Source: Flavobacteriaceae bacterium (GTDB taxonomy: Bacteria; Bacteroidota; Bacteroidia; Flavobacteriales; Flavobacteriaceae). Taken from it: DNA of 64,000 nucleotides. The first letter of the stretch is position 1. The number at the start of each line of letters is the position of its first letter. The DNA is taken from positions 1 through 64,000 of the forward strand of contig JABGUL010000006.1 of the NCBI GenBank assembly GCA_018646605.1. The letters are read 5' to 3'. The position numbers were made by a program, and so were the translations under genes. Below are positions 1-64,000 of the stretch, piece by piece. Below the pieces are notes generated by a model. That model was not told the origin of the DNA. It did no database searches and was given only the letters and a program-made list of their open reading frames with translations.

Positions 1-788
1 ACATTCTCTTCTTGATAAATAATCGAATTAAAACGTCTAGAGTTTAGCATATTATCAAAAGTGATCGGTTGAGAAGAATTTCTAGTATTAAATACTTGAC
101 TCTTATTTAAAGCCTCTCGCGCATCTGGAAACCAGACCCAAAAAAGAGGCACTAGAGCATCTGCCATTGCCGCTGGCCCTTCACTCAAAGTAGATACATC
201 GGGTGCAACCGGGGCAATCCCTAAGAGTCTATATTTTAATTCTCCTAAACGCTTATTGACATACCAAGTCCCTTTGATCCGGTATTGAACCACCTTATCT
301 GTTTCTATCTTATAGATATCATAATCATCTTCTGTGACTTGTTCCCCTGAATTTGATTTTTCTATACCGACAGCTGAAAGCTTTTTAGATTCTAATCGTT
401 CCTCTAAGTCTTCTGCAGTTAATTTATCATTAAAGTATGAGGTAGAATAAATTTCAGTAATATTTCCTGACTTAATGTTATCAATTAGCACTCTAAACAA
501 GGATTGCCTTGTGGTAGAAAGATATCCATTATTAATTGTTGGATAATAATATGGAAAATTAATTCTTTCATCTAAATCAATTATTTCCCAAATCGTCTTT
601 GACCACAATACGTCTCTATCATCTACATAACCATAAGCAATGGGTGAAGTATTGTTTGCTGTAAGTTGTTCTGCATTTTGAAATCCAATTTCTTGAGGCA
701 CCTTGGCATTCAATAAGTTGTTTTGAGCTAAACTTTGCTCAGTACAAAATAGCAGGGTAAATAAGACAATAAAGACTTGTTTTTTCAT
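1..788 (-). CDS. gldN: GldN, gliding motility / type IX secretion protein (3' end outside window)
   Basis: The minus-strand frame opens at an ATG (788) and stays open to the left edge, giving 262 codons; the C-terminus is missing. The N-terminus MKKQVFIVLFTLLFC...AQ is a signal peptide ending at an AQ site. The body has recognisable GldN text such as VLWSKTIWEIIDLDER, FRVLIDNIKSGNITEIYS and RLLGIAPVAP. GldN is a periplasmic partner of the GldK ring in the type IX secretion system, so this is a family-based call. It is the last gene of gldKLMN, and its start lies 11 bases beyond the gldM stop, so it is co-transcribed. Spacing leaves no room for its own promoter. Confidence 0.93.
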   Translation of the reverse strand, partial: MKKQVFIVLFTLLFCTEQSLAQNNLLNAKVPQEIGFQNAEQLTANNTSPIAYGYVDDRDVLWSKTIWEIIDLDERINFPYYYPTINNGYLSTTRQSLFRVLIDNIKSGNITEIYSTSYFNDKLTAEDLEERLESKKLSAVGIEKSNSGEQVTEDDYDIYKIETDKVVQYRIKGTWYVNKRLGELKYRLLGIAPVAPDVSTLSEGPAAMADALVPLFWVWFPDAREALNKSQVFNTRNSSQPITFDNMLNSRRFNSIIYQEEN

Positions 789-799
789 TTGGACAACTA

Positions 800-2377
800 T
801 TAGTTTATCGTAATGGATATTGGTGACGTTTGCTTTAATTTATAACTAGGATTTGAAGGAATTATTACTTCGATATCAGAAATAATTACTGTTTGTCCAT
901 TTTTAATTCTACTTAAGGCTCTTATTGCCTTACTATCCAACTTATTTCCTTTAATTACTGCGCTAGGTTGCCCTGGAGCTCTAAATCGGAAAGATTTGGT
1001 TTGCAGTGGTAAATCAAAATCAAAGTCTTCTAACTTAGCTTCCACTGTACCGCGTTCTAGACTCGATTTGGGTAGCGTAAAAGAACCTGATTGACCTCTA
1101 AAGTATCCTGCAGGTTTTGGTATATCCTTAATTCTAAATGTAGAAACAGAAGATACTCTGTTTCCATCAGGTAGTGTCCCTGATACATTGATTTTTACCT
1201 CTCTCCCCTTTCCTGGGAATAAATTGTACTTACTGCCTTTAACTCGTTTGAGTCCTGGGGCAGTAGCTTTAATTTTGCTGTCTTGAATTCCTGGAATAGA
1301 AATCGTAATTGGATTTTGAACTCCTCGATAGACCACATTCATTTTATCTGCAGAAATAACAGCTGAATTAGGTTTGGAAATTACAGAATACATTTGATTC
1401 ACTGAAATTTTAGATTCGCTCCCTTCATTGAGGAAAACAAGGTCTCCTTCAATAGTATGGTCTCCTGGAGACCCTGCGTTAACATTCAGTTTAATTCCTC
1501 CAGGGATTAACTCATAGTCATCAGAAGTTAATGATCTTCCATCAATTTTTAAATCTACAGAATTTGGATTTTGAGCTCCTCCTTTTCTTCCCAGTATAAC
1601 GCTTCCATCAAAAGTTTCACCTTGGTAATAGGCACCTTTTTCAGTAATCAAAAGACTGGTATAATTAGATTCGTTCACCGTAGATGACATTTTTAATTCC
1701 TTACCCATAAGGGTTGTTAAAACGTCGTGTTCTGTTTGACGAATATCATTTTGCATCATCGTTAATTTTGCAAGAGAAGAAACTAGAGGAAAGCCTTTGT
1801 AGTTGTAATCCAACCAAGGTTCGTCTATGTTGTCTTTATTTTTGATATTATTATTCATATCTCCTGTAAAAAATCGATCTTCAACCATCTCAATGTAGAT
1901 AGGGAATTGACTTCCAAAAACTTGAATAACCTGCATTTTGTAGTTTTGGAGTAAATCAATAAATTCAGATGCAGCAGCATCAGACCCTTCCTTAAACCAA
2001 ATAACATCCAAAGATTCTCCCTTGTCCATCTGAGAGTATTCTTTAAGTTCAGGATCTTTAATTTTTTGCTTCTCCGTTATAGTGCCTTTTATTGACTCAA
2101 TTTTATTGAAAAATTTGTCTGACTCTTCTTTGATTTTTTTGGCAGTTCGGTCGTGTCCAACCCATTTACCACCTTTCTCAGATGCATTTACTTCAATATT
2201 TTCGTACAGAAGTGCATTACTTTCTGAAATTCTGACATTTGCATCAGATATTTTTACAAACATTTGACCAAATCCGTCTAACACCTCTTTACTTACATTC
2301 AATGCAAGCATGGTAATAAATACCAAATACATCAAACTAATAAGCTTCTGCCTGGGGGTTTCTTTTGCTCCAGCCAT
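800..2377 (-). CDS. gldM: GldM, type IX secretion / gliding motor periplasmic shaft
   Basis: The protein has 525 residues, the usual GldM length. It begins MAGAKETPRQKLISLMYLVFITMLALNVSKEVLDGF. This is the short cytosolic tail, the single inner-membrane helix (about residues 10-30) and the signature stretch after it. The remainder is periplasmic and follows the known four-domain rod, with a proline-rich linker (IKDIPKPAGYFRG) before the last domain. In the family, GldM joins the GldL motor in the inner membrane to the GldK/GldN ring under the outer membrane. It starts 3 bases after the gldL stop and ends 11 bases before gldN. Nothing is unusual. Confidence 0.96.
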   Translation of the reverse strand: MAGAKETPRQKLISLMYLVFITMLALNVSKEVLDGFGQMFVKISDANVRISESNALLYENIEVNASEKGGKWVGHDRTAKKIKEESDKFFNKIESIKGTITEKQKIKDPELKEYSQMDKGESLDVIWFKEGSDAAASEFIDLLQNYKMQVIQVFGSQFPIYIEMVEDRFFTGDMNNNIKNKDNIDEPWLDYNYKGFPLVSSLAKLTMMQNDIRQTEHDVLTTLMGKELKMSSTVNESNYTSLLITEKGAYYQGETFDGSVILGRKGGAQNPNSVDLKIDGRSLTSDDYELIPGGIKLNVNAGSPGDHTIEGDLVFLNEGSESKISVNQMYSVISKPNSAVISADKMNVVYRGVQNPITISIPGIQDSKIKATAPGLKRVKGSKYNLFPGKGREVKINVSGTLPDGNRVSSVSTFRIKDIPKPAGYFRGQSGSFTLPKSSLERGTVEAKLEDFDFDLPLQTKSFRFRAPGQPSAVIKGNKLDSKAIRALSRIKNGQTVIISDIEVIIPSNPSYKLKQTSPISITIN

Positions 2378-2380
2378 CTC

Positions 2381-3031
2381 TTATTCTTTATTCATTGCGT
2401 TCAACATCCCACCATATACATTATTCAATGCGGCAAGGTTCGCTGACAAATTTTCCATTTGAGCCCTAAGTTGTTCTGCATTTTCATTTACCTTATCGCT
2501 GAAATCAATACCGTCTTTGGAATTTGCAAGCTGATTTTGATAATTTAAATTTAATTGTTCCAAATGAGAAGCTGCATTAGCCAATTCTGAAGAATAGGTT
2601 TGTGATGCTGTAATTGCTTCTGTTGCAGGAGAAAGTGCTTTAGCAGAAGTTTCTAAGCCTTTGATACTATCGGCTAGAGAATTCATTAACTTAACATCCA
2701 ATTTTGCTTCTGCCATGATGGCATCAATTTTAGAGGACAAACCTTCCTCACCTCCAGCTGCTGTAGTTTTTTTAGCTCCAGAACCTTTTACTTTTTTAAC
2801 ATAATCATTATGTTCTTCTTTAATCTCTCCAGTGTTTAAAGCTGCAACGGTAAAAATCAATGCCTCTGTTCCTAAACCTAAACCTAATACTAGTCCCCCT
2901 GTAATTGGACCTATTTCAAGGTGAAGAATTTTAAAAAGAGCTCCAATAATTACTACGGCTCCACCAAGACCAAATAACATGTGCATGGCAACTTTACTTC
3001 TGAGGCGTTTATTTAAGGTTTTATCATCCAT
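2381..3031 (-). CDS. gldL: GldL, type IX secretion / gliding motor inner-membrane protein
   Basis: The protein has 216 residues, with two N-terminal membrane helices (about 14-36 and 42-63) followed by a cytoplasmic, partly coiled-coil domain. Charged residues K34, H37 and E56 sit within or beside the helices. Their spacing equals that of the Lys, His and Glu residues I recall as the proton pathway of Flavobacterium johnsoniae GldL (27/30/49), so the motor site appears intact. GldL and GldM form the proton-driven motor of type IX secretion and gliding. The ATG at 3031 is preceded within six bases by a tandem 8-bp repeat (3037-3068), which is unusual for a start region. The alanine-rich tail is typical. 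Confidence 0.95.
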   Translation of the reverse strand: MDDKTLNKRLRSKVAMHMLFGLGGAVVIIGALFKILHLEIGPITGGLVLGLGLGTEALIFTVAALNTGEIKEEHNDYVKKVKGSGAKKTTAAGGEEGLSSKIDAIMAEAKLDVKLMNSLADSIKGLETSAKALSPATEAITASQTYSSELANAASHLEQLNLNYQNQLANSKDGIDFSDKVNENAEQLRAQMENLSANLAALNNVYGGMLNAMNKE

Positions 3032-3036
3032 TTTAA

Positions 3037-3068
3037 ATTGATTTATTGATTTATTGATTTATTGATTA
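3037..3068. repeat. 8-bp tandem repeat (ATTGATTT x4) in the gldL leader
   Basis: On the plus strand the unit ATTGATTT occurs at 3037-3044, 3045-3052 and 3053-3060, with a fourth copy at 3061-3068 ending in A instead of T. Read in the gldL direction it is AATCAAT-type repeats ending five bases before the ATG. It fills most of the 76-base gldK-gldL gap. It is a direct, uninterrupted short repeat of the kind that can change copy number by slippage. Confidence 0.9.
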
Positions 3069-3107
3069 TATAATGCTAAATATAGCAAGAATTCATTAGT
3101 TTTTAAA

Positions 3108-4484
3108 TTATTTAATCTTAACCTTTTGAACGCCCAAGTAATCCTGAACGGTTCTAAATCCAATGTAACTTCTAGAGGTGTCGGAATATTCATAGTCCCT
3201 TGAGCTGACTCTTAAAAAGTAAGCTACATCTTTCCAGGACCCGCCACGCACAACCTTTCGAGATTCATTTGCAAATGACATATTTGGATTTAAAGAAGCT
3301 ACGTATTCATAAGCCCCAGTGTCGTATGATGAATTTGTCCACTCAGCAACATTACCTGCCATGTTATAGAGGTTATAATCGTTGGGATCATAGGATCGAG
3401 CTTCTACAGTATACACTGCCTGATCTGAAGCGTAATCTCCACGTAAGGGTTTAAAATTGGCCAAAAAACAGGCTCTATCATTTAATAAATACGGTGATCC
3501 CCATGGGTAGGTTCCAGAAGGTATTCCCCCACGAGCAGCATATTCCCACTCTGCTTCATTAGGCAATCTAAACCTACTGACAGATGGTTTACCTTTTTCC
3601 CTTTGGTATCCGTTTTTAAAATTTGTTCTCCAGTTACAGAAGGCAACCGCTTGCCCCCACGAGACTCCAACAACGGGATAGTCCTGATAAGCTGGATGCG
3701 AAAAATAATCATTGTGCATTGGCTCGTTATAAGAATAAACAAAATCCTTTATCCAAACCGTTGTATCTGGGTAAATTTGAACCGCTTCTTTTTTGATAAA
3801 AGGTGTTCTATCAATAAATTGTTTCCGTGTACGTTTTGATTCAGCAGCTGCACCTTCTGCATCGAACCATGTGTAGGAGTAAACTAACTTTGAAACATCC
3901 AGTTTAATTTCACCGTTATACCATAATTCTGGTGGTAAATAGAGTGAATCCATAACCTCTGCATAGGCTTGATCATAATAATCTTCTGTATTCCAACTTA
4001 AATCCGCATCCCAATTTAATGCCCGACCGGCATATAAATCTTCATTTACATCATAATAGTTGGCACGCATATATTTTTGAAACTCATTGAGCTTAGTTGT
4101 GTCTGCATCCTGAAAAGCAAATTCGCCAATTCCGTCCTTATTGTCTTCCCCCAATTCAAGTTCATCAGCTTTTCGAGCAAGCATTGCTAGCGCAATCGAG
4201 TCTTTTACCCAATAAACAAATTGGCGGTATTCACTATTTGTAATTTCCGTTTCATCAACATAAAATGAAGGAACAGTTACAGTTCGTGCGGGTGCATTTT
4301 GAAGTTGAGCATTGTCCTCATCTGATTTACCCATAATGTAGGATCCGCCTTCAACAAGTTGCATCCCATAAGGCTTTTCACCAAACCATTTTTTTTGTTT
4401 GACACCGATGAGTTCTCCTCTATTCTTATTTCCACAAGAAACGACCAGAAGAGAAATACTCAGTAGAACTAAAAGTCTTTTCAT
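3108..4484 (-). CDS. gldK: GldK, gliding / type IX secretion lipoprotein
   Basis: This is a 458-residue lipoprotein. Its signal MKRLLVLLSISLLVVSC ends in a lipobox with Cys 17. The body is a formylglycine-generating-enzyme-like (SUMF/FGE) fold, seen in GGSYIMGKSDEDNAQ, the VPSFYVDETEITNSEYRQF block, VVGVSWGQAVAFCNWR, RLPNEAEWEYAARGG and the C-terminal VVRGGSWKD and SYIGFR motifs. GldK forms the periplasmic ring of the type IX secretion system with GldN, anchored to the outer membrane. Length matches family members. It is the first gene of the operon. The 124 bases upstream hold no clean TAnnTTTG box, only a 7-bp inverted repeat at 4503-4534. Confidence 0.95.
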   Translation of the reverse strand: MKRLLVLLSISLLVVSCGNKNRGELIGVKQKKWFGEKPYGMQLVEGGSYIMGKSDEDNAQLQNAPARTVTVPSFYVDETEITNSEYRQFVYWVKDSIALAMLARKADELELGEDNKDGIGEFAFQDADTTKLNEFQKYMRANYYDVNEDLYAGRALNWDADLSWNTEDYYDQAYAEVMDSLYLPPELWYNGEIKLDVSKLVYSYTWFDAEGAAAESKRTRKQFIDRTPFIKKEAVQIYPDTTVWIKDFVYSYNEPMHNDYFSHPAYQDYPVVGVSWGQAVAFCNWRTNFKNGYQREKGKPSVSRFRLPNEAEWEYAARGGIPSGTYPWGSPYLLNDRACFLANFKPLRGDYASDQAVYTVEARSYDPNDYNLYNMAGNVAEWTNSSYDTGAYEYVASLNPNMSFANESRKVVRGGSWKDVAYFLRVSSRDYEYSDTSRSYIGFRTVQDYLGVQKVKIK

Positions 4485-4502
4485 TAATATTTTTATTAAA
4501 AT

Positions 4503-4534
4503 CTAGTTTATGCTTTTGTTCAGTATAAAACTAG
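4503..4534. promoter_or_regulatory. Inverted repeat upstream of gldK
   Basis: CTAGTTT (4503-4509) and AAACTAG (4528-4534) are perfect inverted arms separated by 18 bases. The centre is about 35 bases before the gldK start codon. It could be an operator or a weak hairpin in the leader of the gldKLMN message. A 7-bp match is not rare in sequence this AT-rich, so support is limited. Confidence 0.2.
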
Positions 4535-4608
4535 TTATTTTTTACTAAATACATTAAAAACTATCAATTTGATTTAAAATTTTTTTTTAATTATATCTTA
4601 ATCAAAAA

Positions 4609-5754
4609 CTACAATCGCTTAACTGCATTATACCAACGTTCAGGTATTTTGTCATGTATGGCTTCTTGATAATCTTTTTCTGTGCATGCTAATAACGTTG
4701 TAGTTTTTGATTTATTATTTAGATGTAAATTATTTGTTAATTCCATCCACCAACGCTGACTCTTTTCACTTTTATAAAAAACCATAATTTGATCTGAAAG
4801 GGTAACGGAATATTTTGAAAAATCTTTTGTATAAATAGGGTACTCTCCAAATCTATAGTGAACACCTTCAATAAAATACCAAATCATCTGTGCCAACAAT
4901 TGATGGGTCATTGGTGTTGACGGTATTTCATAAATACCCATAAAATTTATTCGGTCACTAATCCCAGCATAACGTGTCAATCCACAAATTGTTCTTGAAT
5001 CTAATCCATTTGGCTGTCCTTTTAATGGATCGGCTATTGCTTGCCAGGAAAGACATTTCATATCAAAACCTACGATGTCTGAATCTCTAAAAACAGGTTC
5101 GGTTATTGAAGGATCATCTAACACTTGACCCAACCGAATCCCATCAAAATAAAGCTTATCCATAAGGTCTTTTTCCTCAAGAGCACAATAGTATGTTTGA
5201 AAACCAATATTAGTGTAATTATTGAGAACATTGGGCTTGTCCATTATGATACGGCTCATATAGGATCGCCCAGAAATTAATTCGTCTTCTTGAGAAAAAT
5301 CATAGGATCGATCAACTGATGCTATATTAACTAGTTGATTGAATTTTTGAAACACTTGGTATAATGGAAAAAGCAAATCATGACTCCCTCCTATAAAGAT
5401 GGGGATAATATTCATTTGCTTTAAATGAATCCCTATTTCTTTTACAGCAAAATAAGTATCTTCAACTTTCTCTCCGTTTGGCAAATCTCCTAAATCTGCA
5501 ATCTTTATATTCCAATTACCAGGAAACAGTTCATAAAATACTTTTCTGAATTGGTTAACGTTATAGGTTGAGTTTGCAAAAAAACTATTGCGGTATTCAT
5601 TCAAGCCAATCAATGCAATTTGTAATCCTTTGAGTTCAGGGAGTCCGCTTGTCTCAGAATGAATATCAATATTTTTACCTATTATTTGCTTTGGTAATAA
5701 AGATAAACCAACAAGAGTTTCATTCTCAACAGGTATAAGTAATTCTAGACTCAT
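4609..5754 (-). CDS. Arginase/agmatinase-fold protein with degenerate metal site
   Basis: This 381-residue protein has the ureohydrolase (arginase, agmatinase, formimidoylglutamase) fold. The GGSHD motif is at 122-126 with metal-ligand His 125. The DAHxD motif reads D148-R-S-Y-D152, so its His is Ser 150. The SFDxDxLDP motif reads F230-D231-M-K233-C-L-S-W, so its second Asp is Lys. The late Glu is present (E276). Four of six expected Mn ligands remain, so hydrolase activity is doubtful. Homologues are often named formimidoylglutamase, but no hut genes are nearby. The start overlaps the topA stop by four bases (ATGA), so translation is coupled to topA. It may be a non-catalytic or one-metal family member. 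Confidence 0.8.
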   Translation of the reverse strand: MSLELLIPVENETLVGLSLLPKQIIGKNIDIHSETSGLPELKGLQIALIGLNEYRNSFFANSTYNVNQFRKVFYELFPGNWNIKIADLGDLPNGEKVEDTYFAVKEIGIHLKQMNIIPIFIGGSHDLLFPLYQVFQKFNQLVNIASVDRSYDFSQEDELISGRSYMSRIIMDKPNVLNNYTNIGFQTYYCALEEKDLMDKLYFDGIRLGQVLDDPSITEPVFRDSDIVGFDMKCLSWQAIADPLKGQPNGLDSRTICGLTRYAGISDRINFMGIYEIPSTPMTHQLLAQMIWYFIEGVHYRFGEYPIYTKDFSKYSVTLSDQIMVFYKSEKSQRWWMELTNNLHLNNKSKTTTLLACTEKDYQEAIHDKIPERWYNAVKRL

Positions 5755-8222
5755 ACTTTTTTAACCTTTTTTTTCTTTGCTTTAGGTTTGCCAAGATAAT
5801 TCTCTGCTTGTTCAATAGTCAATTGAGTAGCATCAATATCTTTTCCAATTTCAACTTTTTGTTTCCCTCTTATTATATGATGTCTCCCCCACCTTGCTTT
5901 TTCAACTCTAATTCCAGCTTCTGTCCAATCATGAACTACTTTGTCTTTTTCTTTTTGAATTTTTTCTTCAATCAGAGTAACGATATCTTGATTGCTTAAA
6001 TTATCAAAATCATATTTCTTATTCACATTGATAAACATACCGCTCCACTTTAAAAAAGGACCAAAACGCCCCACTCCTTTTGTCACAGGTAATTCATTGT
6101 GAATATATATAGGAGCATCTGCTTTTTGCTTTTCTTTTATCAAATCGATAGCTGTTTCTAAATCAACCTCAGTGGCCAACATCCCTTTTGGGAGAGAAAT
6201 AAAAATATCATTGTGTTTTACATATGGTCCAAATCGACCATTGTTGACACTAATTTCTAACTTTTCAAATTCACCTAGCGTTTTTGGCATTTCAAAAAGC
6301 TGCATCACCTCATCGTAAGTAATACTCTCCAATTGTTGATTAGGACCTAAACTTGCATAAATAGGTTTTTCCTCATCATCTGGGTCACCAATTTGTGCCA
6401 TGGGCCCAAACTTACCAAGACGAACTTTTACAGAACGTCCAGAACTAGGATCTACTCCAAGAACGCGTTCTCCTGATTCACGTTGTGCATTTTCTTTTAC
6501 ATCTTCAACGGTAGGGTGAAACTGATCATAAAAAGTCTTTAACATTTCGGTCCAATTTTTACTTCCGCTAGCAATGTCATCAAAACTTTGCTCTACTTGA
6601 GCGGTAAAATTAAAATCCAAAATATTCTTGAAGTTTTCTACTAAAAAGTCATTGACAATCATTCCAATATCAGTAGGAATTAATTTTCCTTTATCTGCAC
6701 CAATCATTTCTTTCAATTGTTCTTTACGAATGGTGTTTTTTTCAAGAACCAGCTGTTGATATGATCTTGAAACACCTTCAGAAGATCCTTTTTCAGCGTA
6801 ATTTCTATTTTGAATTGTTGAAATAGTAGGAGCATAGGTAGATGGTCTTCCTATTCCAAGTTCTTCCATTTTCTTTACTAAAGAGGCTTCGGAAAAACGA
6901 TACGGTGGTCGGGTATATCGCTGTGTAGATAACATTCTATTGAGGGTAAGCAATTCTCCTACCGCAACTTTAGGCAACATTCCACTTACCTCATCATCTT
7001 CATCATCAATACCCTCAAGATATAATTTTAAAAAACCGTCAAAGGTGATTACTTCCCCTTTTCCAGTAAAATACTCTTTATGTGTGTTGGTTTCCACAAT
7101 TACCTGAGTACGCTCTAATAGCGCATCACTCATTTGAGAAGCTACTGTTCTTCGCCATATTAATTCATATAGACGTGCCTGATCATGATCTATATTCAGT
7201 TTAGATTTCGAAAAATCTGTGGGACGAATGGCCTCATGTGCCTCTTGAGCTCCTTTATTTTTAGTTTTATAGCTACGGGATTTATGATATTCATTCCCAT
7301 AAGTGGTATTTATCTGAGATTCAATATTTTTTTGTGCTTCTTGAGATAAGTTGACGCTATCTGTTCTCATGTAAGTTATATGACCTGCTTCGTAAAGTCG
7401 CTGAGCTAAAGTCATTGTTTTGCTAACAGAAAAATATAGTTTTCTGGAGGCCTCTTGCTGAAGGGTTGAGGTTGTAAAAGGTGCTGCAGGACTCTTTTTA
7501 GCAGGTTTCTTCTTGATGTCACTTACCTTAAATTCAGCATTAATATTTTGCTGTAAAAAAACATCTGCACTTTCACTATTTTCAAAAGCTTTGAGCAGTT
7601 GAGTAGGAATTACTTTTTGTGATTGTGTTAAAAATAAAGCCTGCGTTTTATAACTCTCCTCGGGGGAGAAATTTCTGATAGCACGTTCTTGTTCAACAAT
7701 TAAACGAACTGCTACAGATTGAACTCTACCTGCAGATAGCCCACCCTTAACTTTTCTCCATAAAACAGGAGACAACTCATAACCAACTAAACGATCTAAT
7801 ATTCTGCGTGCTTGTTGCGCATTTACTAGATCGTAGTTTATAGTACGTGGAGTCTCAATTGCTTTTAAAATAGCGTTTTTAGTAATTTCAGAAAAAACGA
7901 TACGCTTAGAGTTGCTCTCATTAAGACTCAGCGTATTAGCCAAGTGCCATGCAATAGCCTCGCCCTCTCTATCTTCATCACTTGCTAGCCAAACAGTTTC
8001 AGATTTTTTCGCTAAACTTTTTAGTTCATTTACTAGTTTTTTCTTGTCGCTACTAACAATATAATTTGGTGTAAACGCTCCATCCAAACTTACCCCTAGT
8101 TCCTTGGAAGGAAGGTCGGCAATGTGGCCAAAACTGGAAGCTACTTTAAAATCTTTACCCAAAAATTTCTCAATGGTTTTCGCTTTTGCGGGTGACTCTA
8201 CTATTACTAAATTCTTGGCCAT
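5751..8222 (-). CDS. topA: DNA topoisomerase I (type IA)
   Basis: I chose the start at 8222, giving MAKNLVIVESPAKAKTIEKFLG (823 residues); the reading frame extends 17 codons upstream but the conserved N-terminus begins here. The Toprim domain has VESPAKAKTIEK and the acidic ASDEDREGEAIAWH motif. The core carries the catalytic tyrosine at about 284 in YMRTDSVNLS. The C-terminal part has repeated GRFGP-type modules (RLGKFGPMAQIG, NNGRFGPYVKH, GVGRFGPFLKW) instead of cysteine zinc ribbons, as is usual in Bacteroidetes, and ends in a lysine-rich tail. It relaxes negative supercoils. A consensus promoter lies at 8242-8274. It is translationally coupled to the arginase-fold gene downstream. Confidence 0.97.
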   Translation of the reverse strand: MAKNLVIVESPAKAKTIEKFLGKDFKVASSFGHIADLPSKELGVSLDGAFTPNYIVSSDKKKLVNELKSLAKKSETVWLASDEDREGEAIAWHLANTLSLNESNSKRIVFSEITKNAILKAIETPRTINYDLVNAQQARRILDRLVGYELSPVLWRKVKGGLSAGRVQSVAVRLIVEQERAIRNFSPEESYKTQALFLTQSQKVIPTQLLKAFENSESADVFLQQNINAEFKVSDIKKKPAKKSPAAPFTTSTLQQEASRKLYFSVSKTMTLAQRLYEAGHITYMRTDSVNLSQEAQKNIESQINTTYGNEYHKSRSYKTKNKGAQEAHEAIRPTDFSKSKLNIDHDQARLYELIWRRTVASQMSDALLERTQVIVETNTHKEYFTGKGEVITFDGFLKLYLEGIDDEDDEVSGMLPKVAVGELLTLNRMLSTQRYTRPPYRFSEASLVKKMEELGIGRPSTYAPTISTIQNRNYAEKGSSEGVSRSYQQLVLEKNTIRKEQLKEMIGADKGKLIPTDIGMIVNDFLVENFKNILDFNFTAQVEQSFDDIASGSKNWTEMLKTFYDQFHPTVEDVKENAQRESGERVLGVDPSSGRSVKVRLGKFGPMAQIGDPDDEEKPIYASLGPNQQLESITYDEVMQLFEMPKTLGEFEKLEISVNNGRFGPYVKHNDIFISLPKGMLATEVDLETAIDLIKEKQKADAPIYIHNELPVTKGVGRFGPFLKWSGMFINVNKKYDFDNLSNQDIVTLIEEKIQKEKDKVVHDWTEAGIRVEKARWGRHHIIRGKQKVEIGKDIDATQLTIEQAENYLGKPKAKKKKVKKV

Positions 8223-8241
8223 GCTAAGTTTTATTTGGTAG

Positions 8242-8274
8242 CAAAAGTAGTTAAGTTTTTTTGTAACTATCAAA
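8242..8274 (-). promoter_or_regulatory. Predicted topA promoter (-33/-7 Bacteroidetes type)
   Basis: Reading the minus strand, TTTG (plus-strand CAAA at 8271-8274) is followed after 21 bases by TACTTTTG (plus-strand CAAAAGTA at 8242-8249). This matches the Bacteroidetes TTTG / TAnnTTTG consensus, with the topA ATG 20 bases downstream. The spacer contains TGTAACTATC (8262-8271, plus strand), which resembles one half of the palindromes at 9014 and 54041. Confidence 0.6.
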
Positions 8275-8305
8275 TTTTAAATAGCTGTTCTTTAAAACTG
8301 AACCC

Positions 8306-8336
8306 TTTAATGTCTTTATAATATACTTTATGTTTG
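8306..8336 (+). promoter_or_regulatory. Predicted promoter of the Crp/Fnr regulator gene
   Basis: TATGTTTG at 8329-8336 is a perfect TAnnTTTG -7 element. TTTA at 8306-8309, 19 bases upstream, is a one-mismatch -33 element. The predicted leader to the ATG at 8383 is about 43 bases. Confidence 0.5.
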
Positions 8337-8382
8337 TCTAAAAAGAACTATATTTCATGATTGAATATTAAATTTATTTAAA

Positions 8383-9003
8383 ATGAATCTTGGTTCTTTG
8401 AAACCCTTTTTTGAACCCCATTTACTTTCTGAAATAGACCGTTTTGGAATTGTCAAACAAGTAAAAAAAGGAGATATTCTTATTGATATAGGGGAACAAA
8501 TTCAATTTATACCTCTTATTATTGAAGGAGCTGTCAAAGTGTTGAGAGAAGATGCAAGTGGAGACGAAATATTACTTTATTTTGTTGATTTTGGTAATAC
8601 TTGCGCTATGACCTTAAACTGTTGCATGGAAAATACCCCAAGTGAGATTCGAGCTGTTTGTGAAGCAGACACTTCACTAATAATGATTCCAGCAACATAC
8701 ATGGATAGTTGGTTAGCAAAATATAAATCATGGCGTATTTTTATTTTTGACAACTTTCAAGGTCGCTTAAATGAATTACTCAAGGCCGTAGACTCACTCA
8801 CCTTTTTGAAATTAGATGAACGATTAGAACGTTATATAAATGAAAAAGCTGAGCTCCAAAAAAATAAAAAACTAAACATTACCCATCTTGAAATAGCAAC
8901 TGACTTAAACTCTTCCCGGGTTGTCATTTCCAGATTACTCAAAAAAATGGAAAAGGATGGTTTGCTTTTATTAGGAAGAAACACAATACAAATTCTTAAT
9001 TAA
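8383..9003 (+). CDS. Crp/Fnr-family regulator with a cysteine cluster
   Basis: This 206-residue protein has an N-terminal cyclic-nucleotide-binding-type beta-roll (about 10-125), a long dimer helix and a C-terminal winged helix-turn-helix (about 150-206; the recognition segment is near TDLNSSRVVISRLLKKMEKDG). All four cysteines fall between 74 and 93: C74, C80 and C81 in TCAMTLNCCMEN, and C93. There is no N-terminal Fnr iron-sulfur cysteine set. The gene precedes a SulP, persulfide dioxygenase and YeeE/YedE operon and is transcribed in the same direction. I infer a thiol- or persulfide-responsive activator of that operon. A Crp-like palindrome sits just after its stop (9014-9029), about 40 bases before the operon's predicted transcription start. 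Confidence 0.88.
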   Translation: MNLGSLKPFFEPHLLSEIDRFGIVKQVKKGDILIDIGEQIQFIPLIIEGAVKVLREDASGDEILLYFVDFGNTCAMTLNCCMENTPSEIRAVCEADTSLIMIPATYMDSWLAKYKSWRIFIFDNFQGRLNELLKAVDSLTFLKLDERLERYINEKAELQKNKKLNITHLEIATDLNSSRVVISRLLKKMEKDGLLLLGRNTIQILN

Positions 9004-9013
9004 CATCAGGCCA

Positions 9014-9057
9014 TGTAACAATTGTTACAGCTATTGATTCAAACTGTAGTATTTTTG
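9014..9057 (+). promoter_or_regulatory. Crp/Fnr-type operator and promoter of the sulfur operon
   Basis: TGTAACAATTGTTACA at 9014-9029 is a perfect 16-bp palindrome of the TGTAAC-N4-GTTACA form. TATTTTTG at 9050-9057 is an exact TAnnTTTG -7 element. No good -33 TTTG is present at the normal spacing. The operator centre is 28.5 bases before the -7 element, placing it near -40, the class II activator position for Crp-family proteins. The same palindrome occurs at 54041-54060. Confidence 0.65.
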
Positions 9058-9073
9058 TTTAAAATAAAAAGAT

Positions 9074-10795
9074 CTGAAAAAGTTTTTTCCCATACTAGAT
9101 TGGATAACATCCTATAAGAAAGCCTACCTAAAAGATGATCTTATTGCAGGTATTACGGTGGCAATTTTATTAATTCCTCAGGGAATGGCCTATGCTCTTA
9201 TTGCAGGATTACCTCCCATTTACGGATTATATGCCGCCTTAACACCACAGATCGTTTATGCCTTTTTAGGGACTTCAAGACAATTGGCCGTGGGCCCAGT
9301 TGCAATGGACTCGCTGCTTGTTGCTTCAGGTTTAGGAGCTCTCTCACTTGTCTCACCAGATCAATACATCCAAATGGCAATTCTCTTGGCGTTATTGATG
9401 GGGTTAATTCAACTCCTTTTAGGTCTTTTTCGGATGGGCTTTATTGTTGCATTTTTATCAAAACCTGTTATTAGTGGATTTACATCAGCTGCAGCAATAA
9501 TAATTGGTTTGAGTCAACTGAAACATCTACTTGGAATAACTATACCACAAAGCAACAAACTTTACATTGTGGTTGAATCAATCTTTAAAAATAATTCTCA
9601 AATTCATTTTCCTACTCTTGCCATAGGATTCTCCGGAATTATTTTGTTGTTAATAATTAAAAAATGGGGGCGTAGGATACCTGCTTCATTAGTCATTGTT
9701 GTACTAGGAATAGGATGGGTTTATTTCACAAAGCAAAGCGAAAAAGGAGTTGCAGTTGTTGGTTTAATTCCTGAAGGACTTCCGTTTTTTAGTGTTCCTG
9801 ATTTTGAATGGGAAAAGATTCAAGTTTTATTTTCAACTGCCCTTACTTTGGCTTTAGTGGCATTCATGGAAGCTATTTCTGTTGCAAAGGCAATTGAAGA
9901 AAAGCATAAGAATTACGAAGTAAATCCAAATCAAGAACTCATCGCCTTAGGAGCGTCAAACATAATTGGTTCCTTGTTTCAATCTTATCCCACTACAGGA
10001 GGTTTTTCTAGGACGGCAGTCAATGATCAGGCGGGTGCAAAATCAGGAATTGCACCTTTGATTACAGCCAGTATTATTGCTGTAGTTTTGAGTTTTTTTA
10101 CCCACTGGTTTTTCTATTTACCAAAAGCAATTCTAGCTTCAATAATTATAGTTGCGGTAGCAAATCTGATCAATATCAACTATGCCATTCGCCTTTATAA
10201 GACTGCTAAAGATGAATTTTTAGTTTTATTATTTACCTTTTTACTAACTCTTTTTATTGGTATTACTGAAGGTATTTTATTGGGTATTTTACTTTCATTG
10301 CTATTACTTGTTTATCGAAATTCAAAGCCACATTTTGCTTTTTTAGGTAGAATAGGTACGACTAATTATTTCAAAAATATCCATCGTTTTCCTGATGAAG
10401 TTACTTCCAGAGAAGATTTGGTTATTTTAAGATTTGACGCACAGCTTTTCTTTGGTAATTTCCAATATTTCAAGCAACTAGTGAACGAGGCGATCAGTAA
10501 AAATCCAGATGTAATTAAAGGATTTATTATTAATGGTCGTTCTATCAATTACATCGACAGCTCTGCAGCCGAACAACTTACAGACCTAATTTCATCTTTA
10601 CAGAAAAAAGGAATCCGCGTCATGTTTGTAGGTGCAATAGGACCTGCCAGAGATGTTATATTAAAAAGTAACATTATTAAAGTATTGAAAAAACAAAATC
10701 TATTTATTACTTCCGGGGATGCTACAGATAGTTTTGATGGAATATGTAAAAAAACACCTCTACAAAAAAAATTAAGCCGCCAAAGCAATTCTTAA
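9074..10795 (+). CDS. SulP-family anion permease with C-terminal STAS domain
   Basis: The frame opens after a stop at 9065 and contains no ATG before the conserved N-terminus, read as (L)KKFFPILDWITSYKK followed by DDLIAGITVAILLIPQGMAY. I therefore place the start at CTG 9074 (573 residues); the alternative GTG at 9158 would cut off conserved SulP residues. The membrane part (about 25-410) has the DDLIAGITVA, PPIYGLYAA and YPTTGGFSRTAVN motifs. A STAS domain fills about 440-555, with IDSSAAEQL near the usual phosphorylation or regulatory serine. The family moves sulfate, bicarbonate or other anions. Position before a persulfide dioxygenase suggests sulfate or sulfite export or uptake. Confidence 0.9.
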   Translation: MKKFFPILDWITSYKKAYLKDDLIAGITVAILLIPQGMAYALIAGLPPIYGLYAALTPQIVYAFLGTSRQLAVGPVAMDSLLVASGLGALSLVSPDQYIQMAILLALLMGLIQLLLGLFRMGFIVAFLSKPVISGFTSAAAIIIGLSQLKHLLGITIPQSNKLYIVVESIFKNNSQIHFPTLAIGFSGIILLLIIKKWGRRIPASLVIVVLGIGWVYFTKQSEKGVAVVGLIPEGLPFFSVPDFEWEKIQVLFSTALTLALVAFMEAISVAKAIEEKHKNYEVNPNQELIALGASNIIGSLFQSYPTTGGFSRTAVNDQAGAKSGIAPLITASIIAVVLSFFTHWFFYLPKAILASIIIVAVANLININYAIRLYKTAKDEFLVLLFTFLLTLFIGITEGILLGILLSLLLLVYRNSKPHFAFLGRIGTTNYFKNIHRFPDEVTSREDLVILRFDAQLFFGNFQYFKQLVNEAISKNPDVIKGFIINGRSINYIDSSAAEQLTDLISSLQKKGIRVMFVGAIGPARDVILKSNIIKVLKKQNLFITSGDATDSFDGICKKTPLQKKLSRQSNS

Positions 10796-10858
10796 ATCTT
10801 GTGTAGCATAGATAACAATTAAATGAATTTTGAATCCTAATTTTACAAAAAAAAATAA

Positions 10859-12262
10859 ATGATCATTGAACAAATTTATACTGGATGCCTTTCTCAAGGC
10901 GCATATTATATTGAAAGTAATGGTGAAGCCGCTATCATAGACCCCTTACGTGAGGTGTCTCCTTATATTGAAAAAGCTAAAAATAATAAGGCCACTATTA
11001 AATATATATTTGAAACTCATTTTCATGCTGATTTTGTGAGTGGGCACGTAACCCTTGCCAAAGAAACTGGGGCAACTATTGTTTATGGTCCTATGGCAAA
11101 GACCGGTTTTGAATCCATGATTGCTTCAGATCAGCAAGAATTTAAAATTGGTGCTCTTACCCTTACTGTTCTTCATACTCCTGGACATACCATGGAGAGT
11201 ACTACTTACTTATTGAGTGATGTTTCCAAAAAAGACATTGCTATTTTTAGTGGAGACACCCTATTCCTAGGAGATGTTGGTCGTCCTGATCTGGCTCAAA
11301 AGTCAGCAGACATGACCCAAGAAGATTTGGCTGGAATTTTATTTGACAGCTTACGTAAAAAAATCATGCCCTTAGCTGATGATCTTCTCGTATATCCAGC
11401 ACATGGAGCTGGTTCAGCTTGTGGAAAAAACCTAAGTAAAGAAACCGTTGGTACACTTGGAGACCAAAAGAAAACAAATTATGCATTGCGCGCAGATATG
11501 ACTAAGGAGGAATTTATCAAAGAAGTTACAGATGGGCTTCTCCCTCCGCCACAATATTTTCCTTTAAATGTAAAAATGAATAAAGAAGGTTATGAAGATA
11601 TCGATACCGTTATAAAAACTGGAACAAGACCTTTGTCACCTCAAGCTTTTGAAGTTGCTGTAAATGAAACAGGAGCAATTGTATTGGATGTAAGACATCA
11701 AAATGATTTTGCAAAAGGACATATACCACAGTCTATTTTTATCGGAATTGATGGTGGCTTTGCTCCTTGGGTAGGTGCAATGATAGGAGATGTAAAACAG
11801 CCTATTTTGTTAGTAACGCCAGAAGGAAGAGAAGAAGAAACAGTGACCCGTTTGGCTCGTGTAGGTTTTGATAATACACTAGGTTATCTTAACGGCGGTA
11901 TTTCTTCCTGGAAAAAGAATGGTAAAACAATTGATACCGTTGAGGGGATAGATGTTGAATCCTTCAAACCTTTAGCTGAAAATTCAACTATTTTTGATGT
12001 ACGCAAACCAGGGGAATATTTATCTGAACACCTTGTAAACGCAAACAGCACGCCGCTAGACTTTTTAAACAACCACATGAGTGAATTTCCTTCAAAGGGG
12101 AATTTTTATATTCATTGCGCTGGAGGGTATCGAAGTATGATAGCAGCATCTATATTAAAAAGTAGGGGTATTCATAATCTAATTGACGTTCGGGGTGGCT
12201 TTTCTGCAATAAAAGAAGGAGGTATGAAAGTATCCGACTACGTTTGCCCTTCAACACTATAA
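10859..12262 (+). CDS. Persulfide dioxygenase-like MBL-fold protein with two rhodanese domains
   Basis: The protein has 467 residues. The N-terminal metallo-beta-lactamase domain has T53-H54-F-H56-A-D58, TPGH110, GD133 and PAH182. This is the mononuclear iron pattern of ETHE1/persulfide dioxygenases. Two rhodanese domains follow. The first (about 255-355) has no active-site cysteine: its loop reads LLVTPEGREEE around 317-327. The second (about 365-467) carries Cys 420 in YIHCAGGYRSM. This order resembles CstB-type enzymes, which oxidise persulfide and transfer sulfane sulfur to give thiosulfate. The first rhodanese probably has a structural role. It is the second gene of the operon, 63 bases after the permease. 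Cytoplasmic, with no signal peptide. Confidence 0.92.
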   Translation: MIIEQIYTGCLSQGAYYIESNGEAAIIDPLREVSPYIEKAKNNKATIKYIFETHFHADFVSGHVTLAKETGATIVYGPMAKTGFESMIASDQQEFKIGALTLTVLHTPGHTMESTTYLLSDVSKKDIAIFSGDTLFLGDVGRPDLAQKSADMTQEDLAGILFDSLRKKIMPLADDLLVYPAHGAGSACGKNLSKETVGTLGDQKKTNYALRADMTKEEFIKEVTDGLLPPPQYFPLNVKMNKEGYEDIDTVIKTGTRPLSPQAFEVAVNETGAIVLDVRHQNDFAKGHIPQSIFIGIDGGFAPWVGAMIGDVKQPILLVTPEGREEETVTRLARVGFDNTLGYLNGGISSWKKNGKTIDTVEGIDVESFKPLAENSTIFDVRKPGEYLSEHLVNANSTPLDFLNNHMSEFPSKGNFYIHCAGGYRSMIAASILKSRGIHNLIDVRGGFSAIKEGGMKVSDYVCPSTL

Positions 12263-12284
12263 TTACTTAAAAGAATAAAAAAAT

Positions 12285-12842
12285 ATGGAATGGATTTTTA
12301 AACCATGGCCTTGGTATATCGGTGGGCCAATGATTGCTTTTGTGTTATTTTTGTTGCTTTTTTTTGGAAAAAGTTTTGGCATGTCATCAAATCTAAGAAC
12401 ACTTTGCACAATTTGCGGAGCTGGAAAAAGTACTCGCTTTTTTGACTTTAACTGGAAGACTCAGCAATGGAATTTATTAGTTGCTTTTGGTGCTATAATA
12501 GGTGGTTGGATCGGAATGCATTGGCTTTCTGATGAAATCATAGTTCAGCTCAATCCAGATACAATTGATCAGTTACACCAGCTCAATATTAAAAGTGCTG
12601 GAGCAGCTTATATGCCAGAAGAACTATTTAGTTTACATGCACTTACAAACCCTAAAGTACTTCTCTCCCTATCATTAGGTGGGTTACTTGTAGGTTTTGG
12701 AGCGCGTTATGCCGGCGGGTGCACCTCAGGGCATGCCATATCGGGACTGAGTAATCTTCAATTAGTTTCCCTCTATGCAGTCATTGGATTCTTTATTGGC
12801 GGCTTACTAATGAATCATTTTTTACTTCCTTATTTCTTATAA
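12285..12842 (+). CDS. YeeE/YedE-family sulfur transporter, first half
   Basis: This is a 185-residue membrane protein with four or five hydrophobic segments. The conserved sulfur-transport motif is GARYAGGCTSGHAISG (about 144-159), in which the cysteine is expected to handle thiosulfate or another sulfane compound in YeeE-type carriers. A second cysteine pair occurs in RTLCTICGAGK. It pairs with the next gene, only two bases away, as the usual split two-protein (PmpAB-like) carrier. It follows the persulfide dioxygenase gene by 22 bases. The product may import or export thiosulfate made by that enzyme; the direction cannot be read from sequence. Confidence 0.9.
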   Translation: MEWIFKPWPWYIGGPMIAFVLFLLLFFGKSFGMSSNLRTLCTICGAGKSTRFFDFNWKTQQWNLLVAFGAIIGGWIGMHWLSDEIIVQLNPDTIDQLHQLNIKSAGAAYMPEELFSLHALTNPKVLLSLSLGGLLVGFGARYAGGCTSGHAISGLSNLQLVSLYAVIGFFIGGLLMNHFLLPYFL

Positions 12843-12844
12843 TC

Positions 12845-13258
12845 ATGAGACAAATTTATTTTCTTTTTATTGGTATTCTTTTTGGAATCATTATGTTTAA
12901 ATCTGAGGCAGCCTCGTGGTTTCGGATTTATGAAATGTTTCAATTCCAATCTTTTCATATGTATGGAATTATTGGTTCAGCCTTATTCTTTGGTGTTATT
13001 ATGATTCAATTCATTAAAAAATTCAAGCTGAAATCAGTCTTTGGGGAGCAAATTAATATACCAGATAAAGACAAAAGCTTTTATCGTTATATGCTTGGAG
13101 GAATTCTATTTGGATTAGGATGGGGATTAGCTGGAGCTTGTCCAGGACCTATGTTTACTCTCATAGGTGCTGGTTTTTTACCTATTTTAGTGGTTATATT
13201 TTTTGCGCTAGTTGGTACTTGGATCTATGGACTAATGATGGATAAACTCCCTCATTAA
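12845..13258 (+). CDS. YeeE/YedE-family sulfur transporter, second half
   Basis: This is a 137-residue membrane protein with four hydrophobic segments and the motif GWGLAGACPGPMFTLIGAG near 98-116. That is the second-half counterpart of the CTSGH motif in the gene before it. It starts two bases after that gene's stop, so the two are translated together. The split arrangement is typical for Bacteroidetes. It is the last gene of the sulfur operon. The 48 bases that follow have a T-rich run but no GC-rich hairpin. Confidence 0.9.
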   Translation: MRQIYFLFIGILFGIIMFKSEAASWFRIYEMFQFQSFHMYGIIGSALFFGVIMIQFIKKFKLKSVFGEQINIPDKDKSFYRYMLGGILFGLGWGLAGACPGPMFTLIGAGFLPILVVIFFALVGTWIYGLMMDKLPH

Positions 13259-13306
13259 TATTCTATTACTCTTTTTTTTTCCTTTTACTGAGCTTATGAA
13301 TAGACA

Positions 13307-13346
13307 TGACAAAATGTCAATATCCTTTTGATTTTTTGTAATTTTG
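13307..13346 (+). promoter_or_regulatory. Predicted miaB operon promoter with TGACA/TGTCA palindrome
   Basis: TGACA (13307-13311) and TGTCA (13315-13319) are perfect inverted arms around AAA. TAATTTTG at 13339-13346 is an exact TAnnTTTG -7 element, with the miaB ATG 28 bases further on. The palindrome overlaps the region where a -33 box would lie, so a regulator bound there could repress or replace it. Related TGACA/TGTCA copies precede groES. Confidence 0.5.
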
Positions 13347-13374
13347 AACACAGATTCAAAGAACAAAAATTATA

Positions 13375-14847
13375 ATGCCTGTAAAAGAATTAGATTCATT
13401 AAGCAAAAATCCTCTTCAACATGAGGGAACTCCGGTTATTGATAGATTAGTTAATGGGAAAGTCTCCAATAAAAAAGCCTATATAGAAAGCTATGGCTGT
13501 CAGATGAATTTTGCAGACAGTGAAGTTGTTGCTTCCATTTTAAATGACGAAGGCTATAGTATAACGGAAGTTTTAGATCAAGCTTCCTTAGTTTTAGTCA
13601 ACACATGTTCGATAAGAGAGAAAGCAGAATTAACAGTTCGAAAGCGACTAGAATATTTTAATTCTCTAAAGAAAAAAAAATCTGAAATGACTGTAGGCGT
13701 TTTGGGCTGTATGGCTGAACGTCTAAAGCATAAATTTTTAGAAGAAGAAAAAATTGTTGACTTGGTGGTGGGTCCAGATGCTTATAAAGACATTCCCAAC
13801 TTACTCAAAGAAGTTGCCAACCAAAGAGAAGCCGTAAATGTGATCTTATCAAAAGAAGAAACCTACGGAGACATTGCACCTGTTCGTTTAAATTCAAACG
13901 GTGTTTCAGCTTTGGTATCTATTACTCGGGGTTGTGACAACATGTGTACTTTTTGTGTTGTCCCTTTTACCAGAGGAAGAGAACGAAGTAGAGATCCTAA
14001 AAGTATCCTTGAGGAAGTAGAAGACCTTGCCAACAAAGGATATAAGGAAATTACGCTCCTTGGACAAAATGTAGATAGCTATTTGTGGTACGGTGGAGGA
14101 CTTAAAAAAGACCTAGAAAAGGCAAGCCCCCTTCAGCAAAAAACAGCCATTGGATTTGAAAAACTATTGGGTTTAGTTGCCGAAGCACATCCTAAAATTA
14201 GAATTCGCTTTTCTACATCCAATCCCCAAGACATGTCTTTAGAGGTTCTCCAAGTGATGAACAAATACAACAATATCTGTAAACACATTCACCTACCTGT
14301 CCAATCAGGAAGTAATCGAATCTTAAAGAAAATGAATCGCCAACATACACGCGAGGAGTACTTTGAATTGATTGATTCCATTCGAAAAATTATCCCAGAC
14401 TGTTCCATTTCACAAGATATGATTGCTGGGTTCCCGACAGAAACCGAAGAGGATCATCAGGAAACTTTAGCTCTCATGGACTATGTGAAATATCATTTTG
14501 GATATATGTATGCGTATTCCGAACGTCCAGGGACACTGGCTGCAAAAAAAATCGTAGATGACGTTCCCGAAGAGGTTAAGCAAAAACGACTTAGTGAGAT
14601 TATAGCAAAGCAAAGAGAACACAGTCAATTTAGAACAGCTGAATATCTTGGTAAAACACTCTGTGTATTGGTTGAGAAAACTTCTAAAAAATTTGATACC
14701 CAATGGAGCGGTAGAACATCTCAAAATACAGTTGTGGTATTTCCAAAAGAGAAATATCAAATTGGTGATTTTGTAGATGTAAAAATCGAAAACTGTACGT
14801 CAGCAACCCTAATAGGATCAGGTCTAGATTATTCAAAAAGCATTTAA
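13375..14847 (+). CDS. miaB: tRNA-2-methylthio-N6-dimethylallyladenosine synthase
   Basis: The protein has 490 residues. The N-terminal UPF0004 domain holds one iron-sulfur cluster through C42 (SYGCQMN), C78 (VNTCSIREKAE) and C112 (GVLGCMAERLK). The radical-SAM motif CDNMCTFC gives C187, C191 and C194, with the nearby VVPFTRGRERSR signature. A TRAM domain closes the protein. MiaB adds the methylthio group to i6A37 in tRNAs reading UNN codons. An extra 30 or so residues before the UPF0004 domain are common in Bacteroidetes homologues. The sigma-54 activator gene follows after two bases, so the genes are co-transcribed. Confidence 0.97.
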   Translation: MPVKELDSLSKNPLQHEGTPVIDRLVNGKVSNKKAYIESYGCQMNFADSEVVASILNDEGYSITEVLDQASLVLVNTCSIREKAELTVRKRLEYFNSLKKKKSEMTVGVLGCMAERLKHKFLEEEKIVDLVVGPDAYKDIPNLLKEVANQREAVNVILSKEETYGDIAPVRLNSNGVSALVSITRGCDNMCTFCVVPFTRGRERSRDPKSILEEVEDLANKGYKEITLLGQNVDSYLWYGGGLKKDLEKASPLQQKTAIGFEKLLGLVAEAHPKIRIRFSTSNPQDMSLEVLQVMNKYNNICKHIHLPVQSGSNRILKKMNRQHTREEYFELIDSIRKIIPDCSISQDMIAGFPTETEEDHQETLALMDYVKYHFGYMYAYSERPGTLAAKKIVDDVPEEVKQKRLSEIIAKQREHSQFRTAEYLGKTLCVLVEKTSKKFDTQWSGRTSQNTVVVFPKEKYQIGDFVDVKIENCTSATLIGSGLDYSKSI

Positions 14848-14849
14848 CT

Positions 14850-16124
14850 ATGGATTCATTACAAAGTATAAAACAACGTTTTGGCATTATTGGCAACAAT
14901 CTTGGTCTCAACAGATCACTAGAAAAAGCAATACGGGTTTCAAGTACTGATATTTCCGTTTTGGTTATTGGAGAAAGTGGGGTGGGTAAAGAAAACATCC
15001 CCAAGATTATTCACCAATACTCCCACAGAAAACATTCAAAATATATTGCAGTAAATTGCGGTGCAATCCCAGAGGGAACAATTGACAGCGAGCTTTTTGG
15101 ACATGAAAAAGGTGCCTTTACAGGAGCTACTCAAACTCGATCAGGGTACTTTGAAGTAGCCGATGGAGGAACCATTTTCTTAGATGAAGTTGGTGAATTG
15201 CCACTTCCTACACAAGTACGCCTTTTGCGTGTTTTAGAAACTGGTGAATTTATCAAAGTTGGATCCTCAAAAGTACAGCAAACTAATGCTCGAATTGTTG
15301 CCGCCACAAATGTAAACATGAATGAAGCCATTCAAAAGGGAAAATTTAGAGAAGATCTATATTATCGGTTGAGTACCGTAGAAATCACACTTCCTCCCTT
15401 AAGAGAAAGAAAAGAAGACATCGTTCTATTATTCCGAAAATTTGCTTCAGATTTTGCTTTAAAATATCAAATGCCACCCCTTCAATTAGATGAACATGCT
15501 CAGGCATTACTCAAGGAATATCGTTGGAATGGAAATATAAGACAGCTACGAAATGTTGCAGAGCAATTATCAGTACTTGAAAAAGAAAGGAATATTAATG
15601 CGGCTATGTTGGGAGCTTATTTACCCGATCGAAGTAGTCAATTACCAGCTGTAGTAGGTCAAAAGGAAAGAGAAAGTGATTTTTCTTCTGAGCGTGAAAT
15701 CCTTTACAAGGTCTTATTTGACATGAAAAGTGACTTAAATGATCTAAAAAAACTTACCCTAGATTTAATCAATAATGGTGTTTCCAAAGGAATACAAGAA
15801 AAAAACCAAGGGTTAATCGAAAAAATTTATGGAAAAGATTCCACTGATGAAGAGGAAGAAACTTCATCAGTTAAAGCACTGCCTTTCCAATCAGAATCTC
15901 CAGAAATCTCTAAGGTTGAATCTGTAGATAAGTATTCTTATGCGGAGACCATAGAAGAAGAAGAACCACTTTCTTTACAAGAAAAAGAAATAGAAATGAT
16001 CAAACAAGCTTTGATTAGAAGCAATGGAAAACGTAAATTAGCATCTAAAGAATTGGGGATTTCTGAACGCACCCTTTATAGAAAAATAAAACAATATGAT
16101 CTCAATGAAATTGAAACAGAATAA
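14850..16124 (+). CDS. Sigma-54-dependent activator (AAA+ and Fis HTH, no receiver domain)
   Basis: The protein has 424 residues and starts almost directly with the AAA+ domain. Walker A is GESGVGKE (41-48), the sigma-54 contact loop is GAFTGA (88-93) and Walker B is TIFLDEVGEL (108-117). A variable acidic linker follows, then a C-terminal Fis-type helix-turn-helix (about 380-424, RKLASKELGISERTLYRKIKQ). There is no receiver, GAF or PAS domain, so activity may be set by amount or a partner protein. The gene lies between miaB and lptE and overlaps lptE by 20 bases. A sigma-54-like promoter with repeated TGACA sites precedes groES about 1.7 kb downstream, a plausible target. Confidence 0.92.
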   Translation: MDSLQSIKQRFGIIGNNLGLNRSLEKAIRVSSTDISVLVIGESGVGKENIPKIIHQYSHRKHSKYIAVNCGAIPEGTIDSELFGHEKGAFTGATQTRSGYFEVADGGTIFLDEVGELPLPTQVRLLRVLETGEFIKVGSSKVQQTNARIVAATNVNMNEAIQKGKFREDLYYRLSTVEITLPPLRERKEDIVLLFRKFASDFALKYQMPPLQLDEHAQALLKEYRWNGNIRQLRNVAEQLSVLEKERNINAAMLGAYLPDRSSQLPAVVGQKERESDFSSEREILYKVLFDMKSDLNDLKKLTLDLINNGVSKGIQEKNQGLIEKIYGKDSTDEEEETSSVKALPFQSESPEISKVESVDKYSYAETIEEEEPLSLQEKEIEMIKQALIRSNGKRKLASKELGISERTLYRKIKQYDLNEIETE

Positions 16125-16635
16125 GACTTATATCCTCCTGGCTATACTTGTTTTTTTGATTTTTCAATCTTGTGGAATCTATTCATTCACAGGAGCTTCA
16201 ATTCCTGCTGGAGTAACAACTTTTCAGGTTAATTTTTTTGAAAATCAAGCAGGAAACAGACCTGGATCAACAGTAGAACCAGGACTAGATAATGAATTTA
16301 CGAATGCGCTACAGGATATTATCATGAATCAAACAAATTTAGATCTTGTAACTTCAGACGGTCAATTGATATATGAAGGAGAAATCACAGAATATAGTGT
16401 AACTCCTATGTCGGCTACAGCAAAAATTACTGCTGCACAAAACCGCCTGAAAATGACTGTTGCTTTTCGATATATAAATACCAAAAGAGAGGAAGATGAT
16501 TATGATAAAAGTTATTCATTCTTTTATGACTTTCCCGCTGAACTCCAAGTATACGATATCAAAGATGCCGCTCATAAAGAAATATTTGATCGAATTACTC
16601 AAGACATTTTTAATGATACCCTAGCCAAATGGTAG
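16105..16635 (+). CDS. lptE: LptE-like LPS-assembly lipoprotein
   Basis: I start at ATG 16105 (176 residues), giving MKLKQNKTYILLAILVFLIFQSCGIYSFTG, a lipoprotein signal with the lipidated cysteine in FQSC; an in-frame ATG nine bases upstream is also possible. The GIYSFTG opening, the NPGST-like RPGSTVEPGLDNEFTNALQD stretch and the late FDRITQDIFNDTLAKW match the Bacteroidetes LptE family. LptE plugs the LptD channel that inserts lipopolysaccharide in the outer membrane. It overlaps the activator gene upstream and the hypothetical downstream by seven bases. LptC from the same pathway is at 48564-49139. Confidence 0.88.
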   Translation: MKLKQNKTYILLAILVFLIFQSCGIYSFTGASIPAGVTTFQVNFFENQAGNRPGSTVEPGLDNEFTNALQDIIMNQTNLDLVTSDGQLIYEGEITEYSVTPMSATAKITAAQNRLKMTVAFRYINTKREEDDYDKSYSFFYDFPAELQVYDIKDAAHKEIFDRITQDIFNDTLAKW

Positions 16636-17384
16636 TAAAAGACGCTTCTTCTTTATTTGCATTACTTGATGATTTTGAGCCTTCCAACTCAAAGCACTTT
16701 GAAACGCTTGAGGCTCTTCTTGAAAAGTCTCCTAATTTTCATTTAGCGAGAACCTACCATTTGAAAGCTTTGCAACAACTCAACCCTGATTCCTTTGACA
16801 AGCAACTCTCACATACAGCAATTGCAACATATAACAGGGAGTTGTTATACGAGTTTATTGAAAATCAAAAAGCTTCTCCCATTATAAAAAATAATAAAGA
16901 AGTAAAAGCGCTTATTCCTGAAAAGGAAGTGCCGAAAATTGAAAAGAAAATAAAGGCTAAACCTACTAAAAAGAAAGCCAAAAAAGCATTGGAGGTAAAA
17001 ATGCCTCCAAAAGAGGTGAAAAAAGAAATCCCCGAGGAACTCAGCTTTTCTGAATGGGCAAAATATCTCAAAACGAAACAAGTAATAACTAAAGAAAAAC
17101 CGACTTTAGAAGATAAGTTTCAGCTAATTGATTCTTTTTTAGAAAACTCAAAACGAATTGTTCCAGATAAAAATACCAAAAACACAGTCGATCTGAGTGA
17201 AAAAAGTTGGGCCTCGACAGATGAATTAATGACAGAAACTCTAGCCAAAGTTTTTGTAAAACAAAAAAAATATGATAAAGCGCTTCAAGCCTATCAAATA
17301 TTAGGTTTGAAATATCCAGAAAAAAATAGTTTCTTTGCAGACCAAATTAAAGAGATTAAAAGATTACAAAAACTGAAAGATTGA
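16629..17384 (+). CDS. Lysine-rich hypothetical protein with C-terminal TPR-like helices
   Basis: The protein has 251 residues and no signal peptide or membrane segment, so it is presumably cytoplasmic. The N-terminal 80 residues are helical. Residues about 95-140 are very rich in lysine, proline and glutamate. A short motif, LSFSEWAKYLK, follows. The last 50 residues (MTETLAKVFVKQKKYDKALQAYQILGLKYP) look like one TPR repeat. I recognise no enzyme family. The gene overlaps lptE by seven bases and is followed four bases later by secG, so it sits in an envelope-export operon. A scaffold or assembly role is possible but not shown. Confidence 0.75.
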   Translation: MVVKDASSLFALLDDFEPSNSKHFETLEALLEKSPNFHLARTYHLKALQQLNPDSFDKQLSHTAIATYNRELLYEFIENQKASPIIKNNKEVKALIPEKEVPKIEKKIKAKPTKKKAKKALEVKMPPKEVKKEIPEELSFSEWAKYLKTKQVITKEKPTLEDKFQLIDSFLENSKRIVPDKNTKNTVDLSEKSWASTDELMTETLAKVFVKQKKYDKALQAYQILGLKYPEKNSFFADQIKEIKRLQKLKD

Positions 17385-17388
17385 CCTA

Positions 17389-17757
17389 ATGAGCACATTT
17401 TCAATATTTATAGCCCTTATCATTATAGTATGCTTCCTCCTTGTGTTGGTAGTTATGGTTCAAAACCCTAAGGGCGGAGGACTTTCTTCTTCTTTCGGTG
17501 GTGGCGGATCGCAGCAAGTAGGTGGAGTTCAAAAAACATCTGACTTTCTGGATCGAAGTACTTGGATCCTCGCATCCTTGTTATTGATTTTGATTTTGAT
17601 TTCAAATGTGACTTTATCTTCTGGAGAAACAATATCAGACTCTAAACTTCTTCAAGACGCTGCAACACAACAAGCGATTCCAGAAACACTTCCTGAAACG
17701 ACGAGTGAAATTCCTGAAATCCCTGAGATTCCCGCAGCAGTTCCAGAAAACAATTAG
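17389..17757 (+). CDS. secG: Preprotein translocase subunit SecG
   Basis: The protein has 122 residues: membrane helix 1 (about 4-25), the conserved cytoplasmic loop MVQNPKGGGLSSSFGGGGSQQVGG, then DFLDRSTWILA and membrane helix 2 (about 57-77). The loop is the family signature. The C-terminal tail is proline- and glutamate-rich (PEIPEIPAAVPEN) and longer than in E. coli SecG, as is common in Bacteroidetes. SecG assists SecYE during export. It starts four bases after the preceding gene. Confidence 0.95.
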   Translation: MSTFSIFIALIIIVCFLLVLVVMVQNPKGGGLSSSFGGGGSQQVGGVQKTSDFLDRSTWILASLLLILILISNVTLSSGETISDSKLLQDAATQQAIPETLPETTSEIPEIPEIPAAVPENN

Positions 17758-17780
17758 TTTTTTTTAATTCCTGTTATAGT

Positions 17781-17844
17781 ACTGACAGCCTGACATTTTA
17801 AACACTGAATTGTCAGTAATCTTAGTATTGGCATGATTTCTGAA
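17781..17844 (+). promoter_or_regulatory. Predicted sigma-54-like groESL promoter with TGACA/TGTCA repeats
   Basis: ACTGACA (17781-17787) and TGTCAGT (17811-17817) are perfect inverted arms. A second CTGACA lies at 17790-17795. Downstream, TGGCATGATTTCTGAA (17829-17844) resembles the sigma-54 -24/-12 consensus, with GG at 17830-17831 and the -12 G at 17842, at exact GG-N10-G spacing but with A where C is expected. The groES ATG is 31 bases beyond. No TAnnTTTG element is evident. Confidence 0.45.
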
Positions 17845-17873
17845 AAAACACAATCACAAATAAATTTATAACT

Positions 17874-18152
17874 ATGAGTAAGATTAATATTAAACCTTTA
17901 GCAGACAGAGTGCTAATAGAGCCTGCTGCTGCTGAAACCAAAACATCATCTGGTCTTTATATTCCGGATACTGCAAAAGAAAAACCTCAAAAAGGAATTG
18001 TTGTTGCTGTTGGATCAGGAACAAAGGAAAACCCTATGACAGTGAAGGCAGGAGACCATGTATTGTATGGTAAATATGCAGGAACGGAACTACAACATGA
18101 GGGAAAAGATTTTTTAATCATGAAAGAAAGCGATATACTCGCTATCGTTTAA
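17874..18152 (+). CDS. groES: Co-chaperonin GroES
   Basis: The 92-residue protein has the full GroES fold: [12 protein letters not shown] at the start, the mobile loop [20 protein letters not shown] (contacts GroEL), and the dome and C-terminal [28 protein letters not shown]. It caps GroEL in ATP-driven folding. groEL follows 19 bases after the stop. A sigma-54-like site and inverted TGACA repeats sit upstream, so heat or stress control is likely. Confidence 0.98.
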
Positions 18153-18165
18153 TTTATTAAAATAA

Positions 18166-19800
<1,635 letters not shown>

Positions 19801-19815
19801 TATCAATCCACAAAT

Positions 19816-19846
19816 AAAAAAACCCGCCATTAGGCGGGTTTTTTTT
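19816..19846. terminator. Bidirectional rho-independent terminator
   Basis: AACCCGCC (19821-19828) and GGCGGGTT (19833-19840) form a perfect 8-bp stem with an ATTA loop. It is flanked by an A run (19816-19822) and a T run (19839-19846), so it can stop transcription from groEL and from the HMA gene on the opposite strand. Confidence 0.93.
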
Positions 19847-19862
19847 GTAATCTATCATACCA

Positions 19863-20204
19863 TCAGGGCATTCTTTTATATAAACAGCACATGGGCAGTT
19901 TATCATAAATAGAATTTTCAGCTTTGACCAAAGGAGTATCGTGTCCAACTTTAGCAATTTCTTCTTGTAAGGCTTCTAATGGTACTTTATTAGAATCATA
20001 CACAACTGACATAATATTACTTGGGATATCCCAAGTTGCCATTTTTACTCCTTTAACTTTAAATGCAGCTTTTTCAATTCTCATTTTACACATTTCACAA
20101 TTCCCGCTTACTTCAAAACTAGCTTTTTCATTTTTATTTCCTTTTTCCTGAGCTATTATAGCAAGAGGAAGTAATAGTGTCAATAATACAATTAGATTTT
20201 TCAT
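19863..20204 (-). CDS. Secreted heavy-metal-associated (HMA) domain protein
   Basis: The protein has 113 residues with a signal peptide MKNLIVLLTLLLPLAIIAQ. An HMA fold follows, with the metal-binding motif GNCEMCKMRIEKAA (C36 and C39), the ferredoxin-like GVKMATWDI strand, and SVVYDSNKVPLEALQEEIAKVGHDT. The C-terminus adds a CC pair (C106, C107) in LPMCCLYKR, a metal-binding feature common in Bacteroidetes members. It probably carries copper or another soft metal in the periplasm. It is the last gene of the HYC_CC_PP/TonB receptor locus, 23 bases after the receptor. Confidence 0.88.
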   Translation of the reverse strand: MKNLIVLLTLLLPLAIIAQEKGNKNEKASFEVSGNCEMCKMRIEKAAFKVKGVKMATWDIPSNIMSVVYDSNKVPLEALQEEIAKVGHDTPLVKAENSIYDKLPMCCLYKRMP

Positions 20205-20227
20205 CTTTCTTAAATTAAGTTATTAAA

Positions 20228-22456
20228 TTATAAATTCCATCGTAATCCAGCGTACATCATTCTCCCAAAAACAGGAGCAAAAACTTGTGCTGAATCAAAA
20301 TTGATACCAAAAGGATCATCAGCTGCAATAATAGGATTTTTTTGAGTATAATTCCCTAAATTTTCTATTCCCGCATAAACTTCTAGCTTATTATTAATGG
20401 CACGAGTTAACTGACTATTCCATAATCCATACGCTGGAGCATAGGATCCACTTTTATCTCTAACAGTAGAAACAAGCCGTTGTTTTCCAAGTGCATGATA
20501 GGTCAAATCCCATCGCCATTGCCCTCCATTTGTTTTTCTTTCTGTTTCCCATCCCACATTTCCGAAAAAGCGATTTTGTGCCTGTAAAGGACGTTGTAAA
20601 AAGCCAGATTTATAAGCTGTTTTTACATCGTAGTTTTTATAGGCAAACCTAAAACTTATTGCCTTTATGGGGTTGTAATCTATGGCTAACTGAAAGCTAT
20701 TGGCTCTACTTTTTCCTTCTAAGTTATAAAATGAAATTTCACCCTGTTTTTCCCAGTCCACAACTACTTGGTCAGTAAAATTGGTGATATAATAATCGGC
20801 CGTGATATCACCATCTCCTCCCCAAAGTGCGAAAATTTGGCGAACACTAACTCCATAATTCCATGCAATTTCAGGATTTAAACCATAAATAGAACCTCCA
20901 TTTTGTTGAATAGAAATAAGACGGTTTGTTCCAAATAAGGTTTGATTTTCTGCAAAAATATTAGCTGCCTTTCTTCCACTTCCTATGGAAGCTCGAACAA
21001 TAGTTTTTTCTTGTGGTAAATAGCGTAAGTGTAATCTGGGTGTCACAAAAGTCCCCAAACGATTATGTATGTCCACTCGAGCGCCCCCTACAAAACTGAA
21101 GTTTTCTAAGTTATCATAGCTATATTCAAAAAAACTACCTACCGAACGATCAGTTCTATCAAAGAAAAAAGTATCTACTGTTTCTAAATATTGATCAAAT
21201 GAAAAATTTAATCCTGCTTTGAATTTATTTTTGGTGTTTCCTATTATGGAATTGAATAACAGATTTGCATAAAAACTCTCCTGATCAATTTCATAGGATC
21301 TAAAACCGTAATATGCTTCTTGCTTGTGATTACTATAAGCCGACTGAAATCCAAAACTCTGATAGGGTATTTCAGGAAAAACGTAACCCACTTTCAAAGA
21401 GCTATCAAACCGGTCTGTACTGATTTCACTTCCCCAAACTCTATTATTATTCCGATCAGAAACTGGATTAAAGCCTACGGCACCGATTTGTTTGTCATCC
21501 TGCATCCATCTGATGCTTGCAAAACTAACCCATCCTTTTTCAGCATCAGTATACTGCCACCTGTTTAGAATATTAATTTGTTTAGCAAGTGGAACGTCCA
21601 AAAATGAGTCGTTATTTTGATCTTTTTTCTGTGTTCGCTGATTGCCATGAATAAAAAGCCCTGAACTCCATTTTTCGTTTACTTTAAAATTTCCATGTAC
21701 ATTAACTTCTTGACGACCATTAGCAGAAGTGAAAAAGTTAAAGAATAGAGGGACGTCAGAAAAGGGTTTTTTGATTTCTGTATTAATCTGTCCTGCAATA
21801 CTCTCATATCCATTAACTACAGTACCCATCCCTTTTGTTATTTGGATACTCTCAATCCATGTCCCAGGAGTAAATGTTAATCCATAAGCTTGAGATGCGC
21901 CTCTAACCATTGGGATATTTTCCTCTGTTATTAGAAGGTATGGACTAGTGAGACCCAACATCTTGATTTGTTTTGTACCCGTCAAAGCATCTGAAAAGTT
22001 TACGTCGATGGATGGATTTGTTTCAAAACTTTCGGAGAGATTACAACAAGCTGCTTTTAGTAATTCAGCACTATTGACATTAATAATATTTTGTGCTTCC
22101 AGATATGATTTTTGGATGGTCTTTCTTCTTTGAGTTACCGTTACTTCATCCAAATTTCCAGAAGAATTTTCATAAAGTATATGATATAACGCCATATTTT
22201 TCTGAATTAAAATAGTATCTGTTTTGAATCCAATATAACTGATTACCAACTTCTTCGTCTTTGTGGAAAAGGGAATTGAGAACATTCCTTTCTGATTTGT
22301 TACGGCACCAGTATCGGTTCCAAGCCAATAAATATTAGCCCCTTCCAAGGGAATGTTTTCTGTAGCTTCCTTGTAGTAGATAGTTCCAGAAAAAAGGTCC
22401 TGAGCATTTACAAGGGTTGCATAAACACTCAATAATAATATAATATATTTTTTCAT
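20228..22456 (-). CDS. TonB-dependent receptor of a metal-handling locus
   Basis: The protein has 742 residues: a signal peptide ending VNAQ, a CarboxypepD-reg-like domain (about 21-95, SGTIYYKEA..GMFSIPF..VISYIGF), a plug (about 105-235) and a 22-strand barrel finishing in GLRWNL. The plug contains an adjacent cysteine pair, C137 and C138 (LKAACCNLSESFETNPSIDV), which is unusual for the superfamily but fits a soft-metal ligand. Neighbours on both sides carry CC pairs too. I infer copper or related metal, or metallophore, transport across the outer membrane; the substrate cannot be read from sequence. No TonB box was confidently identified. Confidence 0.9.
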   Translation of the reverse strand: MKKYIILLLSVYATLVNAQDLFSGTIYYKEATENIPLEGANIYWLGTDTGAVTNQKGMFSIPFSTKTKKLVISYIGFKTDTILIQKNMALYHILYENSSGNLDEVTVTQRRKTIQKSYLEAQNIINVNSAELLKAACCNLSESFETNPSIDVNFSDALTGTKQIKMLGLTSPYLLITEENIPMVRGASQAYGLTFTPGTWIESIQITKGMGTVVNGYESIAGQINTEIKKPFSDVPLFFNFFTSANGRQEVNVHGNFKVNEKWSSGLFIHGNQRTQKKDQNNDSFLDVPLAKQINILNRWQYTDAEKGWVSFASIRWMQDDKQIGAVGFNPVSDRNNNRVWGSEISTDRFDSSLKVGYVFPEIPYQSFGFQSAYSNHKQEAYYGFRSYEIDQESFYANLLFNSIIGNTKNKFKAGLNFSFDQYLETVDTFFFDRTDRSVGSFFEYSYDNLENFSFVGGARVDIHNRLGTFVTPRLHLRYLPQEKTIVRASIGSGRKAANIFAENQTLFGTNRLISIQQNGGSIYGLNPEIAWNYGVSVRQIFALWGGDGDITADYYITNFTDQVVVDWEKQGEISFYNLEGKSRANSFQLAIDYNPIKAISFRFAYKNYDVKTAYKSGFLQRPLQAQNRFFGNVGWETERKTNGGQWRWDLTYHALGKQRLVSTVRDKSGSYAPAYGLWNSQLTRAINNKLEVYAGIENLGNYTQKNPIIAADDPFGINFDSAQVFAPVFGRMMYAGLRWNL

Positions 22457-22504
22457 TGTTATAATTTTATAGGTTAGTACTGTTTTAAATAATAAAACAG
22501 GCTA

Positions 22505-22924
22505 TCATCCATATAAAACAAAACGATGTTGCAATAATATAATCTTGTTTTGGTCAGGAGGGGGTGGATTCCAATTTTCTGATTTGGAAGTGTATATAAA
22601 AGGAATTATCCACTTTGAAAAATTAACTTCAACTAATCCAATAATAGAAGCCTTAAAATTAGGAGCTTCTTCAAAAGAAACCTTTTGAGGTTCATCATTT
22701 TGAAAAAAAAGTGTAGTGTCTTTGCAACAAGTCTTTTTTGAGAAGTTTTTTTCAAAAGACGGCTTTTCCTTTTCACCCATTTCCATACCACAGTTGGATG
22801 GATTATGTGCTAGAGAAATGGAGGCAATCTTAGATCCACAATAATGAACATTTATAGCTAAGCCCACCCTTGTCCCAAAAATGAGCAAGGCAAGAAATAA
22901 ACTTAAAAATTGTTTCATATTCAT
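22505..22924 (-). CDS. HYC_CC_PP-type small exported protein
   Basis: The protein has 139 residues and an N-terminal hydrophobic signal (MKQFLSLFLALLIFGTRVGLA). It has three landmarks in order: HYC (27-29, VHYCGSKIAS), CC (66-67, KTCCKDTT) and PPPP (120-123). These name the HYC_CC_PP family, known from Bacteroidetes beside TonB receptors and HMA proteins, as here. Function is not established; the Cys and His content suggests metal binding in the envelope. A -7 box (TATCTTTG) ends five bases before the first ATG, so either the message is leaderless or translation starts at the second ATG (22918). Confidence 0.85.
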   Translation of the reverse strand: MNMKQFLSLFLALLIFGTRVGLAINVHYCGSKIASISLAHNPSNCGMEMGEKEKPSFEKNFSKKTCCKDTTLFFQNDEPQKVSFEEAPNFKASIIGLVEVNFSKWIIPFIYTSKSENWNPPPPDQNKIILLQHRFVLYG

Positions 22925-22928
22925 GCCA

Positions 22929-22936
22929 CAAAGATA
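22929..22936 (-). promoter_or_regulatory. -7 promoter element of the metal locus
   Basis: TATCTTTG on the minus strand (plus-strand CAAAGATA) is an exact TAnnTTTG element, only five bases upstream of the first possible start codon at 22924. No TTTG is present at the expected -33 distance. Predicted transcription starts at or next to the ATG. Confidence 0.45.
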
Positions 22937-23042
22937 CTACTTTCTGGATTATACTTTTAGAGTTATATAGTTATGGAAAGCATTAATTTAATTTTACACT
23001 CAAAACAAGTCTATAAATCAATGATATACGGTTCATAATAAC

Positions 23043-23050
23043 TACTTTTG
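23043..23050 (+). promoter_or_regulatory. -7 promoter element for the GAF gene
   Basis: TACTTTTG is an exact TAnnTTTG match. It lies seven bases before the ATG at 23057, implying a very short or absent leader. No TTTG is seen at -33. Confidence 0.4.
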
Positions 23051-23056
23051 TTGATT

Positions 23057-23542
23057 ATGTATAATGATCGTTTTTCTGAAGTATTTTTATCAATTTCAAA
23101 ACATTTGAAATCAGCTGATCTGCCTATGGTTGATGGTTTAATTTACATCTGTACTGTTTTAAGAAAAACTTTTGACCACTACGACTGGGTGGGTTTTTAT
23201 TTTGCTGATTTAGATAAAAAAATGCTCCATTTAAAAGCGTACTCCGGAAATCCTGTAGAGCATCAACAAATCCCTTTTGGTAAAGGAATATGTGGTCAAG
23301 TTGCAGTTTCCAATCAGAATTTTATCGTTCCTGATGTCAATGCACAGGATAATTATCTTGCATGCAGTATTGATGTTAAATCTGAAATCGTAATTCCTCT
23401 TTTTTTGGAGGGGCAAAATATTGGGCAAATTGATATTGATTCCCATAAAATTAATCCCTTTTGTGACAAAGATGTACAATTGCTAGAGGCAGTTTGTGAT
23501 CTTATTGCAAAAACCTATTCTAAAACACTTTTACAACTTTAA
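23057..23542 (+). CDS. GAF-domain protein, free methionine-(R)-sulfoxide reductase-like
   Basis: I use ATG 23057 (161 residues, MYNDRFSEVF); a TTG nine bases upstream is less likely. The whole protein is one GAF domain. DWVGFYFAD, PFGKGICGQVAV (C79), DVNAQDNYLACSIDVKSEIVIPL (C103) and IGQIDIDSH follow the fRMsr pattern, in which two of three cysteines are conserved. The third family cysteine, expected about ten residues before C79, is not present. It may repair free oxidised methionine in the cytosol or may just bind a ligand. purH starts seven bases later, so the two are co-transcribed. Confidence 0.8.
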   Translation: MYNDRFSEVFLSISKHLKSADLPMVDGLIYICTVLRKTFDHYDWVGFYFADLDKKMLHLKAYSGNPVEHQQIPFGKGICGQVAVSNQNFIVPDVNAQDNYLACSIDVKSEIVIPLFLEGQNIGQIDIDSHKINPFCDKDVQLLEAVCDLIAKTYSKTLLQL

Positions 23543-23549
23543 ATTAAAC

Positions 23550-25073
23550 ATGAATTCCAAAAAAATTAGTTCCGCACTTATCTCTGTATTTGACAAAACA
23601 GGTTTAGAACCACTTATTAAAGCCTTAGTTGCTAATGATGTAACGTTATATTCTACAGGTGGAACAGAGTCTTTTATCCGTGAATTAGGTCATGAGGTAA
23701 ATGCTGTCGAAGATCTAACGGGCTATCCTTCCATATTGGGAGGCCGAGTTAAAACATTACACCCAAAAGTATTCGGAGGTATTTTAAATCGATCATCTTT
23801 GGCGTCAGATCAAACTGAAATTGATCAATATGAAATCCCCTCTTTTGATTTAGTTATTGTAGACTTATATCCCTTTGAAAAAACCGTTGCTGGTAATGCT
23901 TCTGAAAGTGAAATAATTGAAAAAATAGATATCGGTGGGATTGCCTTAATTCGCGCTGCCGCTAAAAACTTTAATGATGTTTTTTGTATCTCAAATAAAG
24001 AAGATTACGCCTCTTTTATAGAGATTTATAATAAGGCGAATGGTGCACCTTCATTGTCCGAAAGAAAGGAATATGCTGTAAAAGCATTTCATACTTCTTC
24101 ACATTATGATACCGCTATTTTCAATCATTTTAATGAAAAAGAAAATCGATTAAAAATAAGTATGGAGTCCTCTAAGAAATTGCGTTATGGAGAAAATCCA
24201 CATCAGCAAGGTTACTTTTTTGGACCTCTTAATGATTTATTAGAACATTTACATGGTAAAGAAATTTCCTACAACAATTTACTTGATATTGATGCAGCTA
24301 TAAATCTAATGCTCGAGTTTTATGATGGAAAGCCAGCTTTTGGGATTTTAAAACACAACAATGCCTGCGGTTTTGCAGTTAGAGATACCTTAACAAATGC
24401 ATACAAAGATGCACTTGCTGGTGATCCTGTATCAGCATTTGGGGGTGTTTTAATTAGCAACAAAATCATAGACCTAGAAACTGCAATAGAAATAAACACT
24501 TTATTCTGTGAAGTAGTTATTGCACCAAATTATGATCCAGAAGCACTTGCTGTATTAAAAGAAAAAAAGAATAGAATCATACTAATTCAAAAAGAAGAAA
24601 AACTTCCAAATCAAACATTAAGAACCTGTTTAAATGGTGTTTTGGTTCAAGATAAAGATTCTAAAACCGATGAAAAAGAAGATTTAACTACGGCGACAAA
24701 GTTACATCCTTCCGCTCCTCAAATAGACGATTTATTGTTTGCTTCTAAATTATGCAAACACACCAAATCAAACACTATTGTTTTAGCTAAGAATCAACAG
24801 TTACTCGCCTCTGGTACAGGACAAACTTCTAGGGTTGATGCCTTGAATCAAGCCATTCATAAAGCAACCAGTTTTGGGTTTGATTTAAAGGGAGCTGCAA
24901 TGGCAAGTGATGCTTTTTTTCCATTCCCTGATTGTGTTGAAATAGCTGACCAAGCAGGAATTAAAGCTGTTATTCAACCCGGAGGGTCAATCAAAGATAA
25001 GTTGTCTATTGATTACTGTGATGCACATAAAATTTCAATGGTTTTTACAGGAATTCGACATTTTAAACATTAA
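23550..25073 (+). CDS. purH: Bifunctional AICAR transformylase / IMP cyclohydrolase
   Basis: The frame extends upstream but the conserved start is MNSKKISSALISVFDKTG at ATG 23550 (507 residues, the normal length). The N-terminal IMP cyclohydrolase (MGS-like) domain includes STGGTESFIRELG, GRVKTLHPKVFGGIL and IGGIALIRAAAKNF. The C-terminal transformylase includes LRYGENPHQ, KHNNACGFA, DPVSAFGG and SDAFFPFPD. It catalyses the last two steps of IMP synthesis. It starts after the GAF gene and is followed 32 bases later by mreB. Confidence 0.97.
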   Translation: MNSKKISSALISVFDKTGLEPLIKALVANDVTLYSTGGTESFIRELGHEVNAVEDLTGYPSILGGRVKTLHPKVFGGILNRSSLASDQTEIDQYEIPSFDLVIVDLYPFEKTVAGNASESEIIEKIDIGGIALIRAAAKNFNDVFCISNKEDYASFIEIYNKANGAPSLSERKEYAVKAFHTSSHYDTAIFNHFNEKENRLKISMESSKKLRYGENPHQQGYFFGPLNDLLEHLHGKEISYNNLLDIDAAINLMLEFYDGKPAFGILKHNNACGFAVRDTLTNAYKDALAGDPVSAFGGVLISNKIIDLETAIEINTLFCEVVIAPNYDPEALAVLKEKKNRIILIQKEEKLPNQTLRTCLNGVLVQDKDSKTDEKEDLTTATKLHPSAPQIDDLLFASKLCKHTKSNTIVLAKNQQLLASGTGQTSRVDALNQAIHKATSFGFDLKGAAMASDAFFPFPDCVEIADQAGIKAVIQPGGSIKDKLSIDYCDAHKISMVFTGIRHFKH

Positions 25074-25105
25074 TTCTTAATTTTAAGCAAATAACACAAA
25101 GAAAG

Positions 25106-26125
25106 ATGAGTTTTTTTACAGAAGAAATAGCAATTGATTTAGGGACGGCAAATACCTTAATCATTCACAACGATAAAGTTGTAGTAAATAGTCCTTCCAT
25201 TGTTGCCATTGATCGAACTACAGGAAAAGTTATTGCCATTGGTCATGAAGCCAACATGATGCAGGGTAAAACGCATGAAAACATTAAGACTGTGCGTCCA
25301 TTAAAAGACGGAGTCATCGCAGACTTTAATGCTTCAGAACAGTTGATCAATCGACTGATAAAGAGTATTCCCACGCTTAATCGTCGTTTTTTCTCCCCAT
25401 CATTACGAATGGTTATTTGTATCCCTTCAGGAATTACAGAAGTTGAAATGCGAGCAGTAAAAGAATCTGCAGAACGAGTTAATGGTAAAGAGGTCTACTT
25501 AATTCATGAGCCGATGGCAGCTGCAATTGGGATAGGAATTGATATTATGCAACCCAAAGGAAACATGATTGTTGATATAGGAGGGGGAACTACTGAAATT
25601 GCCATTATAGCACTCTCTGGGATTGTATGTGATAAATCCATTAAAATTGCCGGGGATGTTTTCACTAGTGATATTATTAATTACATGCGGAATAAGCATA
25701 ATCTATATATCGGGGAACGTACGGCAGAAAAAATCAAAATTATAGTTGGAAGTGTGACTGAAGAGTTGGATAATCCACCAGATCCAATGTCTGTTCAAGG
25801 TAGAGATTTGTTGTCTGGAAAGCCCAAGCAAGTAACCATTAATCATGGAGAAATTGCAAAAGCACTAGACAAGTCAGTAATTCGAATCGAAGATGCTATC
25901 ATGGAGGCACTTTCACAAACACCGCCTGAATTGGCTGCAGATATTTATAACACTGGAATCTATCTTGCTGGAGGAGGTGCCCTTTTGAGAGGTCTAGACA
26001 AAAGGCTGTCACTAAAAACAGATCTTCCGATTTATGTTGCCGAAGACCCACTTCAAGCGGTAGTAAGAGGAACAGGCATTGCATTAAAAAATATTGAGCG
26101 TTTTAAAACAGTCTTGTTTAAATAG
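25106..26125 (+). CDS. mreB: Rod shape-determining protein MreB (actin homologue)
   Basis: The protein has 339 residues. It has actin-family motifs: IAIDLGTANTLI (phosphate 1), MIVDIGGGTTEIA (phosphate 2), EPMAAAIGIG (connect) and GIYLAGGGALLRGLD (adenosine). MreB filaments under the inner membrane position the elongasome that builds the side wall. It is the first gene of mreB-mreC-mreD-mrdA-rodA, and mreC starts seven bases after its stop. There is nothing unusual. Confidence 0.98.
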   Translation: MSFFTEEIAIDLGTANTLIIHNDKVVVNSPSIVAIDRTTGKVIAIGHEANMMQGKTHENIKTVRPLKDGVIADFNASEQLINRLIKSIPTLNRRFFSPSLRMVICIPSGITEVEMRAVKESAERVNGKEVYLIHEPMAAAIGIGIDIMQPKGNMIVDIGGGTTEIAIIALSGIVCDKSIKIAGDVFTSDIINYMRNKHNLYIGERTAEKIKIIVGSVTEELDNPPDPMSVQGRDLLSGKPKQVTINHGEIAKALDKSVIRIEDAIMEALSQTPPELAADIYNTGIYLAGGGALLRGLDKRLSLKTDLPIYVAEDPLQAVVRGTGIALKNIERFKTVLFK

Positions 26126-26132
26126 ATAAGGT

Positions 26133-26954
26133 ATGCAGCGAATCTTTAATGCGCTCGTACAATTTAGAAATCCCATTCTTTATATTTTTTTACTGGGCTT
26201 TTCTCTACTCTTTTTGAGCAGTAGAAGTAGTTTTCATCAAAATACGTTAGAAAAAGTGGGATTTTATTTCTCTAGTGGTTTATATAGTTTCACGAATTCT
26301 TTTGATGAATACTTCCATTTAAGAGAAAAAAATACACAATTATTAGAAGAAAACACTAAGCTTAAATCGCTAGCCCTCAAGGCAAATACACCTTTTTTAT
26401 ATGACCCATATTTAGGCAACTCAAAGCGCTTTCCTTTTACAGTCATAAATGCCAATGTAATTAAAAATAGCCTTTTAAATCAAAGGAATTATGTCATTAT
26501 AGACAAAGGGAGTGAAGACGGATTAGAGCCTGAAATGGGGGTCATTACAGCCAGTGGAATCCTTGGGATGGTAAAATCTGTCTCTAAAAAATACGCAAGT
26601 GTAATTTCCATTTTACATAAAGATTTAAAAATTAATGTCCGTTTTAAAAATAGTAGTGCGTTTGGCTCTCTGGTTTGGAAAGGCAAAAACCCAAAAGAAT
26701 TTAGTGTGGAGGATATCGTATTAAGCTCTCAAATTCAGAAAGGAGATACAATCGTTACAGGGGGGATGTCTTCTTATTTCCCACAGGGAATTCCACTTGG
26801 AATAATTACCCAAATCAAAAGCGATACAAATAGCGGTTTCTATGTTATGAATGCAGAACTTTTTGAAAACCCTTCACAAGTTTATTCAGTATATGTCATT
26901 GAAAATAAATTTAAAAATGAAATTGAATTTTTAACTAAAAAGGCAAAAAAATGA
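26133..26954 (+). CDS. mreC: Rod shape-determining protein MreC
   Basis: The protein has 273 residues: an N-terminal membrane helix (about 14-32), a coiled coil (YFHLREKNTQLLEENTKLKSLALKA) and the periplasmic double beta-barrel domain with VIDKGSEDGLEPEMGVITASGILG and DTIVTGGMSSYFPQGIPLG. MreC bridges MreB to the penicillin-binding protein outside the membrane. It overlaps mreD by four bases (ATGA), so translation is coupled. Confidence 0.95.
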   Translation: MQRIFNALVQFRNPILYIFLLGFSLLFLSSRSSFHQNTLEKVGFYFSSGLYSFTNSFDEYFHLREKNTQLLEENTKLKSLALKANTPFLYDPYLGNSKRFPFTVINANVIKNSLLNQRNYVIIDKGSEDGLEPEMGVITASGILGMVKSVSKKYASVISILHKDLKINVRFKNSSAFGSLVWKGKNPKEFSVEDIVLSSQIQKGDTIVTGGMSSYFPQGIPLGIITQIKSDTNSGFYVMNAELFENPSQVYSVYVIENKFKNEIEFLTKKAKK

Positions 26955-27454
26955 GTTCAATTACATTAAAAACATTTGCCTCTTTTATTATCCTTGTTTT
27001 ATTTCAAGTCTTTATTTTCAATCAAATAAATTTATTTGGATATATCAATCCCCTAGTATATTTATTATTTATGGTAAACTATCGCTTTGATGGAAATCAA
27101 ACTTTTTTCATTTTTCTGGGTTTTCTATTAGGCTTTTCGATTGACCTAATGTCCCAAACAGGAGGAGCTCATACCATAGCAAGTCTTACGGTAAGTTTTT
27201 TACGCCCCATCATTATTCGCTATGCCTATGGTGTCACTGCTGAACTTCCAAAAAGTTTTCGAAATGATTCTAGAGTCTTAAACCGAATTTTATTTTTACT
27301 CTTTCTCATCGGCATACATCATTTGATTTATTTTGTAGTAGTTTACTTTAGCTGGGATGCCATTTTCATTATTCTTAAGAGTTTTTCACTAACGGGTTTA
27401 TTTTCTTTAATTTTAGTGTTATTAATTTCTTCATTATCTAGACCTACAAAATGA
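26951..27454 (+). CDS. mreD: Rod shape-determining protein MreD
   Basis: The protein has 167 residues and five predicted membrane helices, with only short loops. The LGFLLGFSIDLMSQTGGAHTIASL stretch is typical of MreD. It is an integral partner of the elongasome. The assignment rests on topology, this motif and its place between mreC and mrdA, with four-base overlaps on both sides. Confidence 0.92.
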   Translation: MSSITLKTFASFIILVLFQVFIFNQINLFGYINPLVYLLFMVNYRFDGNQTFFIFLGFLLGFSIDLMSQTGGAHTIASLTVSFLRPIIIRYAYGVTAELPKSFRNDSRVLNRILFLLFLIGIHHLIYFVVVYFSWDAIFIILKSFSLTGLFSLILVLLISSLSRPTK

Positions 27455-29313
27455 TTAGAAAAGGCACATTACTGATATTTACTGTTGGAACGTGCTTGAT
27501 ATTTATTTTTCAGCTAATCTCACTTCAATTATTTAATTCTGATTATTCGGAACTTTCAGAAAACAATGCAATTGAAAAACGTCCTGTTTATCCAAATAGA
27601 GGATTGATTTATGACAGGAATGGTGTTTTATTGGTTGCAAACCAACCTGTTTATGATTTGATGGTAGTCCCTGAAAATATTGAAGCTTTTGATACCCTTG
27701 AATTAATTAATGGATTGGCAATTTCAAAAGATGAACTTTTAACTCAATTAAAAAAAGCTAAACAATTTTCCTACAAACTACCATCTGTTATTATTAGGCA
27801 AGTTTCAAAAGAAAATCGTGCAATGTTTCAAGAAAAAATGTGGAAATATCCAGGCTTTTATTTTCAAAAAAAATTAGTGCGCGATTATGTGGTTCCAATT
27901 GCATCAAATTTACTGGGATATACCAGCGAAGTAAATCCTAGTGAAGTAAGTGCGAAAAATAACTATGCCTTAGGAGAAATGATTGGGCGTCAAGGGATTG
28001 AAAAGAGCTATGAAAATAGCTTGAGGGGAACAAAAGGAGCTACTTTTTATCAAAAAGATCGTTTCAACAGAATCATTGGACCATATCAAGACGGTGTTTA
28101 TGACACTGAGCCAGAATCCTCTGAAGACATTACATTAACAATAGATGCCTTGCTTCAACAATATGGAGAAGCTTTACTTCAAAACAAAAGAGGGGGCATT
28201 GTAGCTATTGAACCAAGTACAGGAGAAGTTTTAGCTTTAGTGACTGCCCCAAGTTATAATCCCAATGTTTTGGTTGGAAGACAACGTTCGGAAAACTTTA
28301 GTCATTTAGTAAATGATACTGTTGCAAAACCATTATTTGATCGAGCACTTCAAGCGGAATACTCCCCAGGATCTCCCTTTAAAACACTTAATGCATTGAT
28401 TGGCTTACAAGAAAATATAATTACTTCAAATACTCGTTTCCAATGTAATCAAGGTCATTATTATGCTAAAAATGCATTCATGAAATGCCACTGCGCTATG
28501 GGTTCAAGCAATGACTTAATTAAAGGCATTTATAATTCATGTAATACCTATTTCGCAAAAACATATCTTGGGCTGATTCAAAAAGCACCAACTCCCGGAG
28601 AGGGTCTAGATCGTTGGAGAGTACACTTGGAAAAATTTGGCTTGGGAAATTACTTAGGATATGATTTGCCGATTGGCAAAAAAGGTTTTATTCCAAACAG
28701 TAGTTATTATGATCGATGGTATCCAAAGGGTCGCTGGGGTGGTACTACGATTATTTCCAATGCTATTGGTCAAGGTGAAATTTTGACAACACCGATTCAA
28801 ATGGCTAATTTCACCGCCACAATTGCAAATAGAGGATACTTTATAAAACCACATTTTAAAAAATCGTTTTCTCAAAAAGAAAAAGACTCCCTTTTTTCAA
28901 AAAATTATACGTTGGTTGAACCAAGACATTTTGAAACTGTAATTGAAGGAATGCACCAGGTAGTTGAAAAAGGAACTGCTCGAATAGCCAGAATAAAGGA
29001 TATTGAAGTTTGTGGAAAAACTGGAACAGTAGAAAACTTTATTCGCTTAAATAATAAAAAAACACAACTTACAGATCACTCTATTTTTGTTGCTTTCGCA
29101 CCAAAAGACAATCCTAAAATTGCCATTACCGTTTTTATTGAAAACGGATATTGGGGAGGTCGATGGGCTGCTCCAATTGCAAGCCTAATGATTGAACAAT
29201 ACCTAACAAAAACAGTCAAAAGAAAATGGCTTGAGAATAAAATGCTTGAAGGAAGTTTAATGGATGAATATGCTAAACCGCTTTCTGGAAAACCTTTTGT
29301 GATTAATGAATAA
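27451..29313 (+). CDS. mrdA: Penicillin-binding protein 2 (elongation transpeptidase)
   Basis: The protein has 620 residues: an N-terminal membrane anchor (about 6-25), a dimerisation/pedestal domain (YPNRGLIYDRNG, SNLLGYTSEV, GRQGIEKSYE) and a transpeptidase domain. Catalytic motifs are SPFK (S308 to K311), SCN in YNSCNTYFAK, and KTG in CGKTGTVEN. It cross-links peptidoglycan during side-wall growth, with RodA as its glycosyltransferase partner. The next gene, rodA, overlaps by eight bases. The active site is complete. Confidence 0.97.
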   Translation: MIRKGTLLIFTVGTCLIFIFQLISLQLFNSDYSELSENNAIEKRPVYPNRGLIYDRNGVLLVANQPVYDLMVVPENIEAFDTLELINGLAISKDELLTQLKKAKQFSYKLPSVIIRQVSKENRAMFQEKMWKYPGFYFQKKLVRDYVVPIASNLLGYTSEVNPSEVSAKNNYALGEMIGRQGIEKSYENSLRGTKGATFYQKDRFNRIIGPYQDGVYDTEPESSEDITLTIDALLQQYGEALLQNKRGGIVAIEPSTGEVLALVTAPSYNPNVLVGRQRSENFSHLVNDTVAKPLFDRALQAEYSPGSPFKTLNALIGLQENIITSNTRFQCNQGHYYAKNAFMKCHCAMGSSNDLIKGIYNSCNTYFAKTYLGLIQKAPTPGEGLDRWRVHLEKFGLGNYLGYDLPIGKKGFIPNSSYYDRWYPKGRWGGTTIISNAIGQGEILTTPIQMANFTATIANRGYFIKPHFKKSFSQKEKDSLFSKNYTLVEPRHFETVIEGMHQVVEKGTARIARIKDIEVCGKTGTVENFIRLNNKKTQLTDHSIFVAFAPKDNPKIAITVFIENGYWGGRWAAPIASLMIEQYLTKTVKRKWLENKMLEGSLMDEYAKPLSGKPFVINE

Positions 29314-30562
29314 TAAGCTTGTTTTTCGATTGGATTGGATGAGCATTATGCTCTATATCATACTCGTTGTTTTTGGGATGATAAATATTTATTCTACTCG
29401 CTTTTCTGACTCTACCTTGGCTTTTTGGGATCTTGGAAGTCCCGTGGGTAAACAATTTTGGATATTTGTACTCTGCCTCTCTAGCCTCCCCATAGTATTG
29501 TTTATCAAATCAAATTTTTTTGAACATCTTAGTTACTTTTTTTATGGTCTATCCATAGTGAGCCTAATTGGACTTTTTGTTTTTGGACAGACCATCTCGG
29601 GTGCAACTTCTTGGTATCTAATTGGAGGTTTTAGTCTTCAACCATCAGAGTTTGCTAAAATAACCACCACTATGGTTATTGCTTCTAATTTGAGTTCTAT
29701 CCAAACAGACATTAAAAAGAAAAATCATTTGTTTAGAATTCTTTTTCTAATTGCACTCCCCATGTTACTAATTATTCTTCAGCCAGATGCTGGATCAGCT
29801 ATTGTATTTATGGGTTTATTTTTTGTCTTAATTAGAGAGGGCCTTGACTTACGCGTTCTTTATCTTTTCATTGCTCTCATGGTTATTTTTACCTTAACCT
29901 TATTATTCGGTCCTATATTCATTTCAGCAGGGGGGTTACTGGTACTTTTTTTTATTTATTTATTAATAAAAAGAGCTGCTCCAAAGACCAAAAAACTTCC
30001 CTTTTTAATTTCCTTTGGGATCTGTGTCCTATTTTCATACTCCGTAAATTTTATTTTTAATTCTGTATTCGAGCAACGACATAGAGATCGGTTTAACGTT
30101 ATTTTAGGGCTAGAAACAGATACGCGTGGAATTGGATATAATATAAATCAATCAAAAATTGCGATTGGTTCTGGAGGGTTTTTGGGAAAAGGATTTTTAA
30201 ATGGAACACAAACAAAAGGAGATTTTGTTCCTGAACAAGACACCGACTACATATTTAGTACGATTGGTGAGGAATGGGGATTTATAGGGAGTAGTCTGTT
30301 GGTTATTTTATTTACCATTCTTATTTCACGAATAATTTATAGGGCAGAAAAACACACGTCAACTTATTCAAGGGTTTTTTCTCATGGTTTTGCGAGTATT
30401 CTGTTTATTCATTTTTTTGTCAATATTGGAATGACTCTCGGCTTAGTACCCACTGTAGGAATTCCTTTACCCTTTATCAGTAATGGGGGGTCAAGTTTAT
30501 TAGCTTTTAGCTTTATGCTTTTTATCTATTTAAACTTTGATGCTAACCGATTAAATGAATAG
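29306..30562 (+). CDS. rodA: RodA, SEDS-family peptidoglycan glycosyltransferase
   Basis: The protein has 418 residues and about ten membrane helices. SEDS signatures include GGFSLQPSEFAKI, QPDAGSA (which contains the catalytic-loop acid), GSGGFLGKGFLNGTQTKGDFVPEQDTDYIFS and GIPLPFISNGGSS. RodA polymerises lipid II with PBP2. It ends seven bases before the convergent ABC permease gene and no terminator hairpin fits in that gap. Confidence 0.97.
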   Translation: MNNKLVFRLDWMSIMLYIILVVFGMINIYSTRFSDSTLAFWDLGSPVGKQFWIFVLCLSSLPIVLFIKSNFFEHLSYFFYGLSIVSLIGLFVFGQTISGATSWYLIGGFSLQPSEFAKITTTMVIASNLSSIQTDIKKKNHLFRILFLIALPMLLIILQPDAGSAIVFMGLFFVLIREGLDLRVLYLFIALMVIFTLTLLFGPIFISAGGLLVLFFIYLLIKRAAPKTKKLPFLISFGICVLFSYSVNFIFNSVFEQRHRDRFNVILGLETDTRGIGYNINQSKIAIGSGGFLGKGFLNGTQTKGDFVPEQDTDYIFSTIGEEWGFIGSSLLVILFTILISRIIYRAEKHTSTYSRVFSHGFASILFIHFFVNIGMTLGLVPTVGIPLPFISNGGSSLLAFSFMLFIYLNFDANRLNE

Positions 30563-30569
30563 TTTTAGT

Positions 30570-31646
30570 TTAACGTCTGACATCTAATATGTCGCGTAGG
30601 CTATTTCCCAACATCATAAAGGCAAGCACTAAACTCATGATTGCCAAACCAGGTAAAAGAGCTAAATAGGGCTTTCCTAAAAGTAAATACCTAAAATGAT
30701 CTTTCACCATACCACCCCAACTAGGCATGGGTGGTTGAGCACCAATACCCAAAAAACTTAAACCACTCTCCATCAAAATCGCACTTGCAAAATTAGCAGC
30801 CGAAATCACAATCAAGGGAGCGATTATCATGGGTAAAATATGATTCATCAAAATACGTGAACGTGAAAAGCCCAATGCACTTCCAGCCTGAGCAAAGGGT
30901 TGTTCTTTAATTGATTTTACTTGTCCTCTAACTAAACGTGCAACTTCTACCCACATCGTCAGTCCTACAGCAACAAAAACTTGCCAAAATCCACGTCCTA
31001 AAGCAAGTGTTATAGCAATTACCATAAGTAGGGTTGGAATAGACCAAACTATATTGATAAGCCACATGATGAGGCGATCAATCCATCCGCCAAAATACCC
31101 CGCAATAGCACCTAAAAAAACACCTATCAACAAGGATATAAAAACAGCTACAAACCCAATTGAAATTGAAACTCTAGATCCTATAATTAAACGACTCAAC
31201 AAATCTCTTCCATATTTATCCGTCCCTAACAAGAAATGCTTCTTATGGATATAATTTTCCTCAATATCTGAACGGGTAACTTTTTTAGGGAAATCACTAA
31301 AATAAATTTTTTCATAATAATTAGTTGCATTTCCAAAACGCTTATACTCTAAGGCATCTTCAAACCAACGTACGTCTTGAATAGGTATTTCCTCAACTGG
31401 GTTAAGGTGTCCTGTGAAAAAAGAATCTTTATCTTGTATTTCTTGTTGAGGAATAACGATTACTTGACATGAAAACCCAGGGGGTTGAGAATGAATGGAT
31501 AAATGCATTTGATTTCCATACATTGTTTTATCTGGAGACAATGGGTATGCAAAAATTGCCACAAAGGCAATACCTATAATAAATGAAAAACTACCGACCG
31601 CCCATTTGTCTGATTTAAACCGATTGAAAGCGCTCCTATACTCCAA
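30570..31646 (-). CDS. OppC/DppC-type ABC transporter permease
   Basis: The protein has 358 residues. There is no ATG at the 5' end, so I use TTG 31646, which gives EYRSAFNRFKSDKWAVG, a normal start for the family. One N-terminal helix is followed by a large periplasmic insertion (about 40-130) and then the five-helix permease domain with the EAA loop AGSALGFSRSRILMNHILP. It would import oligopeptides or metals with a DppB-like partner and ATPases, none of which is in the window. It begins inside the last base pairs region of the protease gene upstream, which ends at 31655. Confidence 0.9.
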   Translation of the reverse strand: MEYRSAFNRFKSDKWAVGSFSFIIGIAFVAIFAYPLSPDKTMYGNQMHLSIHSQPPGFSCQVIVIPQQEIQDKDSFFTGHLNPVEEIPIQDVRWFEDALEYKRFGNATNYYEKIYFSDFPKKVTRSDIEENYIHKKHFLLGTDKYGRDLLSRLIIGSRVSISIGFVAVFISLLIGVFLGAIAGYFGGWIDRLIMWLINIVWSIPTLLMVIAITLALGRGFWQVFVAVGLTMWVEVARLVRGQVKSIKEQPFAQAGSALGFSRSRILMNHILPMIIAPLIVISAANFASAILMESGLSFLGIGAQPPMPSWGGMVKDHFRYLLLGKPYLALLPGLAIMSLVLAFMMLGNSLRDILDVRR

Positions 31647-31654
31647 AATATATT

Positions 31655-33805
31655 TTAATTTTTAACCTCAGCTACGGTTTTGTCTGCTTTAATTTGAGTA
31701 GAAAGGTCTTTTAAAATTTCAACTGCTTCAGAGATATAAATATCTTTTTTTAATGACTTCTGCCAGCGTTCTCTCTTTTTGATAAGGTCCGCATTGGGTT
31801 CCCCCTCAAATCCTGCTTCGGGCAGCCATTGAAAATCATAGGTAGATTCGTATTCGCCTAATTTTTTGAATCGCTCAGAGTACATTTTATTTGTTTCGCG
31901 TTCAGACTTATATGATTCATAATCTAAAAAATAAGTGTAATCTTCTTTTTGTTTTTTAACCCACAGCGCTTGCTCATCAATCAACTTTAAAAAAGGATTT
32001 TCTTCAAGACGTTGCTTACTTCTTACCAAAGAATATTCATAATTATTCATCCCTACATAAGGAACATAATTAGCGGGAGTAATTCGATCCCAAGCCAAAG
32101 GATTGTCTTGATCTTTTTCACCCATATCCACATATGCATATTGATCAGGAAAAACAATGTCACTTTTGACACCTTCTAATTGGGTTGATCGACCATTAAT
32201 TCTGTAAAACTTGTCAGTAGTTACTTTTAAAGCCCCTAAATTTCCATAGGTTCCTCCTGTAATCATTCGGTTGAGATCAAAAACGTTTTGAACGGTTCCC
32301 TTCCCAAAAGTCTGCTTACTTCCTAAAATAATAGCTCGCTTGTAATCTTGTAAAGCAGCTGCAATAATTTCTGATGCTGAAGCTGAAAATTCATTCACCA
32401 AAACCACTAAAGGACCATCCCAAATAATACTTGGATCAGTGTCTTTAAGGACTTCTTTTTTACCTCCTGTACTTTTCACCTGAACGACGGGTCCTTCATC
32501 AATAAAATACCCTGTCATGTCCACAACAGTCTTTAATGAACCTCCTCCATTATTTCGAAGATCCAAAATAATACCTTTTACATTTTTGCCTTTTAGCTGT
32601 TCTAACTCTTTCTTTACATCAGTAGCTGCATTTCGAGCATTATAATCTTCAAAATTTATATAAAACTTTGGAAGTTCAATTAAACCAAACGTTCCTCCTT
32701 CGTCATTTATCAACGAAGAGCGAGCATAGGTTTCTTCTAATTCAACCACATCTCGAGTAACTACAACGTCCTCAATCGTTCCATCTACTCTTTTTATTGT
32801 TAAAATTACTTTAGTTCCTTTAGGTCCTTTGATCAATAAGATAGAATCATCCAGTCGCATTCCTGTAATATCTACCGGTTCTTCATTGGGTTGACCTACT
32901 TTCAAAATGATATCGCCTACTTCAATAATCTCATCTCTCCAAACAGGGCCACCGGAAATGATTTCTACAATTTTTACTTCTTGATTACGCTTTTGCAAAC
33001 GCGCCCCTATTCCTTCAAACTTACCCGACATGCTTGCGTCAAAACGATCTTTATCACTAGGAGCAAGATAAAAAGTATGTGGGTCGAATTGAACTACTAT
33101 AGAGTTGATGTATATAGAAAACCAATCTTTACGTTCCAATTCATTATAGCCTTCAAAGAAAAATTTCATATTCTCTTTAATCTTTTCTCGTACATCTTCT
33201 TCTATTACTGAATCCTTTGGCATTACATAAGTTGAATCTTTTTTTACTTTACTAGATTCTTCGTCTTTTTTTGATGTAAACCGTTCGAGTGCATTTAACT
33301 TCAATTGCTTACGCCATTGCTTTTTTAATTCTGACAAATTAGTAGCATAGGGTAATTTCTCATAGTCTAAACTAATTTCTTCCTTGATGGAAAAATCAAA
33401 AGGAGTTGACAATAAACTTTCATAAAACTCTTCTACTTGGGACATACGCTCCATAAGCTTATCAAAAGAAAGATTAAAAAAATTGACTTGTGCATTTTTG
33501 ATTTCATCATCAATTTGATACTTATAGGAATCAAAATTTTTGATGTCTGATTTTAGAAAAAAACGGTGCTGCCCATCAATATTTTCTAAAAAGTTCATAT
33601 AAACATTTTCAGAAAAAGCATCATTTATTTCTTTCGGATCATAGTGTCCTCGATCCAATACATAAGAAATAATTTCCAACAAAAGTTTGTCTTTGTTCGG
33701 GTCTTCATTTTTGAGCGAAATTCCAAAAACTAATCCACTTACAAGTATGAATGATAAAATCCAAATAAAAGGTCTCATAGGGGTTTGTATTAATCTCTTT
33801 TTCAT
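31655..33805 (-). CDS. prc: C-terminal processing peptidase (Prc/Tsp family, S41)
   Basis: With ATG 33805 the protein has 716 residues; starts at 33832 and 33778 are also in frame. A TATATTTA -7-like box at 33812-33819 makes the 33778 start (MRPFIWILSF) attractive too. An N-terminal signal or anchor is followed by the Prc N-terminal domain, a PDZ domain (GIGARLQKRNQEVKIVEI..), the S41 core with LDLRNNGGGSL and the nucleophile region VLVNEFSASASEIIAAALQDY with the lysine dyad in GSKQTFGKGTVQ, and a DUF3340-like tail. It degrades or trims periplasmic proteins. It is divergent from surE. Confidence 0.95.
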   Translation of the reverse strand: MKKRLIQTPMRPFIWILSFILVSGLVFGISLKNEDPNKDKLLLEIISYVLDRGHYDPKEINDAFSENVYMNFLENIDGQHRFFLKSDIKNFDSYKYQIDDEIKNAQVNFFNLSFDKLMERMSQVEEFYESLLSTPFDFSIKEEISLDYEKLPYATNLSELKKQWRKQLKLNALERFTSKKDEESSKVKKDSTYVMPKDSVIEEDVREKIKENMKFFFEGYNELERKDWFSIYINSIVVQFDPHTFYLAPSDKDRFDASMSGKFEGIGARLQKRNQEVKIVEIISGGPVWRDEIIEVGDIILKVGQPNEEPVDITGMRLDDSILLIKGPKGTKVILTIKRVDGTIEDVVVTRDVVELEETYARSSLINDEGGTFGLIELPKFYINFEDYNARNAATDVKKELEQLKGKNVKGIILDLRNNGGGSLKTVVDMTGYFIDEGPVVQVKSTGGKKEVLKDTDPSIIWDGPLVVLVNEFSASASEIIAAALQDYKRAIILGSKQTFGKGTVQNVFDLNRMITGGTYGNLGALKVTTDKFYRINGRSTQLEGVKSDIVFPDQYAYVDMGEKDQDNPLAWDRITPANYVPYVGMNNYEYSLVRSKQRLEENPFLKLIDEQALWVKKQKEDYTYFLDYESYKSERETNKMYSERFKKLGEYESTYDFQWLPEAGFEGEPNADLIKKRERWQKSLKKDIYISEAVEILKDLSTQIKADKTVAEVKN

Positions 33806-33903
33806 AGCCCCTAAATATACATATATTCTCATTATCGATTTGTTAATATTGTTTTAAAAGAAAGCCCTTAAAGATTTCTTACCTTAGCAAAGAAACTCGT
33901 TTT

Positions 33904-34674
33904 ATGAACTCAAAACCTTTGATTTTAGTCACCAATGATGATGGAATTACAGCTCCTGGAATTCGCATGCTCATTGAGATTATGAATGAAGTCGGTGATG
34001 TGATAGTGGTTGCTCCTGATAGCCCACAATCGGCCATGGGACATGCTATTACTATCAATTCGACCTTACATTGTCATAAAATAAAAGTATCTGACGGTCC
34101 TCAAAAAGAATTTAGTTGTTCTGGGACACCTGCAGATTGTGTAAAACTTGCAGTAAATGAACTCATGGATAGAAAACCTGATCTATGTGTCTCCGGAATT
34201 AATCATGGATCCAATTCATCCATAAATGTGATTTATTCAGGAACCATGAGTGCAGCAATGGAAGCTGGAATAGAGGGAATTCCTGCTATTGGCTTTTCCT
34301 TATTGGATTTTAGTTGGAATGCAGATTTTACACCACTAAAAAAATACATTAAACAAATTACTACGGAAGCACTATCGCAAGGAATTCCAAAAGGGGTTGT
34401 GTTGAACGTTAATTTCCCAAAATTAAAAGAGGAGGAAATCAAAGGCATTAAAATATGTCGTCAAGCAAAAGCCAATTGGGTTGAAGAATTTGACAAACGA
34501 ACCAACCCCATGGGACAAGAATACTATTGGCTCACAGGCACTTTTATCAACGAAGATAAAGGAGAAGACACCGATGAATGGGCGCTATCTGAAGGGTATA
34601 TTTCAGTAGTACCCACACAATTTGACTTAACAGCCCACCACAGCATACAACAATTAAACACATGGAATTTATAA
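33904..34674 (+). CDS. surE: 5'/3'-nucleotidase SurE
   Basis: The protein has 256 residues. The metal site and nucleotide motifs are present: LVTNDDGITAPG, VAPDSPQSAMGHAIT, SGTPADCVKLA, SGINHGSN and YSGTMSAAMEAG. It hydrolyses nucleoside monophosphates and is linked to stress survival. A TACCTTAG box at 33880-33887 (one mismatch to TAnnTTTG) may be its -7 element. The small membrane protein gene overlaps its end by 13 bases. Confidence 0.96.
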   Translation: MNSKPLILVTNDDGITAPGIRMLIEIMNEVGDVIVVAPDSPQSAMGHAITINSTLHCHKIKVSDGPQKEFSCSGTPADCVKLAVNELMDRKPDLCVSGINHGSNSSINVIYSGTMSAAMEAGIEGIPAIGFSLLDFSWNADFTPLKKYIKQITTEALSQGIPKGVVLNVNFPKLKEEEIKGIKICRQAKANWVEEFDKRTNPMGQEYYWLTGTFINEDKGEDTDEWALSEGYISVVPTQFDLTAHHSIQQLNTWNL

Positions 34675-34955
34675 AAGATAAATTTTTCCTTTGGGGAATC
34701 TTTGCCGGATTATTTTGGACCGGGTTTGGTGTTATTATACTTGTTTATTTTCTTTCGGATGATTCTATTGAAAGAAGTTTGCAATTTCTTTATGATCAAA
34801 ATAGATTAGGTGGAGTTATTTCTTTAGCGGCACTAATCAATCTGCCTATATTTTTTCTTGCTTTGAGAAAAAATAAATTTTCCTTTGCTGCAGGCATTGT
34901 AGCAATTTCACTGGTGGTGGTTTTACTTATCGTTTTTTTAAAAATAAATACTTAA
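34662..34955 (+). CDS. Small hydrophobic membrane protein, unknown function
   Basis: This 97-residue protein has three predicted helices (about 10-29, 48-64 and 72-93) and no recognised domain. The segment between helix 1 and 2 is acidic (SDDSIERSLQFLYDQNRLGG). The gene overlaps surE by 13 bases and sits 12 bases before lpxB, so all three are co-transcribed. I cannot name a function. Confidence 0.75.
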   Translation: MEFIKDKFFLWGIFAGLFWTGFGVIILVYFLSDDSIERSLQFLYDQNRLGGVISLAALINLPIFFLALRKNKFSFAAGIVAISLVVVLLIVFLKINT

Positions 34956-34967
34956 TATTTTATTCCG

Positions 34968-36089
34968 TTGAACTATTATCTCATTTCTGGTGAAGCCTCA
35001 GGTGATCTCCATGGAGCTCATCTTATAAAAGCCCTTAGAAAAATCGATCCAAATGCTCATTTTCGTGCCTGGGGTGGAGACTTGATGGAAAAAGAAGGAG
35101 CAACGATTGTAAAACATTACAGTGAATTAGCCTTCATGGGGTTTTGGGAGGTTATTAGTCACTTACCAACTATAATAAAAAATATAAAAACGTGTAAAAA
35201 GGACATTCTAGCTTTTAGTCCTGACCTAATTATTTATATTGACTATCCTGGATTCAATCTTAGAATAGCAAAATGGGCTAAAGAAATTGGATTTAAAAAC
35301 CATTATTACATCAGTCCTCAGGTGTGGGCATGGAAAGAAAATAGGGTCAATAAGATGAAAAGTATCTTAGATGCGCTTTATGTCATTCTCCCTTTTGAAA
35401 AGGCATTTTTTGAAAAGAAACACAATTTCAAAGTGCATTATGTAGGGCACCCTTTAATGGATCATATCCCAAACCACCCCTTAGATATAAAGTTTCACGA
35501 TAAATTTAATTTAGAATCTGAAAAACCAATTATTGCGCTCCTTCCTGGAAGTAGATTGCAGGAAATAAAAAAAATGTTGCCGCTCTTCATACAAGTAGCA
35601 AATCACTTTCCTAAACATCAATTTGTTATTGCAGGAGCCCCAGGCTTATCTATTGATGACTATACTAACATTATTAAAAACACCAAACTAAAAGTTATCC
35701 ATAACGCCACATATGACCTGCTGCAACACTCAAGTGCAGCCCTTGTAACTAGTGGAACAGCTACTCTAGAAACGGCCTTATTTGATGTGCCTCAGCTGGT
35801 TTGCTATCGCAGCAGTGCTTTAAGCTATTGGATTGCAAAAAAAATAGTGAAGCTGAATTATATTTCTCTTGTCAATTTAATTTTAAATCGGCTTGTCGTT
35901 AAGGAACTTATTCAAGATGAACTAAATTTATCAAACTTGTGCATGCATCTCGAATCAATTTTAGAACCTTTAAATAAAAAACAATTTCTCGATGACTACC
36001 AGGAATTAAAATCAATTCTCGGAAACGGAGGTGCCAGTAAAAAAACAGCTCAGTTGATTTATGATAGAATCACAAGTGAAAAAAATTAA
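34968..36089 (+). CDS. lpxB: Lipid A disaccharide synthase
   Basis: The protein has 373 residues and starts at TTG 34968, since homologues begin xYYxISGEASGDLHGAHL and no ATG is nearby. Motifs include GEASGDLHG, FMGFWEV, DYPGFNLRIAK, YYISPQVWAWKENRV, LPGSRLQEI and SGTATLETAL. It is a GT19 glycosyltransferase that joins UDP-2,3-diacylglucosamine and lipid X at the inner membrane. It follows the small membrane protein gene and precedes comEC by 42 bases. Confidence 0.96.
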   Translation: MNYYLISGEASGDLHGAHLIKALRKIDPNAHFRAWGGDLMEKEGATIVKHYSELAFMGFWEVISHLPTIIKNIKTCKKDILAFSPDLIIYIDYPGFNLRIAKWAKEIGFKNHYYISPQVWAWKENRVNKMKSILDALYVILPFEKAFFEKKHNFKVHYVGHPLMDHIPNHPLDIKFHDKFNLESEKPIIALLPGSRLQEIKKMLPLFIQVANHFPKHQFVIAGAPGLSIDDYTNIIKNTKLKVIHNATYDLLQHSSAALVTSGTATLETALFDVPQLVCYRSSALSYWIAKKIVKLNYISLVNLILNRLVVKELIQDELNLSNLCMHLESILEPLNKKQFLDDYQELKSILGNGGASKKTAQLIYDRITSEKN

Positions 36090-36131
36090 ATCTTTCTTCT
36101 ATACTTTTTAAAAATACTCTTAAGTTAGGGT

Positions 36132-36707
36132 ATGCTTTTCCCCAGATCAAGACTTTACCCCTTAGTCGGACTCTTTACTATGGGAGGTGTTTTTTCATTT
36201 TATATTAATTGCGAAACAACCCCTCTATGGATTGGATTAACAGTGCTTATTTTAATGTATTTTTTTATAAAGAAACGGGCAAACAGACTTAATACTAGTT
36301 TGCTGTATTTCAGCTTTTTAATAATGGGCTTACTTCATTTCAAAGAATATTATCGCCTTCCGAAGGCACATTTTCAAAATCATTCAGCACCTAATTCAGA
36401 GGTCTTTAAAAAAATTGAAATTGTCAAACCCTTAGGGGTAAATTCATTTTCATTTTCCTTCATAGGAGAACTTAAACAATGGGGGGATGATAGTGTTATG
36501 GGAAAAATTCTAGTATATCAAACCAGAGATAGTTTGACTCTACCATTCCAAAGGGGTCAGGTAATTCTTACAAAAACGAACTGCTATTCGATTAAATCCA
36601 ATCCAAATCCAGGTGGATTTTCATACAAAGATTATTTAAAAAATATTCGAGTATATCAACAAATTCAAATAGACGGGAAAACCATACTTCACCCAAAAAA
36701 AAAATAA
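36132..36707 (+). CDS. ComEC N-terminal fragment (DUF4131 part)
   Basis: This is the 191-residue open frame before the A10 run. It begins MLFPRSRLYPLVGLF and has two or three helices (to about residue 70) followed by the DUF4131 beta domain. It finishes GKTILHPKKK and the stop directly follows the poly-A. See the joined entry for how it connects to the downstream frame. Confidence 0.7.
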   Translation: MLFPRSRLYPLVGLFTMGGVFSFYINCETTPLWIGLTVLILMYFFIKKRANRLNTSLLYFSFLIMGLLHFKEYYRLPKAHFQNHSAPNSEVFKKIEIVKPLGVNSFSFSFIGELKQWGDDSVMGKILVYQTRDSLTLPFQRGQVILTKTNCYSIKSNPNPGGFSYKDYLKNIRVYQQIQIDGKTILHPKKK

Positions 36708-36793
36708 CGCCTTGGTTTTTTAATGTACTGAAAATCAAAGAAAATGTCGAAATAAAAATAGAACAATCGACAATTTCCAAAGACAGTAAAGGG

Positions 36794-38149
36794 ATGCTTA
36801 TGGCCTTATTGCTAGGAAAACGAAACGCAATAGATGATGAAATACTATCAGCTTACACAAAAGCTGGGGTCATACATCTTCTTGCTTTATCTGGACTTCA
36901 CGTTGGCTTGTTTGTTCTACTTATCATGTTTTTGCTAAAACCGATAACTTCTTTAAAATATGGTAAAACAGTACGCTTTATAATTGTCCTTATTTTTCTT
37001 TGGGGATTTGCTTTTTTTGTTGGTTTATCGCCATCGGTAGTTCGTGCTGTTACGCTTTTTACCTTTGTTGTAATTGGGAGTTATATCAATCAAGGAAAAC
37101 ATAGTTTTCACTATACAGTTCTTTCTTTTTTTATTTTAATAATAGCCTATCCTCCATTTCTAAGAGCAATCGGATTCCAACTAAGTTACCTTGCTGTATT
37201 TGGAATTCTAGGCATCTACCCTTTACTTAAAAAACTTTGGAACCCATCGAATTGGTTTTTAAAAAAAATATGGAATTTAGCAGCCATTTCTATTGCAGCT
37301 CAAATAGCAGTTAGCCCGATTAGCATCTATTATTTTCATCAATTTCCTAGTTTATTTTTATTGAGTAACATAATAATCCTTCCCTTTTTTGGAGCATTCT
37401 TATCTTTAAGCTTAATCATACTCTTTGCTATTCTATTAAATTTTTCCAATCCACTACTTTTCCAATTTTATGATATTGGAGTTGATTGTTTAAATAAAAT
37501 CATCAATTGGGTAGCACAACAAGAGGCATTTCTTTTTGATAACATTTATTACTCTGCTTCCTCAACCTTTTTATTGTATTGCATTATTATTTTAGCTGTA
37601 TTATTTTTTTACAAAAAAACTTTCTTAAAGGGAACGTGGGTTTTGCTCTTTATTTTAGTCTTTATTTCAAACCTTATTTTAGAAGCTAAAAAAGAAAATG
37701 AAATAAATAGTTTTTGGGTATTTCATAAACACAATGAAAGTCTGATGGGACATCAAAAAGGAGGGATCTTATATTATCATACCTCTGATGAAGAAAATAC
37801 AAATCGGCTTCTTTGGGACTTTACAAACTCTCGAAAGCTAAAAGAAAACAGAAGACTTCTTCTCAAAAATATGTATGTGCAAAAGAACTTCAAATTACTC
37901 CTTTTAGAAAACAAACAAATGACTGGCATTAAAGAAATTGCTCCAACCCACATCCTTCTTCAAAAGAATGTTAAATTAAATTTAGAGCTCTTATTTGAAG
38001 AATACAAACCTGACCTTCTCATTGCAGATGGGTCAAATGCTCCTTGGTCTTCTTATCGCTGGGAAAAAACATGTAAGAAATATAAAGTCCCTTTTTATGA
38101 TACTAGAAAAAAGGGGGGCTTAAAAATTAACCTCGGAAACGAGGAATAA
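36794..38149 (+). CDS. ComEC C-terminal fragment (competence channel part)
   Basis: This is the 451-residue frame containing the multi-helix competence channel and a short C-terminal domain that ends PDLLIADGSNAPWSSYRWEKTCKKY, a remnant-like lactamase fold found in Bacteroidetes ComEC. The ATG at 36794 is internal; the frame itself is open from the A10 run and carries conserved residues before this ATG. The 3' end overlaps the convergent thioredoxin-fold gene by 23 bases. Confidence 0.7.
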   Translation: MLMALLLGKRNAIDDEILSAYTKAGVIHLLALSGLHVGLFVLLIMFLLKPITSLKYGKTVRFIIVLIFLWGFAFFVGLSPSVVRAVTLFTFVVIGSYINQGKHSFHYTVLSFFILIIAYPPFLRAIGFQLSYLAVFGILGIYPLLKKLWNPSNWFLKKIWNLAAISIAAQIAVSPISIYYFHQFPSLFLLSNIIILPFFGAFLSLSLIILFAILLNFSNPLLFQFYDIGVDCLNKIINWVAQQEAFLFDNIYYSASSTFLLYCIIILAVLFFYKKTFLKGTWVLLFILVFISNLILEAKKENEINSFWVFHKHNESLMGHQKGGILYYHTSDEENTNRLLWDFTNSRKLKENRRLLLKNMYVQKNFKLLLLENKQMTGIKEIAPTHILLQKNVKLNLELLFEEYKPDLLIADGSNAPWSSYRWEKTCKKYKVPFYDTRKKGGLKINLGNEE

Positions 38150-38672
38150 AACTCTTTTGGTAATTTTGAAAATCCTCTGGTTTTGAAAAAACTTGATAAT
38201 CACCTTGCTTAATCAATTTAAGATACAGCTCCAATTGCTGTGGTTTGAGATAACCAACAACAGGCATTATTGGGTCACCATTTTCACTAAAAAAGACCAT
38301 TGTTGGATATCCCTTGACTCCTAAATATTGAATAAACTGGTGGGTTCCATTTCTACCCTTTCGATTTGGATCATAATTAGGGTTGGTATAGGTTTGGTCA
38401 AAGAACTTGATCTCTTCTTGCCCTTCAGCATTGAACTTAACAGCATAAAAATGTTCACTTATGTAGCGTGAAACATCGGGATTTTGAAACGTATTTTTAT
38501 CCAATAATTTACAGGGGCCACACCAGTCCGTATAGACATCCATAAAGATTTTCTTGGGGGCTATCTTTTGAGCTTCTATTGCTTCTGCAAGAGACATCCA
38601 TTCGATTTGCTGAGCCTGCGTATTTACACTATAAAACGCTACGAGATATAATAAAACAACTTTTATTTTCAT
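38127..38672 (-). CDS. Exported thioredoxin-fold protein
   Basis: The protein has 181 residues: a signal peptide (MKIKVVLLYLVAFYSVNTQAQ), then a thioredoxin fold with an intact active site W50-C51-G-P-C54, the buried acid region MDVYTDW and the cis-proline KGYPTMVFF. It is likely a periplasmic disulfide reductase or thiol oxidoreductase of the DUF255/thioredoxin_7 type. The 3' end overlaps comEC (plus strand). The POT transporter gene lies 13 bases upstream, so it is probably the last gene of a peptidase-transporter operon. Confidence 0.85.
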   Translation of the reverse strand: MKIKVVLLYLVAFYSVNTQAQQIEWMSLAEAIEAQKIAPKKIFMDVYTDWCGPCKLLDKNTFQNPDVSRYISEHFYAVKFNAEGQEEIKFFDQTYTNPNYDPNRKGRNGTHQFIQYLGVKGYPTMVFFSENGDPIMPVVGYLKPQQLELYLKLIKQGDYQVFSKPEDFQNYQKSFIPRFRG

Positions 38673-38685
38673 ACTATATTTTAAT

Positions 38686-40224
38686 TTAATGAATATTACC
38701 CATGAGTTTTTTAAGCAATGGGGCTGTAATTAGAACTATAATTCCCGCTCCAATAGCGTATTTAGAAATTAGATCAAAACCACCAATATAGGTGCTTAAT
38801 GTTTCCATCCCCCCTACATTTATATCCTCGCTTTCGATTGCTAATTGTTTACCTATAAATCCAACCAGCTGAAAAGCATAAGCTGAAGATAAAAACCAAA
38901 CACCCATCATGAAAGCAACTATCCGTTGTGGGGACAAATCCGTGATTTTTGCCAAGCCTACAGGAGACATAAATAATTCTCCAATAGAAAGTAAAAAGTA
39001 CATCAATAATAAATAACTAAAGGGAACCATCCCATTTTGATCAGCTGCACTTCCACTGAGAGCTAAGATATAAAAACTCAAACCTGCAATAAGCAAACCA
39101 AAACCAAACTTATAAGGGGTTCTAGGATTAATCTTATGCTTATTTAACTTAGTCCACATCCAAGAAATAGGAAGTGCCAAAATAATAATAAACATTGAGT
39201 TTAGTGAATTTGTTTGAGCAGCATCTAAAAAAGTGAGGCTCACATTTCGGGAAGCAAATAGAGTAATAACACTTCCTGATAATTCATGAAAACCCCAAAA
39301 TAGTGTCATAAATAAAGTAATGGCAATTGCTACAAACAATTTTTTTCTCTCTTCAAAAGTGACTTTACTCAGTATATACGCTAGGTAACATAAAATAAAA
39401 ACTCCAACCACTTTAAAAATAATATTAACTATGTTTTGCCCTGCGAAAAGATGCTCACCGCTTCCTATCTCTTTATAACTAGCTAAGAGAACTGCAATCA
39501 CAGGTGCAGAAAGAAAAGCTAATAAAGAAATCCAATCCCCTCTTTTAATTCCAATTAATTTTTCATTTAATTTTTCTTCTGAAGGAGCCATTCCTTGATT
39601 TCCAAAAACCCCAGATTTAATACCACTCCAGAAAAATAACAATCCTGTGAGCATCCCAAATCCTGCAAGACCAAAACCATAATGCCATCCATATGCACTA
39701 CCAAGCCAACCGCATAAAAGAGGTGCCACCCATCCGCCTATATTTATACCCATATAAAAAATGGTAAAGCCTGAATCTTTTCTTGGATCCTTGTCCTCAT
39801 AAAGAGAGCCCACAAAAGTTGAAATATTAGGCTTGAAAAATCCGTTACCTACAACGATAAAACCTAAAGCAAGAAAAAAGGTGTAATCATTTTCTATTGC
39901 TAAAACAAAATGTCCTAGCGCCATTAAAATTCCTCCTAAAAAAATCGATTTTCGAAAACCCAATATTGAATCTGAAATCCTTCCTCCAACGACAGTAGAG
40001 GCGTAAACTAAAGAACCATATGAAGCGTAAACTGCAGCTGCTGCAAAATCACGTTCTACCAATTCTAAGAATATCACATTGACCATGTAAAGCGTCAAAA
40101 GCGCTCGCATACCATAGAAGCTAAAACGCTCCCAAAGCTCAGCAAAAAATAAATAAAATAAACCCTTAGGATGCCCAAAGAGGGTAGCGTTTTCTTGCTG
40201 AATTACTGTTTTATTAGATGTCAT
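38686..40224 (-). CDS. POT/PTR-family proton-dependent peptide transporter
   Basis: I choose ATG 40224 (512 residues, MTSNKTVIQQENATLFGHPKG), 10 bases after the DPP IV stop; an in-frame TTG at 40248 would overlap that gene. About twelve to fourteen helices are predicted. POT signatures include the ExxER-type ELWERFSFYGMRALL and the PTR2 motif FTIFYMGINIGGWVAPLLCG. It symports di- and tripeptides with protons across the inner membrane. Position beside a dipeptidyl peptidase suggests both handle the same peptides. Confidence 0.94.
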   Translation of the reverse strand: MTSNKTVIQQENATLFGHPKGLFYLFFAELWERFSFYGMRALLTLYMVNVIFLELVERDFAAAAVYASYGSLVYASTVVGGRISDSILGFRKSIFLGGILMALGHFVLAIENDYTFFLALGFIVVGNGFFKPNISTFVGSLYEDKDPRKDSGFTIFYMGINIGGWVAPLLCGWLGSAYGWHYGFGLAGFGMLTGLLFFWSGIKSGVFGNQGMAPSEEKLNEKLIGIKRGDWISLLAFLSAPVIAVLLASYKEIGSGEHLFAGQNIVNIIFKVVGVFILCYLAYILSKVTFEERKKLFVAIAITLFMTLFWGFHELSGSVITLFASRNVSLTFLDAAQTNSLNSMFIIILALPISWMWTKLNKHKINPRTPYKFGFGLLIAGLSFYILALSGSAADQNGMVPFSYLLLMYFLLSIGELFMSPVGLAKITDLSPQRIVAFMMGVWFLSSAYAFQLVGFIGKQLAIESEDINVGGMETLSTYIGGFDLISKYAIGAGIIVLITAPLLKKLMGNIH

Positions 40225-40234
40225 ATAAGGGTTA

Positions 40235-42388
40235 CTATAAGTTTTCAAGGATAAAGTTAGTCATTTTTGAATAGAGATGTTTTCGGGTATTACCTCCATA
40301 AATGCCATGATTTTTATCGGGGTAAATCATCCATTCAAACTGCTTATCGGCTTGAATTAACTCTTCTACCATACGCATAGTATTTTGAACATGAACATTA
40401 TCATCTCCCGAACCATGAATGATCAAAAATTTCCCTTTAAGTTGGTCTGCATAATTCAGTGGGGAATTTAAATCATATCCTTCTGGATTTTCTTGTGGGG
40501 TACGCATAAAGCGTTCAGTATAAATCGTGTCATAAAAACGCCAATTGGTTACGGGTGCCACAGCAACTCCAAAAGAAAACACATCATTGCCTGTGAGCAA
40601 ACAATGTGCTGCCATATGACCTCCAAAACTCCATCCCCAAATTCCAATACGATTTGCATCAACAAAAGGTAGTGCCCCTAGCTTTTTTGCAGCAGCAATT
40701 TGATCTAAAGCCTCATATTTGACAAGATTTAGATAAGTTACCTTTTTAAAATCAGCTCCTTTAAATCCAGTTCCTCTTCCGTCTACGCAAGCAATGATGT
40801 ACCCTTGATTGGCCAAGTATTTATGCCAAAGAGCTCGCTGATCTCCCCAACGATTGGCAACTTGTTGAGACCCTGGACCTGAATACTGAAACATCAGAAC
40901 GGGATATTGTTTTGACGCATCAAAATCTGCGGGTTTTATCATCCACATATTCAAGGACTCCCCATTAACTTCAATTGTAGAAAATTCTTTATCGGAAAAA
41001 CCAAAAGTTGCTAAGGTTTTAGTCAAGTCCTCATTTTCTAAAATACGGAATAGGGGGGTGTTCTTTTGAGTATTATATAAAGTGTAAATGGGAGGGGTTT
41101 TTTCATCTGAATACGAATGAATATAATACGCTCCCCCCACACTAAAAGTAGCTCCATTTGTTCCCTCTGTGGGTTGAAGCGTTCGCTTACCCTTCCCTGA
41201 TAATTTAATGGCAAACAAACCTCTTTCAGTGCTACTCCCTTCAACGGATTGGTAATAAATTTCTTTGCTTTTGGGGTTATAATCATAAAGTGAAGTGACT
41301 TCCCAATTTCCTTTGGTAATTTGTCTAATCAAGACTCCGTTTTCATTGTGATGATAAATATGATTATGGCCATCTTTTTCACTTGTCCATAAAAAACTCC
41401 CATCTTCTAAAAATTTTAGATTATCATGAATACTAACATAAGTCTCTTCTTTTTCTTCAAGGATGAGTTGCAACGTATTTTCTTTGGAATTCCAGCGCCA
41501 TACTTTCAAGTCATTTTGATGGCGGTTTAGTGTTTGAATAATTAATGCATTTGCCCCTTTAGCATAGCTGATTCTAGGAATATAATACGGTCTCTCCCCC
41601 TCAAAGTTAATTTTATCTTTTTTTCTTGATTCAATTGTAAAGCGATGCAAGGTGACCTCAGAGTTTTCCTCACCTGCCTTTGGATATCGGAATTGATATG
41701 GAAATTGATATACATCTTTTCCATAAATATCCATGGAAAAAATAGGGACTTTAGATTCATCAAAACGCATATAGACGATTTCGGAAGAATCAGGACTCCA
41801 ATCAAATGCTCGAACAAAACCAAACTCTTCTTCATAAACCCAATCAGTAATTCCACTAATGGTTTTATAGTCCCCATCAAAAGTAATCTGGATTACATTG
41901 TTCGTCACAAGCTCTTTAATAAATAGATTTCTTCTGTATACATAAGCAACTTTGGATCCATCAGGAGAGAAAAGAGGTTCTTGGATTTTTGCATCAGAAA
42001 CTTTTTGGAGGTCTTTAGTACGCATATCAAAAATCCAATAAATAGCTTGTTTTGATCTTCTATAAATTTGATCAGTTGCTGTTTCTAAAAGAATTTTCTC
42101 TTCATTTTTAGAAAAAGAATAACCAGAAAAGGTATTGATCTCAGAATAGTCAGATGTACTAAACAAAGTTACAGCATCATTGGGCTTTCCAAAATCATAA
42201 CGTTTTATTGAAGTTTGACTAGAATCTACTTTTTCAAGAGCAGTATATTGATTCCCATTTTTCATTGATCGAATGGATTCCAACCGTTCTGGGTTATAAT
42301 CTTCACTCCATAATTTCTTTAGAGAAAACGTAGGTTGCTGAGCAAAACACAAAGCAGTAAAAAAGAACAGAAATACTATTTTTTTCAT
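40235..42388 (-). CDS. Dipeptidyl peptidase IV-like serine peptidase (S9)
   Basis: The protein has 717 residues with a signal peptide ending CFAQQ. A DPP IV beta-propeller is followed by the alpha/beta hydrolase domain. The catalytic serine is in GIWGWSFGGHMAAH, the aspartate in HGSGDDNVHVQN and the histidine in DKNHGIYGG near the C-terminus. The EE pair that reads the substrate N-terminus is present in DWVYEEEFGF. It removes X-Pro or related dipeptides from exported or imported peptides in the periplasm. The POT transporter gene downstream would take up the products. It is divergent from the HMG-CoA reductase gene. Confidence 0.95.
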   Translation of the reverse strand: MKKIVFLFFFTALCFAQQPTFSLKKLWSEDYNPERLESIRSMKNGNQYTALEKVDSSQTSIKRYDFGKPNDAVTLFSTSDYSEINTFSGYSFSKNEEKILLETATDQIYRRSKQAIYWIFDMRTKDLQKVSDAKIQEPLFSPDGSKVAYVYRRNLFIKELVTNNVIQITFDGDYKTISGITDWVYEEEFGFVRAFDWSPDSSEIVYMRFDESKVPIFSMDIYGKDVYQFPYQFRYPKAGEENSEVTLHRFTIESRKKDKINFEGERPYYIPRISYAKGANALIIQTLNRHQNDLKVWRWNSKENTLQLILEEKEETYVSIHDNLKFLEDGSFLWTSEKDGHNHIYHHNENGVLIRQITKGNWEVTSLYDYNPKSKEIYYQSVEGSSTERGLFAIKLSGKGKRTLQPTEGTNGATFSVGGAYYIHSYSDEKTPPIYTLYNTQKNTPLFRILENEDLTKTLATFGFSDKEFSTIEVNGESLNMWMIKPADFDASKQYPVLMFQYSGPGSQQVANRWGDQRALWHKYLANQGYIIACVDGRGTGFKGADFKKVTYLNLVKYEALDQIAAAKKLGALPFVDANRIGIWGWSFGGHMAAHCLLTGNDVFSFGVAVAPVTNWRFYDTIYTERFMRTPQENPEGYDLNSPLNYADQLKGKFLIIHGSGDDNVHVQNTMRMVEELIQADKQFEWMIYPDKNHGIYGGNTRKHLYSKMTNFILENL

Positions 42389-42460
42389 GGTAAAGATGGT
42401 TTGATTGGCAATTTAGTAAAATCTCAGCAATCCTACTTTTCTAAAGGGGTTCAAAATCTG

Positions 42461-42468
42461 TATCTTTG
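42461..42468 (+). promoter_or_regulatory. -7 promoter element of the mevalonate genes
   Basis: TATCTTTG is an exact TAnnTTTG match, 11 bases before the ATG at 42480. A weak -33 candidate (CTTTTC, about 42436-42441) lies at about the right distance. Confidence 0.5.
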
Positions 42469-42479
42469 ACCAAAAAAGT

Positions 42480-43796
42480 ATGAGTAAGCAAATTAATGGG
42501 TTTTCCAAACTTAGTAAACAAGAAAAAATTGATTGGATCTCCAAAACTCATTTTAGCGATTCGCAAAAAGCTGCACATCAACTAAGCTCATATTGGAATT
42601 CATCCCCTGAGGTACAAACCCGACATGATGAATTTATAGAAAATACCCTGACCAACTTTTATATGCCCCTTGGGGTTGCACCCAACTTTTTGATTAATGA
42701 TGCGCTCTACACACTACCTATGGTCATCGAAGAGAGCTCCGTGGTGGCTGCAGCTGGAAATGCTGCCAAATTTTGGTTTAGTAAAGGAGGTTTTGAGGCA
42801 AAAATCATAGACACTATAAAAGTAGGGCAAGTTCATTTTCTTTATGAAGGTGCCCCTTCTATTCTAAATTCTTTTTTTAAGAATAATAAGTCCAAATTAT
42901 TAGAAGCTACAAAGCCCTTGACGCTCAACATGGAAAAACGAGGTGGTGGCATTGTAAGTCTAGATTTAATTGATAAAACAGCTGCGCTGGACCACTATTA
43001 TCAATTACAAGTTCGATTTAAAACAGCGGATGCCATGGGTGCTAATTTCATTAATTCGTGTTTAGAAAGTTTGGCTGATGAACTAGAAAAAGTGAGTCAA
43101 CAGGATGCGTCTTTTACAGAAGATAATCCCAAAATAGAAGTGATCATGAGTATCCTTTCCAACTATGTACCGGAATGCTTGGTTCACGCAAAAGTTTCCT
43201 GTCCTATCGATTCCATTGAACCTCAGGAGGGTATGGATGGAGCTACTTTTGCCAAAAAAATTGTACAAGCAATCCAAATTGCCAATTGTGAGCCCTACCG
43301 TGCGGTAACCCATAACAAAGGCATTATGAATGGTGTTGATGCCTTAGTTTTAGCTACTGGAAATGATTTTAGAGCGATCGAGGCTGGAGTTCATGCATAT
43401 GCCGCTCGCTCTGGAAACTATTCTTCGTTGAGTCAAGCCTCAATAGTAAACAATCAATTTAGTATGGAACTCACCTTACCACTTGCGATTGGTACTGTGG
43501 GAGGATTAACAAAGCTTCACCCAATGGTGGGATGGTGTATGGAACTTCTAGAATTTCCAGACGCTAAGACTTTAATGAAAATAATAGCTGTTGCAGGTTT
43601 AGCTCAAAATTTTGCTGCCTTACGCTCTTTGGTTACTTCAGGAATTCAAAAAGGACATATGAAAATGCACCTATTTAATATTTTAAATCAACTCAAAGCA
43701 ACAGAAAAGCAAAAAAAGACTGCCTTAGTCTATTTCAAAACACATACAGTAAGCGTAAAAGCGGTAAGTGATTTTTTAAGTTTTAATGAAAATTAA
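42480..43796 (+). CDS. Hydroxymethylglutaryl-CoA reductase (class II, degradative-type sequence)
   Basis: The protein has 438 residues. Class II HMGR motifs include the catalytic glutamate region MVIEESSVVAAAGNAAKFW, the DAMGAN motif in KTADAMGANFINSCLESL, NKGIMNGVDALVLATGNDFRA and GTVGGLTKLHPM. It converts HMG-CoA to mevalonate (or the reverse) in the cytosol. The sequence class is called degradative, but the context with a GHMP kinase suggests isoprenoid biosynthesis. The kinase gene starts one base after this stop. Confidence 0.95.
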   Translation: MSKQINGFSKLSKQEKIDWISKTHFSDSQKAAHQLSSYWNSSPEVQTRHDEFIENTLTNFYMPLGVAPNFLINDALYTLPMVIEESSVVAAAGNAAKFWFSKGGFEAKIIDTIKVGQVHFLYEGAPSILNSFFKNNKSKLLEATKPLTLNMEKRGGGIVSLDLIDKTAALDHYYQLQVRFKTADAMGANFINSCLESLADELEKVSQQDASFTEDNPKIEVIMSILSNYVPECLVHAKVSCPIDSIEPQEGMDGATFAKKIVQAIQIANCEPYRAVTHNKGIMNGVDALVLATGNDFRAIEAGVHAYAARSGNYSSLSQASIVNNQFSMELTLPLAIGTVGGLTKLHPMVGWCMELLEFPDAKTLMKIIAVAGLAQNFAALRSLVTSGIQKGHMKMHLFNILNQLKATEKQKKTALVYFKTHTVSVKAVSDFLSFNEN

Positions 43797-43797
43797 G

Positions 43798-44703
43798 ATG
43801 CAATCATTTTATAGTCATGGAAAATTATTACTTACAGCGGAGTATGCCGTCTTAAAGGGCGCTAGGGCACTAGCTATTCCATGTAAAAAAGGACAAACCC
43901 TAACCTTTGAAATTCAAGACATAAAACACCTCATCTGGGAAAGTTTTGATCTGAATCAAAACGTGTGGTTCACCGCTACCTTTCAATGCTCTTCTTTTTC
44001 TATAGTGGAAAGCTCAGAGGCAACTACCGCAGAAAAGTTAAGTGCTATTTTAAAAGCGGCTAGGGCTCAAAATGAAGAGTTTTTAGTGCATCAAGGGGGT
44101 AGCGTAAAAACGCTTCTAGAATTTGACAAGAACTGGGGCTTAGGTAGCTCCTCTACATTAATTTCAAATATAGCCTCATGGGCAAATGTAAATCCATACA
44201 AATTATTAGAGCAAAGTTTTGGGGGGAGTGGTTACGACCTCGCATGCGCTTTGTCGGATTCACCGATTTGTTATACACGAAATGGCTTGAATCCATCGGT
44301 AGAATTTATCCTCTTTGACCCTCCCTTTAAAGAAGGTTTATTTTTTGTTTATCTAAACAAGAAGCAAAGTAGTCTGGAGGCAATCAACGCCTTAGATTGG
44401 AAATTAATCGATTCGCATCTTATTGATACTATTAATTCAATAACTGAAAAAATCCTAACGTGTAATGATCAAAGTATATTCAATACACTTCTGCTGGAAC
44501 ATGAAAAAAGTATTGGGTCTTTATTAAAACAGACACCAGTTAAAGATTTATTATTTTCAGATTTTAAAGGTGCAGTAAAAAGTCTTGGGGCTTGGGGGGG
44601 AGATTTTATACTTGCTTCTGGAAATAAAGAAACTCCAAAATACTTCCTTAACAAGGGATATCGTGTGGTAATCCCTTATTCAGAAATGATTTTTAAAAAT
44701 TAA
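43798..44703 (+). CDS. GHMP kinase of the GYDIA type (mevalonate kinase-like)
   Basis: I choose ATG 43798 (301 residues, MQSFYSHGKLLLTAEYAVL); an ATG 12 bases upstream overlaps the reductase. Motif 1 is the GKLLLTAEYAVLKGARAL stretch, motif 2 is NWGLGSSSTLISN and the family-specific GGSGYDLACALSD replaces GYDIA with a conservative change. Motif 3 is GAWGGDF. It likely phosphorylates mevalonate or phosphomevalonate. Following HMG-CoA reductase, it supports a mevalonate pathway. A bidirectional terminator follows. Confidence 0.9.
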   Translation: MQSFYSHGKLLLTAEYAVLKGARALAIPCKKGQTLTFEIQDIKHLIWESFDLNQNVWFTATFQCSSFSIVESSEATTAEKLSAILKAARAQNEEFLVHQGGSVKTLLEFDKNWGLGSSSTLISNIASWANVNPYKLLEQSFGGSGYDLACALSDSPICYTRNGLNPSVEFILFDPPFKEGLFFVYLNKKQSSLEAINALDWKLIDSHLIDTINSITEKILTCNDQSIFNTLLLEHEKSIGSLLKQTPVKDLLFSDFKGAVKSLGAWGGDFILASGNKETPKYFLNKGYRVVIPYSEMIFKN

Positions 44704-44792
44704 CCTATTTTAACGAATAGGTTTGATTTAAATGTAATAATACAGTTACATGGTAATATCCCTTTCTCAAATCCAAAAAAGTTTATTACAAA

Positions 44793-44817
44793 AAAACCTC
44801 CTATAAAAGGAGGTTTT
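44793..44817. terminator. Bidirectional rho-independent terminator
   Basis: AAAACCTCCT (44793-44802) and AGGAGGTTTT (44808-44817) form a perfect 10-bp stem with an ATAAA loop. An A run before and T run within the arm let it work for the convergent GHMP kinase and PpiD-like genes. Confidence 0.85.
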
Positions 44818-44842
44818 AAACAGTGTACGTTTACTACTTTAT

Positions 44843-46957
44843 TTAATAATAAAGTGCTCTATTATCATCAATACTGGCAACTGACTCTAAAGCTTTAAAC
44901 ACATTTTCTGTAATTCTTGCACTTAATTCTGTCATCATTTGCTCTGTATAAGCAGTATAATCTTCAAGCTCTTCTGCTGTATTTTTTTTCATAAGAAGTA
45001 CTTTATAAACCCCGTATTCTCCGGTGATTAAATTAGACAGGGTACCTTCCTCCATTGCAAAAGCAACACCTACGATATAAGGCTCATTACCAGCTCCTAC
45101 TATAGATGGATTACGTTGATTTATTGCAGAAGCTGTTTCAATCTCAAACTCTTCATTTTCAGCTAAAGCATCTAATGTAGTTTTGTCTTTAAACTGTTTT
45201 TTGATAAGCTCTGCTTTCTTTTTGTTGGTAAGTATTTTACGAACCTGAGTTCCAACTTCATCAATATCAGCAAGCCCTTCTTTTACTTTTGCTGTAAGTT
45301 GAACAACTGCATAGCCTCCTGAAGCAATTGAAAACCTTTTAATATCTCCTACCTTTGTATCTTCTTCAAAAGTCCAACGAACAATGTTTCGTTGTTGAAA
45401 TAAACCAGGTAAATTTTCTTCTAGGCTAGTTATTTGTTTAACGGGACGAACAACATATTTACTTTTTTCTGCAATAGCATTAAAATCTCCATCTTCATTA
45501 CTATCCATTTCAAATTGAGTGGCATTTCTGAAAACTTCATTTGCTGTTTTATCTGAAGGTACAGCTGCTGCAACAACATCTGCAATAAGTGCAAGATCAT
45601 CTTTGTCAGTAACCTTTACAATATGAAAACCAAATTCAGTTTCTACTAAACCTATATTTCCAACTTTATTCTTATTCGTAAAGTTGAAAAGTTCTTGAGC
45701 CATATCTCCTTCCCTGAAAAAGCCCAGGTCTCCACCTCTTGTTTTAGTTGGGCCATCAGAATATTCTCTTACAAGTGCTTCAAAATCACTTGAGGCTCTC
45801 CTTGCCATTTTGTATACTCTATTCGCCTCTGATTTAGCTTCTGCTTTTGTGCGGCTAACCTCTGAAGGTGCTCTTGTAGCTCCATTAAAGGCAATTAAAA
45901 TATGACTTGCTCTTAAGGAGGCGTTTACTTTACGATCTATTAATCTTGATATTTTAAAATCACCTCTGTCTCTATAAGGTCCAAAAACTTCTCCCTTTGA
46001 TAGTTTAAATAAAATATCAGCGTATTCATTATTAAATTCTCCACGAGCACGATAAACAGAATCAAAACTTTCTTCAGAGTATTCATCAATAAAATCTGCA
46101 ATGTTTTTAGTAGATCTGAAACCTTCAAGAGTATCTGTAAGTTTTGATACGTCGTTGTATGCAACACGTTCTTCTTTTAAAGCATCCAATCGTAATCTTA
46201 TAGAGGAAAGGTCATCTTCCGTCGGAGCTTCATCAAACAACACATATTGAATATTTCTTGAAGACTCTCTTTTGAAGTCTGCTTCATGTTCCTTAATATA
46301 ATTCTTTACTTCTGCGTCAGACACATTTACCAAACTATCCGAAATAACATCAAAAGGAATTTGAACATATTGGATGTTGATATTGTCATTTTTTGAATGA
46401 TAATCAGCTTTTGCTTCAGCTTCAGTAATTCCAGAGCTTGATTTGATAAGATCTAAGTAAATTCTTTGTTTGGCAACACCAATAATACTTTGCTCTTGTA
46501 TTTTCCAATTTTCATAGCTCACTGGATTTTCAACTTTCATCTGAGCAATAAAGTCTGTGAAAACACCGAAGTCAAAAAACCCTGCTTCATTTTGAAAACT
46601 TGGATTACTTATTACACTTTCATCTGATGAAATAATTTGCTCCAACTGATCTTTTCCTGCATCGATACCTAATTCTTCAAATTGTTGATCAAATATGGTA
46701 TTTCTCAAGGCTTGATTCCACACTAAATTTACAGATTGTAAGGTTGAATAATTATAAGTTCGCTCTGTTTGTTCAACCATCTGACGAAAGAAATCGATAT
46801 CTACTTCATCATCATTGATTACTGCCACGGGGTCTGTTGGACCTGTGCTTGCAGAATTTGATCCAAATACACCTGAGATTACAAATGCGAAAAGTGCCAT
46901 CCCGATTACAAGAATCAAGAAGATGGAACGTTGTCTAATTTTTCCTAAAACGGCCAT
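44843..46957 (-). CDS. PpiD/SurA-like periplasmic peptidyl-prolyl isomerase
   Basis: The protein has 704 residues: one N-terminal membrane helix (about 13-33, ILVIGMALFAFVISGVFG), a SurA/PpiD N-terminal chaperone region (about 40-190), a PPIC rotamase domain (about 345-455, ASHILIAF..ASSDFEALVREYSDGPTKTRGGDLGFF) and a second, degenerate rotamase-like region at the C-terminus. It helps fold outer-membrane and exported proteins at the inner-membrane face. It is the last gene of the envelope cluster 44843-52530. The start matches MAVLGKIRQRS homologues. Confidence 0.93.
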   Translation of the reverse strand: MAVLGKIRQRSIFLILVIGMALFAFVISGVFGSNSASTGPTDPVAVINDDEVDIDFFRQMVEQTERTYNYSTLQSVNLVWNQALRNTIFDQQFEELGIDAGKDQLEQIISSDESVISNPSFQNEAGFFDFGVFTDFIAQMKVENPVSYENWKIQEQSIIGVAKQRIYLDLIKSSSGITEAEAKADYHSKNDNINIQYVQIPFDVISDSLVNVSDAEVKNYIKEHEADFKRESSRNIQYVLFDEAPTEDDLSSIRLRLDALKEERVAYNDVSKLTDTLEGFRSTKNIADFIDEYSEESFDSVYRARGEFNNEYADILFKLSKGEVFGPYRDRGDFKISRLIDRKVNASLRASHILIAFNGATRAPSEVSRTKAEAKSEANRVYKMARRASSDFEALVREYSDGPTKTRGGDLGFFREGDMAQELFNFTNKNKVGNIGLVETEFGFHIVKVTDKDDLALIADVVAAAVPSDKTANEVFRNATQFEMDSNEDGDFNAIAEKSKYVVRPVKQITSLEENLPGLFQQRNIVRWTFEEDTKVGDIKRFSIASGGYAVVQLTAKVKEGLADIDEVGTQVRKILTNKKKAELIKKQFKDKTTLDALAENEEFEIETASAINQRNPSIVGAGNEPYIVGVAFAMEEGTLSNLITGEYGVYKVLLMKKNTAEELEDYTAYTEQMMTELSARITENVFKALESVASIDDNRALYY

Positions 46958-47048
46958 AGTTGCTATTTTTGATAGTCTGCGAAATTAAGGTATTCCAATG
47001 AATTAAGAAAGAACATCGCATTTAAATAGCAATGAAAAAAACGGATGC

Positions 47049-48323
47049 TTAATTCACTTCTGTTTTGGTTAGTATAATCTGTTCAATTTTAGTTGCTGAA
47101 ACTTTCTCGATTTTCATTGAAAACGAAGAAACATCAATCCGTTCGCCTTTTGCAGGAATTTCGCCAGTTGTATATGCAATCATTCCTCCCAAGGTTTCAT
47201 AAAATTCACTTTCTGGTAAATCCAATTGGTATTTTTCATTGAGATAATCAACTTCTAGACGTGCAGAAAATAAATAAGAGTTTTCATCTAATTGTTTTTC
47301 AATATGAGCAATAGTGTCATGCTCATCTTCAATTTCACCAAACAACTCCTCTACAATATCTTCAACAGTAACAATTCCTGAAGTCCCACCGTATTCATCA
47401 ATTACTACAGCTATACTTTTGTGCTGACGAGTCAATAGTTTTAAAACATCGTTTACTAACATTGTTTCAGGCAAATAAGCCACAGGTAACAAAATGTTTT
47501 TTAAAACCTTGGGTTGTTTGATAATTTCAAAAGCATGAATGTATCCTAAAATCTGATCAATAGTTTCTTTGTATACAGGTATTTTGGATAGACCGGTTGT
47601 TATAAACAATGCTTTGACATCTTCGATTGAGGTTTGTTCTTCAACAGCAACAACCTCTGCTCTTGGAACCATGGCCTCGCGTGTTTTAACTTCAGAAAAG
47701 TCTAACGCTTTTTGAAATATTTCAATTTCAGAATCTAAATTTTCTTTATTTTGAAAAGATTCCAACTGCTCTTCTATGTAATTACCTAATTCAACTTTTG
47801 AAAATGAAAGCTGCACTTCGTCATTATCAGTCTTGAAAAAGCGCTTTAATATCACATCGGTAAATTCTATGATAAAATAGGTGATGGGATAAAATAAAAA
47901 GTAAAAAATCGCTACTGGAACAGCAAATATTTTGATGAAGGTGTTGGCATATAACTGAAAAAAGACTTTAGGCAAAAATTCAGCCGTGAGCAATATAATT
48001 CCAGTTGAAATAAGGGTTTGATAAAATATAATAATCAAACTTGCCTCTCCAGTTAAAAGCGTTTCAGTAAAAAAAAGTTGAAGAATTCTATCCCCCATAA
48101 AAATTCCATACAATACCAAGGCTACGTTGTTCCCTAAGAGCATGGTCGCTATAAACTGAGAAGGATTTTGGGTAATGGTTTTTAACACTTTTGAGGTTAA
48201 TCCCTCCTGAGATTTTTCAATCTCAAGGTATATTCTATTAGAAGAAACAAAAGCAATCTCCATCCCAGAAAAAAAAGCAGATAGAACTAAGCAAAGAAGA
48301 ATAATTAAATCCGTAATGACCAT
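47049..48323 (-). CDS. CNNM/CBS-domain membrane protein (hemolysin family, CorC-like)
   Basis: The protein has 424 residues: a CNNM domain with four helices (about 1-150, FFSGMEIAFVSSNRIYLE), two CBS domains (about 200-320, ending AVVIDEYGGTSGIVTVEDIVEELFGEIEDEHD) and a C-terminal CorC_HlyC domain. The family is linked to magnesium or other divalent cation export. It is related to GldE but I do not claim that identity. The stop is 91 bases before the PpiD gene start. The 63-residue membrane protein gene directly abuts it upstream. Confidence 0.93.
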   Translation of the reverse strand: MVITDLIILLCLVLSAFFSGMEIAFVSSNRIYLEIEKSQEGLTSKVLKTITQNPSQFIATMLLGNNVALVLYGIFMGDRILQLFFTETLLTGEASLIIIFYQTLISTGIILLTAEFLPKVFFQLYANTFIKIFAVPVAIFYFLFYPITYFIIEFTDVILKRFFKTDNDEVQLSFSKVELGNYIEEQLESFQNKENLDSEIEIFQKALDFSEVKTREAMVPRAEVVAVEEQTSIEDVKALFITTGLSKIPVYKETIDQILGYIHAFEIIKQPKVLKNILLPVAYLPETMLVNDVLKLLTRQHKSIAVVIDEYGGTSGIVTVEDIVEELFGEIEDEHDTIAHIEKQLDENSYLFSARLEVDYLNEKYQLDLPESEFYETLGGMIAYTTGEIPAKGERIDVSSFSMKIEKVSATKIEQIILTKTEVN

Positions 48324-48515
48324 TTATGAGTTATTACGCTGATTAAATTTTTTCCTGTAATGCCTTCTAAATAAAGCCATAAAAACAGAAAGCACTGCAA
48401 AGCCAATAAAAAGATAAGCTCTAGAGGGATTCGTTTCCCACAAACCTATGGTTTCATAGACAGAAATTACAGCAATAACCCAATATAATACTTCTGAGAT
48501 TCTATAGTTTTTCAT
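48324..48515 (-). CDS. Small two-helix membrane protein
   Basis: The protein has 63 residues, with two hydrophobic segments (about 8-25 and 32-49) and a basic C-terminus (RRHYRKKFNQRNN). It directly abuts the CNNM gene, its stop being adjacent to that start, and lies 48 bases after lptC. It matches no family I recognise; conserved position in flavobacterial envelope operons is my recollection. The tight spacing argues that it is real. Confidence 0.65.
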   Translation of the reverse strand: MKNYRISEVLYWVIAVISVYETIGLWETNPSRAYLFIGFAVLSVFMALFRRHYRKKFNQRNNS

Positions 48516-48563
48516 CTGTGTTTATTATTTCTTTATAAAGATAAAAGGAATTAGTTTACTAAA

Positions 48564-49139
48564 TTATTGTTGCTTAAGTGTATCTAAAGGTTCAGAAACT
48601 GATATTGTTCCAATCAAGTTTCCTGTTTGAAATTTACTAAAATCCCTATTGGTATCCAATCTTAGTGCATCAAAATTATAATCTTGATCATTAAAAGTAA
48701 AGGGTTGTTCTGTAAAAAGCCATTCGCTTTGAGAATCCCAAAATAATTGATTGGTAGTCAGAATTGACCCATCATGTGATTTGAGTTTCACATTACCTTT
48801 AAGATCAATCAATTTAGTTTCATCATAAAGAATCCCATAATCAGCAAGAACTTCGTTTTCATTTCCTAAGTCATCATAAAAGACAACCTTGAGTCCCTCA
48901 GGAAATTCTGCATAACGAAAACTCAAATTTGTGAAGTCAACATGTTTAGGCGCAGTTAAAACGGCTTGAATCCTTAAGGAATCTGTATAAACCATCCGAA
49001 TATTACTGGCTGTAGCCAATGGATCCTGACGATCCATATTCATTTCTTTTAAGGCCTCAGAATTGTCCTCACAAGAAAAAAGAAGGGCTATGGTAAAAAC
49101 CATAACCCTTAATATTCTACTTGATAAATTAAATTTCAT
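48564..49139 (-). CDS. lptC: LptC-like LPS export lipoprotein
   Basis: The protein has 191 residues with a lipoprotein signal ending LLFSC (Cys 23). The LptC/OstA-like beta region includes ASNIRMVYTDSLRIQAVLTAPK, FPEGLKVVFYDDLGNE, ADYGILYDETKLIDLKGNVKLKSHDGSILTTNQLFWDSQSEWLFT. It carries lipopolysaccharide from LptBFG towards LptD/E. In Bacteroidetes LptC is commonly a lipoprotein, as here. It abuts the TPR gene upstream. LptE is at 16105-16635. Confidence 0.88.
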   Translation of the reverse strand: MKFNLSSRILRVMVFTIALLFSCEDNSEALKEMNMDRQDPLATASNIRMVYTDSLRIQAVLTAPKHVDFTNLSFRYAEFPEGLKVVFYDDLGNENEVLADYGILYDETKLIDLKGNVKLKSHDGSILTTNQLFWDSQSEWLFTEQPFTFNDQDYNFDALRLDTNRDFSKFQTGNLIGTISVSEPLDTLKQQ

Positions 49140-50531
49140 TTATAGTGATGGAACCTTTACACTACTGTTGATCCAGCAGCTAAATTTGATAGTAGCTCCT
49201 TCATTTCCTTCTGTAAAAATATCCGTTTTACTAGGGGCTCTTCCTGTGTAGCTGTCTGCAGTTTGATTAGCTACTTTTTTGAGTGAGTTGTCTACATTTC
49301 CAGCTTTACGAGCAACACTAGCAGCCAACCAATAAACTGCTCGCTTATTGAATTGAGTGTCTCCACAGTCATTAGCACTATCAGCATACAAATTAGCAAT
49401 TAATAAGTAAGCTCTTCCTAGTGAAGGTTGAAGGCTTAATGCTTTATTTGCGTAGCTTCGAGCAGAAGATTTACGCCCTGCTGCTTTAAATTTATTAGCA
49501 ATTTTTAATAATATTTTTGCTTTTCGGTAATTATCTTCTTCTAAAGTAATTGATTCTTCGTAGTATTTTAGGGCATCCTCTGAATTCCCTCTTTTATCGT
49601 TAAGCAATCCTAAATAATAAGCTGAATCAGCTGAAGGATCTAATGCATGTAATGCTTCTACAAGAGTAACGAAAAGAGGATCGTCAGAACATTCTTTACT
49701 ATCCATTCTACTTGCTGCTCTCTTAATCCAAACTGCATCTCCCTTGTTAGCTTCAAAATTTCTCTGATACAGAGGAATCAAATTTTCACACGTAGCTTCC
49801 TTAGCTATAATAGCATCTAGGTTGGATAAGAAAGTTGCAATTGCATTTGAGTTTATATTATACACTCTTTGATTTCTTGAATCTCTTCTACTTAGTGGAG
49901 TTCCATCTGATGAAATTGCAATAATTTTATCCAACTTTTTAGCTAGTTCAGTACTTTCAAATTCGAATTTTTCAGAAACCTCCTCATATTTTTCAAATAA
50001 CAGCTCCATAGTTACCTCTTGATCTCCAGCCTTGTAGCGATCGTAAAGTGTTTTGAAGTAGTTGTAAAGTAACTTTGGGTTGGTGAAGCTATCTGGATCC
50101 TTTTGAAAAGCTTCGTCAAAAGTATCATAAACAACTTTCAAATCTGCCATTTCATAGTCTAAAAGTGATTGTGCCTTGCTACTTAATATATCCCCTATTG
50201 CAGACTTATTCTTTTTTTCTGGGAAATTTTGTACCCATTCATCATAAAGAAGAATTAAATCTTTTTTGGATGCCTCAATTTCTTCAGGGGTTCCGTTTTT
50301 GATAAAATCTTTTAAAATTCGTTCTCCGTAAGAATAAACAGCAACATTAATTGTTGGACAATCTCGTCTTACATTCATCCAAGGTTCATATGCTGATTTA
50401 AAGTTTTTTACTTTAGCAAATTCAGCAAAAATGGATAAGTCCTGCATACAAACATTCACGTCTTGAGCCAATAAAGGTGCATTGAACAAAATGGTTAAAA
50501 ACAATACAGACAAAATATTTATCTTTTTCAT
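49140..50531 (-). CDS. Exported tetratricopeptide-repeat protein
   Basis: The protein has 463 residues with a signal peptide ending LLAQD. TPR-type helices occupy the middle and C-terminal half (AYYLGLLNDKRGNSEDALKYYEESITLEEDNYRKAKILLKIANKFKAAGR..). It carries several cysteines (CMQDLSI, RRDCPT, CENL, ECSD, CGDT, FSCW) that may form disulfides. It is likely a periplasmic scaffold. It lies between the outer-membrane protein gene and lptC, with the stop directly against lptC. No enzyme activity is evident. Confidence 0.82.
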   Translation of the reverse strand: MKKINILSVLFLTILFNAPLLAQDVNVCMQDLSIFAEFAKVKNFKSAYEPWMNVRRDCPTINVAVYSYGERILKDFIKNGTPEEIEASKKDLILLYDEWVQNFPEKKNKSAIGDILSSKAQSLLDYEMADLKVVYDTFDEAFQKDPDSFTNPKLLYNYFKTLYDRYKAGDQEVTMELLFEKYEEVSEKFEFESTELAKKLDKIIAISSDGTPLSRRDSRNQRVYNINSNAIATFLSNLDAIIAKEATCENLIPLYQRNFEANKGDAVWIKRAASRMDSKECSDDPLFVTLVEALHALDPSADSAYYLGLLNDKRGNSEDALKYYEESITLEEDNYRKAKILLKIANKFKAAGRKSSARSYANKALSLQPSLGRAYLLIANLYADSANDCGDTQFNKRAVYWLAASVARKAGNVDNSLKKVANQTADSYTGRAPSKTDIFTEGNEGATIKFSCWINSSVKVPSL

Positions 50532-50542
50532 GGAATTAAATT

Positions 50543-51799
50543 TTAATTATATTTTCTTTTTATAAACCAAACATCATTTAACGATAACCCAACGCGAAAG
50601 CCAATTAACGTTTCTTGTAAAAGGCCTGATTCTTTTTGGCCGCGCTGACTAATTTCTAAACCAACATTTACATTTGAAAGACCTCCTAATGGTAGTCCTA
50701 CTCCAAAAGATATGCCAGTTTCTGTTAAAGGTATGTTATTAACAATTAAACTCATTTGTTCTGTGTGGAATCCAAATCGATATACTACCCTTTTCCAGAA
50801 ATTTGTAAACGAAGCATAATTTGGAATAAAAAAACCTCCCACTGACCATTTTTGAGAATCACGATATCGAATGTTTTCACGTTTGAAAAAATCATTGGTA
50901 AAGTTAGCAGATTTAGTTAAATTTCTTTGCACTCCTAAGAACCATTTTTTATCCTTTCCAAAACCTAAACCTGTACGGTACGTTTCAGATATGTCAAGTA
51001 AAGTCTTGTCCAATCCAGATGAACTGAGGTCAACTTCAACAAAGTCAGATATGCTCTCAGTTGAAATAGATTGGGTGTAAAATATTCTATTATTTCGGGA
51101 ATTAAGTGGAGCTTCGGGTTGAAAAGAAAACATACCTTGTAGTTTGTATCGCTTTTTGATTGGAATAATTGCTTGTGCCGAAAACAAATAACTCAATCCA
51201 GATAGACTGGACTGGTTGGTTAAAAAAGTACCATTATCTATATTTTCTAAAAACTGTCCTGATCTGTAAAATAAAGTTCCAAAATTATAATTTATTGATG
51301 CTCCAATCGCTAAAAATTTAGTTAGGGGAAGGCCTACTGAAATATAGGTTTGATTAATCCCTCCAGTCCCTTCATATCGATTTAAAATTTCAGAATTCTC
51401 TGACCCAGAAATACCCTCCAGACGATAACCAACTGAAGAGTAGGGCAAAATTCCAAAACTAAATCCGAAAATACCCGCTGGAATACTAACAGCCAAATAA
51501 TCTAAAGAGGCGGTGTCGGCATTGTAAGAATCAGATGTGGAAGAAAGACTATTATTTCTGTAATTCACTCCCACAGAATATGTTGTAAGCTTCAAAAAAC
51601 CGTAACTGGCAGGATTATTTAAGTTGGCATGAATAGAATCGGTAAATACGTCTAAACCTCCCATGTGCCTGTTGGCTTCTGTTCCATTAAAATTTCGCTC
51701 GCCTAATCCACCTCCCGAATAAGGTGAGGATGAGCCACTCTGTGCAAAAATTGCAGTAGCTACAAAAATTAGGAAAAGGGACAAATTTAATTTTATCAT
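50543..51799 (-). CDS. Outer-membrane beta-barrel protein
   Basis: The protein has 418 residues with a signal peptide (MIKLNLSLFLIFVATAIFAQ). Alternating beta strands and the N-terminal text SSSPYSGGGLGERNFNGTEANRHMGGL and ANLNNPASYGFL place it with FadL/OmpP1-like Bacteroidetes barrels. The exact substrate is unknown. The start overlaps the coaX stop by four bases (ATGA), so translation is coupled. Confidence 0.8.
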   Translation of the reverse strand: MIKLNLSLFLIFVATAIFAQSGSSSPYSGGGLGERNFNGTEANRHMGGLDVFTDSIHANLNNPASYGFLKLTTYSVGVNYRNNSLSSTSDSYNADTASLDYLAVSIPAGIFGFSFGILPYSSVGYRLEGISGSENSEILNRYEGTGGINQTYISVGLPLTKFLAIGASINYNFGTLFYRSGQFLENIDNGTFLTNQSSLSGLSYLFSAQAIIPIKKRYKLQGMFSFQPEAPLNSRNNRIFYTQSISTESISDFVEVDLSSSGLDKTLLDISETYRTGLGFGKDKKWFLGVQRNLTKSANFTNDFFKRENIRYRDSQKWSVGGFFIPNYASFTNFWKRVVYRFGFHTEQMSLIVNNIPLTETGISFGVGLPLGGLSNVNVGLEISQRGQKESGLLQETLIGFRVGLSLNDVWFIKRKYN

Positions 51800-52530
51800 G
51801 AAATTTGATTCAATTCTAGTAAATAGTTCAAACCGTTTGCTAAAAAATTTGAATGCGCAAATATGCTATTTTTTAATGGTATAGACAACATTTGAGCATC
51901 CCCTCCTGTTAAAATTACCGTTAAATCTTCATGTTTTAATTGATATGCCTTTGTAATTGCTTGTAATTCATAGCTTATACCATGGTAAACTCCTGAATGT
52001 AATGCATTTAAAGTTGAAGTTGCAATTAATTCAATTCCTTCTTTTTTAGGATTAAGTAAAGGTAATTTACCAGAATAATCGTGCATACTTTTATAACGCA
52101 TCGAAAATCCAGGACTTATAGACCCTCCGTGGTGTATCGCATTTTCATCTATAAAGTCGTACGTTATACAGCTGCCAAGATCGATGACCAAAACATTTTT
52201 TTTAGGGTATAACAAACAGCAAGAAGCAAGCAATGCAATTCGGTCCTGTCCCAACTGTTGTGAAGGATTATATTTTGTAGTAAAGGGTAATTTTAAATCA
52301 ATCGAACAAAGAATCAAAGGTAAAGAATGGAGCACTTTTTGAATTTGATTTAAAATAGCACCATTTACATCAGAAATAATTACGCTTTTGAGCTCTGGAT
52401 AGTTTTTTTTAATTTTTTCTAAAGAAATAGCCCAATTTAAATGATTTTCAGAAGAGGAATTTATAATTGTTTTTTCATCAAACACATAGTATTTAATTAG
52501 AGTATTACCAATATCAATGATTAATTGCAT
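51796..52530 (-). CDS. coaX: Type III pantothenate kinase
   Basis: The protein has 244 residues. It has MQLIIDIGNTLIKYYVF (phosphate loop), the GQDRIALLASC stretch and VLVIDLGSCITYDFI with the GGSISPGFSMRYKSMH motif. It phosphorylates pantothenate in CoA synthesis and needs a monovalent cation. It opens the minus-strand envelope cluster, as often in Bacteroidetes. Confidence 0.95.
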   Translation of the reverse strand: MQLIIDIGNTLIKYYVFDEKTIINSSSENHLNWAISLEKIKKNYPELKSVIISDVNGAILNQIQKVLHSLPLILCSIDLKLPFTTKYNPSQQLGQDRIALLASCCLLYPKKNVLVIDLGSCITYDFIDENAIHHGGSISPGFSMRYKSMHDYSGKLPLLNPKKEGIELIATSTLNALHSGVYHGISYELQAITKAYQLKHEDLTVILTGGDAQMLSIPLKNSIFAHSNFLANGLNYLLELNQIS

Positions 52531-52581
52531 CTATTTTTTTATTGAATGCGTAAATTTACAAAGAAAATATAGGTAAATGTT

Positions 52582-52611
52582 TTTGTGGAACACAAAAGGC
52601 GTTTATATTTG
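52582..52611 (+). promoter_or_regulatory. tRNA-Phe promoter (consensus Bacteroidetes type)
   Basis: TTTG (52582-52585) is followed after 18 bases by TATATTTG (52604-52611), an exact match to TTTG / TAnnTTTG. The mature tRNA begins 18 bases downstream. Confidence 0.8.
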
Positions 52612-52628
52612 CACTTGCTTAAAAGCGG

Positions 52629-52701
52629 GGTACCTTAGCTCAGTTGGTAGAGCAAAGGACTGAAAATCCTTGTGTCCCTGGTTCGATTCCTGGAGGTACC
52701 A
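52629..52701 (+). tRNA. tRNA-Phe (GAA)
   Basis: The 73 bases fold as a normal cloverleaf. The acceptor stem pairs GGTACCT (52629-52635) with AGGTACC (52694-52700), with discriminator A52701 and no encoded CCA. The anticodon stem AAGGA/TCCTT closes the loop CTGAAAA, with anticodon GAA at 52662-52664. The T-loop GGTTCGATTCC is standard. Confidence 0.98.
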
Positions 52702-52713
52702 CTTTTAACTTAC

Positions 52714-52749
52714 AACCCTTGAAAATCAAATGATATTCAAGGGTTTTTT
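52714..52749 (+). terminator. Rho-independent terminator after tRNA-Phe
   Basis: AACCCTTGAA (52714-52723) and TTCAAGGGTT (52736-52745) form a perfect 10-bp stem with a 12-base loop, followed by a T run to 52749. Confidence 0.9.
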
Positions 52750-52845
52750 CATAAAACAAACTTCTATTTACGTTGAAAGATAATAAGCTGATTTGAATGT
52801 AATTTCTTTAAAAAGAACTTATTTTAGTGGTAAATATTTAAAAGC

Positions 52846-53454
52846 ATGGAAATTAAAAAAACAATTCCCTTATTCTTACTGTTTTTTTTATCTCAAGTGA
52901 TCATGGGGCAGACAAACAACTCTTTATTTGATGATATTTCATCTGATCAAAAAAACCAGGAACTACTCCCTTCCTCAATGATATTTACACAACGCTTACT
53001 TTGGGGTGAAAAGGGATTGATGCGAAGTACAAAAGTACTCCCGCTAAATCTAGAAAATCGAGAAAAGGAATTAAAAATTAGAAGAAAAATGCTTTTAGCC
53101 CATCAAGTAATTGGTTATGCAACTCTAGCGGGAATGATTGCGCAAGGTGTATTGGGTACAAAACTTTACAATGGTCAATATCGGTATAAAGACACCCATG
53201 AGCTTATTGGAAATATCACTACCGCCTCATATTTTACAGGTGCAGGGCTATCCCTTTTTGCCCCACCTCCATTAATCAGTAATAAAAACAAGGGCCTTAC
53301 CTCCATTAAAGCCCATAAGTGGTTGGCTACAGTTCACTTTTCTGCCATGATTGCAACTAACTTATTAGCAGAATCTGAAAAAAAATACCACCGAACAGCA
53401 GCTTTCACATTATTTGGGAGTTATGCACTAGCAGTAGTTTCATTTAAATTTTAA
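52846..53454 (+). CDS. Membrane protein with cytochrome b561-like histidine pattern
   Basis: The protein has 202 residues, a signal-like N-terminus ending MGQ and about four hydrophobic segments in the second half (86-104, 122-140, 158-174 and 184-202). Histidines H86, H118, H157, H164 and H182 lie at or near helix ends, a spacing that suggests b-type haem binding as in cytochrome b561 or ferric reductases. I make no firm family call. The YceI gene follows two bases after the stop, and YceI proteins are often linked to b561-like partners. TATTTTAG at 52820-52827 is a possible -7 element. Confidence 0.7.
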   Translation: MEIKKTIPLFLLFFLSQVIMGQTNNSLFDDISSDQKNQELLPSSMIFTQRLLWGEKGLMRSTKVLPLNLENREKELKIRRKMLLAHQVIGYATLAGMIAQGVLGTKLYNGQYRYKDTHELIGNITTASYFTGAGLSLFAPPPLISNKNKGLTSIKAHKWLATVHFSAMIATNLLAESEKKYHRTAAFTLFGSYALAVVSFKF

Positions 53455-53456
53455 GT

Positions 53457-54002
53457 ATGAAATCAAGAATTAACTTTAGCCTTGCCCTACTATTACTCGT
53501 GAATCTAAACTTTGGACAGAATGAAAGTTGGATGCTAAATGCCGATCAAAGTTTTATTTCATACGATGCAAAACACGTGCTACATGCTTGGAAAGGTATA
53601 AACTCTAATGTAAAAGGTGTAGCAAAAATAGAAATGAAAGACGATCAAATTAAAGAAATTGCCATTTTAACTTTAGTAAAAGATTTTGATAGTAATAATA
53701 CAGGTAGGGATGCTCATGCATTAGAAGTATTAGAGTCCCTTTCTTTCCCAGAAGTTCGTTTTTATGCAGACACCTTTGAAATAACTAAGGACTCTGTTCA
53801 AATTTCAGGCTTATTCAATTTCCATGGTGTCGATCAAAAAAAATCCATTACTGCACATCTGGAAAATTTAAAAAATAAGAAAATTCTAACCGGAAAATTC
53901 AATCTAATTCCTTCCGATTTCGACATTGCCTTACCCTCTTTCATGATGGTAAAAATGGAAAACCTATTAACTTTTGATTTTAAACTAGAATTTTCAAAAT
54001 AG
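53457..54002 (+). CDS. YceI-family periplasmic lipid-binding-fold protein
   Basis: The protein has 181 residues with a signal peptide (MKSRINFSLALLLLVNLNFGQ). The YceI barrel shows ADQSFISYDAKHVLHAWKGINSNVKG, VKDFDSNNTGRDAHALEVLESLSFPEVRF and ISGLFNFHGVDQKKSI. The family binds isoprenoid chains such as quinone-like lipids. It pairs with the preceding His-rich membrane gene, two bases apart. No terminator hairpin separates it from the operator at 54041. Confidence 0.93.
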   Translation: MKSRINFSLALLLLVNLNFGQNESWMLNADQSFISYDAKHVLHAWKGINSNVKGVAKIEMKDDQIKEIAILTLVKDFDSNNTGRDAHALEVLESLSFPEVRFYADTFEITKDSVQISGLFNFHGVDQKKSITAHLENLKNKKILTGKFNLIPSDFDIALPSFMMVKMENLLTFDFKLEFSK

Positions 54003-54040
54003 AAAAACACTCCAGATTAAAAACAGTACTCTAAATTGCT

Positions 54041-54060
54041 TGTGTAACTATAGTTACACA
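54041..54060 (+). promoter_or_regulatory. Crp/Fnr-type operator before the rhodanese gene
   Basis: TGTGTAACTATAGTTACACA is a perfect 20-bp palindrome whose core TGTAAC-N4-GTTACA equals the operator at 9014-9029. The centre is 29.5 bases before a weak -7 element TAAATTGT (54080-54087), within one base of the spacing seen at the sulfur operon (28.5). This points to activation by the same Crp/Fnr protein. Confidence 0.6.
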
Positions 54061-54115
54061 AAGATCAAATCAAAATTTTTAAATTGTTGAAATAGAATTA
54101 TTTAAAACGATTATT

Positions 54116-54457
54116 ATGTTTAAATTTTCAACTCTTTTTTCTGTTAAGCCAAATGAAAACCTAATAAATTCTTCAGAATTTTTACCCGCTGCTAATTCAA
54201 ATAATGGTTTAATAATAGATGTTAGGAGATTAAAAGACTTTAAAATGGGTCACTTGAATAAATCTATTCATATTGATTTTAAAAAAAAATCAACTTTTAA
54301 AAATTACTTTGCCAAAATCAACAAAAATCAAGCCCTTTACATCTACTGTAATTCTGGTTCTACAAGTCAAAGTGCCCTAAAACTATTGACTAATATGGGT
54401 TTTCTATCTGTTTATAAATTGAAAGGGGGGTATTCTAATTGGAGTTCATGCGTTTAA
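54116..54457 (+). CDS. Single-domain rhodanese (sulfurtransferase-like)
   Basis: The protein has 113 residues with no signal peptide. The rhodanese fold shows IIDVRRLKDFKMGHLNKSIHID and the active loop YIYCNSGSTSQSAL, with Cys 78 as the sulfur carrier, then the GGYSNW closing motif. It can accept and pass sulfane sulfur in the cytosol. It stands alone, 113 bases after the YceI gene, but is preceded by a Crp/Fnr-type palindrome equal to that of the persulfide dioxygenase operon, so it probably belongs to the same regulon. Confidence 0.9.
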   Translation: MFKFSTLFSVKPNENLINSSEFLPAANSNNGLIIDVRRLKDFKMGHLNKSIHIDFKKKSTFKNYFAKINKNQALYIYCNSGSTSQSALKLLTNMGFLSVYKLKGGYSNWSSCV

Positions 54458-54516
54458 TAATCTAACCCATTAAAAACTTCTTATAATTCAATTTTACGTG
54501 CCTATTCTAGATTAAC

Positions 54517-55803
54517 TCACTCCTTAATATCCAAAAGATTACTTTCTTCCTTAGCATTTTCAGGAAGCTCAAGCTGTTCTACATTTTTGAGTTTAGACTG
54601 CATAATTCGTGTTCGTGTTCCTACTAAATTTTCGATCTCGTTATTGGCTTCGTTTAATTTTTTCTGTGCTTTTTCCAAGACACCTCCAAAAGTGTTAAAC
54701 TCCTTTTTAACAGAGGCCAGAACATTCCAAACTTCGCTGCTACGCTTTTGAATTGCTAGGGTTTTAAAGCCCATCTGCAAGCTATTAAGCATCGCAGCCA
54801 ATGTGGTGGGACCTGTCACTACAATTTTATATTCTCTTTGTAAAAAGGCAATCATATCAGGTTGGCGAACTACCTCCGCAAACAAACCTTCAATGGGGAG
54901 AAACATAATTCCAAAATCTGTAGTATGGGGAGGGTCTATGTATTTTGTAGAAATATCTTTCGCAAACTTTTTCACTGCTTGCAAAAGTGCTTTCATAGAG
55001 ATTTCCACAGCAATAGGATCTCCGGCCTCGTATGCCGTTTGGAGTCGTACGTAATCTTCTTGAGGAAATTTAGCATCAATTGGAAGATAGACAGAACCGT
55101 CATTGTTGTCTTTTCCTGGGAGTTTAATAGCAAATTCAACAATGGCATCAGACCCCTTCTTTGTTTTTACATTGGTTTCGTATTGCTCTCTGGACATGAT
55201 TTCTTCTAAAATGTTTCCTAATTGAATCTCGCCTAAAACTCCACGTGTTTTAACATTAGAAAGTACTTTTTTCAAATCTCCCACCCCTGAGGCGATGGTT
55301 TGCATTTCACCTAATCCCTTTTGGACTACCAAAAGTTGTTGTGTTACCATTTCAAAAGATTTTCCTAACCGCTCTTCTAAAGTCTTATGTAATTTTTCAT
55401 CTACTGTTTCTCTCATGCGCTCTAATCTCAACTCGGTGGTCTTGATCATTTCGTCTTGCTTGATTTTCATCTCATCAAATTTCTGCTTTTGAAGTGCATT
55501 AAAGCTTTCTACATTTTTTGTAAAACTTGCTTCAAAATCTTTTAATGTAGTACGCAACTCTTCACGATCGTCTTTAGCTTTTTTGATAAGTGTTTCATTC
55601 AACCGCTCTATGGATTGAGTTAGCTCGTTTCGGTTTTCTTTCAGATTTTTTGAAAGTTCCTCTCTGTTTAACAAAAACTCTTTTTGAAGTTGTGCTCTAA
55701 AAATGTCTTCTAAATTTGAAATGTTAGAGGTGCTTTTCCTAAAAAAAAGCAACAAAATTCCCAAAACACTGAGGACTGATAAAACAATTGAAATATATTC
55801 CAT
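54517..55803 (-). CDS. rmuC: RmuC-family DNA recombination protein
   Basis: The protein has 428 residues: an N-terminal membrane anchor (about 2-20), a long coiled coil (about 30-165, with many NREEL/KENRNEL-type heptads) and the RmuC nuclease-like core, including TRGVLGEIQLGNILEEIM, YLPIDAKFPQEDY and GIMFLPIEGLFAEV. RmuC limits recombination at inverted repeats in E. coli. It lies downstream of the protease/RimK fusion gene on the same strand, with a 109-base gap. Confidence 0.92.
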   Translation of the reverse strand: MEYISIVLSVLSVLGILLLFFRKSTSNISNLEDIFRAQLQKEFLLNREELSKNLKENRNELTQSIERLNETLIKKAKDDREELRTTLKDFEASFTKNVESFNALQKQKFDEMKIKQDEMIKTTELRLERMRETVDEKLHKTLEERLGKSFEMVTQQLLVVQKGLGEMQTIASGVGDLKKVLSNVKTRGVLGEIQLGNILEEIMSREQYETNVKTKKGSDAIVEFAIKLPGKDNNDGSVYLPIDAKFPQEDYVRLQTAYEAGDPIAVEISMKALLQAVKKFAKDISTKYIDPPHTTDFGIMFLPIEGLFAEVVRQPDMIAFLQREYKIVVTGPTTLAAMLNSLQMGFKTLAIQKRSSEVWNVLASVKKEFNTFGGVLEKAQKKLNEANNEIENLVGTRTRIMQSKLKNVEQLELPENAKEESNLLDIKE

Positions 55804-55912
55804 AAGTTTTTAATGAAAGTTAAAAATAAGGAAACTCTGCAGATTTAACCCCTATTAACACAATTGATCTTTTCTTGAAATTATTCCTTCCTTAACTGAG
55901 CGTTTTTTTGGA

Positions 55913-57298
55913 TCATTTTGAAGATCTATTATATTTCAACTTCTTTTCAATTGCAATAATCATTTCACTGGCTATATCTTTTCCTGTCGCTGCTTCAATT
56001 CCTTCAAGCCCCGGGGAAGAATTTACTTCAAGCAGTAAAGGACCTTTATTTGATCTAATAATGTCAACCCCAGCCACTGCTAAATTAAGAATTCTAGAAG
56101 CTTTTATAGCCAATCGTCTTTCCTCTGCTGTAATTTTTACTTTCTTGGCAGAACCTCCCATATGAATATTGGAACGGAATTCGCCTTTAGAAGCTGTTCT
56201 CTCTATTGCAGCTACCACTTTGCCTTTTACTACAAAACATCGTAAATCTTTTCCTGCTGCTTCTTTAACAAATTCTTGAACTAAGATATTCGCTTGCAAA
56301 CTTTTAAATGCATTAATTACACTCTCTGCTGCCTTATCTGTTTCAGCCAAAACCACCCCTTTACCTTGAGCGCTTTGTAATAACTTAATAACTAAAGGAG
56401 CTCCACCTACCATTGAAATTAAATCCTTGGTGTCCAAAGGTGATTTTGCAAAACCAGTAATGGGAATATGAATATCATTTGCAGAAAAAAGCTGACTGGA
56501 AAATAATTTATCTCTAGATTCTGAAATAGAAGTATCCGAATTTAAACAATACGTTCCTGTCGATATAAATTGTCTCAATAAAGCACAGCCATAAAAAGTC
56601 ATACTCGGTCGAATACGGGGAATTATTGCATCTAAGTCATCTAAAATCGCACCTCCCCTATAACGTACTTCTGGCGTATTTGTATCCAATCGCATATAAC
56701 ATTGCTGTATATTATAAAATTGCATTTCGTGCCCTCGAGCAAGACCTGCTTCCATTAATCGTTTGTTGCTATACAAGTTTTTATCTGATGCTAATAAACC
56801 AATTTTTAATCCCGATTTATCATGTACTAAATAGCTGTACATGGATTCAATTTTATCTTCAAGGATTTCTCCCATTAAATAACGTTCTGAAGGATCAACC
56901 AAAAAGCGCTTGTTCATTGCCTCTCTTCCTAACAACATTCTAAAATCCATCCCGTCTCGATTGGCAAGGGTCAGTTCTATGTCGTAAGTAGAATCACCTA
57001 TGGTAATGGGCGCTATGATTACATAACGTTTTTCAGAAACTCCAGTAGAACTTTTTATTGTTCGCGTAGATAAAATAGGAGATTGGCATTGAATGGAGAT
57101 GCTTAAATTATCTTTGATGGGATTGATTTCAAAAGAGACCCATTCGGCTCTCCCTTTTTTAAAACGTTTTATATTCGCTGCTTGAATAGATGATGTTTTA
57201 GCACCAGAATCAATTCTCGCTTTAATAGCAGGGATGTTTAACGTTTTAAAGCTACACCACTCTTCACCTCCAATTACTTGCATTTTAGAATGACCCAT
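55913..57298 (-). CDS. Fusion of an aspartic-protease-like (RimB/DUF785) domain and RimK ATP-grasp ligase
   Basis: The protein has 461 residues (start 57298; ATG 57283 is possible). Residues about 5-140 form a retropepsin-like domain with ARIDSGAKTSSI and DFRMLLGREAM. Residues about 160-455 are a RimK-type ATP-grasp, with APLVIKLLQSAQGKGVVLA, VQEFVKEAAGKDLRCFVV, ERTASKGEFRSNIHMGGSA and LLEVNSSPGLEGIEAATGKD. RimK adds glutamates to a protein such as S6. The fused protease-like domain suggests coupled removal or processing. Bacteroidetes commonly carry such fusions, so the substrate need not be S6. Confidence 0.9.
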   Translation of the reverse strand: MGHSKMQVIGGEEWCSFKTLNIPAIKARIDSGAKTSSIQAANIKRFKKGRAEWVSFEINPIKDNLSISIQCQSPILSTRTIKSSTGVSEKRYVIIAPITIGDSTYDIELTLANRDGMDFRMLLGREAMNKRFLVDPSERYLMGEILEDKIESMYSYLVHDKSGLKIGLLASDKNLYSNKRLMEAGLARGHEMQFYNIQQCYMRLDTNTPEVRYRGGAILDDLDAIIPRIRPSMTFYGCALLRQFISTGTYCLNSDTSISESRDKLFSSQLFSANDIHIPITGFAKSPLDTKDLISMVGGAPLVIKLLQSAQGKGVVLAETDKAAESVINAFKSLQANILVQEFVKEAAGKDLRCFVVKGKVVAAIERTASKGEFRSNIHMGGSAKKVKITAEERRLAIKASRILNLAVAGVDIIRSNKGPLLLEVNSSPGLEGIEAATGKDIASEMIIAIEKKLKYNRSSK

Positions 57299-57414
57299 GA
57301 TTAATAAATTAGATACTGCTAGATTACAAAATCTAATCCAAAAATGACTTTTATAATGCTATTTTATAAGATACTATTGATAGCCATTGTATCTTTAGTC
57401 TTTGAATTTTGAAA

Positions 57415-59652
57415 ATGCTTAAAAAAATAAAGCTGCTTAGCTTTCTTCTTTTGTTTGTCATTCCAACCTTAAGCAATGCTCAAGAAAGATTTGAACCGAA
57501 AAAAACAAATGAAGAACAAATTACTATAGACGGTGTCTTGAGTCCAGACGAATGGAAAGACGCCATACCCGTAGCTATTGATTTTGAAGTTAATCCTGCC
57601 AATAATTTACCTGCTAAAGTAAATTCTACAGGATATATAACCTATACTAACACCCATTTATTTATTGCTTTTCACGCTTTTGATGATCCAAAAAACATAC
57701 GTGCCTCTGTTCGCTCTAGAGATGATTTCGGTATGCTCAATGATGATTTTGTTATTGTGCGTTTTGACACCTATGCCGATGGGAGAAACAATTATCTTTT
57801 GGCTGCAAATCCATTTGGAAGTCAATTTGATGTTCGTGCTATAAATGCACTAACAGATGAGGATCGCTATGACGGTAGCTTTAATCTTGACTTTGAAACG
57901 GCAGGATCTATAGTAGAAGATGGATATCAAATAGAATTTAAAATTCCATTTTCTTCCCTTCCTTTTCCAAATGGAACAGACCAGCTATGGAATTTCAATT
58001 TTTTTAGAAAATATTATCGTGATGGAAATGAAATAGAATTAAGAAGTCAGCCATTTGATAGAAATGATCCTTGCCAAGTTTGCCAAACGACAGATCAACT
58101 GGTACTTAAAGACATCACGATTGAAAAAAGACTGGAGCTATTGCCCTATGTTTCGGGTAGTGTAAGCGGAGCCCGACCCACTAGAAATGGTAGTATTGAC
58201 TTTGATAAATTTAAACCCAATGCTGGCCTAGGCCTCAATCTAGACCTAAATAAAAACAGTACTCTTGAAGTTACTTTTAATCCAGACTTTTCTCAAGTGG
58301 AAGCTGATGTAACTCAAATTGATATAAACTCATCTTATGCATTGGAATATCCTGAACGTAGGCCGTTTTTCAATAGAGGAACAGATGTGGTGAATTTTAC
58401 AGATGGTGCGTTTTATTCAAGATCAATCAACAATCCGTTAATTTCAACCAAACTTTTAAGCCAAGCAAAAAAATCAAGAATATATTTTCTAACAGCTTTA
58501 GATCAAGATTCACCCTATCAAATTGCAGGAGAAGACCGTTCCTATTTTGGCCAAGGAGGACAATCCTATGTGAATGTTTTCAGATATCAACGTTTAGTAA
58601 ATAAAAATGCACGGCTGGGAATGGTAACCACAAATAGATATTATAGTGACGGAGGTTATGGCAATCTGATAGGAACAGACGGTTGGTTTTTATTCAATAA
58701 AAATTGGCGTCTTACCTATGAATTGTTAGGTAACTTTAACAAAGAGCCAAATGCAGATTGGATTGATAGTGAAGATCAAAATCAAGGTAAAACCGTAAAA
58801 TTAGATCAAGAACGTTTTAATGGAAGTGCCTTTTACCTTCAATTATATAGAAATACTGAACACTGGAAAACCTATCTCTACCTGAGAAATATATCCCCTG
58901 AATATCAAGCCAATGTTGGGTTTGTGGTAAAAAACAACAGACGCTGGGCTACTATTTTTCATGAATATCAAAATTTTATAAATAAAAAAGGGCTTCAGTT
59001 TTTTAGTATTGGAACCAAAGCAGACATCAACTATACCTTTGACAACAATTTAAAAAATGTAAGTCTAGATGGTATTATTAACATAAAAACTTCGTTAAAT
59101 ACCACCATAAACTACACTTATGATTGGGACATTTTTAAAAATTACCTCAACAGAAATTATAACTTTTTGGGGAAAAGTGAATTAAATCTTCAAAGTAGTC
59201 CTAACGAAGTTTTCAATCTAACCTTACGCATGACCTTTGGTAAAGATTTGGCTTATAATGAAGCAATTCCAGAAGTGGGAAGAGAGTTTACTTTTTTTGC
59301 CATGCCGATGTTTCAATTGGGGAATAAACTAAACCTATCACCTTCCATAAGATATGCTCGATTACGAGACCTGGAAACCAATCAAGACTATTTTAACGGC
59401 TCAATATCGCGTTTTTCAATTCGGTACCAATTTAATAACTTTTTGAATATCCGATTGATTTCTGAATACAATGCCTTTACAGATCGTTTTTTTGTACAAC
59501 CTCTATTACAATGGAATCCTAATCCCTCCACCGTTTTTTATATTGGAGGAAATCAGAATTCTCTTGATGATTTTAATGATGAATTTTACTCCCCTTTTCG
59601 GGTAGATCAAACACAATTTTTCTTAAAATTCCAATATCTTATCGGCCTGTAA
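57415..59652 (+). CDS. CBM9-like/DUF5916 outer-membrane protein
   Basis: I choose ATG 57415 (745 residues, MLKKIKLLSFLLLFVIPTLSNAQ signal); a TTG six bases upstream adds two residues. Residues about 35-230 form a CBM9-like beta domain (ITIDGVLSPDEWKDAIPVAI, FDDPKNIRASVRSRDDF), and the rest is a DUF5916-type barrel with the PERRPFFNRGTDVVNF signature and a C-terminal strand ending KFQYLIGL. It is an outer-membrane protein of unknown ligand. TATCTTTA at 57390-57397 may be a -7 box. It converges on the propeller gene with a seven-base gap. Confidence 0.88.
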   Translation: MLKKIKLLSFLLLFVIPTLSNAQERFEPKKTNEEQITIDGVLSPDEWKDAIPVAIDFEVNPANNLPAKVNSTGYITYTNTHLFIAFHAFDDPKNIRASVRSRDDFGMLNDDFVIVRFDTYADGRNNYLLAANPFGSQFDVRAINALTDEDRYDGSFNLDFETAGSIVEDGYQIEFKIPFSSLPFPNGTDQLWNFNFFRKYYRDGNEIELRSQPFDRNDPCQVCQTTDQLVLKDITIEKRLELLPYVSGSVSGARPTRNGSIDFDKFKPNAGLGLNLDLNKNSTLEVTFNPDFSQVEADVTQIDINSSYALEYPERRPFFNRGTDVVNFTDGAFYSRSINNPLISTKLLSQAKKSRIYFLTALDQDSPYQIAGEDRSYFGQGGQSYVNVFRYQRLVNKNARLGMVTTNRYYSDGGYGNLIGTDGWFLFNKNWRLTYELLGNFNKEPNADWIDSEDQNQGKTVKLDQERFNGSAFYLQLYRNTEHWKTYLYLRNISPEYQANVGFVVKNNRRWATIFHEYQNFINKKGLQFFSIGTKADINYTFDNNLKNVSLDGIINIKTSLNTTINYTYDWDIFKNYLNRNYNFLGKSELNLQSSPNEVFNLTLRMTFGKDLAYNEAIPEVGREFTFFAMPMFQLGNKLNLSPSIRYARLRDLETNQDYFNGSISRFSIRYQFNNFLNIRLISEYNAFTDRFFVQPLLQWNPNPSTVFYIGGNQNSLDDFNDEFYSPFRVDQTQFFLKFQYLIGL

Positions 59653-59659
59653 ACTCTTC

Positions 59660-62600
59660 TTATTCTGTTTCTGGAATAAGTAAAGCAGGGATTTCCATCG
59701 TTTGATATAATGTTTCAAATGCTTTAAAATCAACTTCTATAATTGCGTTCAATTCATTTTCATTCACTTCCCACTGTGCCATTAAATCTTGAAAACGCTC
59801 TTTTGCACCCCTAGTAACTTTGGGATCATCTGAATCAACAAAGCCTTTGAGATACATCCATTCTGCATTTAACTTATTATTAAAATTAATTACATCCTGA
59901 AACGTCTTTTGCTGTGGCTGAATCAATTTCACTTCCCATGTTTTTAGCTTTTCATTTATGGCAGTTGCCTTTTCTGAAACTGAAGCATAGTTTGTTTTTC
60001 CGTTAAGTATTTTTATGTAATGTTCTAACTGCGATTGGATATTTCGCATACGTGTCACTGAGTTGTGAATGGTTCCCAAAGCATTGTCTATTTCAACCAA
60101 AAGCTTTTGCTGTTCATCAAAATCAGCTTGGGAAGCACTTATATTTGGATTTGGCAAAACGGTTAACGTTGTTTCTTTCTGCTCCTTTCCATAAGTCAAA
60201 CGAGCAATATACTCTCCTGGACCCACTCTACTTCCGTCAAAACTTCCGTAAACAAATACTTTATCTACAGCGGCTACTGGAGCTCTTCTAAAATCCCAAT
60301 GCACTCTATTGAATCCTTCTTTTTTAGGCAAAATCAATTCGGGTCTGGGTCCGCCAGGCCAAGATCCCGCTTTAGTTGGTTTTTTAGAAGTATAGCTACG
60401 AATTACTTTATTGGCCTCTAAAATTTCTAAAGTAACTTGAATGGAATCTAATTCATTTGGAAGGTAATAATCTAAATACATTCCTGAAACTGGATTGGTA
60501 CCTTGTGTACTTTCTTTAGGAGTTTTTCCAGAGGACAAACGGTATGCTGTTTTAGGAGATGCCAAATGCAGACCCTTTACATTGGTCTGCTCTTGTAAAC
60601 TACTTAAATCATCTAAAATCCAAAACGAACGACCAGCTGTTGCTGCAATCATATCATTATCTTGAATAAATAAATCATTGATTGGAACAACAGGTAAGTT
60701 CCCTTGAAATGACTTCCAATGTTGGCCATCATCATAGGAAATATAAAATCCTGTTTCAGTTCCGGCATATAAAAGACCAGGTACTTTCTTGTCAGCTCTC
60801 ACTACGCGAACAAATGTATGGGCCCCTTCAATTCCTTCAGTGATCAAACTCCAACTTTCACCAAAATCTTCTGTTTTAAAAATATACGGTTTTAGATCCA
60901 TCAATTTATAACGCATTACCGCTATATAAGCTTTTGCAGGATTGTGAGGAGAAACTTCAATACTATTTATGATCCCTTCTCCTATATTTTTTGGAGTTAC
61001 ATTTTTCCAATTTTTTCCTCCATCTTGTGTAAGGTGAACCAATCCGTCATCACTCCCTGCCCATAGAACTGAGGGGTCAAAAGGAGATGCTGAAAGACTC
61101 ATCAAAGTATTATAATTTTCTCCACCTGCAGCTTCGTTAGTAAAAGGAACTCCTCCTGCTACTTGCTGTGCTTTGTTATTTCGTGTTAAGTCTGGACTGA
61201 TAACCTCCCAATCAATTCCTCCATTCTGGGTTTTAAAAACTACATTCCCTGCGTGATAGATAGTTTTAGAATCGCTAGGTGCACTAATAATTGGGGCATT
61301 CCAATTAAAACGATATTTAAAATCTATGGGTGCATTTCCTAAAGCCAATTCAGGGTACTCTTTAATTTCTTTAGAAGTGGCTGTTTTTCGTTGCCAACGT
61401 TCAATAATTCCCTGATAACAACCTCCATAAATATGTTCTGGATTTTTAGGATCAAACGCTAAAAAAGCACTTTCGCATCCTGATACAGAGTACCAGTCTT
61501 TCCAGTCGATACCTTGTTTGTTTGTTCTACTTTTTATTCCAATAGCTGAATTATCCTGTTGCCCCCCATAGACATGGTAAGGCACTTGCTCATCAGCAAT
61601 GACTCTATAAAATTGAGCAGTAGGTTGATTTTGTTGTGTACTCCAACTTTTTCCTCCATTTGTTGAGACATTTGCCCCTCCATCATTTGAATTAATCATG
61701 ATTTGATTATTCTTTGGGTGTATCCACAGATGATGGTTATCCCCATGAGGAGTAGACATATTTTGAAATGTTTTTCCCTTATCAATTGATTTCAAGGCAG
61801 GTGCGTTCAATACATAAACAATATTTTCATTCTGAGGATCAGCAAAAATTTCCATATAATACCACGAACGAGCAACCGTTACTCTTTCTTTATTTACCTG
61901 CTTCCACTCTATTCCTCCATTATCAGATCTATAAACTCCAGAGGCTTCACCCTTAGCTTCAAGATTAATATATACCAAATTGGAATTCGCTCTAGAAACA
62001 GAAATGCCTGCTTTTCCAATTACATCGGGCAAGCCTTTATCAAGTTTATTCCATGTAGAACCCGCATCCGTTGATTTATAAAATCCAGAATTTGGCCCTC
62101 CTGATTTCATTTGCCATGGAGAACGAGAATGTTCCCAAAGGGCTGCATATAAAATCCTAGGGTTATTCATATCCATACTTAGAGAGGCTGCACCCACAGT
62201 TTCATTTATATAAAGTACTTTCTTCCAGGTTTTTCCGCCGTCAAGCGTGCGGTAGATTCCTCGATCACTACTTGCTCCATATTGGGCTCCTTGCACAGCT
62301 ACATAAATAATGTCTGGCTGGGTAGGGTGAATTTGAATATTGGCTATGTGCCTAGAATTGTCTAATCCTATGTGTTTCCATGTAGCTCCTGCATCTTCAG
62401 ATTTATATACACCATCACCCATAGAAGACATCACTCCTCTTGCAGCGTGTTCTCCCATTCCAACGATTACTATATTTGGATCACTTTCTGAAACAGCGAT
62501 TGCCCCTACAGTTCCTGTTTTAAAAAAACCATCTGAAATATTTTTCCAATGAATTCCATTATCTTCTGTTTTCCATACACCACCACCAGTGCTTCCCATA

Positions 62601-62800
62601 TAAAAAGTAGAAGGTGCATTGGCAACTCCTGTTGAGGTGACACTTCTTCCACCGCGAAAAGGCCCTATATTTCTCCAGTTCAAATTATTGTAAACTAAAG
62701 AAGGGGTTTCTGATTTTTTTGAGACTTTCTTTTTCTTCTGACCAAAAGAAAAAGAAGAGCTTAACGCTAATACGATCAGGAAATTTAATGCTGTTTTCAT
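59660..62800 (-). CDS. Large exported BNR/VPS10-like beta-propeller protein
   Basis: The protein has 1046 residues with a signal peptide ([21 protein letters not shown]). BNR/Asp-box repeats recur along it, for example [77 protein letters not shown] and [12 protein letters not shown]. These form two sortilin/VPS10-like propellers, and a C-terminal Ig-like and helical part follows from about residue 780. Such proteins are often labelled glycosyl hydrolase without proof; no catalytic motif is evident. A peptide- or glycan-binding role is only inference. Confidence 0.88.
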
Positions 62801-62902
62801 ATATAAATTGTGCTATAGTTAGTTATTTCAACGCTTATTTAATACTCCAAATTAATAAAAATAAAGGAAGTAGAAAACAGTTCTCTTTTTAAGAATTTAG
62901 GT

Positions 62903-63712
62903 TTATTTCTCAATCTTCAACTGAATCAATCGAGCAAACTGAGATTTTAATTGTTCAGAGGTAAGTATAAAGTTATTTGTATTAACAATTTTTACAGCTT
63001 CAACTTGCGCCCCTTTTATGGGAATATCATATTTGACGAGATTGAAAGATTCCCAACCATTTTTCTTGAAATCAGAGACTGTATAAAAAAATTGTTTTCC
63101 TCTAAAATTATACCCTGTCAATGCTAATAAGTCTAACTCTCTATTATAATCCGCAGCTGTTATTAGGGACTCAACATCTAAAACTGCAAGGGGAGTTAAT
63201 CTATAATTTCCTTCTGTTTTGGGAAACATGAAAATTTCGGATTTTTGTGATTTTCTATTCTTTGAAAATAATAATAGTGAGTCTCCATACACTGTGAGTG
63301 CTTCTGCATCATAAGGATGAAAGGCTCTTTCTTTAAAATTCTTCTGTTTTTTATATTTAATTCTAATGGATCCTTTCGAATCTAAAGTGGTACTAAGAAT
63401 ATAAATTTTAAGCTCTTTTCTATTTCCAAGATTATTTCCCGTATCAGCAATGTAATAATGCTGGTCATCTGCTGCAATATCTTCCCAATCTTTACTTTTT
63501 AAATCATAAAAGCGAACACTTTTAACGATCTCTCCCTTCGGATTAAAAACATATACTTTCGCCTTATCTCCTGAATCATTGTGAGTAATGTAATTATCAC
63601 CGTAAAATTCTAATCCAGAGGTTTCCTCAATTTCTTTAGGTAAATCAAGGGTGGTAATTGTTACTTGAGAATAACAAAATAAAGGAAAAAGTAAAATAAA
63701 TAAATGACGCAT
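62903..63712 (-). CDS. Exported propeller-like protein, unknown function
   Basis: The protein has 269 residues with a signal peptide MRHLFILLFPLFCYSQ. The sequence (KEIEETSGLEFYGDNYITHNDSGDKAKVYVFNPKGEIVKS, KDWEDIAADDQHYYIADTGNNLGNRKELKIYI, YDAEALTVYGDSLLLFSKNR) is a repeated beta-strand pattern that looks like a small propeller, such as the esterase-like or SdiA-regulated types. No catalytic residues are evident. The gene lies 102 bases before the large propeller gene on the same strand. Confidence 0.75.
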   Translation of the reverse strand: MRHLFILLFPLFCYSQVTITTLDLPKEIEETSGLEFYGDNYITHNDSGDKAKVYVFNPKGEIVKSVRFYDLKSKDWEDIAADDQHYYIADTGNNLGNRKELKIYILSTTLDSKGSIRIKYKKQKNFKERAFHPYDAEALTVYGDSLLLFSKNRKSQKSEIFMFPKTEGNYRLTPLAVLDVESLITAADYNRELDLLALTGYNFRGKQFFYTVSDFKKNGWESFNLVKYDIPIKGAQVEAVKIVNTNNFILTSEQLKSQFARLIQLKIEK

Positions 63713-63869
63713 GTTTGTAATTATAGTGGGTATTCGTTTTATTCAAAGGGGATTATTGAGCAATATAATAGGGTATCCTTTTTTAAATTTTTAATACCTT
63801 CGTTTATCTCTCAACCCTACCCGAAATTAACACTTTATTTTCGTTTTATTAAAACACTAAAATTAGTCT

Positions 63870-64000
63870 ATGAAAGTATTTCAAAAATTTGCAATTTTAA
63901 TTATTGCCTTTAGCTTTTTTGGCTGTAAAAATAAAATTTCAAAACAGAGTTTCTTAGCCCTTGGGGATAGTTATACCATTGGAGAAAGTGTAGAAGAAGA
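63870..64000 (+). CDS. SGNH-hydrolase lipoprotein (3' part outside window)
   Basis: The open frame starts at ATG 63870 and runs off the right edge, giving MKVFQKFAILIIAFSFFGC, a lipoprotein signal with lipobox Cys 19. It is followed by FLALGDSYTIGESVEE, whose GDSYT is block I of the SGNH/GDSL esterase fold with the catalytic serine. TACCTTCG at 63795-63802 is a one-mismatch -7 element. Only 43 codons are visible. Confidence 0.8.
   Translation, partial: MKVFQKFAILIIAFSFFGCKNKISKQSFLALGDSYTIGESVEE

What the first reader, a model, noticed from the sequence alone, without database searches (positions are those of the whole stretch)
9014..54060. One palindrome, TGTAAC-N4-GTTACA, controls two distant sulfur loci
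Perfect palindromes occur at 9014-9029 (before SulP, persulfide dioxygenase and YeeE/YedE) and at 54041-54060 (before a stand-alone rhodanese, 45 kb away). In both, the centre is about 29 bases before a -7 element (28.5 and 29.5), near -40, the class II position of Crp-family activators. I found no other full copy by eye in the window. Both targets act on sulfane sulfur, and a Crp/Fnr gene sits beside the first. This defines a testable regulon for persulfide or thiosulfate metabolism that I have not seen described for Flavobacteria.
Basis: partly seen in the sequence, partly recalled or inferred. Interest (0 to 1): 0.72.

Follow-up and report, generated by a model that had tools for sequence, protein, structure and literature searches.

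The report
Sulfur-oxidation regulon switch in Flavobacteria

Summary
In detail: two perfect TGTAAC-N4-GTTACA palindromes (9014-9029; 54043-54058, inside a 22-bp perfect palindrome), each 28.5/29.5 bp before a -7 box. The genome (1.98 Mb) holds three copies, all in promoter regions: these two and one before a DoxX pair. All 18 genus genomes carrying the adjacent Crp/Fnr gene have the site directly after it, at 28.5 or 29.5 bp. In 201 family genomes the site tracks the Crp gene (105/169 with, 4/32 without; p=1.5e-7). Sampled sites are 70/75 intergenic against 1/30 for a control palindrome; 47/71 precede sulfur genes (SQR, persulfide dioxygenase, sulfite dehydrogenase-like, TauE, YeeE, SulP) against none near controls. 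An unbiased search of 80 Crp loci returns GTAAC-N4-GTTAC as top dyad. The centre-to-box distance is 29.5 bp in 138 of 232 cases (background 3.5), i.e. -41.5, the class II position. The regulator lacks key cAMP contacts, carries three conserved cysteines by the cAMP-pocket position, and has Val where CRP has Glu181, consistent with TGTAA rather than TGTGA. Caveats: no binding measured; signal inferred; the rhodanese site is lineage-specific; the third copy lacks canonical spacing. I found no published description.

The parts
9014..9029 (.). Site 1: perfect palindrome TGTAAC-AATT-GTTACA, predicted operator of the Crp/Fnr regulator, centre 9021.5
   Evidence: conserved in all 18 Crp-carrying genus genomes
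9050..9057 (+). -7 box TATTTTTG, first base 28.5 bp from the site 1 centre
   Evidence: spacing conserved in the genus
8383..9003 (+). Crp/Fnr-family regulator, 206 aa; Cys74, Cys80, Cys81; recognition helix SSRVVISR
   Evidence: Pfam cNMP_binding and HTH_Crp_2 over cut-off; alignments A1, A3; CRP fold
9074..10795 (+). SulP-family permease with STAS domain, first gene after site 1; probable CTG start at 9074 (first standard start GTG 9158)
10859..12262 (+). Metallo-beta-lactamase/rhodanese protein of persulfide-dioxygenase type, 467 aa
12285..12842 (+). YeeE/YedE (Sulf_transp) protein, first piece
12845..13258 (+). YeeE/YedE-like (DUF6691/Sulf_transp) protein, second piece
54040..54061 (.). 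Site 2: 22-bp perfect palindrome TTGTGTAACTATAGTTACACAA containing TGTAAC-N4-GTTACA at 54043-54058, centre 54050.5
54080..54087 (+). -7 box TAAATTGT (SM5-like TAnnTTGY), first base 29.5 bp from the site 2 centre
   Evidence: box type from PMC9723704
54116..54457 (+). Stand-alone rhodanese, 113 aa, gene after site 2

Best explanation
The palindrome (core GTAAC-N4-GTTAC, best with flanking T/A) is the operator of the Crp/Fnr-family regulator encoded at 8383-9003. A dimer binds it centred at -41.5 (sometimes -40.5) and works as a class II activator, taking the place of the upstream promoter contact next to the Bacteroidetes -7 box TAnnTTTG. Its regulon is sulfur oxidation and detoxification. In this genome that means the SulP/persulfide dioxygenase/YeeE operon, the stand-alone rhodanese, and possibly a DoxX pair. 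In relatives it also covers sulfide:quinone reductase, SorA-like sulfite dehydrogenase, TauE exporters, DsrE-like proteins, cytochrome bd and sometimes the regulator gene itself. The most likely signal is sulfane sulfur (persulfide or polysulfide) acting on the conserved cysteines Cys74, Cys80 and Cys81, which lie beside the position of the cAMP pocket in CRP. Shown by sequence: motif, spacing, target genes, co-occurrence with the regulator gene, loss of key cAMP contacts. Inferred: binding by this protein, activation rather than repression, and the signal.
For: Three copies in 1.98 Mb, all perfect, all in promoter regions. Site directly after crp and before SulP in 18/18 genus genomes with crp (17 with the exact core, one with one change), each 28.5 or 29.5 bp from a -7 box. 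220 sites against 79 for the reversed control in 201 family genomes. Site presence tracks the Crp gene, odds ratio 11.5, p=1.5e-7, while the control pattern does not. 70/75 sampled sites intergenic against 1/30 control sites. 47/71 precede sulfur genes against 0/30 control loci, with Pfam/NCBIfam names SQR, SorA, TauE, rhodanese, Sulf_transp. Unbiased top palindromic dyad in 80 named Crp loci, 58 loci intergenic. Sharp spacing peak at 29.5, 138 of 232, background 3.5. The composite site plus box occurs exactly in 36/396 Bacteroidota genomes, control 0. Val180 at the CRP Glu181 position, with Arg179 and Arg184 kept. Key cAMP contacts Glu72 and Arg82 are replaced by Thr77 and Ser87 in the HMMER alignment.
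Against: No binding or expression data. About a third of sampled sites precede genes I could not link to sulfur. 64 of 169 Crp-carrying family genomes have no perfect site, probably because sites there differ at the outer base; this was not tested genome by genome. The third genomic copy (before the DoxX pair) has no -7 box at 28.5/29.5. The rhodanese site is not conserved in the genus. One relative (L061, G249) keeps the site but has lost Cys80 and Cys81, which weakens the cysteine-sensor step.
Confidence: 0.83

Rival explanations
1. Same regulator and regulon, but the signal is not sulfane sulfur: the cysteines hold an Fe-S cluster or sense oxygen, NO or general redox state, and sulfur genes are targets because sulfide occurs at low oxygen.
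For: Some targets are oxygen- or NO-linked: cytochrome bd, hybrid cluster protein in one distant relative, c-type cytochromes. FNR shows that a Crp-family protein can hold a cluster (established knowledge).
Against: Most named targets are sulfide, persulfide, sulfite or thiosulfate genes. No N-terminal cysteine cluster as in FNR: no cysteine before Cys74.
Confidence: 0.35
2. The palindrome is bound by a different Crp/Fnr paralogue or another regulator, and the adjacent Crp gene is only a neighbour.
For: Several Crp-family genes per genome are common in the family; binding was not measured.
Against: Site and this Crp gene co-occur; the site sits beside this gene throughout the genus and before the regulator gene itself in 11 cases in the named loci; the two other Crp homologues of this genome lack the RVVISR recognition helix.
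Confidence: 0.07
3. The site is an operator for repression, not activation, that happens to sit at a fixed place.
For: Binding near -40 can also block RNA polymerase; the third copy is not at class II spacing.
Against: The spacing is fixed to within one base pair over many unrelated promoters, which class II activation needs and repression does not.
Confidence: 0.08
4. Chance or a structural palindrome (terminator, hairpin) without regulatory role.
For: Palindromes of 12 fixed bases arise by chance in AT-rich genomes; a few perfect copies occur in Crp-less relatives, and the one examined (L072) lies inside a long reading frame.
Against: Enrichment, intergenic placement, spacing peak and gene function all contradict it.
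Confidence: 0.02

Closest known systems
E. coli CRP (CAP) at class II promoters
   Same: Fold (Foldseek TM about 0.8), two-fold symmetric site, centre at -41.5, Arg180 and Arg185 equivalents kept
   Different: cAMP contacts Glu72 and Arg82 absent (Thr77, Ser87); Glu181 is Val; site is TGTAAC not TGTGA; targets are sulfur genes; the promoter has a TAnnTTTG box
FNR (oxygen-sensing Crp-family regulator)
   Same: Crp/Fnr fold, cysteines in the sensor domain, class II activation
   Different: No N-terminal cysteine cluster; Val instead of Glu in the recognition helix; site TGTAAC-N4-GTTACA, not TTGAT-N4-ATCAA (FNR site from general knowledge)
NtcA of cyanobacteria (GTA-N8-TAC sites)
   Same: GTAAC-N4-GTTAC contains GTA-N8-TAC; activation from near -41.5 is known for NtcA (general knowledge)
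   Different: Only 22.1 bits against a cut-off of 244.95 in NCBIfam; regulon is nitrogen, not sulfur; different phylum
Sulfane-sulfur/sulfide-responsive regulators of other folds (CstR, SqrR/BigR, FisR, MarR family, OxyR, YrkD)
   Same: Control PDO, SQR, rhodanese and similar genes in response to sulfane sulfur (e.g. PMC11211675, PMC9918477, PMC6831875; others from general knowledge)
   Different: They belong to CsoR, ArsR, sigma-54-activator, MarR or LysR families; no Crp/Fnr member turned up in the papers searched
3dv8, Eubacterium rectale Crp/Fnr protein of unknown function
   Same: Closest solved structure by sequence and fold; has cysteines in the same loop (DMCLLSASC)
   Different: About 25% identity, different phylum, no target named in the record

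Membership tests
Crp/Fnr superfamily | cNMP-binding-type domain plus Crp-type HTH above curated cut-offs, CRP fold | tested here: met
   PF00027 34.3 bits (cut-off 27.5), PF13545 35.2 (27); AlphaFold pLDDT 89.9 and Foldseek to CAP
CRP (cAMP receptor protein proper) | Equivalog score above cut-off and cAMP contact residues Glu72, Arg82 | tested here: not met
   37.6 bits against cut-off 266; alignment gives Thr77 and Ser87 at these positions
FNR | N-terminal Cys cluster ligating [4Fe-4S]; Glu-x-x-Ser-Arg recognition helix | tested here: not met
   No cysteine before Cys74; helix is RVVISR
NtcA | NCBIfam NtcA equivalog | tested here: not met
   22.1 bits against cut-off 244.95
Class II Crp-type activation | Operator centred near -41.5 relative to the start site | tested here: met
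   Centre 29.5 bp before the first T of the -7 box, which spans -12 to -5 in F. psychrophilum (PMC9723704), gives -41.5; start sites were not mapped here
Class II Crp-type activation | Transcription rises when the activator binds | not testable with these tools
   Needs reporter or RNA-seq data
Sulfane-sulfur-sensing regulators | Genes for SQR, PDO, rhodanese, TauE/YeeE under control | tested here: met
   Predicted targets (by motif, not by expression)
Sulfane-sulfur-sensing regulators | Cysteine persulfidation or polysulfide changes DNA binding | not testable with these tools
   Conserved Cys74/80/81 only; the set in A3 was collected with patterns holding Cys74 and part of the recognition helix, so those columns are biased; A1 from an unselected relatives search shows the same

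The most novel reading that the evidence does not exclude
A distinct Crp/Fnr subfamily in class Bacteroidia has swapped the cyclic-nucleotide contacts for a cysteine trio (Cys74, Cys80, Cys81) that senses persulfide or polysulfide, and is the master class II activator of sulfur oxidation across Flavobacteriaceae and other families of the class, with the recognition-helix Val (CRP Glu181 position) setting the TGTAAC specificity.
Probability: 0.45. Interest if true: 0.8.

Novelty: new variant of a known kind. Interest (0 to 1): 0.7.

Why it matters
Flavobacteria and relatives are abundant heterotrophs in marine and sediment waters, and many carry sulfide and persulfide oxidation genes for which I know of no regulator. 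If true, one Crp-family protein and one readable DNA site give a regulon that can be predicted in most genomes of the group, a class II activation rule for the unusual Bacteroidetes promoter, and a candidate sulfane-sulfur sensor with a CRP fold. It is directly testable in cultured strains.

Tried and rejected
One-mismatch sites in the genus look like noise: scattered, similar in Crp-less genomes. Perfect copies in Crp-less genomes G234, G215 and G211 share one sequence; the one examined (L072, G234) lies inside a long reading frame. A fourth core copy (GTAAC-N4-GTTAC) in the own genome lies inside the ribosomal S5 gene: chance. A relaxed composite search in the own genome added one candidate before a DUF983-like gene and one obvious chance hit; neither is included. 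DoxX orthologues: degenerate sites in two close relatives (G207, G230), none in the more distant single-DoxX clade whether or not Crp is present, so DoxX is not counted as firm. Rhodanese P0004: no site in any of the other 29 rhodanese loci examined. Literature searches for a described regulon or motif returned nothing relevant; one search failed on syntax and one cited paper was not held.

Full report
What was checked. Site 1 is TGTAACAATTGTTACA at 9014-9029. Site 2 is TGTAACTATAGTTACA at 54043-54058, the middle of a 22-bp perfect palindrome at 54040-54061. No other full copy is in the window. The expected number by chance is 0.003-0.007 per window. The whole genome (G000, 1.98 Mb, 98% complete) has three full copies and no site with exactly one mismatch; a reversed control pattern has 0 perfect and 16 with up to one mismatch. 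The third copy lies before two DoxX-like genes on contig 19.

Genes. Pfam confirms a Crp/Fnr regulator (8383-9003), SulP with STAS, a metallo-beta-lactamase/rhodanese protein of persulfide-dioxygenase type, two YeeE/Sulf_transp pieces and, 45 kb away, a stand-alone rhodanese.

Conservation in the genus. The Crp orthologue is found in 18 of the genus genomes searched and is missing from the others, several of which are incomplete. In all 18 the palindrome lies just downstream of crp, before SulP; 17 have the exact core, one (G217) has one changed base. The distance from centre to -7 box is 28.5 bp in 17 and 29.5 bp in one. The surrounding bases differ, so this is a footprint, not simple close relationship. 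Outside the genus, three relatives of the same order (G245, G257, G249) keep it after crp too, at 29.5 bp.

Family-wide test. In 201 genomes of the family there are 220 perfect sites against 79 for the reversed control. 105 of 169 genomes with the Crp protein have a site, 4 of 32 without; Fisher p=1.5e-7. The control pattern shows no such link (p=0.69). These genomes share ancestry, so the p-value is a guide, not exact. Of 75 sampled sites, 70 are outside genes; of 30 control sites, 1. Downstream proteins fall into clusters that Pfam and NCBIfam name as type III sulfide:quinone reductase (12), SorA-like sulfite dehydrogenase (7), TauE (7), rhodanese with or without lactamase domain (7), Sulf_transp (4) and FadL-type porins (7); smaller clusters look like DsrE, DoxX, CydA and PhsA-like proteins (named from sequence by eye, not by library search). 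47 of 71 sites have a sulfur gene within 1.2 kb downstream; none of 88 reading frames around the 30 control sites is one. The reference set for that count was made from the clusters plus window proteins, so it is descriptive; the family names are independent.

Unbiased motif search. Eighty Crp loci of named organisms were fetched (Euzebyella, Arenibacter, Maribacter, Salegentibacter, Winogradskyella, Flavobacterium, Polaribacter, Flexithrix and others). Scoring every palindromic dyad of 5-mers at spacings 2-10, GTAAC-N4-GTTAC is first by a wide margin: intergenic in 58 of 80 loci, next best 22. So the true core is GTAAC-N4-GTTAC, with T or A preferred on the flank.

Geometry. For 232 site-gene pairs the first T of a TAnnTTTG-like box lies 29.5 bp from the centre in 138 and 28.5 in 14; other positions average 3.5. 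In F. psychrophilum the box spans -12 to -5 (PMC9723704), so the centre is at -41.5, the classic class II place. The composite pattern (site + 22 bases + box) occurs exactly in 36 of 396 Bacteroidota genomes and its reversed control in none; 35 of the 36 are in the window's class. One relative (G516) has seven sites in 26 kb, next to PDO, TauE, cytochrome bd and a pyridine-nucleotide-disulphide oxidoreductase, among others.

The regulator. It has the CRP fold. The residues aligned with the cAMP contacts Glu72 and Arg82 of CRP are Thr77 and Ser87, so it is not a cAMP receptor of the CRP type. Cys74 and Cys81 are invariant and Cys80 nearly so in 45 orthologues; the AlphaFold model puts Cys80 and Cys81 in the short helix 78-82 and Cys74 in the loop before it, the least confident part of the model. 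That set was collected with patterns including Cys74 and part of the recognition helix, but an unselected relatives search shows the same in nearly all site-bearing proteins. At the position of CRP Glu181, one of three base-contacting residues of CRP (PMC12531629), all have Val; the sites have A:T where CRP sites have G:C (TGTAA versus TGTGA). That Glu181 changes alter this base preference is from my general knowledge of CRP genetics, not tested here. The other two Crp homologues of this genome have diverged helices.

Mechanism and its standing. Shown by sequence: a conserved operator at fixed class II spacing, in front of sulfur oxidation genes, in genomes that carry this regulator. Inferred: that this protein binds it, that binding activates, and that the signal is sulfane sulfur. 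The main open alternative concerns the signal (Fe-S or oxygen/NO), since cytochrome bd and, once, hybrid cluster protein also follow the site.

Weak points specific to the window. The rhodanese site is a perfect 22-bp palindrome at canonical spacing, but its box is TAAATTGT, which fits the SM5 promoter class (TAnnTTGY) rather than TAnnTTTG, and no genus relative has the same gene with a site. The DoxX copy has no box at 28.5/29.5; the nearest TAnnTTTG-like stretch is TTTTTTTG at 24.5. These two targets are less certain than the SulP operon.

Known or new. No described Crp/Fnr regulon for sulfur oxidation in Bacteroidetes was found in the open papers searched; subscription papers were not covered. 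Known sulfane-sulfur regulators belong to other protein families. I rate it a new variant of a known kind.

Noticed in passing
window 9074-9160 and L039-L054: The SulP gene seems to start at CTG (CTGAAAAAGTTTTTTCCC): no ATG, GTG or TTG precedes the conserved N-terminus, the CTG recurs at this place in the genus, and the relative L056 has ATGCTAAAAAAA there.
   Followed up: partly
window 54080-54087: The box after site 2, TAAATTGT, matches the SM5 promoter class (TAnnTTGY) of F. psychrophilum, so this promoter may use another sigma factor.
   Followed up: no
L386 5700-15634 and L387 292-11604: A distant relative (G516, same class) has seven operator copies in 26 kb around PDO, TauE, cytochrome bd, a pyridine-nucleotide-disulphide oxidoreductase, a TonB receptor and a 5'-nucleotidase.
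   Followed up: partly
L008, L017, L018, L163, L169, L190: An unnamed membrane protein of about 225-245 aa with no NCBIfam match (tested on L018) recurs beside operator sites, usually opposite the SorA-like sulfite dehydrogenase.
   Followed up: no
L011, L165: A PhsA-like molybdopterin oxidoreductase and an ExtM-like multihaem cytochrome flank one operator divergently.
   Followed up: no
L389 2990-3003: Operator at class II spacing before a hybrid cluster protein (Prismane) gene, hinting at an NO or redox link in that lineage.
   Followed up: no
L393 1079-1092 and 2861-2874: In a different family of the class, SulP and PDO each carry their own operator copy with the same core.
   Followed up: partly
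L388 / L384 around 1500: Own-genome one-mismatch site GTAACCATTATTAC with TACCTTTG at canonical spacing before a small DUF983-like membrane protein; status unclear.
   Followed up: partly
L010, L012, L028, L193: A fatty-acid-hydroxylase-like protein recurs next to TauE, YeeE or SQR behind the operator.
   Followed up: no

Follow-up and report, generated by a model that had tools for sequence, protein, structure and literature searches.

The window analysed here, i.e. the whole stretch of 64,000 nt, belongs to a genome (G000) of 1.98 Mb that consists of 44 contigs and is 98% complete. The GC content of the window is 33-37% in steps of 4 kb. It contains a comEC gene between an upstream ORF that we take to be LpxB-like (34968..36089, forward strand) and a downstream ORF that is presumably thioredoxin-like (38127..38672, reverse strand), both names being assigned by reading the sequence. 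The comEC gene lacks one continuous reading frame. Its N-terminal half (36132..36707, forward) starts with the ATG at 36132, encodes 191 aa including the DUF4131 domain, and ends with a TAA stop codon (36705..36707, forward) immediately behind a run of exactly ten As (36695..36704, forward), at which the frame is lost. The second frame (36596..38149, forward), which is −1 relative to that of the N-terminal half, is open across the run and free of stops to 38146, its own stop being at 38147-38149. ComEC homology begins in this frame at about 36695, the Competence domain (PF03772) lies at 36806-37615 (forward), and an ATG-started ORF of 451 aa (36794..38149, forward) represents the C-terminal half.

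Profile searches identified both domains expected of ComEC, i.e. DUF4131 (PF13567) in the N-terminal half (E 3.6e-18, 66.2 bits, cut-off 31.6) and Competence in the C-terminal half (E 8e-54, 183.2 bits, cut-off 23). With the ComEC/Rec2 equivalog model TIGR00361, the C-terminal half alone reached 99.6 bits at a cut-off of 190.05, a shortfall that may reflect the split or the lineage. The broken comEC is the site of the only Competence match at E ≤0.001 in the genome. The linker between the two domains, in which the break sits, is lysine-rich and weakly conserved, and reading of both halves revealed no further stop. The span of 36132-38146 comprises 2015 nt, consistent with 672 residues; the open comEC of the relative G007 encodes 673 aa. 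The preliminary description had reported a comEC split at ten As, an open second frame with the missing family sequence, a restored length of 672 residues, and halves that are otherwise intact, all of which agrees with these results.

Since synonymous changes between G000 and its relatives approach saturation (dS from about 1.6 upwards), a codon-based age estimate was dropped and nonsynonymous distances were used instead. For the C-terminal half, the dN values to three outgroups are 0.42, 0.48, and 0.45 for G000, and 0.42, 0.48, and 0.46 for the open gene of G007. The G000 gene itself shows no sign of relaxed selection, i.e. neither an extra lesion nor faster change. The lack of a second lesion and the dN values matching those of G007 indicate that the break is recent, or that the protein is still used, and the sequence fits both alike. 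A recent break, as had been suggested beforehand, is probable. With respect to the marks of a pseudogene, we found a disrupted frame in a gene that is under loss in related genomes, and found neither further lesions nor relaxed constraint. The dprA gene (a frame of 361 aa), the comF gene (246 aa), and the gene for a ComEA-like protein with two HHH motifs (278 aa) are all open in G000, as in a still competent cell.

For comparison, homopolymers were counted. The comEC A10 is the longest homopolymer in the window, which contains 23 A/T runs of length 8, five of length 9, and one of length 10. A/T runs of at least 10 nt occur at 26 separate places in the whole genome, about 0.8 per 64 kb, so that one such run in the window is ordinary. 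The fraction of window runs of at least 8 nt that lie inside tiled ORFs of at least 100 aa is 24 of 29, and at the level of ORFs, i.e. without homology for each gene, a frame break was found only at the A10 of comEC. Elsewhere in the window, an ORF with a GAF domain (23048-23542) overlaps a purH-like ORF (AICARFT/IMPCHase, 23496-25073) on the same strand by 47 nt; the two belong to different families, and the overlap is probably due to an over-long start call and not to a broken gene. Of the 26 genomic runs, 11 overlap an ORF of at least 70 aa and 15 lie outside such ORFs. Five clearly lie in the sense direction within open frames (L081, L082, L083, L093, and L098), while L086, L088, L092, and L100 were set aside as sense-direction T runs or because of doubtful starts. 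Frame switches at the ORF-overlapping runs were found only in comEC and dnaX, in a comparison by ORF that partly selects intact genes. The in-frame A10 genes, which were found through their intact ORFs, speak weakly against assembly noise.

To place the break within the genus, the comEC locus was located via its landmarks lpxB and thioredoxin in 36 of the 38 genus genomes, G000 included. Left out were G024, without an lpxB or thioredoxin match, and G014, with weak matches (E 7.7e-4 and 1.6e-4), as well as G023, in which both neighbours are at contig ends, leaving 35 resolved loci. G034 was counted as a remnant despite neighbours on two contigs and a match of only 33 aa, and the locus of G025 is spread over two overlapping contigs. 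G036 and G019 were counted as open since their frames are open to the C-terminal ends, despite one stop counted inside the matches. Weak comEC hits inside the thioredoxin gene (G060, G017) and lpxB (G031) were treated as chance.

Only six of the 35 loci have an open comEC (G007, G012, G013, G019, G033, and G036), in each case encoding one continuous chain. Five genes are nearly full-length and broken (G000, G003, G022, G025, and G026), five are remnants (G005, G017, G021, G030, and G034), and at 19 loci lpxB adjoins the thioredoxin gene without a recognisable comEC in between. The lesions differ in kind. G022 has a frame switch over T9, G003 has frame switches in both halves as well as further stops, the switch in the C-terminal half not being at a homopolymer, and G025 has three in-frame stops (TGA, TAG, and TAG), none of them at homopolymers. 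The gene of G026 has a frame break at an A10 in the same linker (L072:808-817, G026:C75), with the opposite direction of shift, so that two of the 11 near-full-length genes are broken in this linker precisely at an A10. The two breaks are explained well enough by hot spots of mutation in the lysine-rich linker of a gene under weak selection; a contingency tract would likewise explain them, and the opposite directions fit either reading. None of the six open relatives has a run of at least 8 nt at the break site of G000, and a conserved programmed site in comEC was rejected on these grounds. The linkers of two of them, G012 and G033, contain an A7, which indicates that the stretch is prone to A runs. 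Within the clade of five to which G000 belongs, only G007 has an open gene, the others having the A10 break (G000), three stops (G025), a deletion remnant (G030), or no gene (G029). If regain is excluded, at least nine losses are required on a FastTree tree of three genes. Ordinary parsimony with regain on an IQ-TREE tree yields five changes for open versus not open, and nine for near-full-length versus not. The genus is repeatedly losing DNA uptake by natural transformation. In the part of the literature that our search covered, we found no record of competence loss in marine flavobacteria.

The fractions of genomes with other competence genes were determined for the same 35 genomes. The dprA gene is present in some form in 17, a match in G060 at E 5.6e-4 not being counted, and comF in 16. 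Each of the 38 genomes gave some match to comF, but none exceeded the curated cut-off; the gene was counted if most of the model was covered or if two pieces lay in neighbouring frames, and short matches to other proteins at about model positions 130-190 were left out. In 18 of the 35 genomes, none of comEC, dprA, and comF left a trace that was counted. The HHH protein (PF12836) shows a loose association with comEC, being encoded in nine of the 11 genomes with near-full-length comEC and in four of the 24 others; G003 (a 503-aa frame) and G005 (below the cut-off, with a stop inside) were not counted, and G036 has an open comEC without an HHH match. The relatives are often incomplete MAGs (54-95%), and a missing dprA or comF may in some cases reflect a gap. 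The losses of comEC are more reliable than these absences, both neighbouring genes having been found. Transformation of Riemerella anatipestifer is reported to require each of comEC, dprA, and comF (PMC8459023).

Fisher tests of co-loss gave p values from 4e-4 to 2e-7, with kinship ignored. When six phylogenetically independent pairs were used, dprA changed in the same way in about 2.6 and comF in 2.8 of them (median p 0.25), the values for the HHH protein were 2.9 versus 1.3, and no co-loss test was significant; with only six pairs, this test is without power. Six genomes (G000, G017, G022, G025, G026, and G032) have a broken or lost comEC together with open dprA and comF, and one has the reverse order, i.e. 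an open comEC and comF with an interrupted dprA (G012; L104 about 666-668, G012:C14). We draw no conclusion on a comEC-first order from six versus one, comEC also being the longest target. Breaks at or beside homopolymers were found in comF of G021 (A8, L220:592-620) and G034 (T7, L221:385-442) and in dprA of G034 (T7, L106:802-820) and G003 (A7), while the dprA breaks of G030 and G005 are away from homopolymers. Breaks at homopolymers are common, and not universal, in the decaying competence genes of this genus.

The dnaX gene of G000 served as an internal control for the behaviour of an A10. It is located at L090 (G000:C18:105000-108000; TIGR02397, 361 bits, cut-off 250) and consists of a 358-aa frame that ends just past an A10 and a 251-aa C-terminal frame that is −1 relative to the first. 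We analysed 32 dnaX sites from the 38 genus genomes, the other genomes being without a dnaX match or, as in G025, having a truncated one. The tract is A10 at 31 of the 32 sites and A11 at one, and the two parts are in different frames at 23 sites and in a single frame at nine. In the wider order, 27 of 29 further loci have A9-A11 at this site, the exceptions being G055 (A8) and G047 (A7). The single A11 is that of G035 (L143, G035:C27), in which both parts are in one frame, and its sister G002 has an A10 and a split gene. This organisation is already known and not new: dnaX genes of two ORFs, in which tau requires recoding, have been reported by Antonov et al., nine of them with 10 As, and transcriptional slippage as at the Thermus A9 was suggested for them (PMC3711429). 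The lineage probably slips on A10 often enough to make an important protein. General assembly noise as the leading cause of the comEC break was rejected, as the dnaX tract is A10 at 31 of 32 sites. The dnaX A10 of G000, at which the frame changes in the same direction as in comEC, makes a comEC leak plausible by analogy, and the proposal of the preliminary description that the comEC A10 is a natural slippage site stands to this extent.

Directly 5′ of the dnaX run is a potential hairpin, CTCCAT-4 nt-ATGGAG (L090:1441-1540, reverse strand; G000:C18 about 106,440-106,540), which was scored at the 32 genus sites (L123-L152, L218, and L219). All six stem pairs form at 25 sites. Two-sided changes that retain a pair were found in G001 (third pair, C-G to T-A) and in G011 (sixth pair, T-A to C-G), and one pair is absent in G012 and in G020. 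Of the 192 stem cells, 176 are paired, versus 74-117 after displacement of the 5′ arm by 1-3 positions. The stem is degraded, with four or two of six pairs, in the clade of G010, G016, G018, G028, and G031, which has dnaX in one frame, while G009, G011, G020, and G035 have a one-frame dnaX and yet keep all or most of the stem. These values have to be read with the caveat that the region is additionally constrained by the conserved peptide that it encodes, and that the sequences scored are those in which the stem was first noticed. Nascent-RNA hairpins are stated to stimulate slippage of the polymerase in a figure legend (PMC5009743, Figure 18), and the dnaX stem is possibly such a hairpin-stimulated slippage site. 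In the part of the literature on two-ORF dnaX and slippage that our search covered, we found no description of this 5′ hairpin.

The folds at the two sites differ in stability. The predicted fold 5′ of the run has −5.8 kcal/mol for dnaX of G000, −2.2 kcal/mol for its comEC, and −0.5 kcal/mol for comEC of G026; the fold at comEC of G000 is bulged and ends one base short of the run. Among the five in-frame A10 genes of G000, four are without a notable fold, the exception being L098 with a stem of six pairs and −3.3 kcal/mol. A stable 5′ hairpin of the dnaX kind is absent before the comEC runs of G000 and G026. No significant fold was predicted downstream of the comEC run of G000 (z −0.19) or in the sequence surrounding it (z −0.10), and a stimulator of ribosomal frameshifting at comEC was rejected on the basis of these values; the same test on dnaX (L090) gave z −1.90 and −2.45. 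By the yardstick of dnaX, the comEC run is nearly bare, and its A10 is predicted to slip less than that of dnaX. The preliminary description had further proposed that DNA uptake is reversibly switched or phase-variable. This part is not supported, as the run is not conserved in the open relatives, the fold before it is weak, comEC is broken, a remnant, or missing at 29 of the 35 resolved loci, and dprA and comF are often missing as well. The slippage reading is retained as far as slippage itself is plausible, and not as reversible control. The loss of comEC at 29 of 35 loci and of dprA and comF in many genomes points to decay.

We consider it probable, although with some reserve, that comEC of G000 carries a true and recent frameshift and represents an early stage in the loss of transformation, which would probably be leaky. 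In this scenario, replication slippage would have altered the A run in the lysine-rich linker, the comEC frame would have been lost, and translation would end right after the run. Most transcripts would yield only the N-terminal 191 aa, and a minority would yield full-length ComEC via slippage of RNA polymerase or the ribosome on the A10, so that DNA uptake would be expected to be reduced rather than absent. The break, the intactness of the two halves, the gene losses in the genus, and the conservation of the dnaX A10 are observed directly. The origin of the tract change in replication and the loss of function are what we infer, and leaky expression of the full-length protein is expected from dnaX and published cases. 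Two reports speak against a strong leak, i.e. an insertion frequency of only 0.39% on an A7 in E. coli (PMC6260861), and a transcript survey that included Buchnera and whose accessible text reports no frame-restoring transcript (PMC5574713). It is also conceivable, if rather doubtful, that efficient slippage on A10, as suggested by the conserved dnaX site, makes frameshifts cheap, and that comEC, with its A10 breaks of opposite direction in two species, is temporarily held in a leaky state of low dose; DNA uptake would then be lost via a stage that resembles a dimmer and not an on/off pseudogene.

The A10 could instead be kept as a functional recoding site or contingency locus, with the amount of ComEC kept low or made variable by slippage, either in transcription or in replication from one generation to the next. 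The dnaX gene of G000, with its A10 and the same switch direction, and the genus-wide values for that site (A10 at 31 of 32, frame-split at 23 of 32) are in agreement with this idea, as are the open genes for DprA, ComF, and the HHH protein, the unaccelerated change of ComEC (dN as in G007), and the close parallel of Citrobacter rodentium tssM1, an A11 for which 20-25% frameshifting was reported (PMC4256274). The second A10 break in the linker of G026 also fits, A/T runs of at least 10 nt within ORFs being few (11 of 26 in G000); however, that break needs the opposite shift, and six open relatives manage without a run of at least 8 nt, so the tract is not conserved. The fold before the run (−2.2 versus −5.8 kcal/mol at dnaX) and the 3′ z value of −0.19 are also unfavourable, and the genus is losing the whole uptake system. 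We regard a maintained recoding site as unlikely.

An error of assembly or consensus, with a real tract of another length and comEC as one open gene, would account for a single homopolymer lesion between clean halves with dN equal to that of an open relative, in a 44-contig assembly known from its consensus alone. Against this, these assemblies agree in the length of the dnaX tract, with A10 at 31 of 32 sites and a lone A11 that is consistent with its frame, which makes a length error in comEC less likely. Moreover, frame switches at ORF-overlapping runs of at least 10 nt are confined to dnaX and comEC in the ORF-based comparison, and most resolved loci of the genus (29 of 35) have a comEC that is broken or missing. 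We regard an error as distinctly improbable. That the gene works as two proteins, a DUF4131 protein and a channel protein started at the ATG at 36794, has in its favour this start codon with its 451-aa ORF and the presence of both domains; but all six open relatives encode one chain, and the only other break in the linker, that of G026, has another arrangement of frames, so that we assign a very low probability to a working split gene. A recent, probably leaky frameshift on the way to loss is the reading that we retain.

Natural transformation is distributed patchily among bacteria, and the stages can be compared within this single genus, i.e. open genes, one frameshift, several lesions, remnants, and clean loss. 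The dnaX gene provides an internal yardstick for the yield of protein past an A10 frameshift, and whether a broken competence gene is truly dead becomes directly measurable. In the accessible part of the literature, no record of slippage or phase variation in comEC was found. Events of this kind are known, and the case adds a new example. The two-ORF dnaX genes with 10 As (PMC3711429) have a tract of identical length, and dnaX of G000 (L090) has the same direction of shift. Like such programmed sites, comEC has a tract in the range of A9-A11. In contrast to the dnaX site of this genus, it lacks the stable 5′ hairpin, a weak fold standing where dnaX has a stable one in most of the genus, and its tract is private, whereas the dnaX tract is conserved throughout the genus and in a large part of the order.

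As in C. rodentium tssM1 (PMC4256274), a long A run shortly precedes a premature stop and the rest of the gene is intact in the shifted frame; at least nine As stand before the stop, and the family sequence continues behind it. Both genes belong to transport machines, and tssM1 is likewise described without a special stimulator near the run (PMC4256274). The stop follows 28 nt behind the run in tssM1 and directly behind it in comEC, and the 20-25% for tssM1 were measured on RNA and protein (PMC4256274), whereas comEC is known here from sequence only. The system of tssM1 works (PMC4256274), whereas comEC belongs to a genus that is losing its system, and the retention of the tract by selection in relatives, by which genes of the tssM1 type are judged, was not found for comEC, the A10 of G026 being shifted in the opposite direction. 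In the endosymbionts Buchnera and Blochmannia, 12-50% of the transcripts of genes frameshifted at poly(A) tracts are reported to be corrected (PMC5009743). These genes resemble comEC in the AT-rich genome, the frameshift at a single tract, and the otherwise intact gene, while G000 differs in its genome of 2 Mb, in not being a known endosymbiont, and in that its comEC was read from the DNA. In Piscirickettsia salmonis, comEC is reported to be likewise broken across a taxon, there by transposable elements (PMC12955456), in contrast to the homopolymer shifts, nonsense mutations, and deletion found here.
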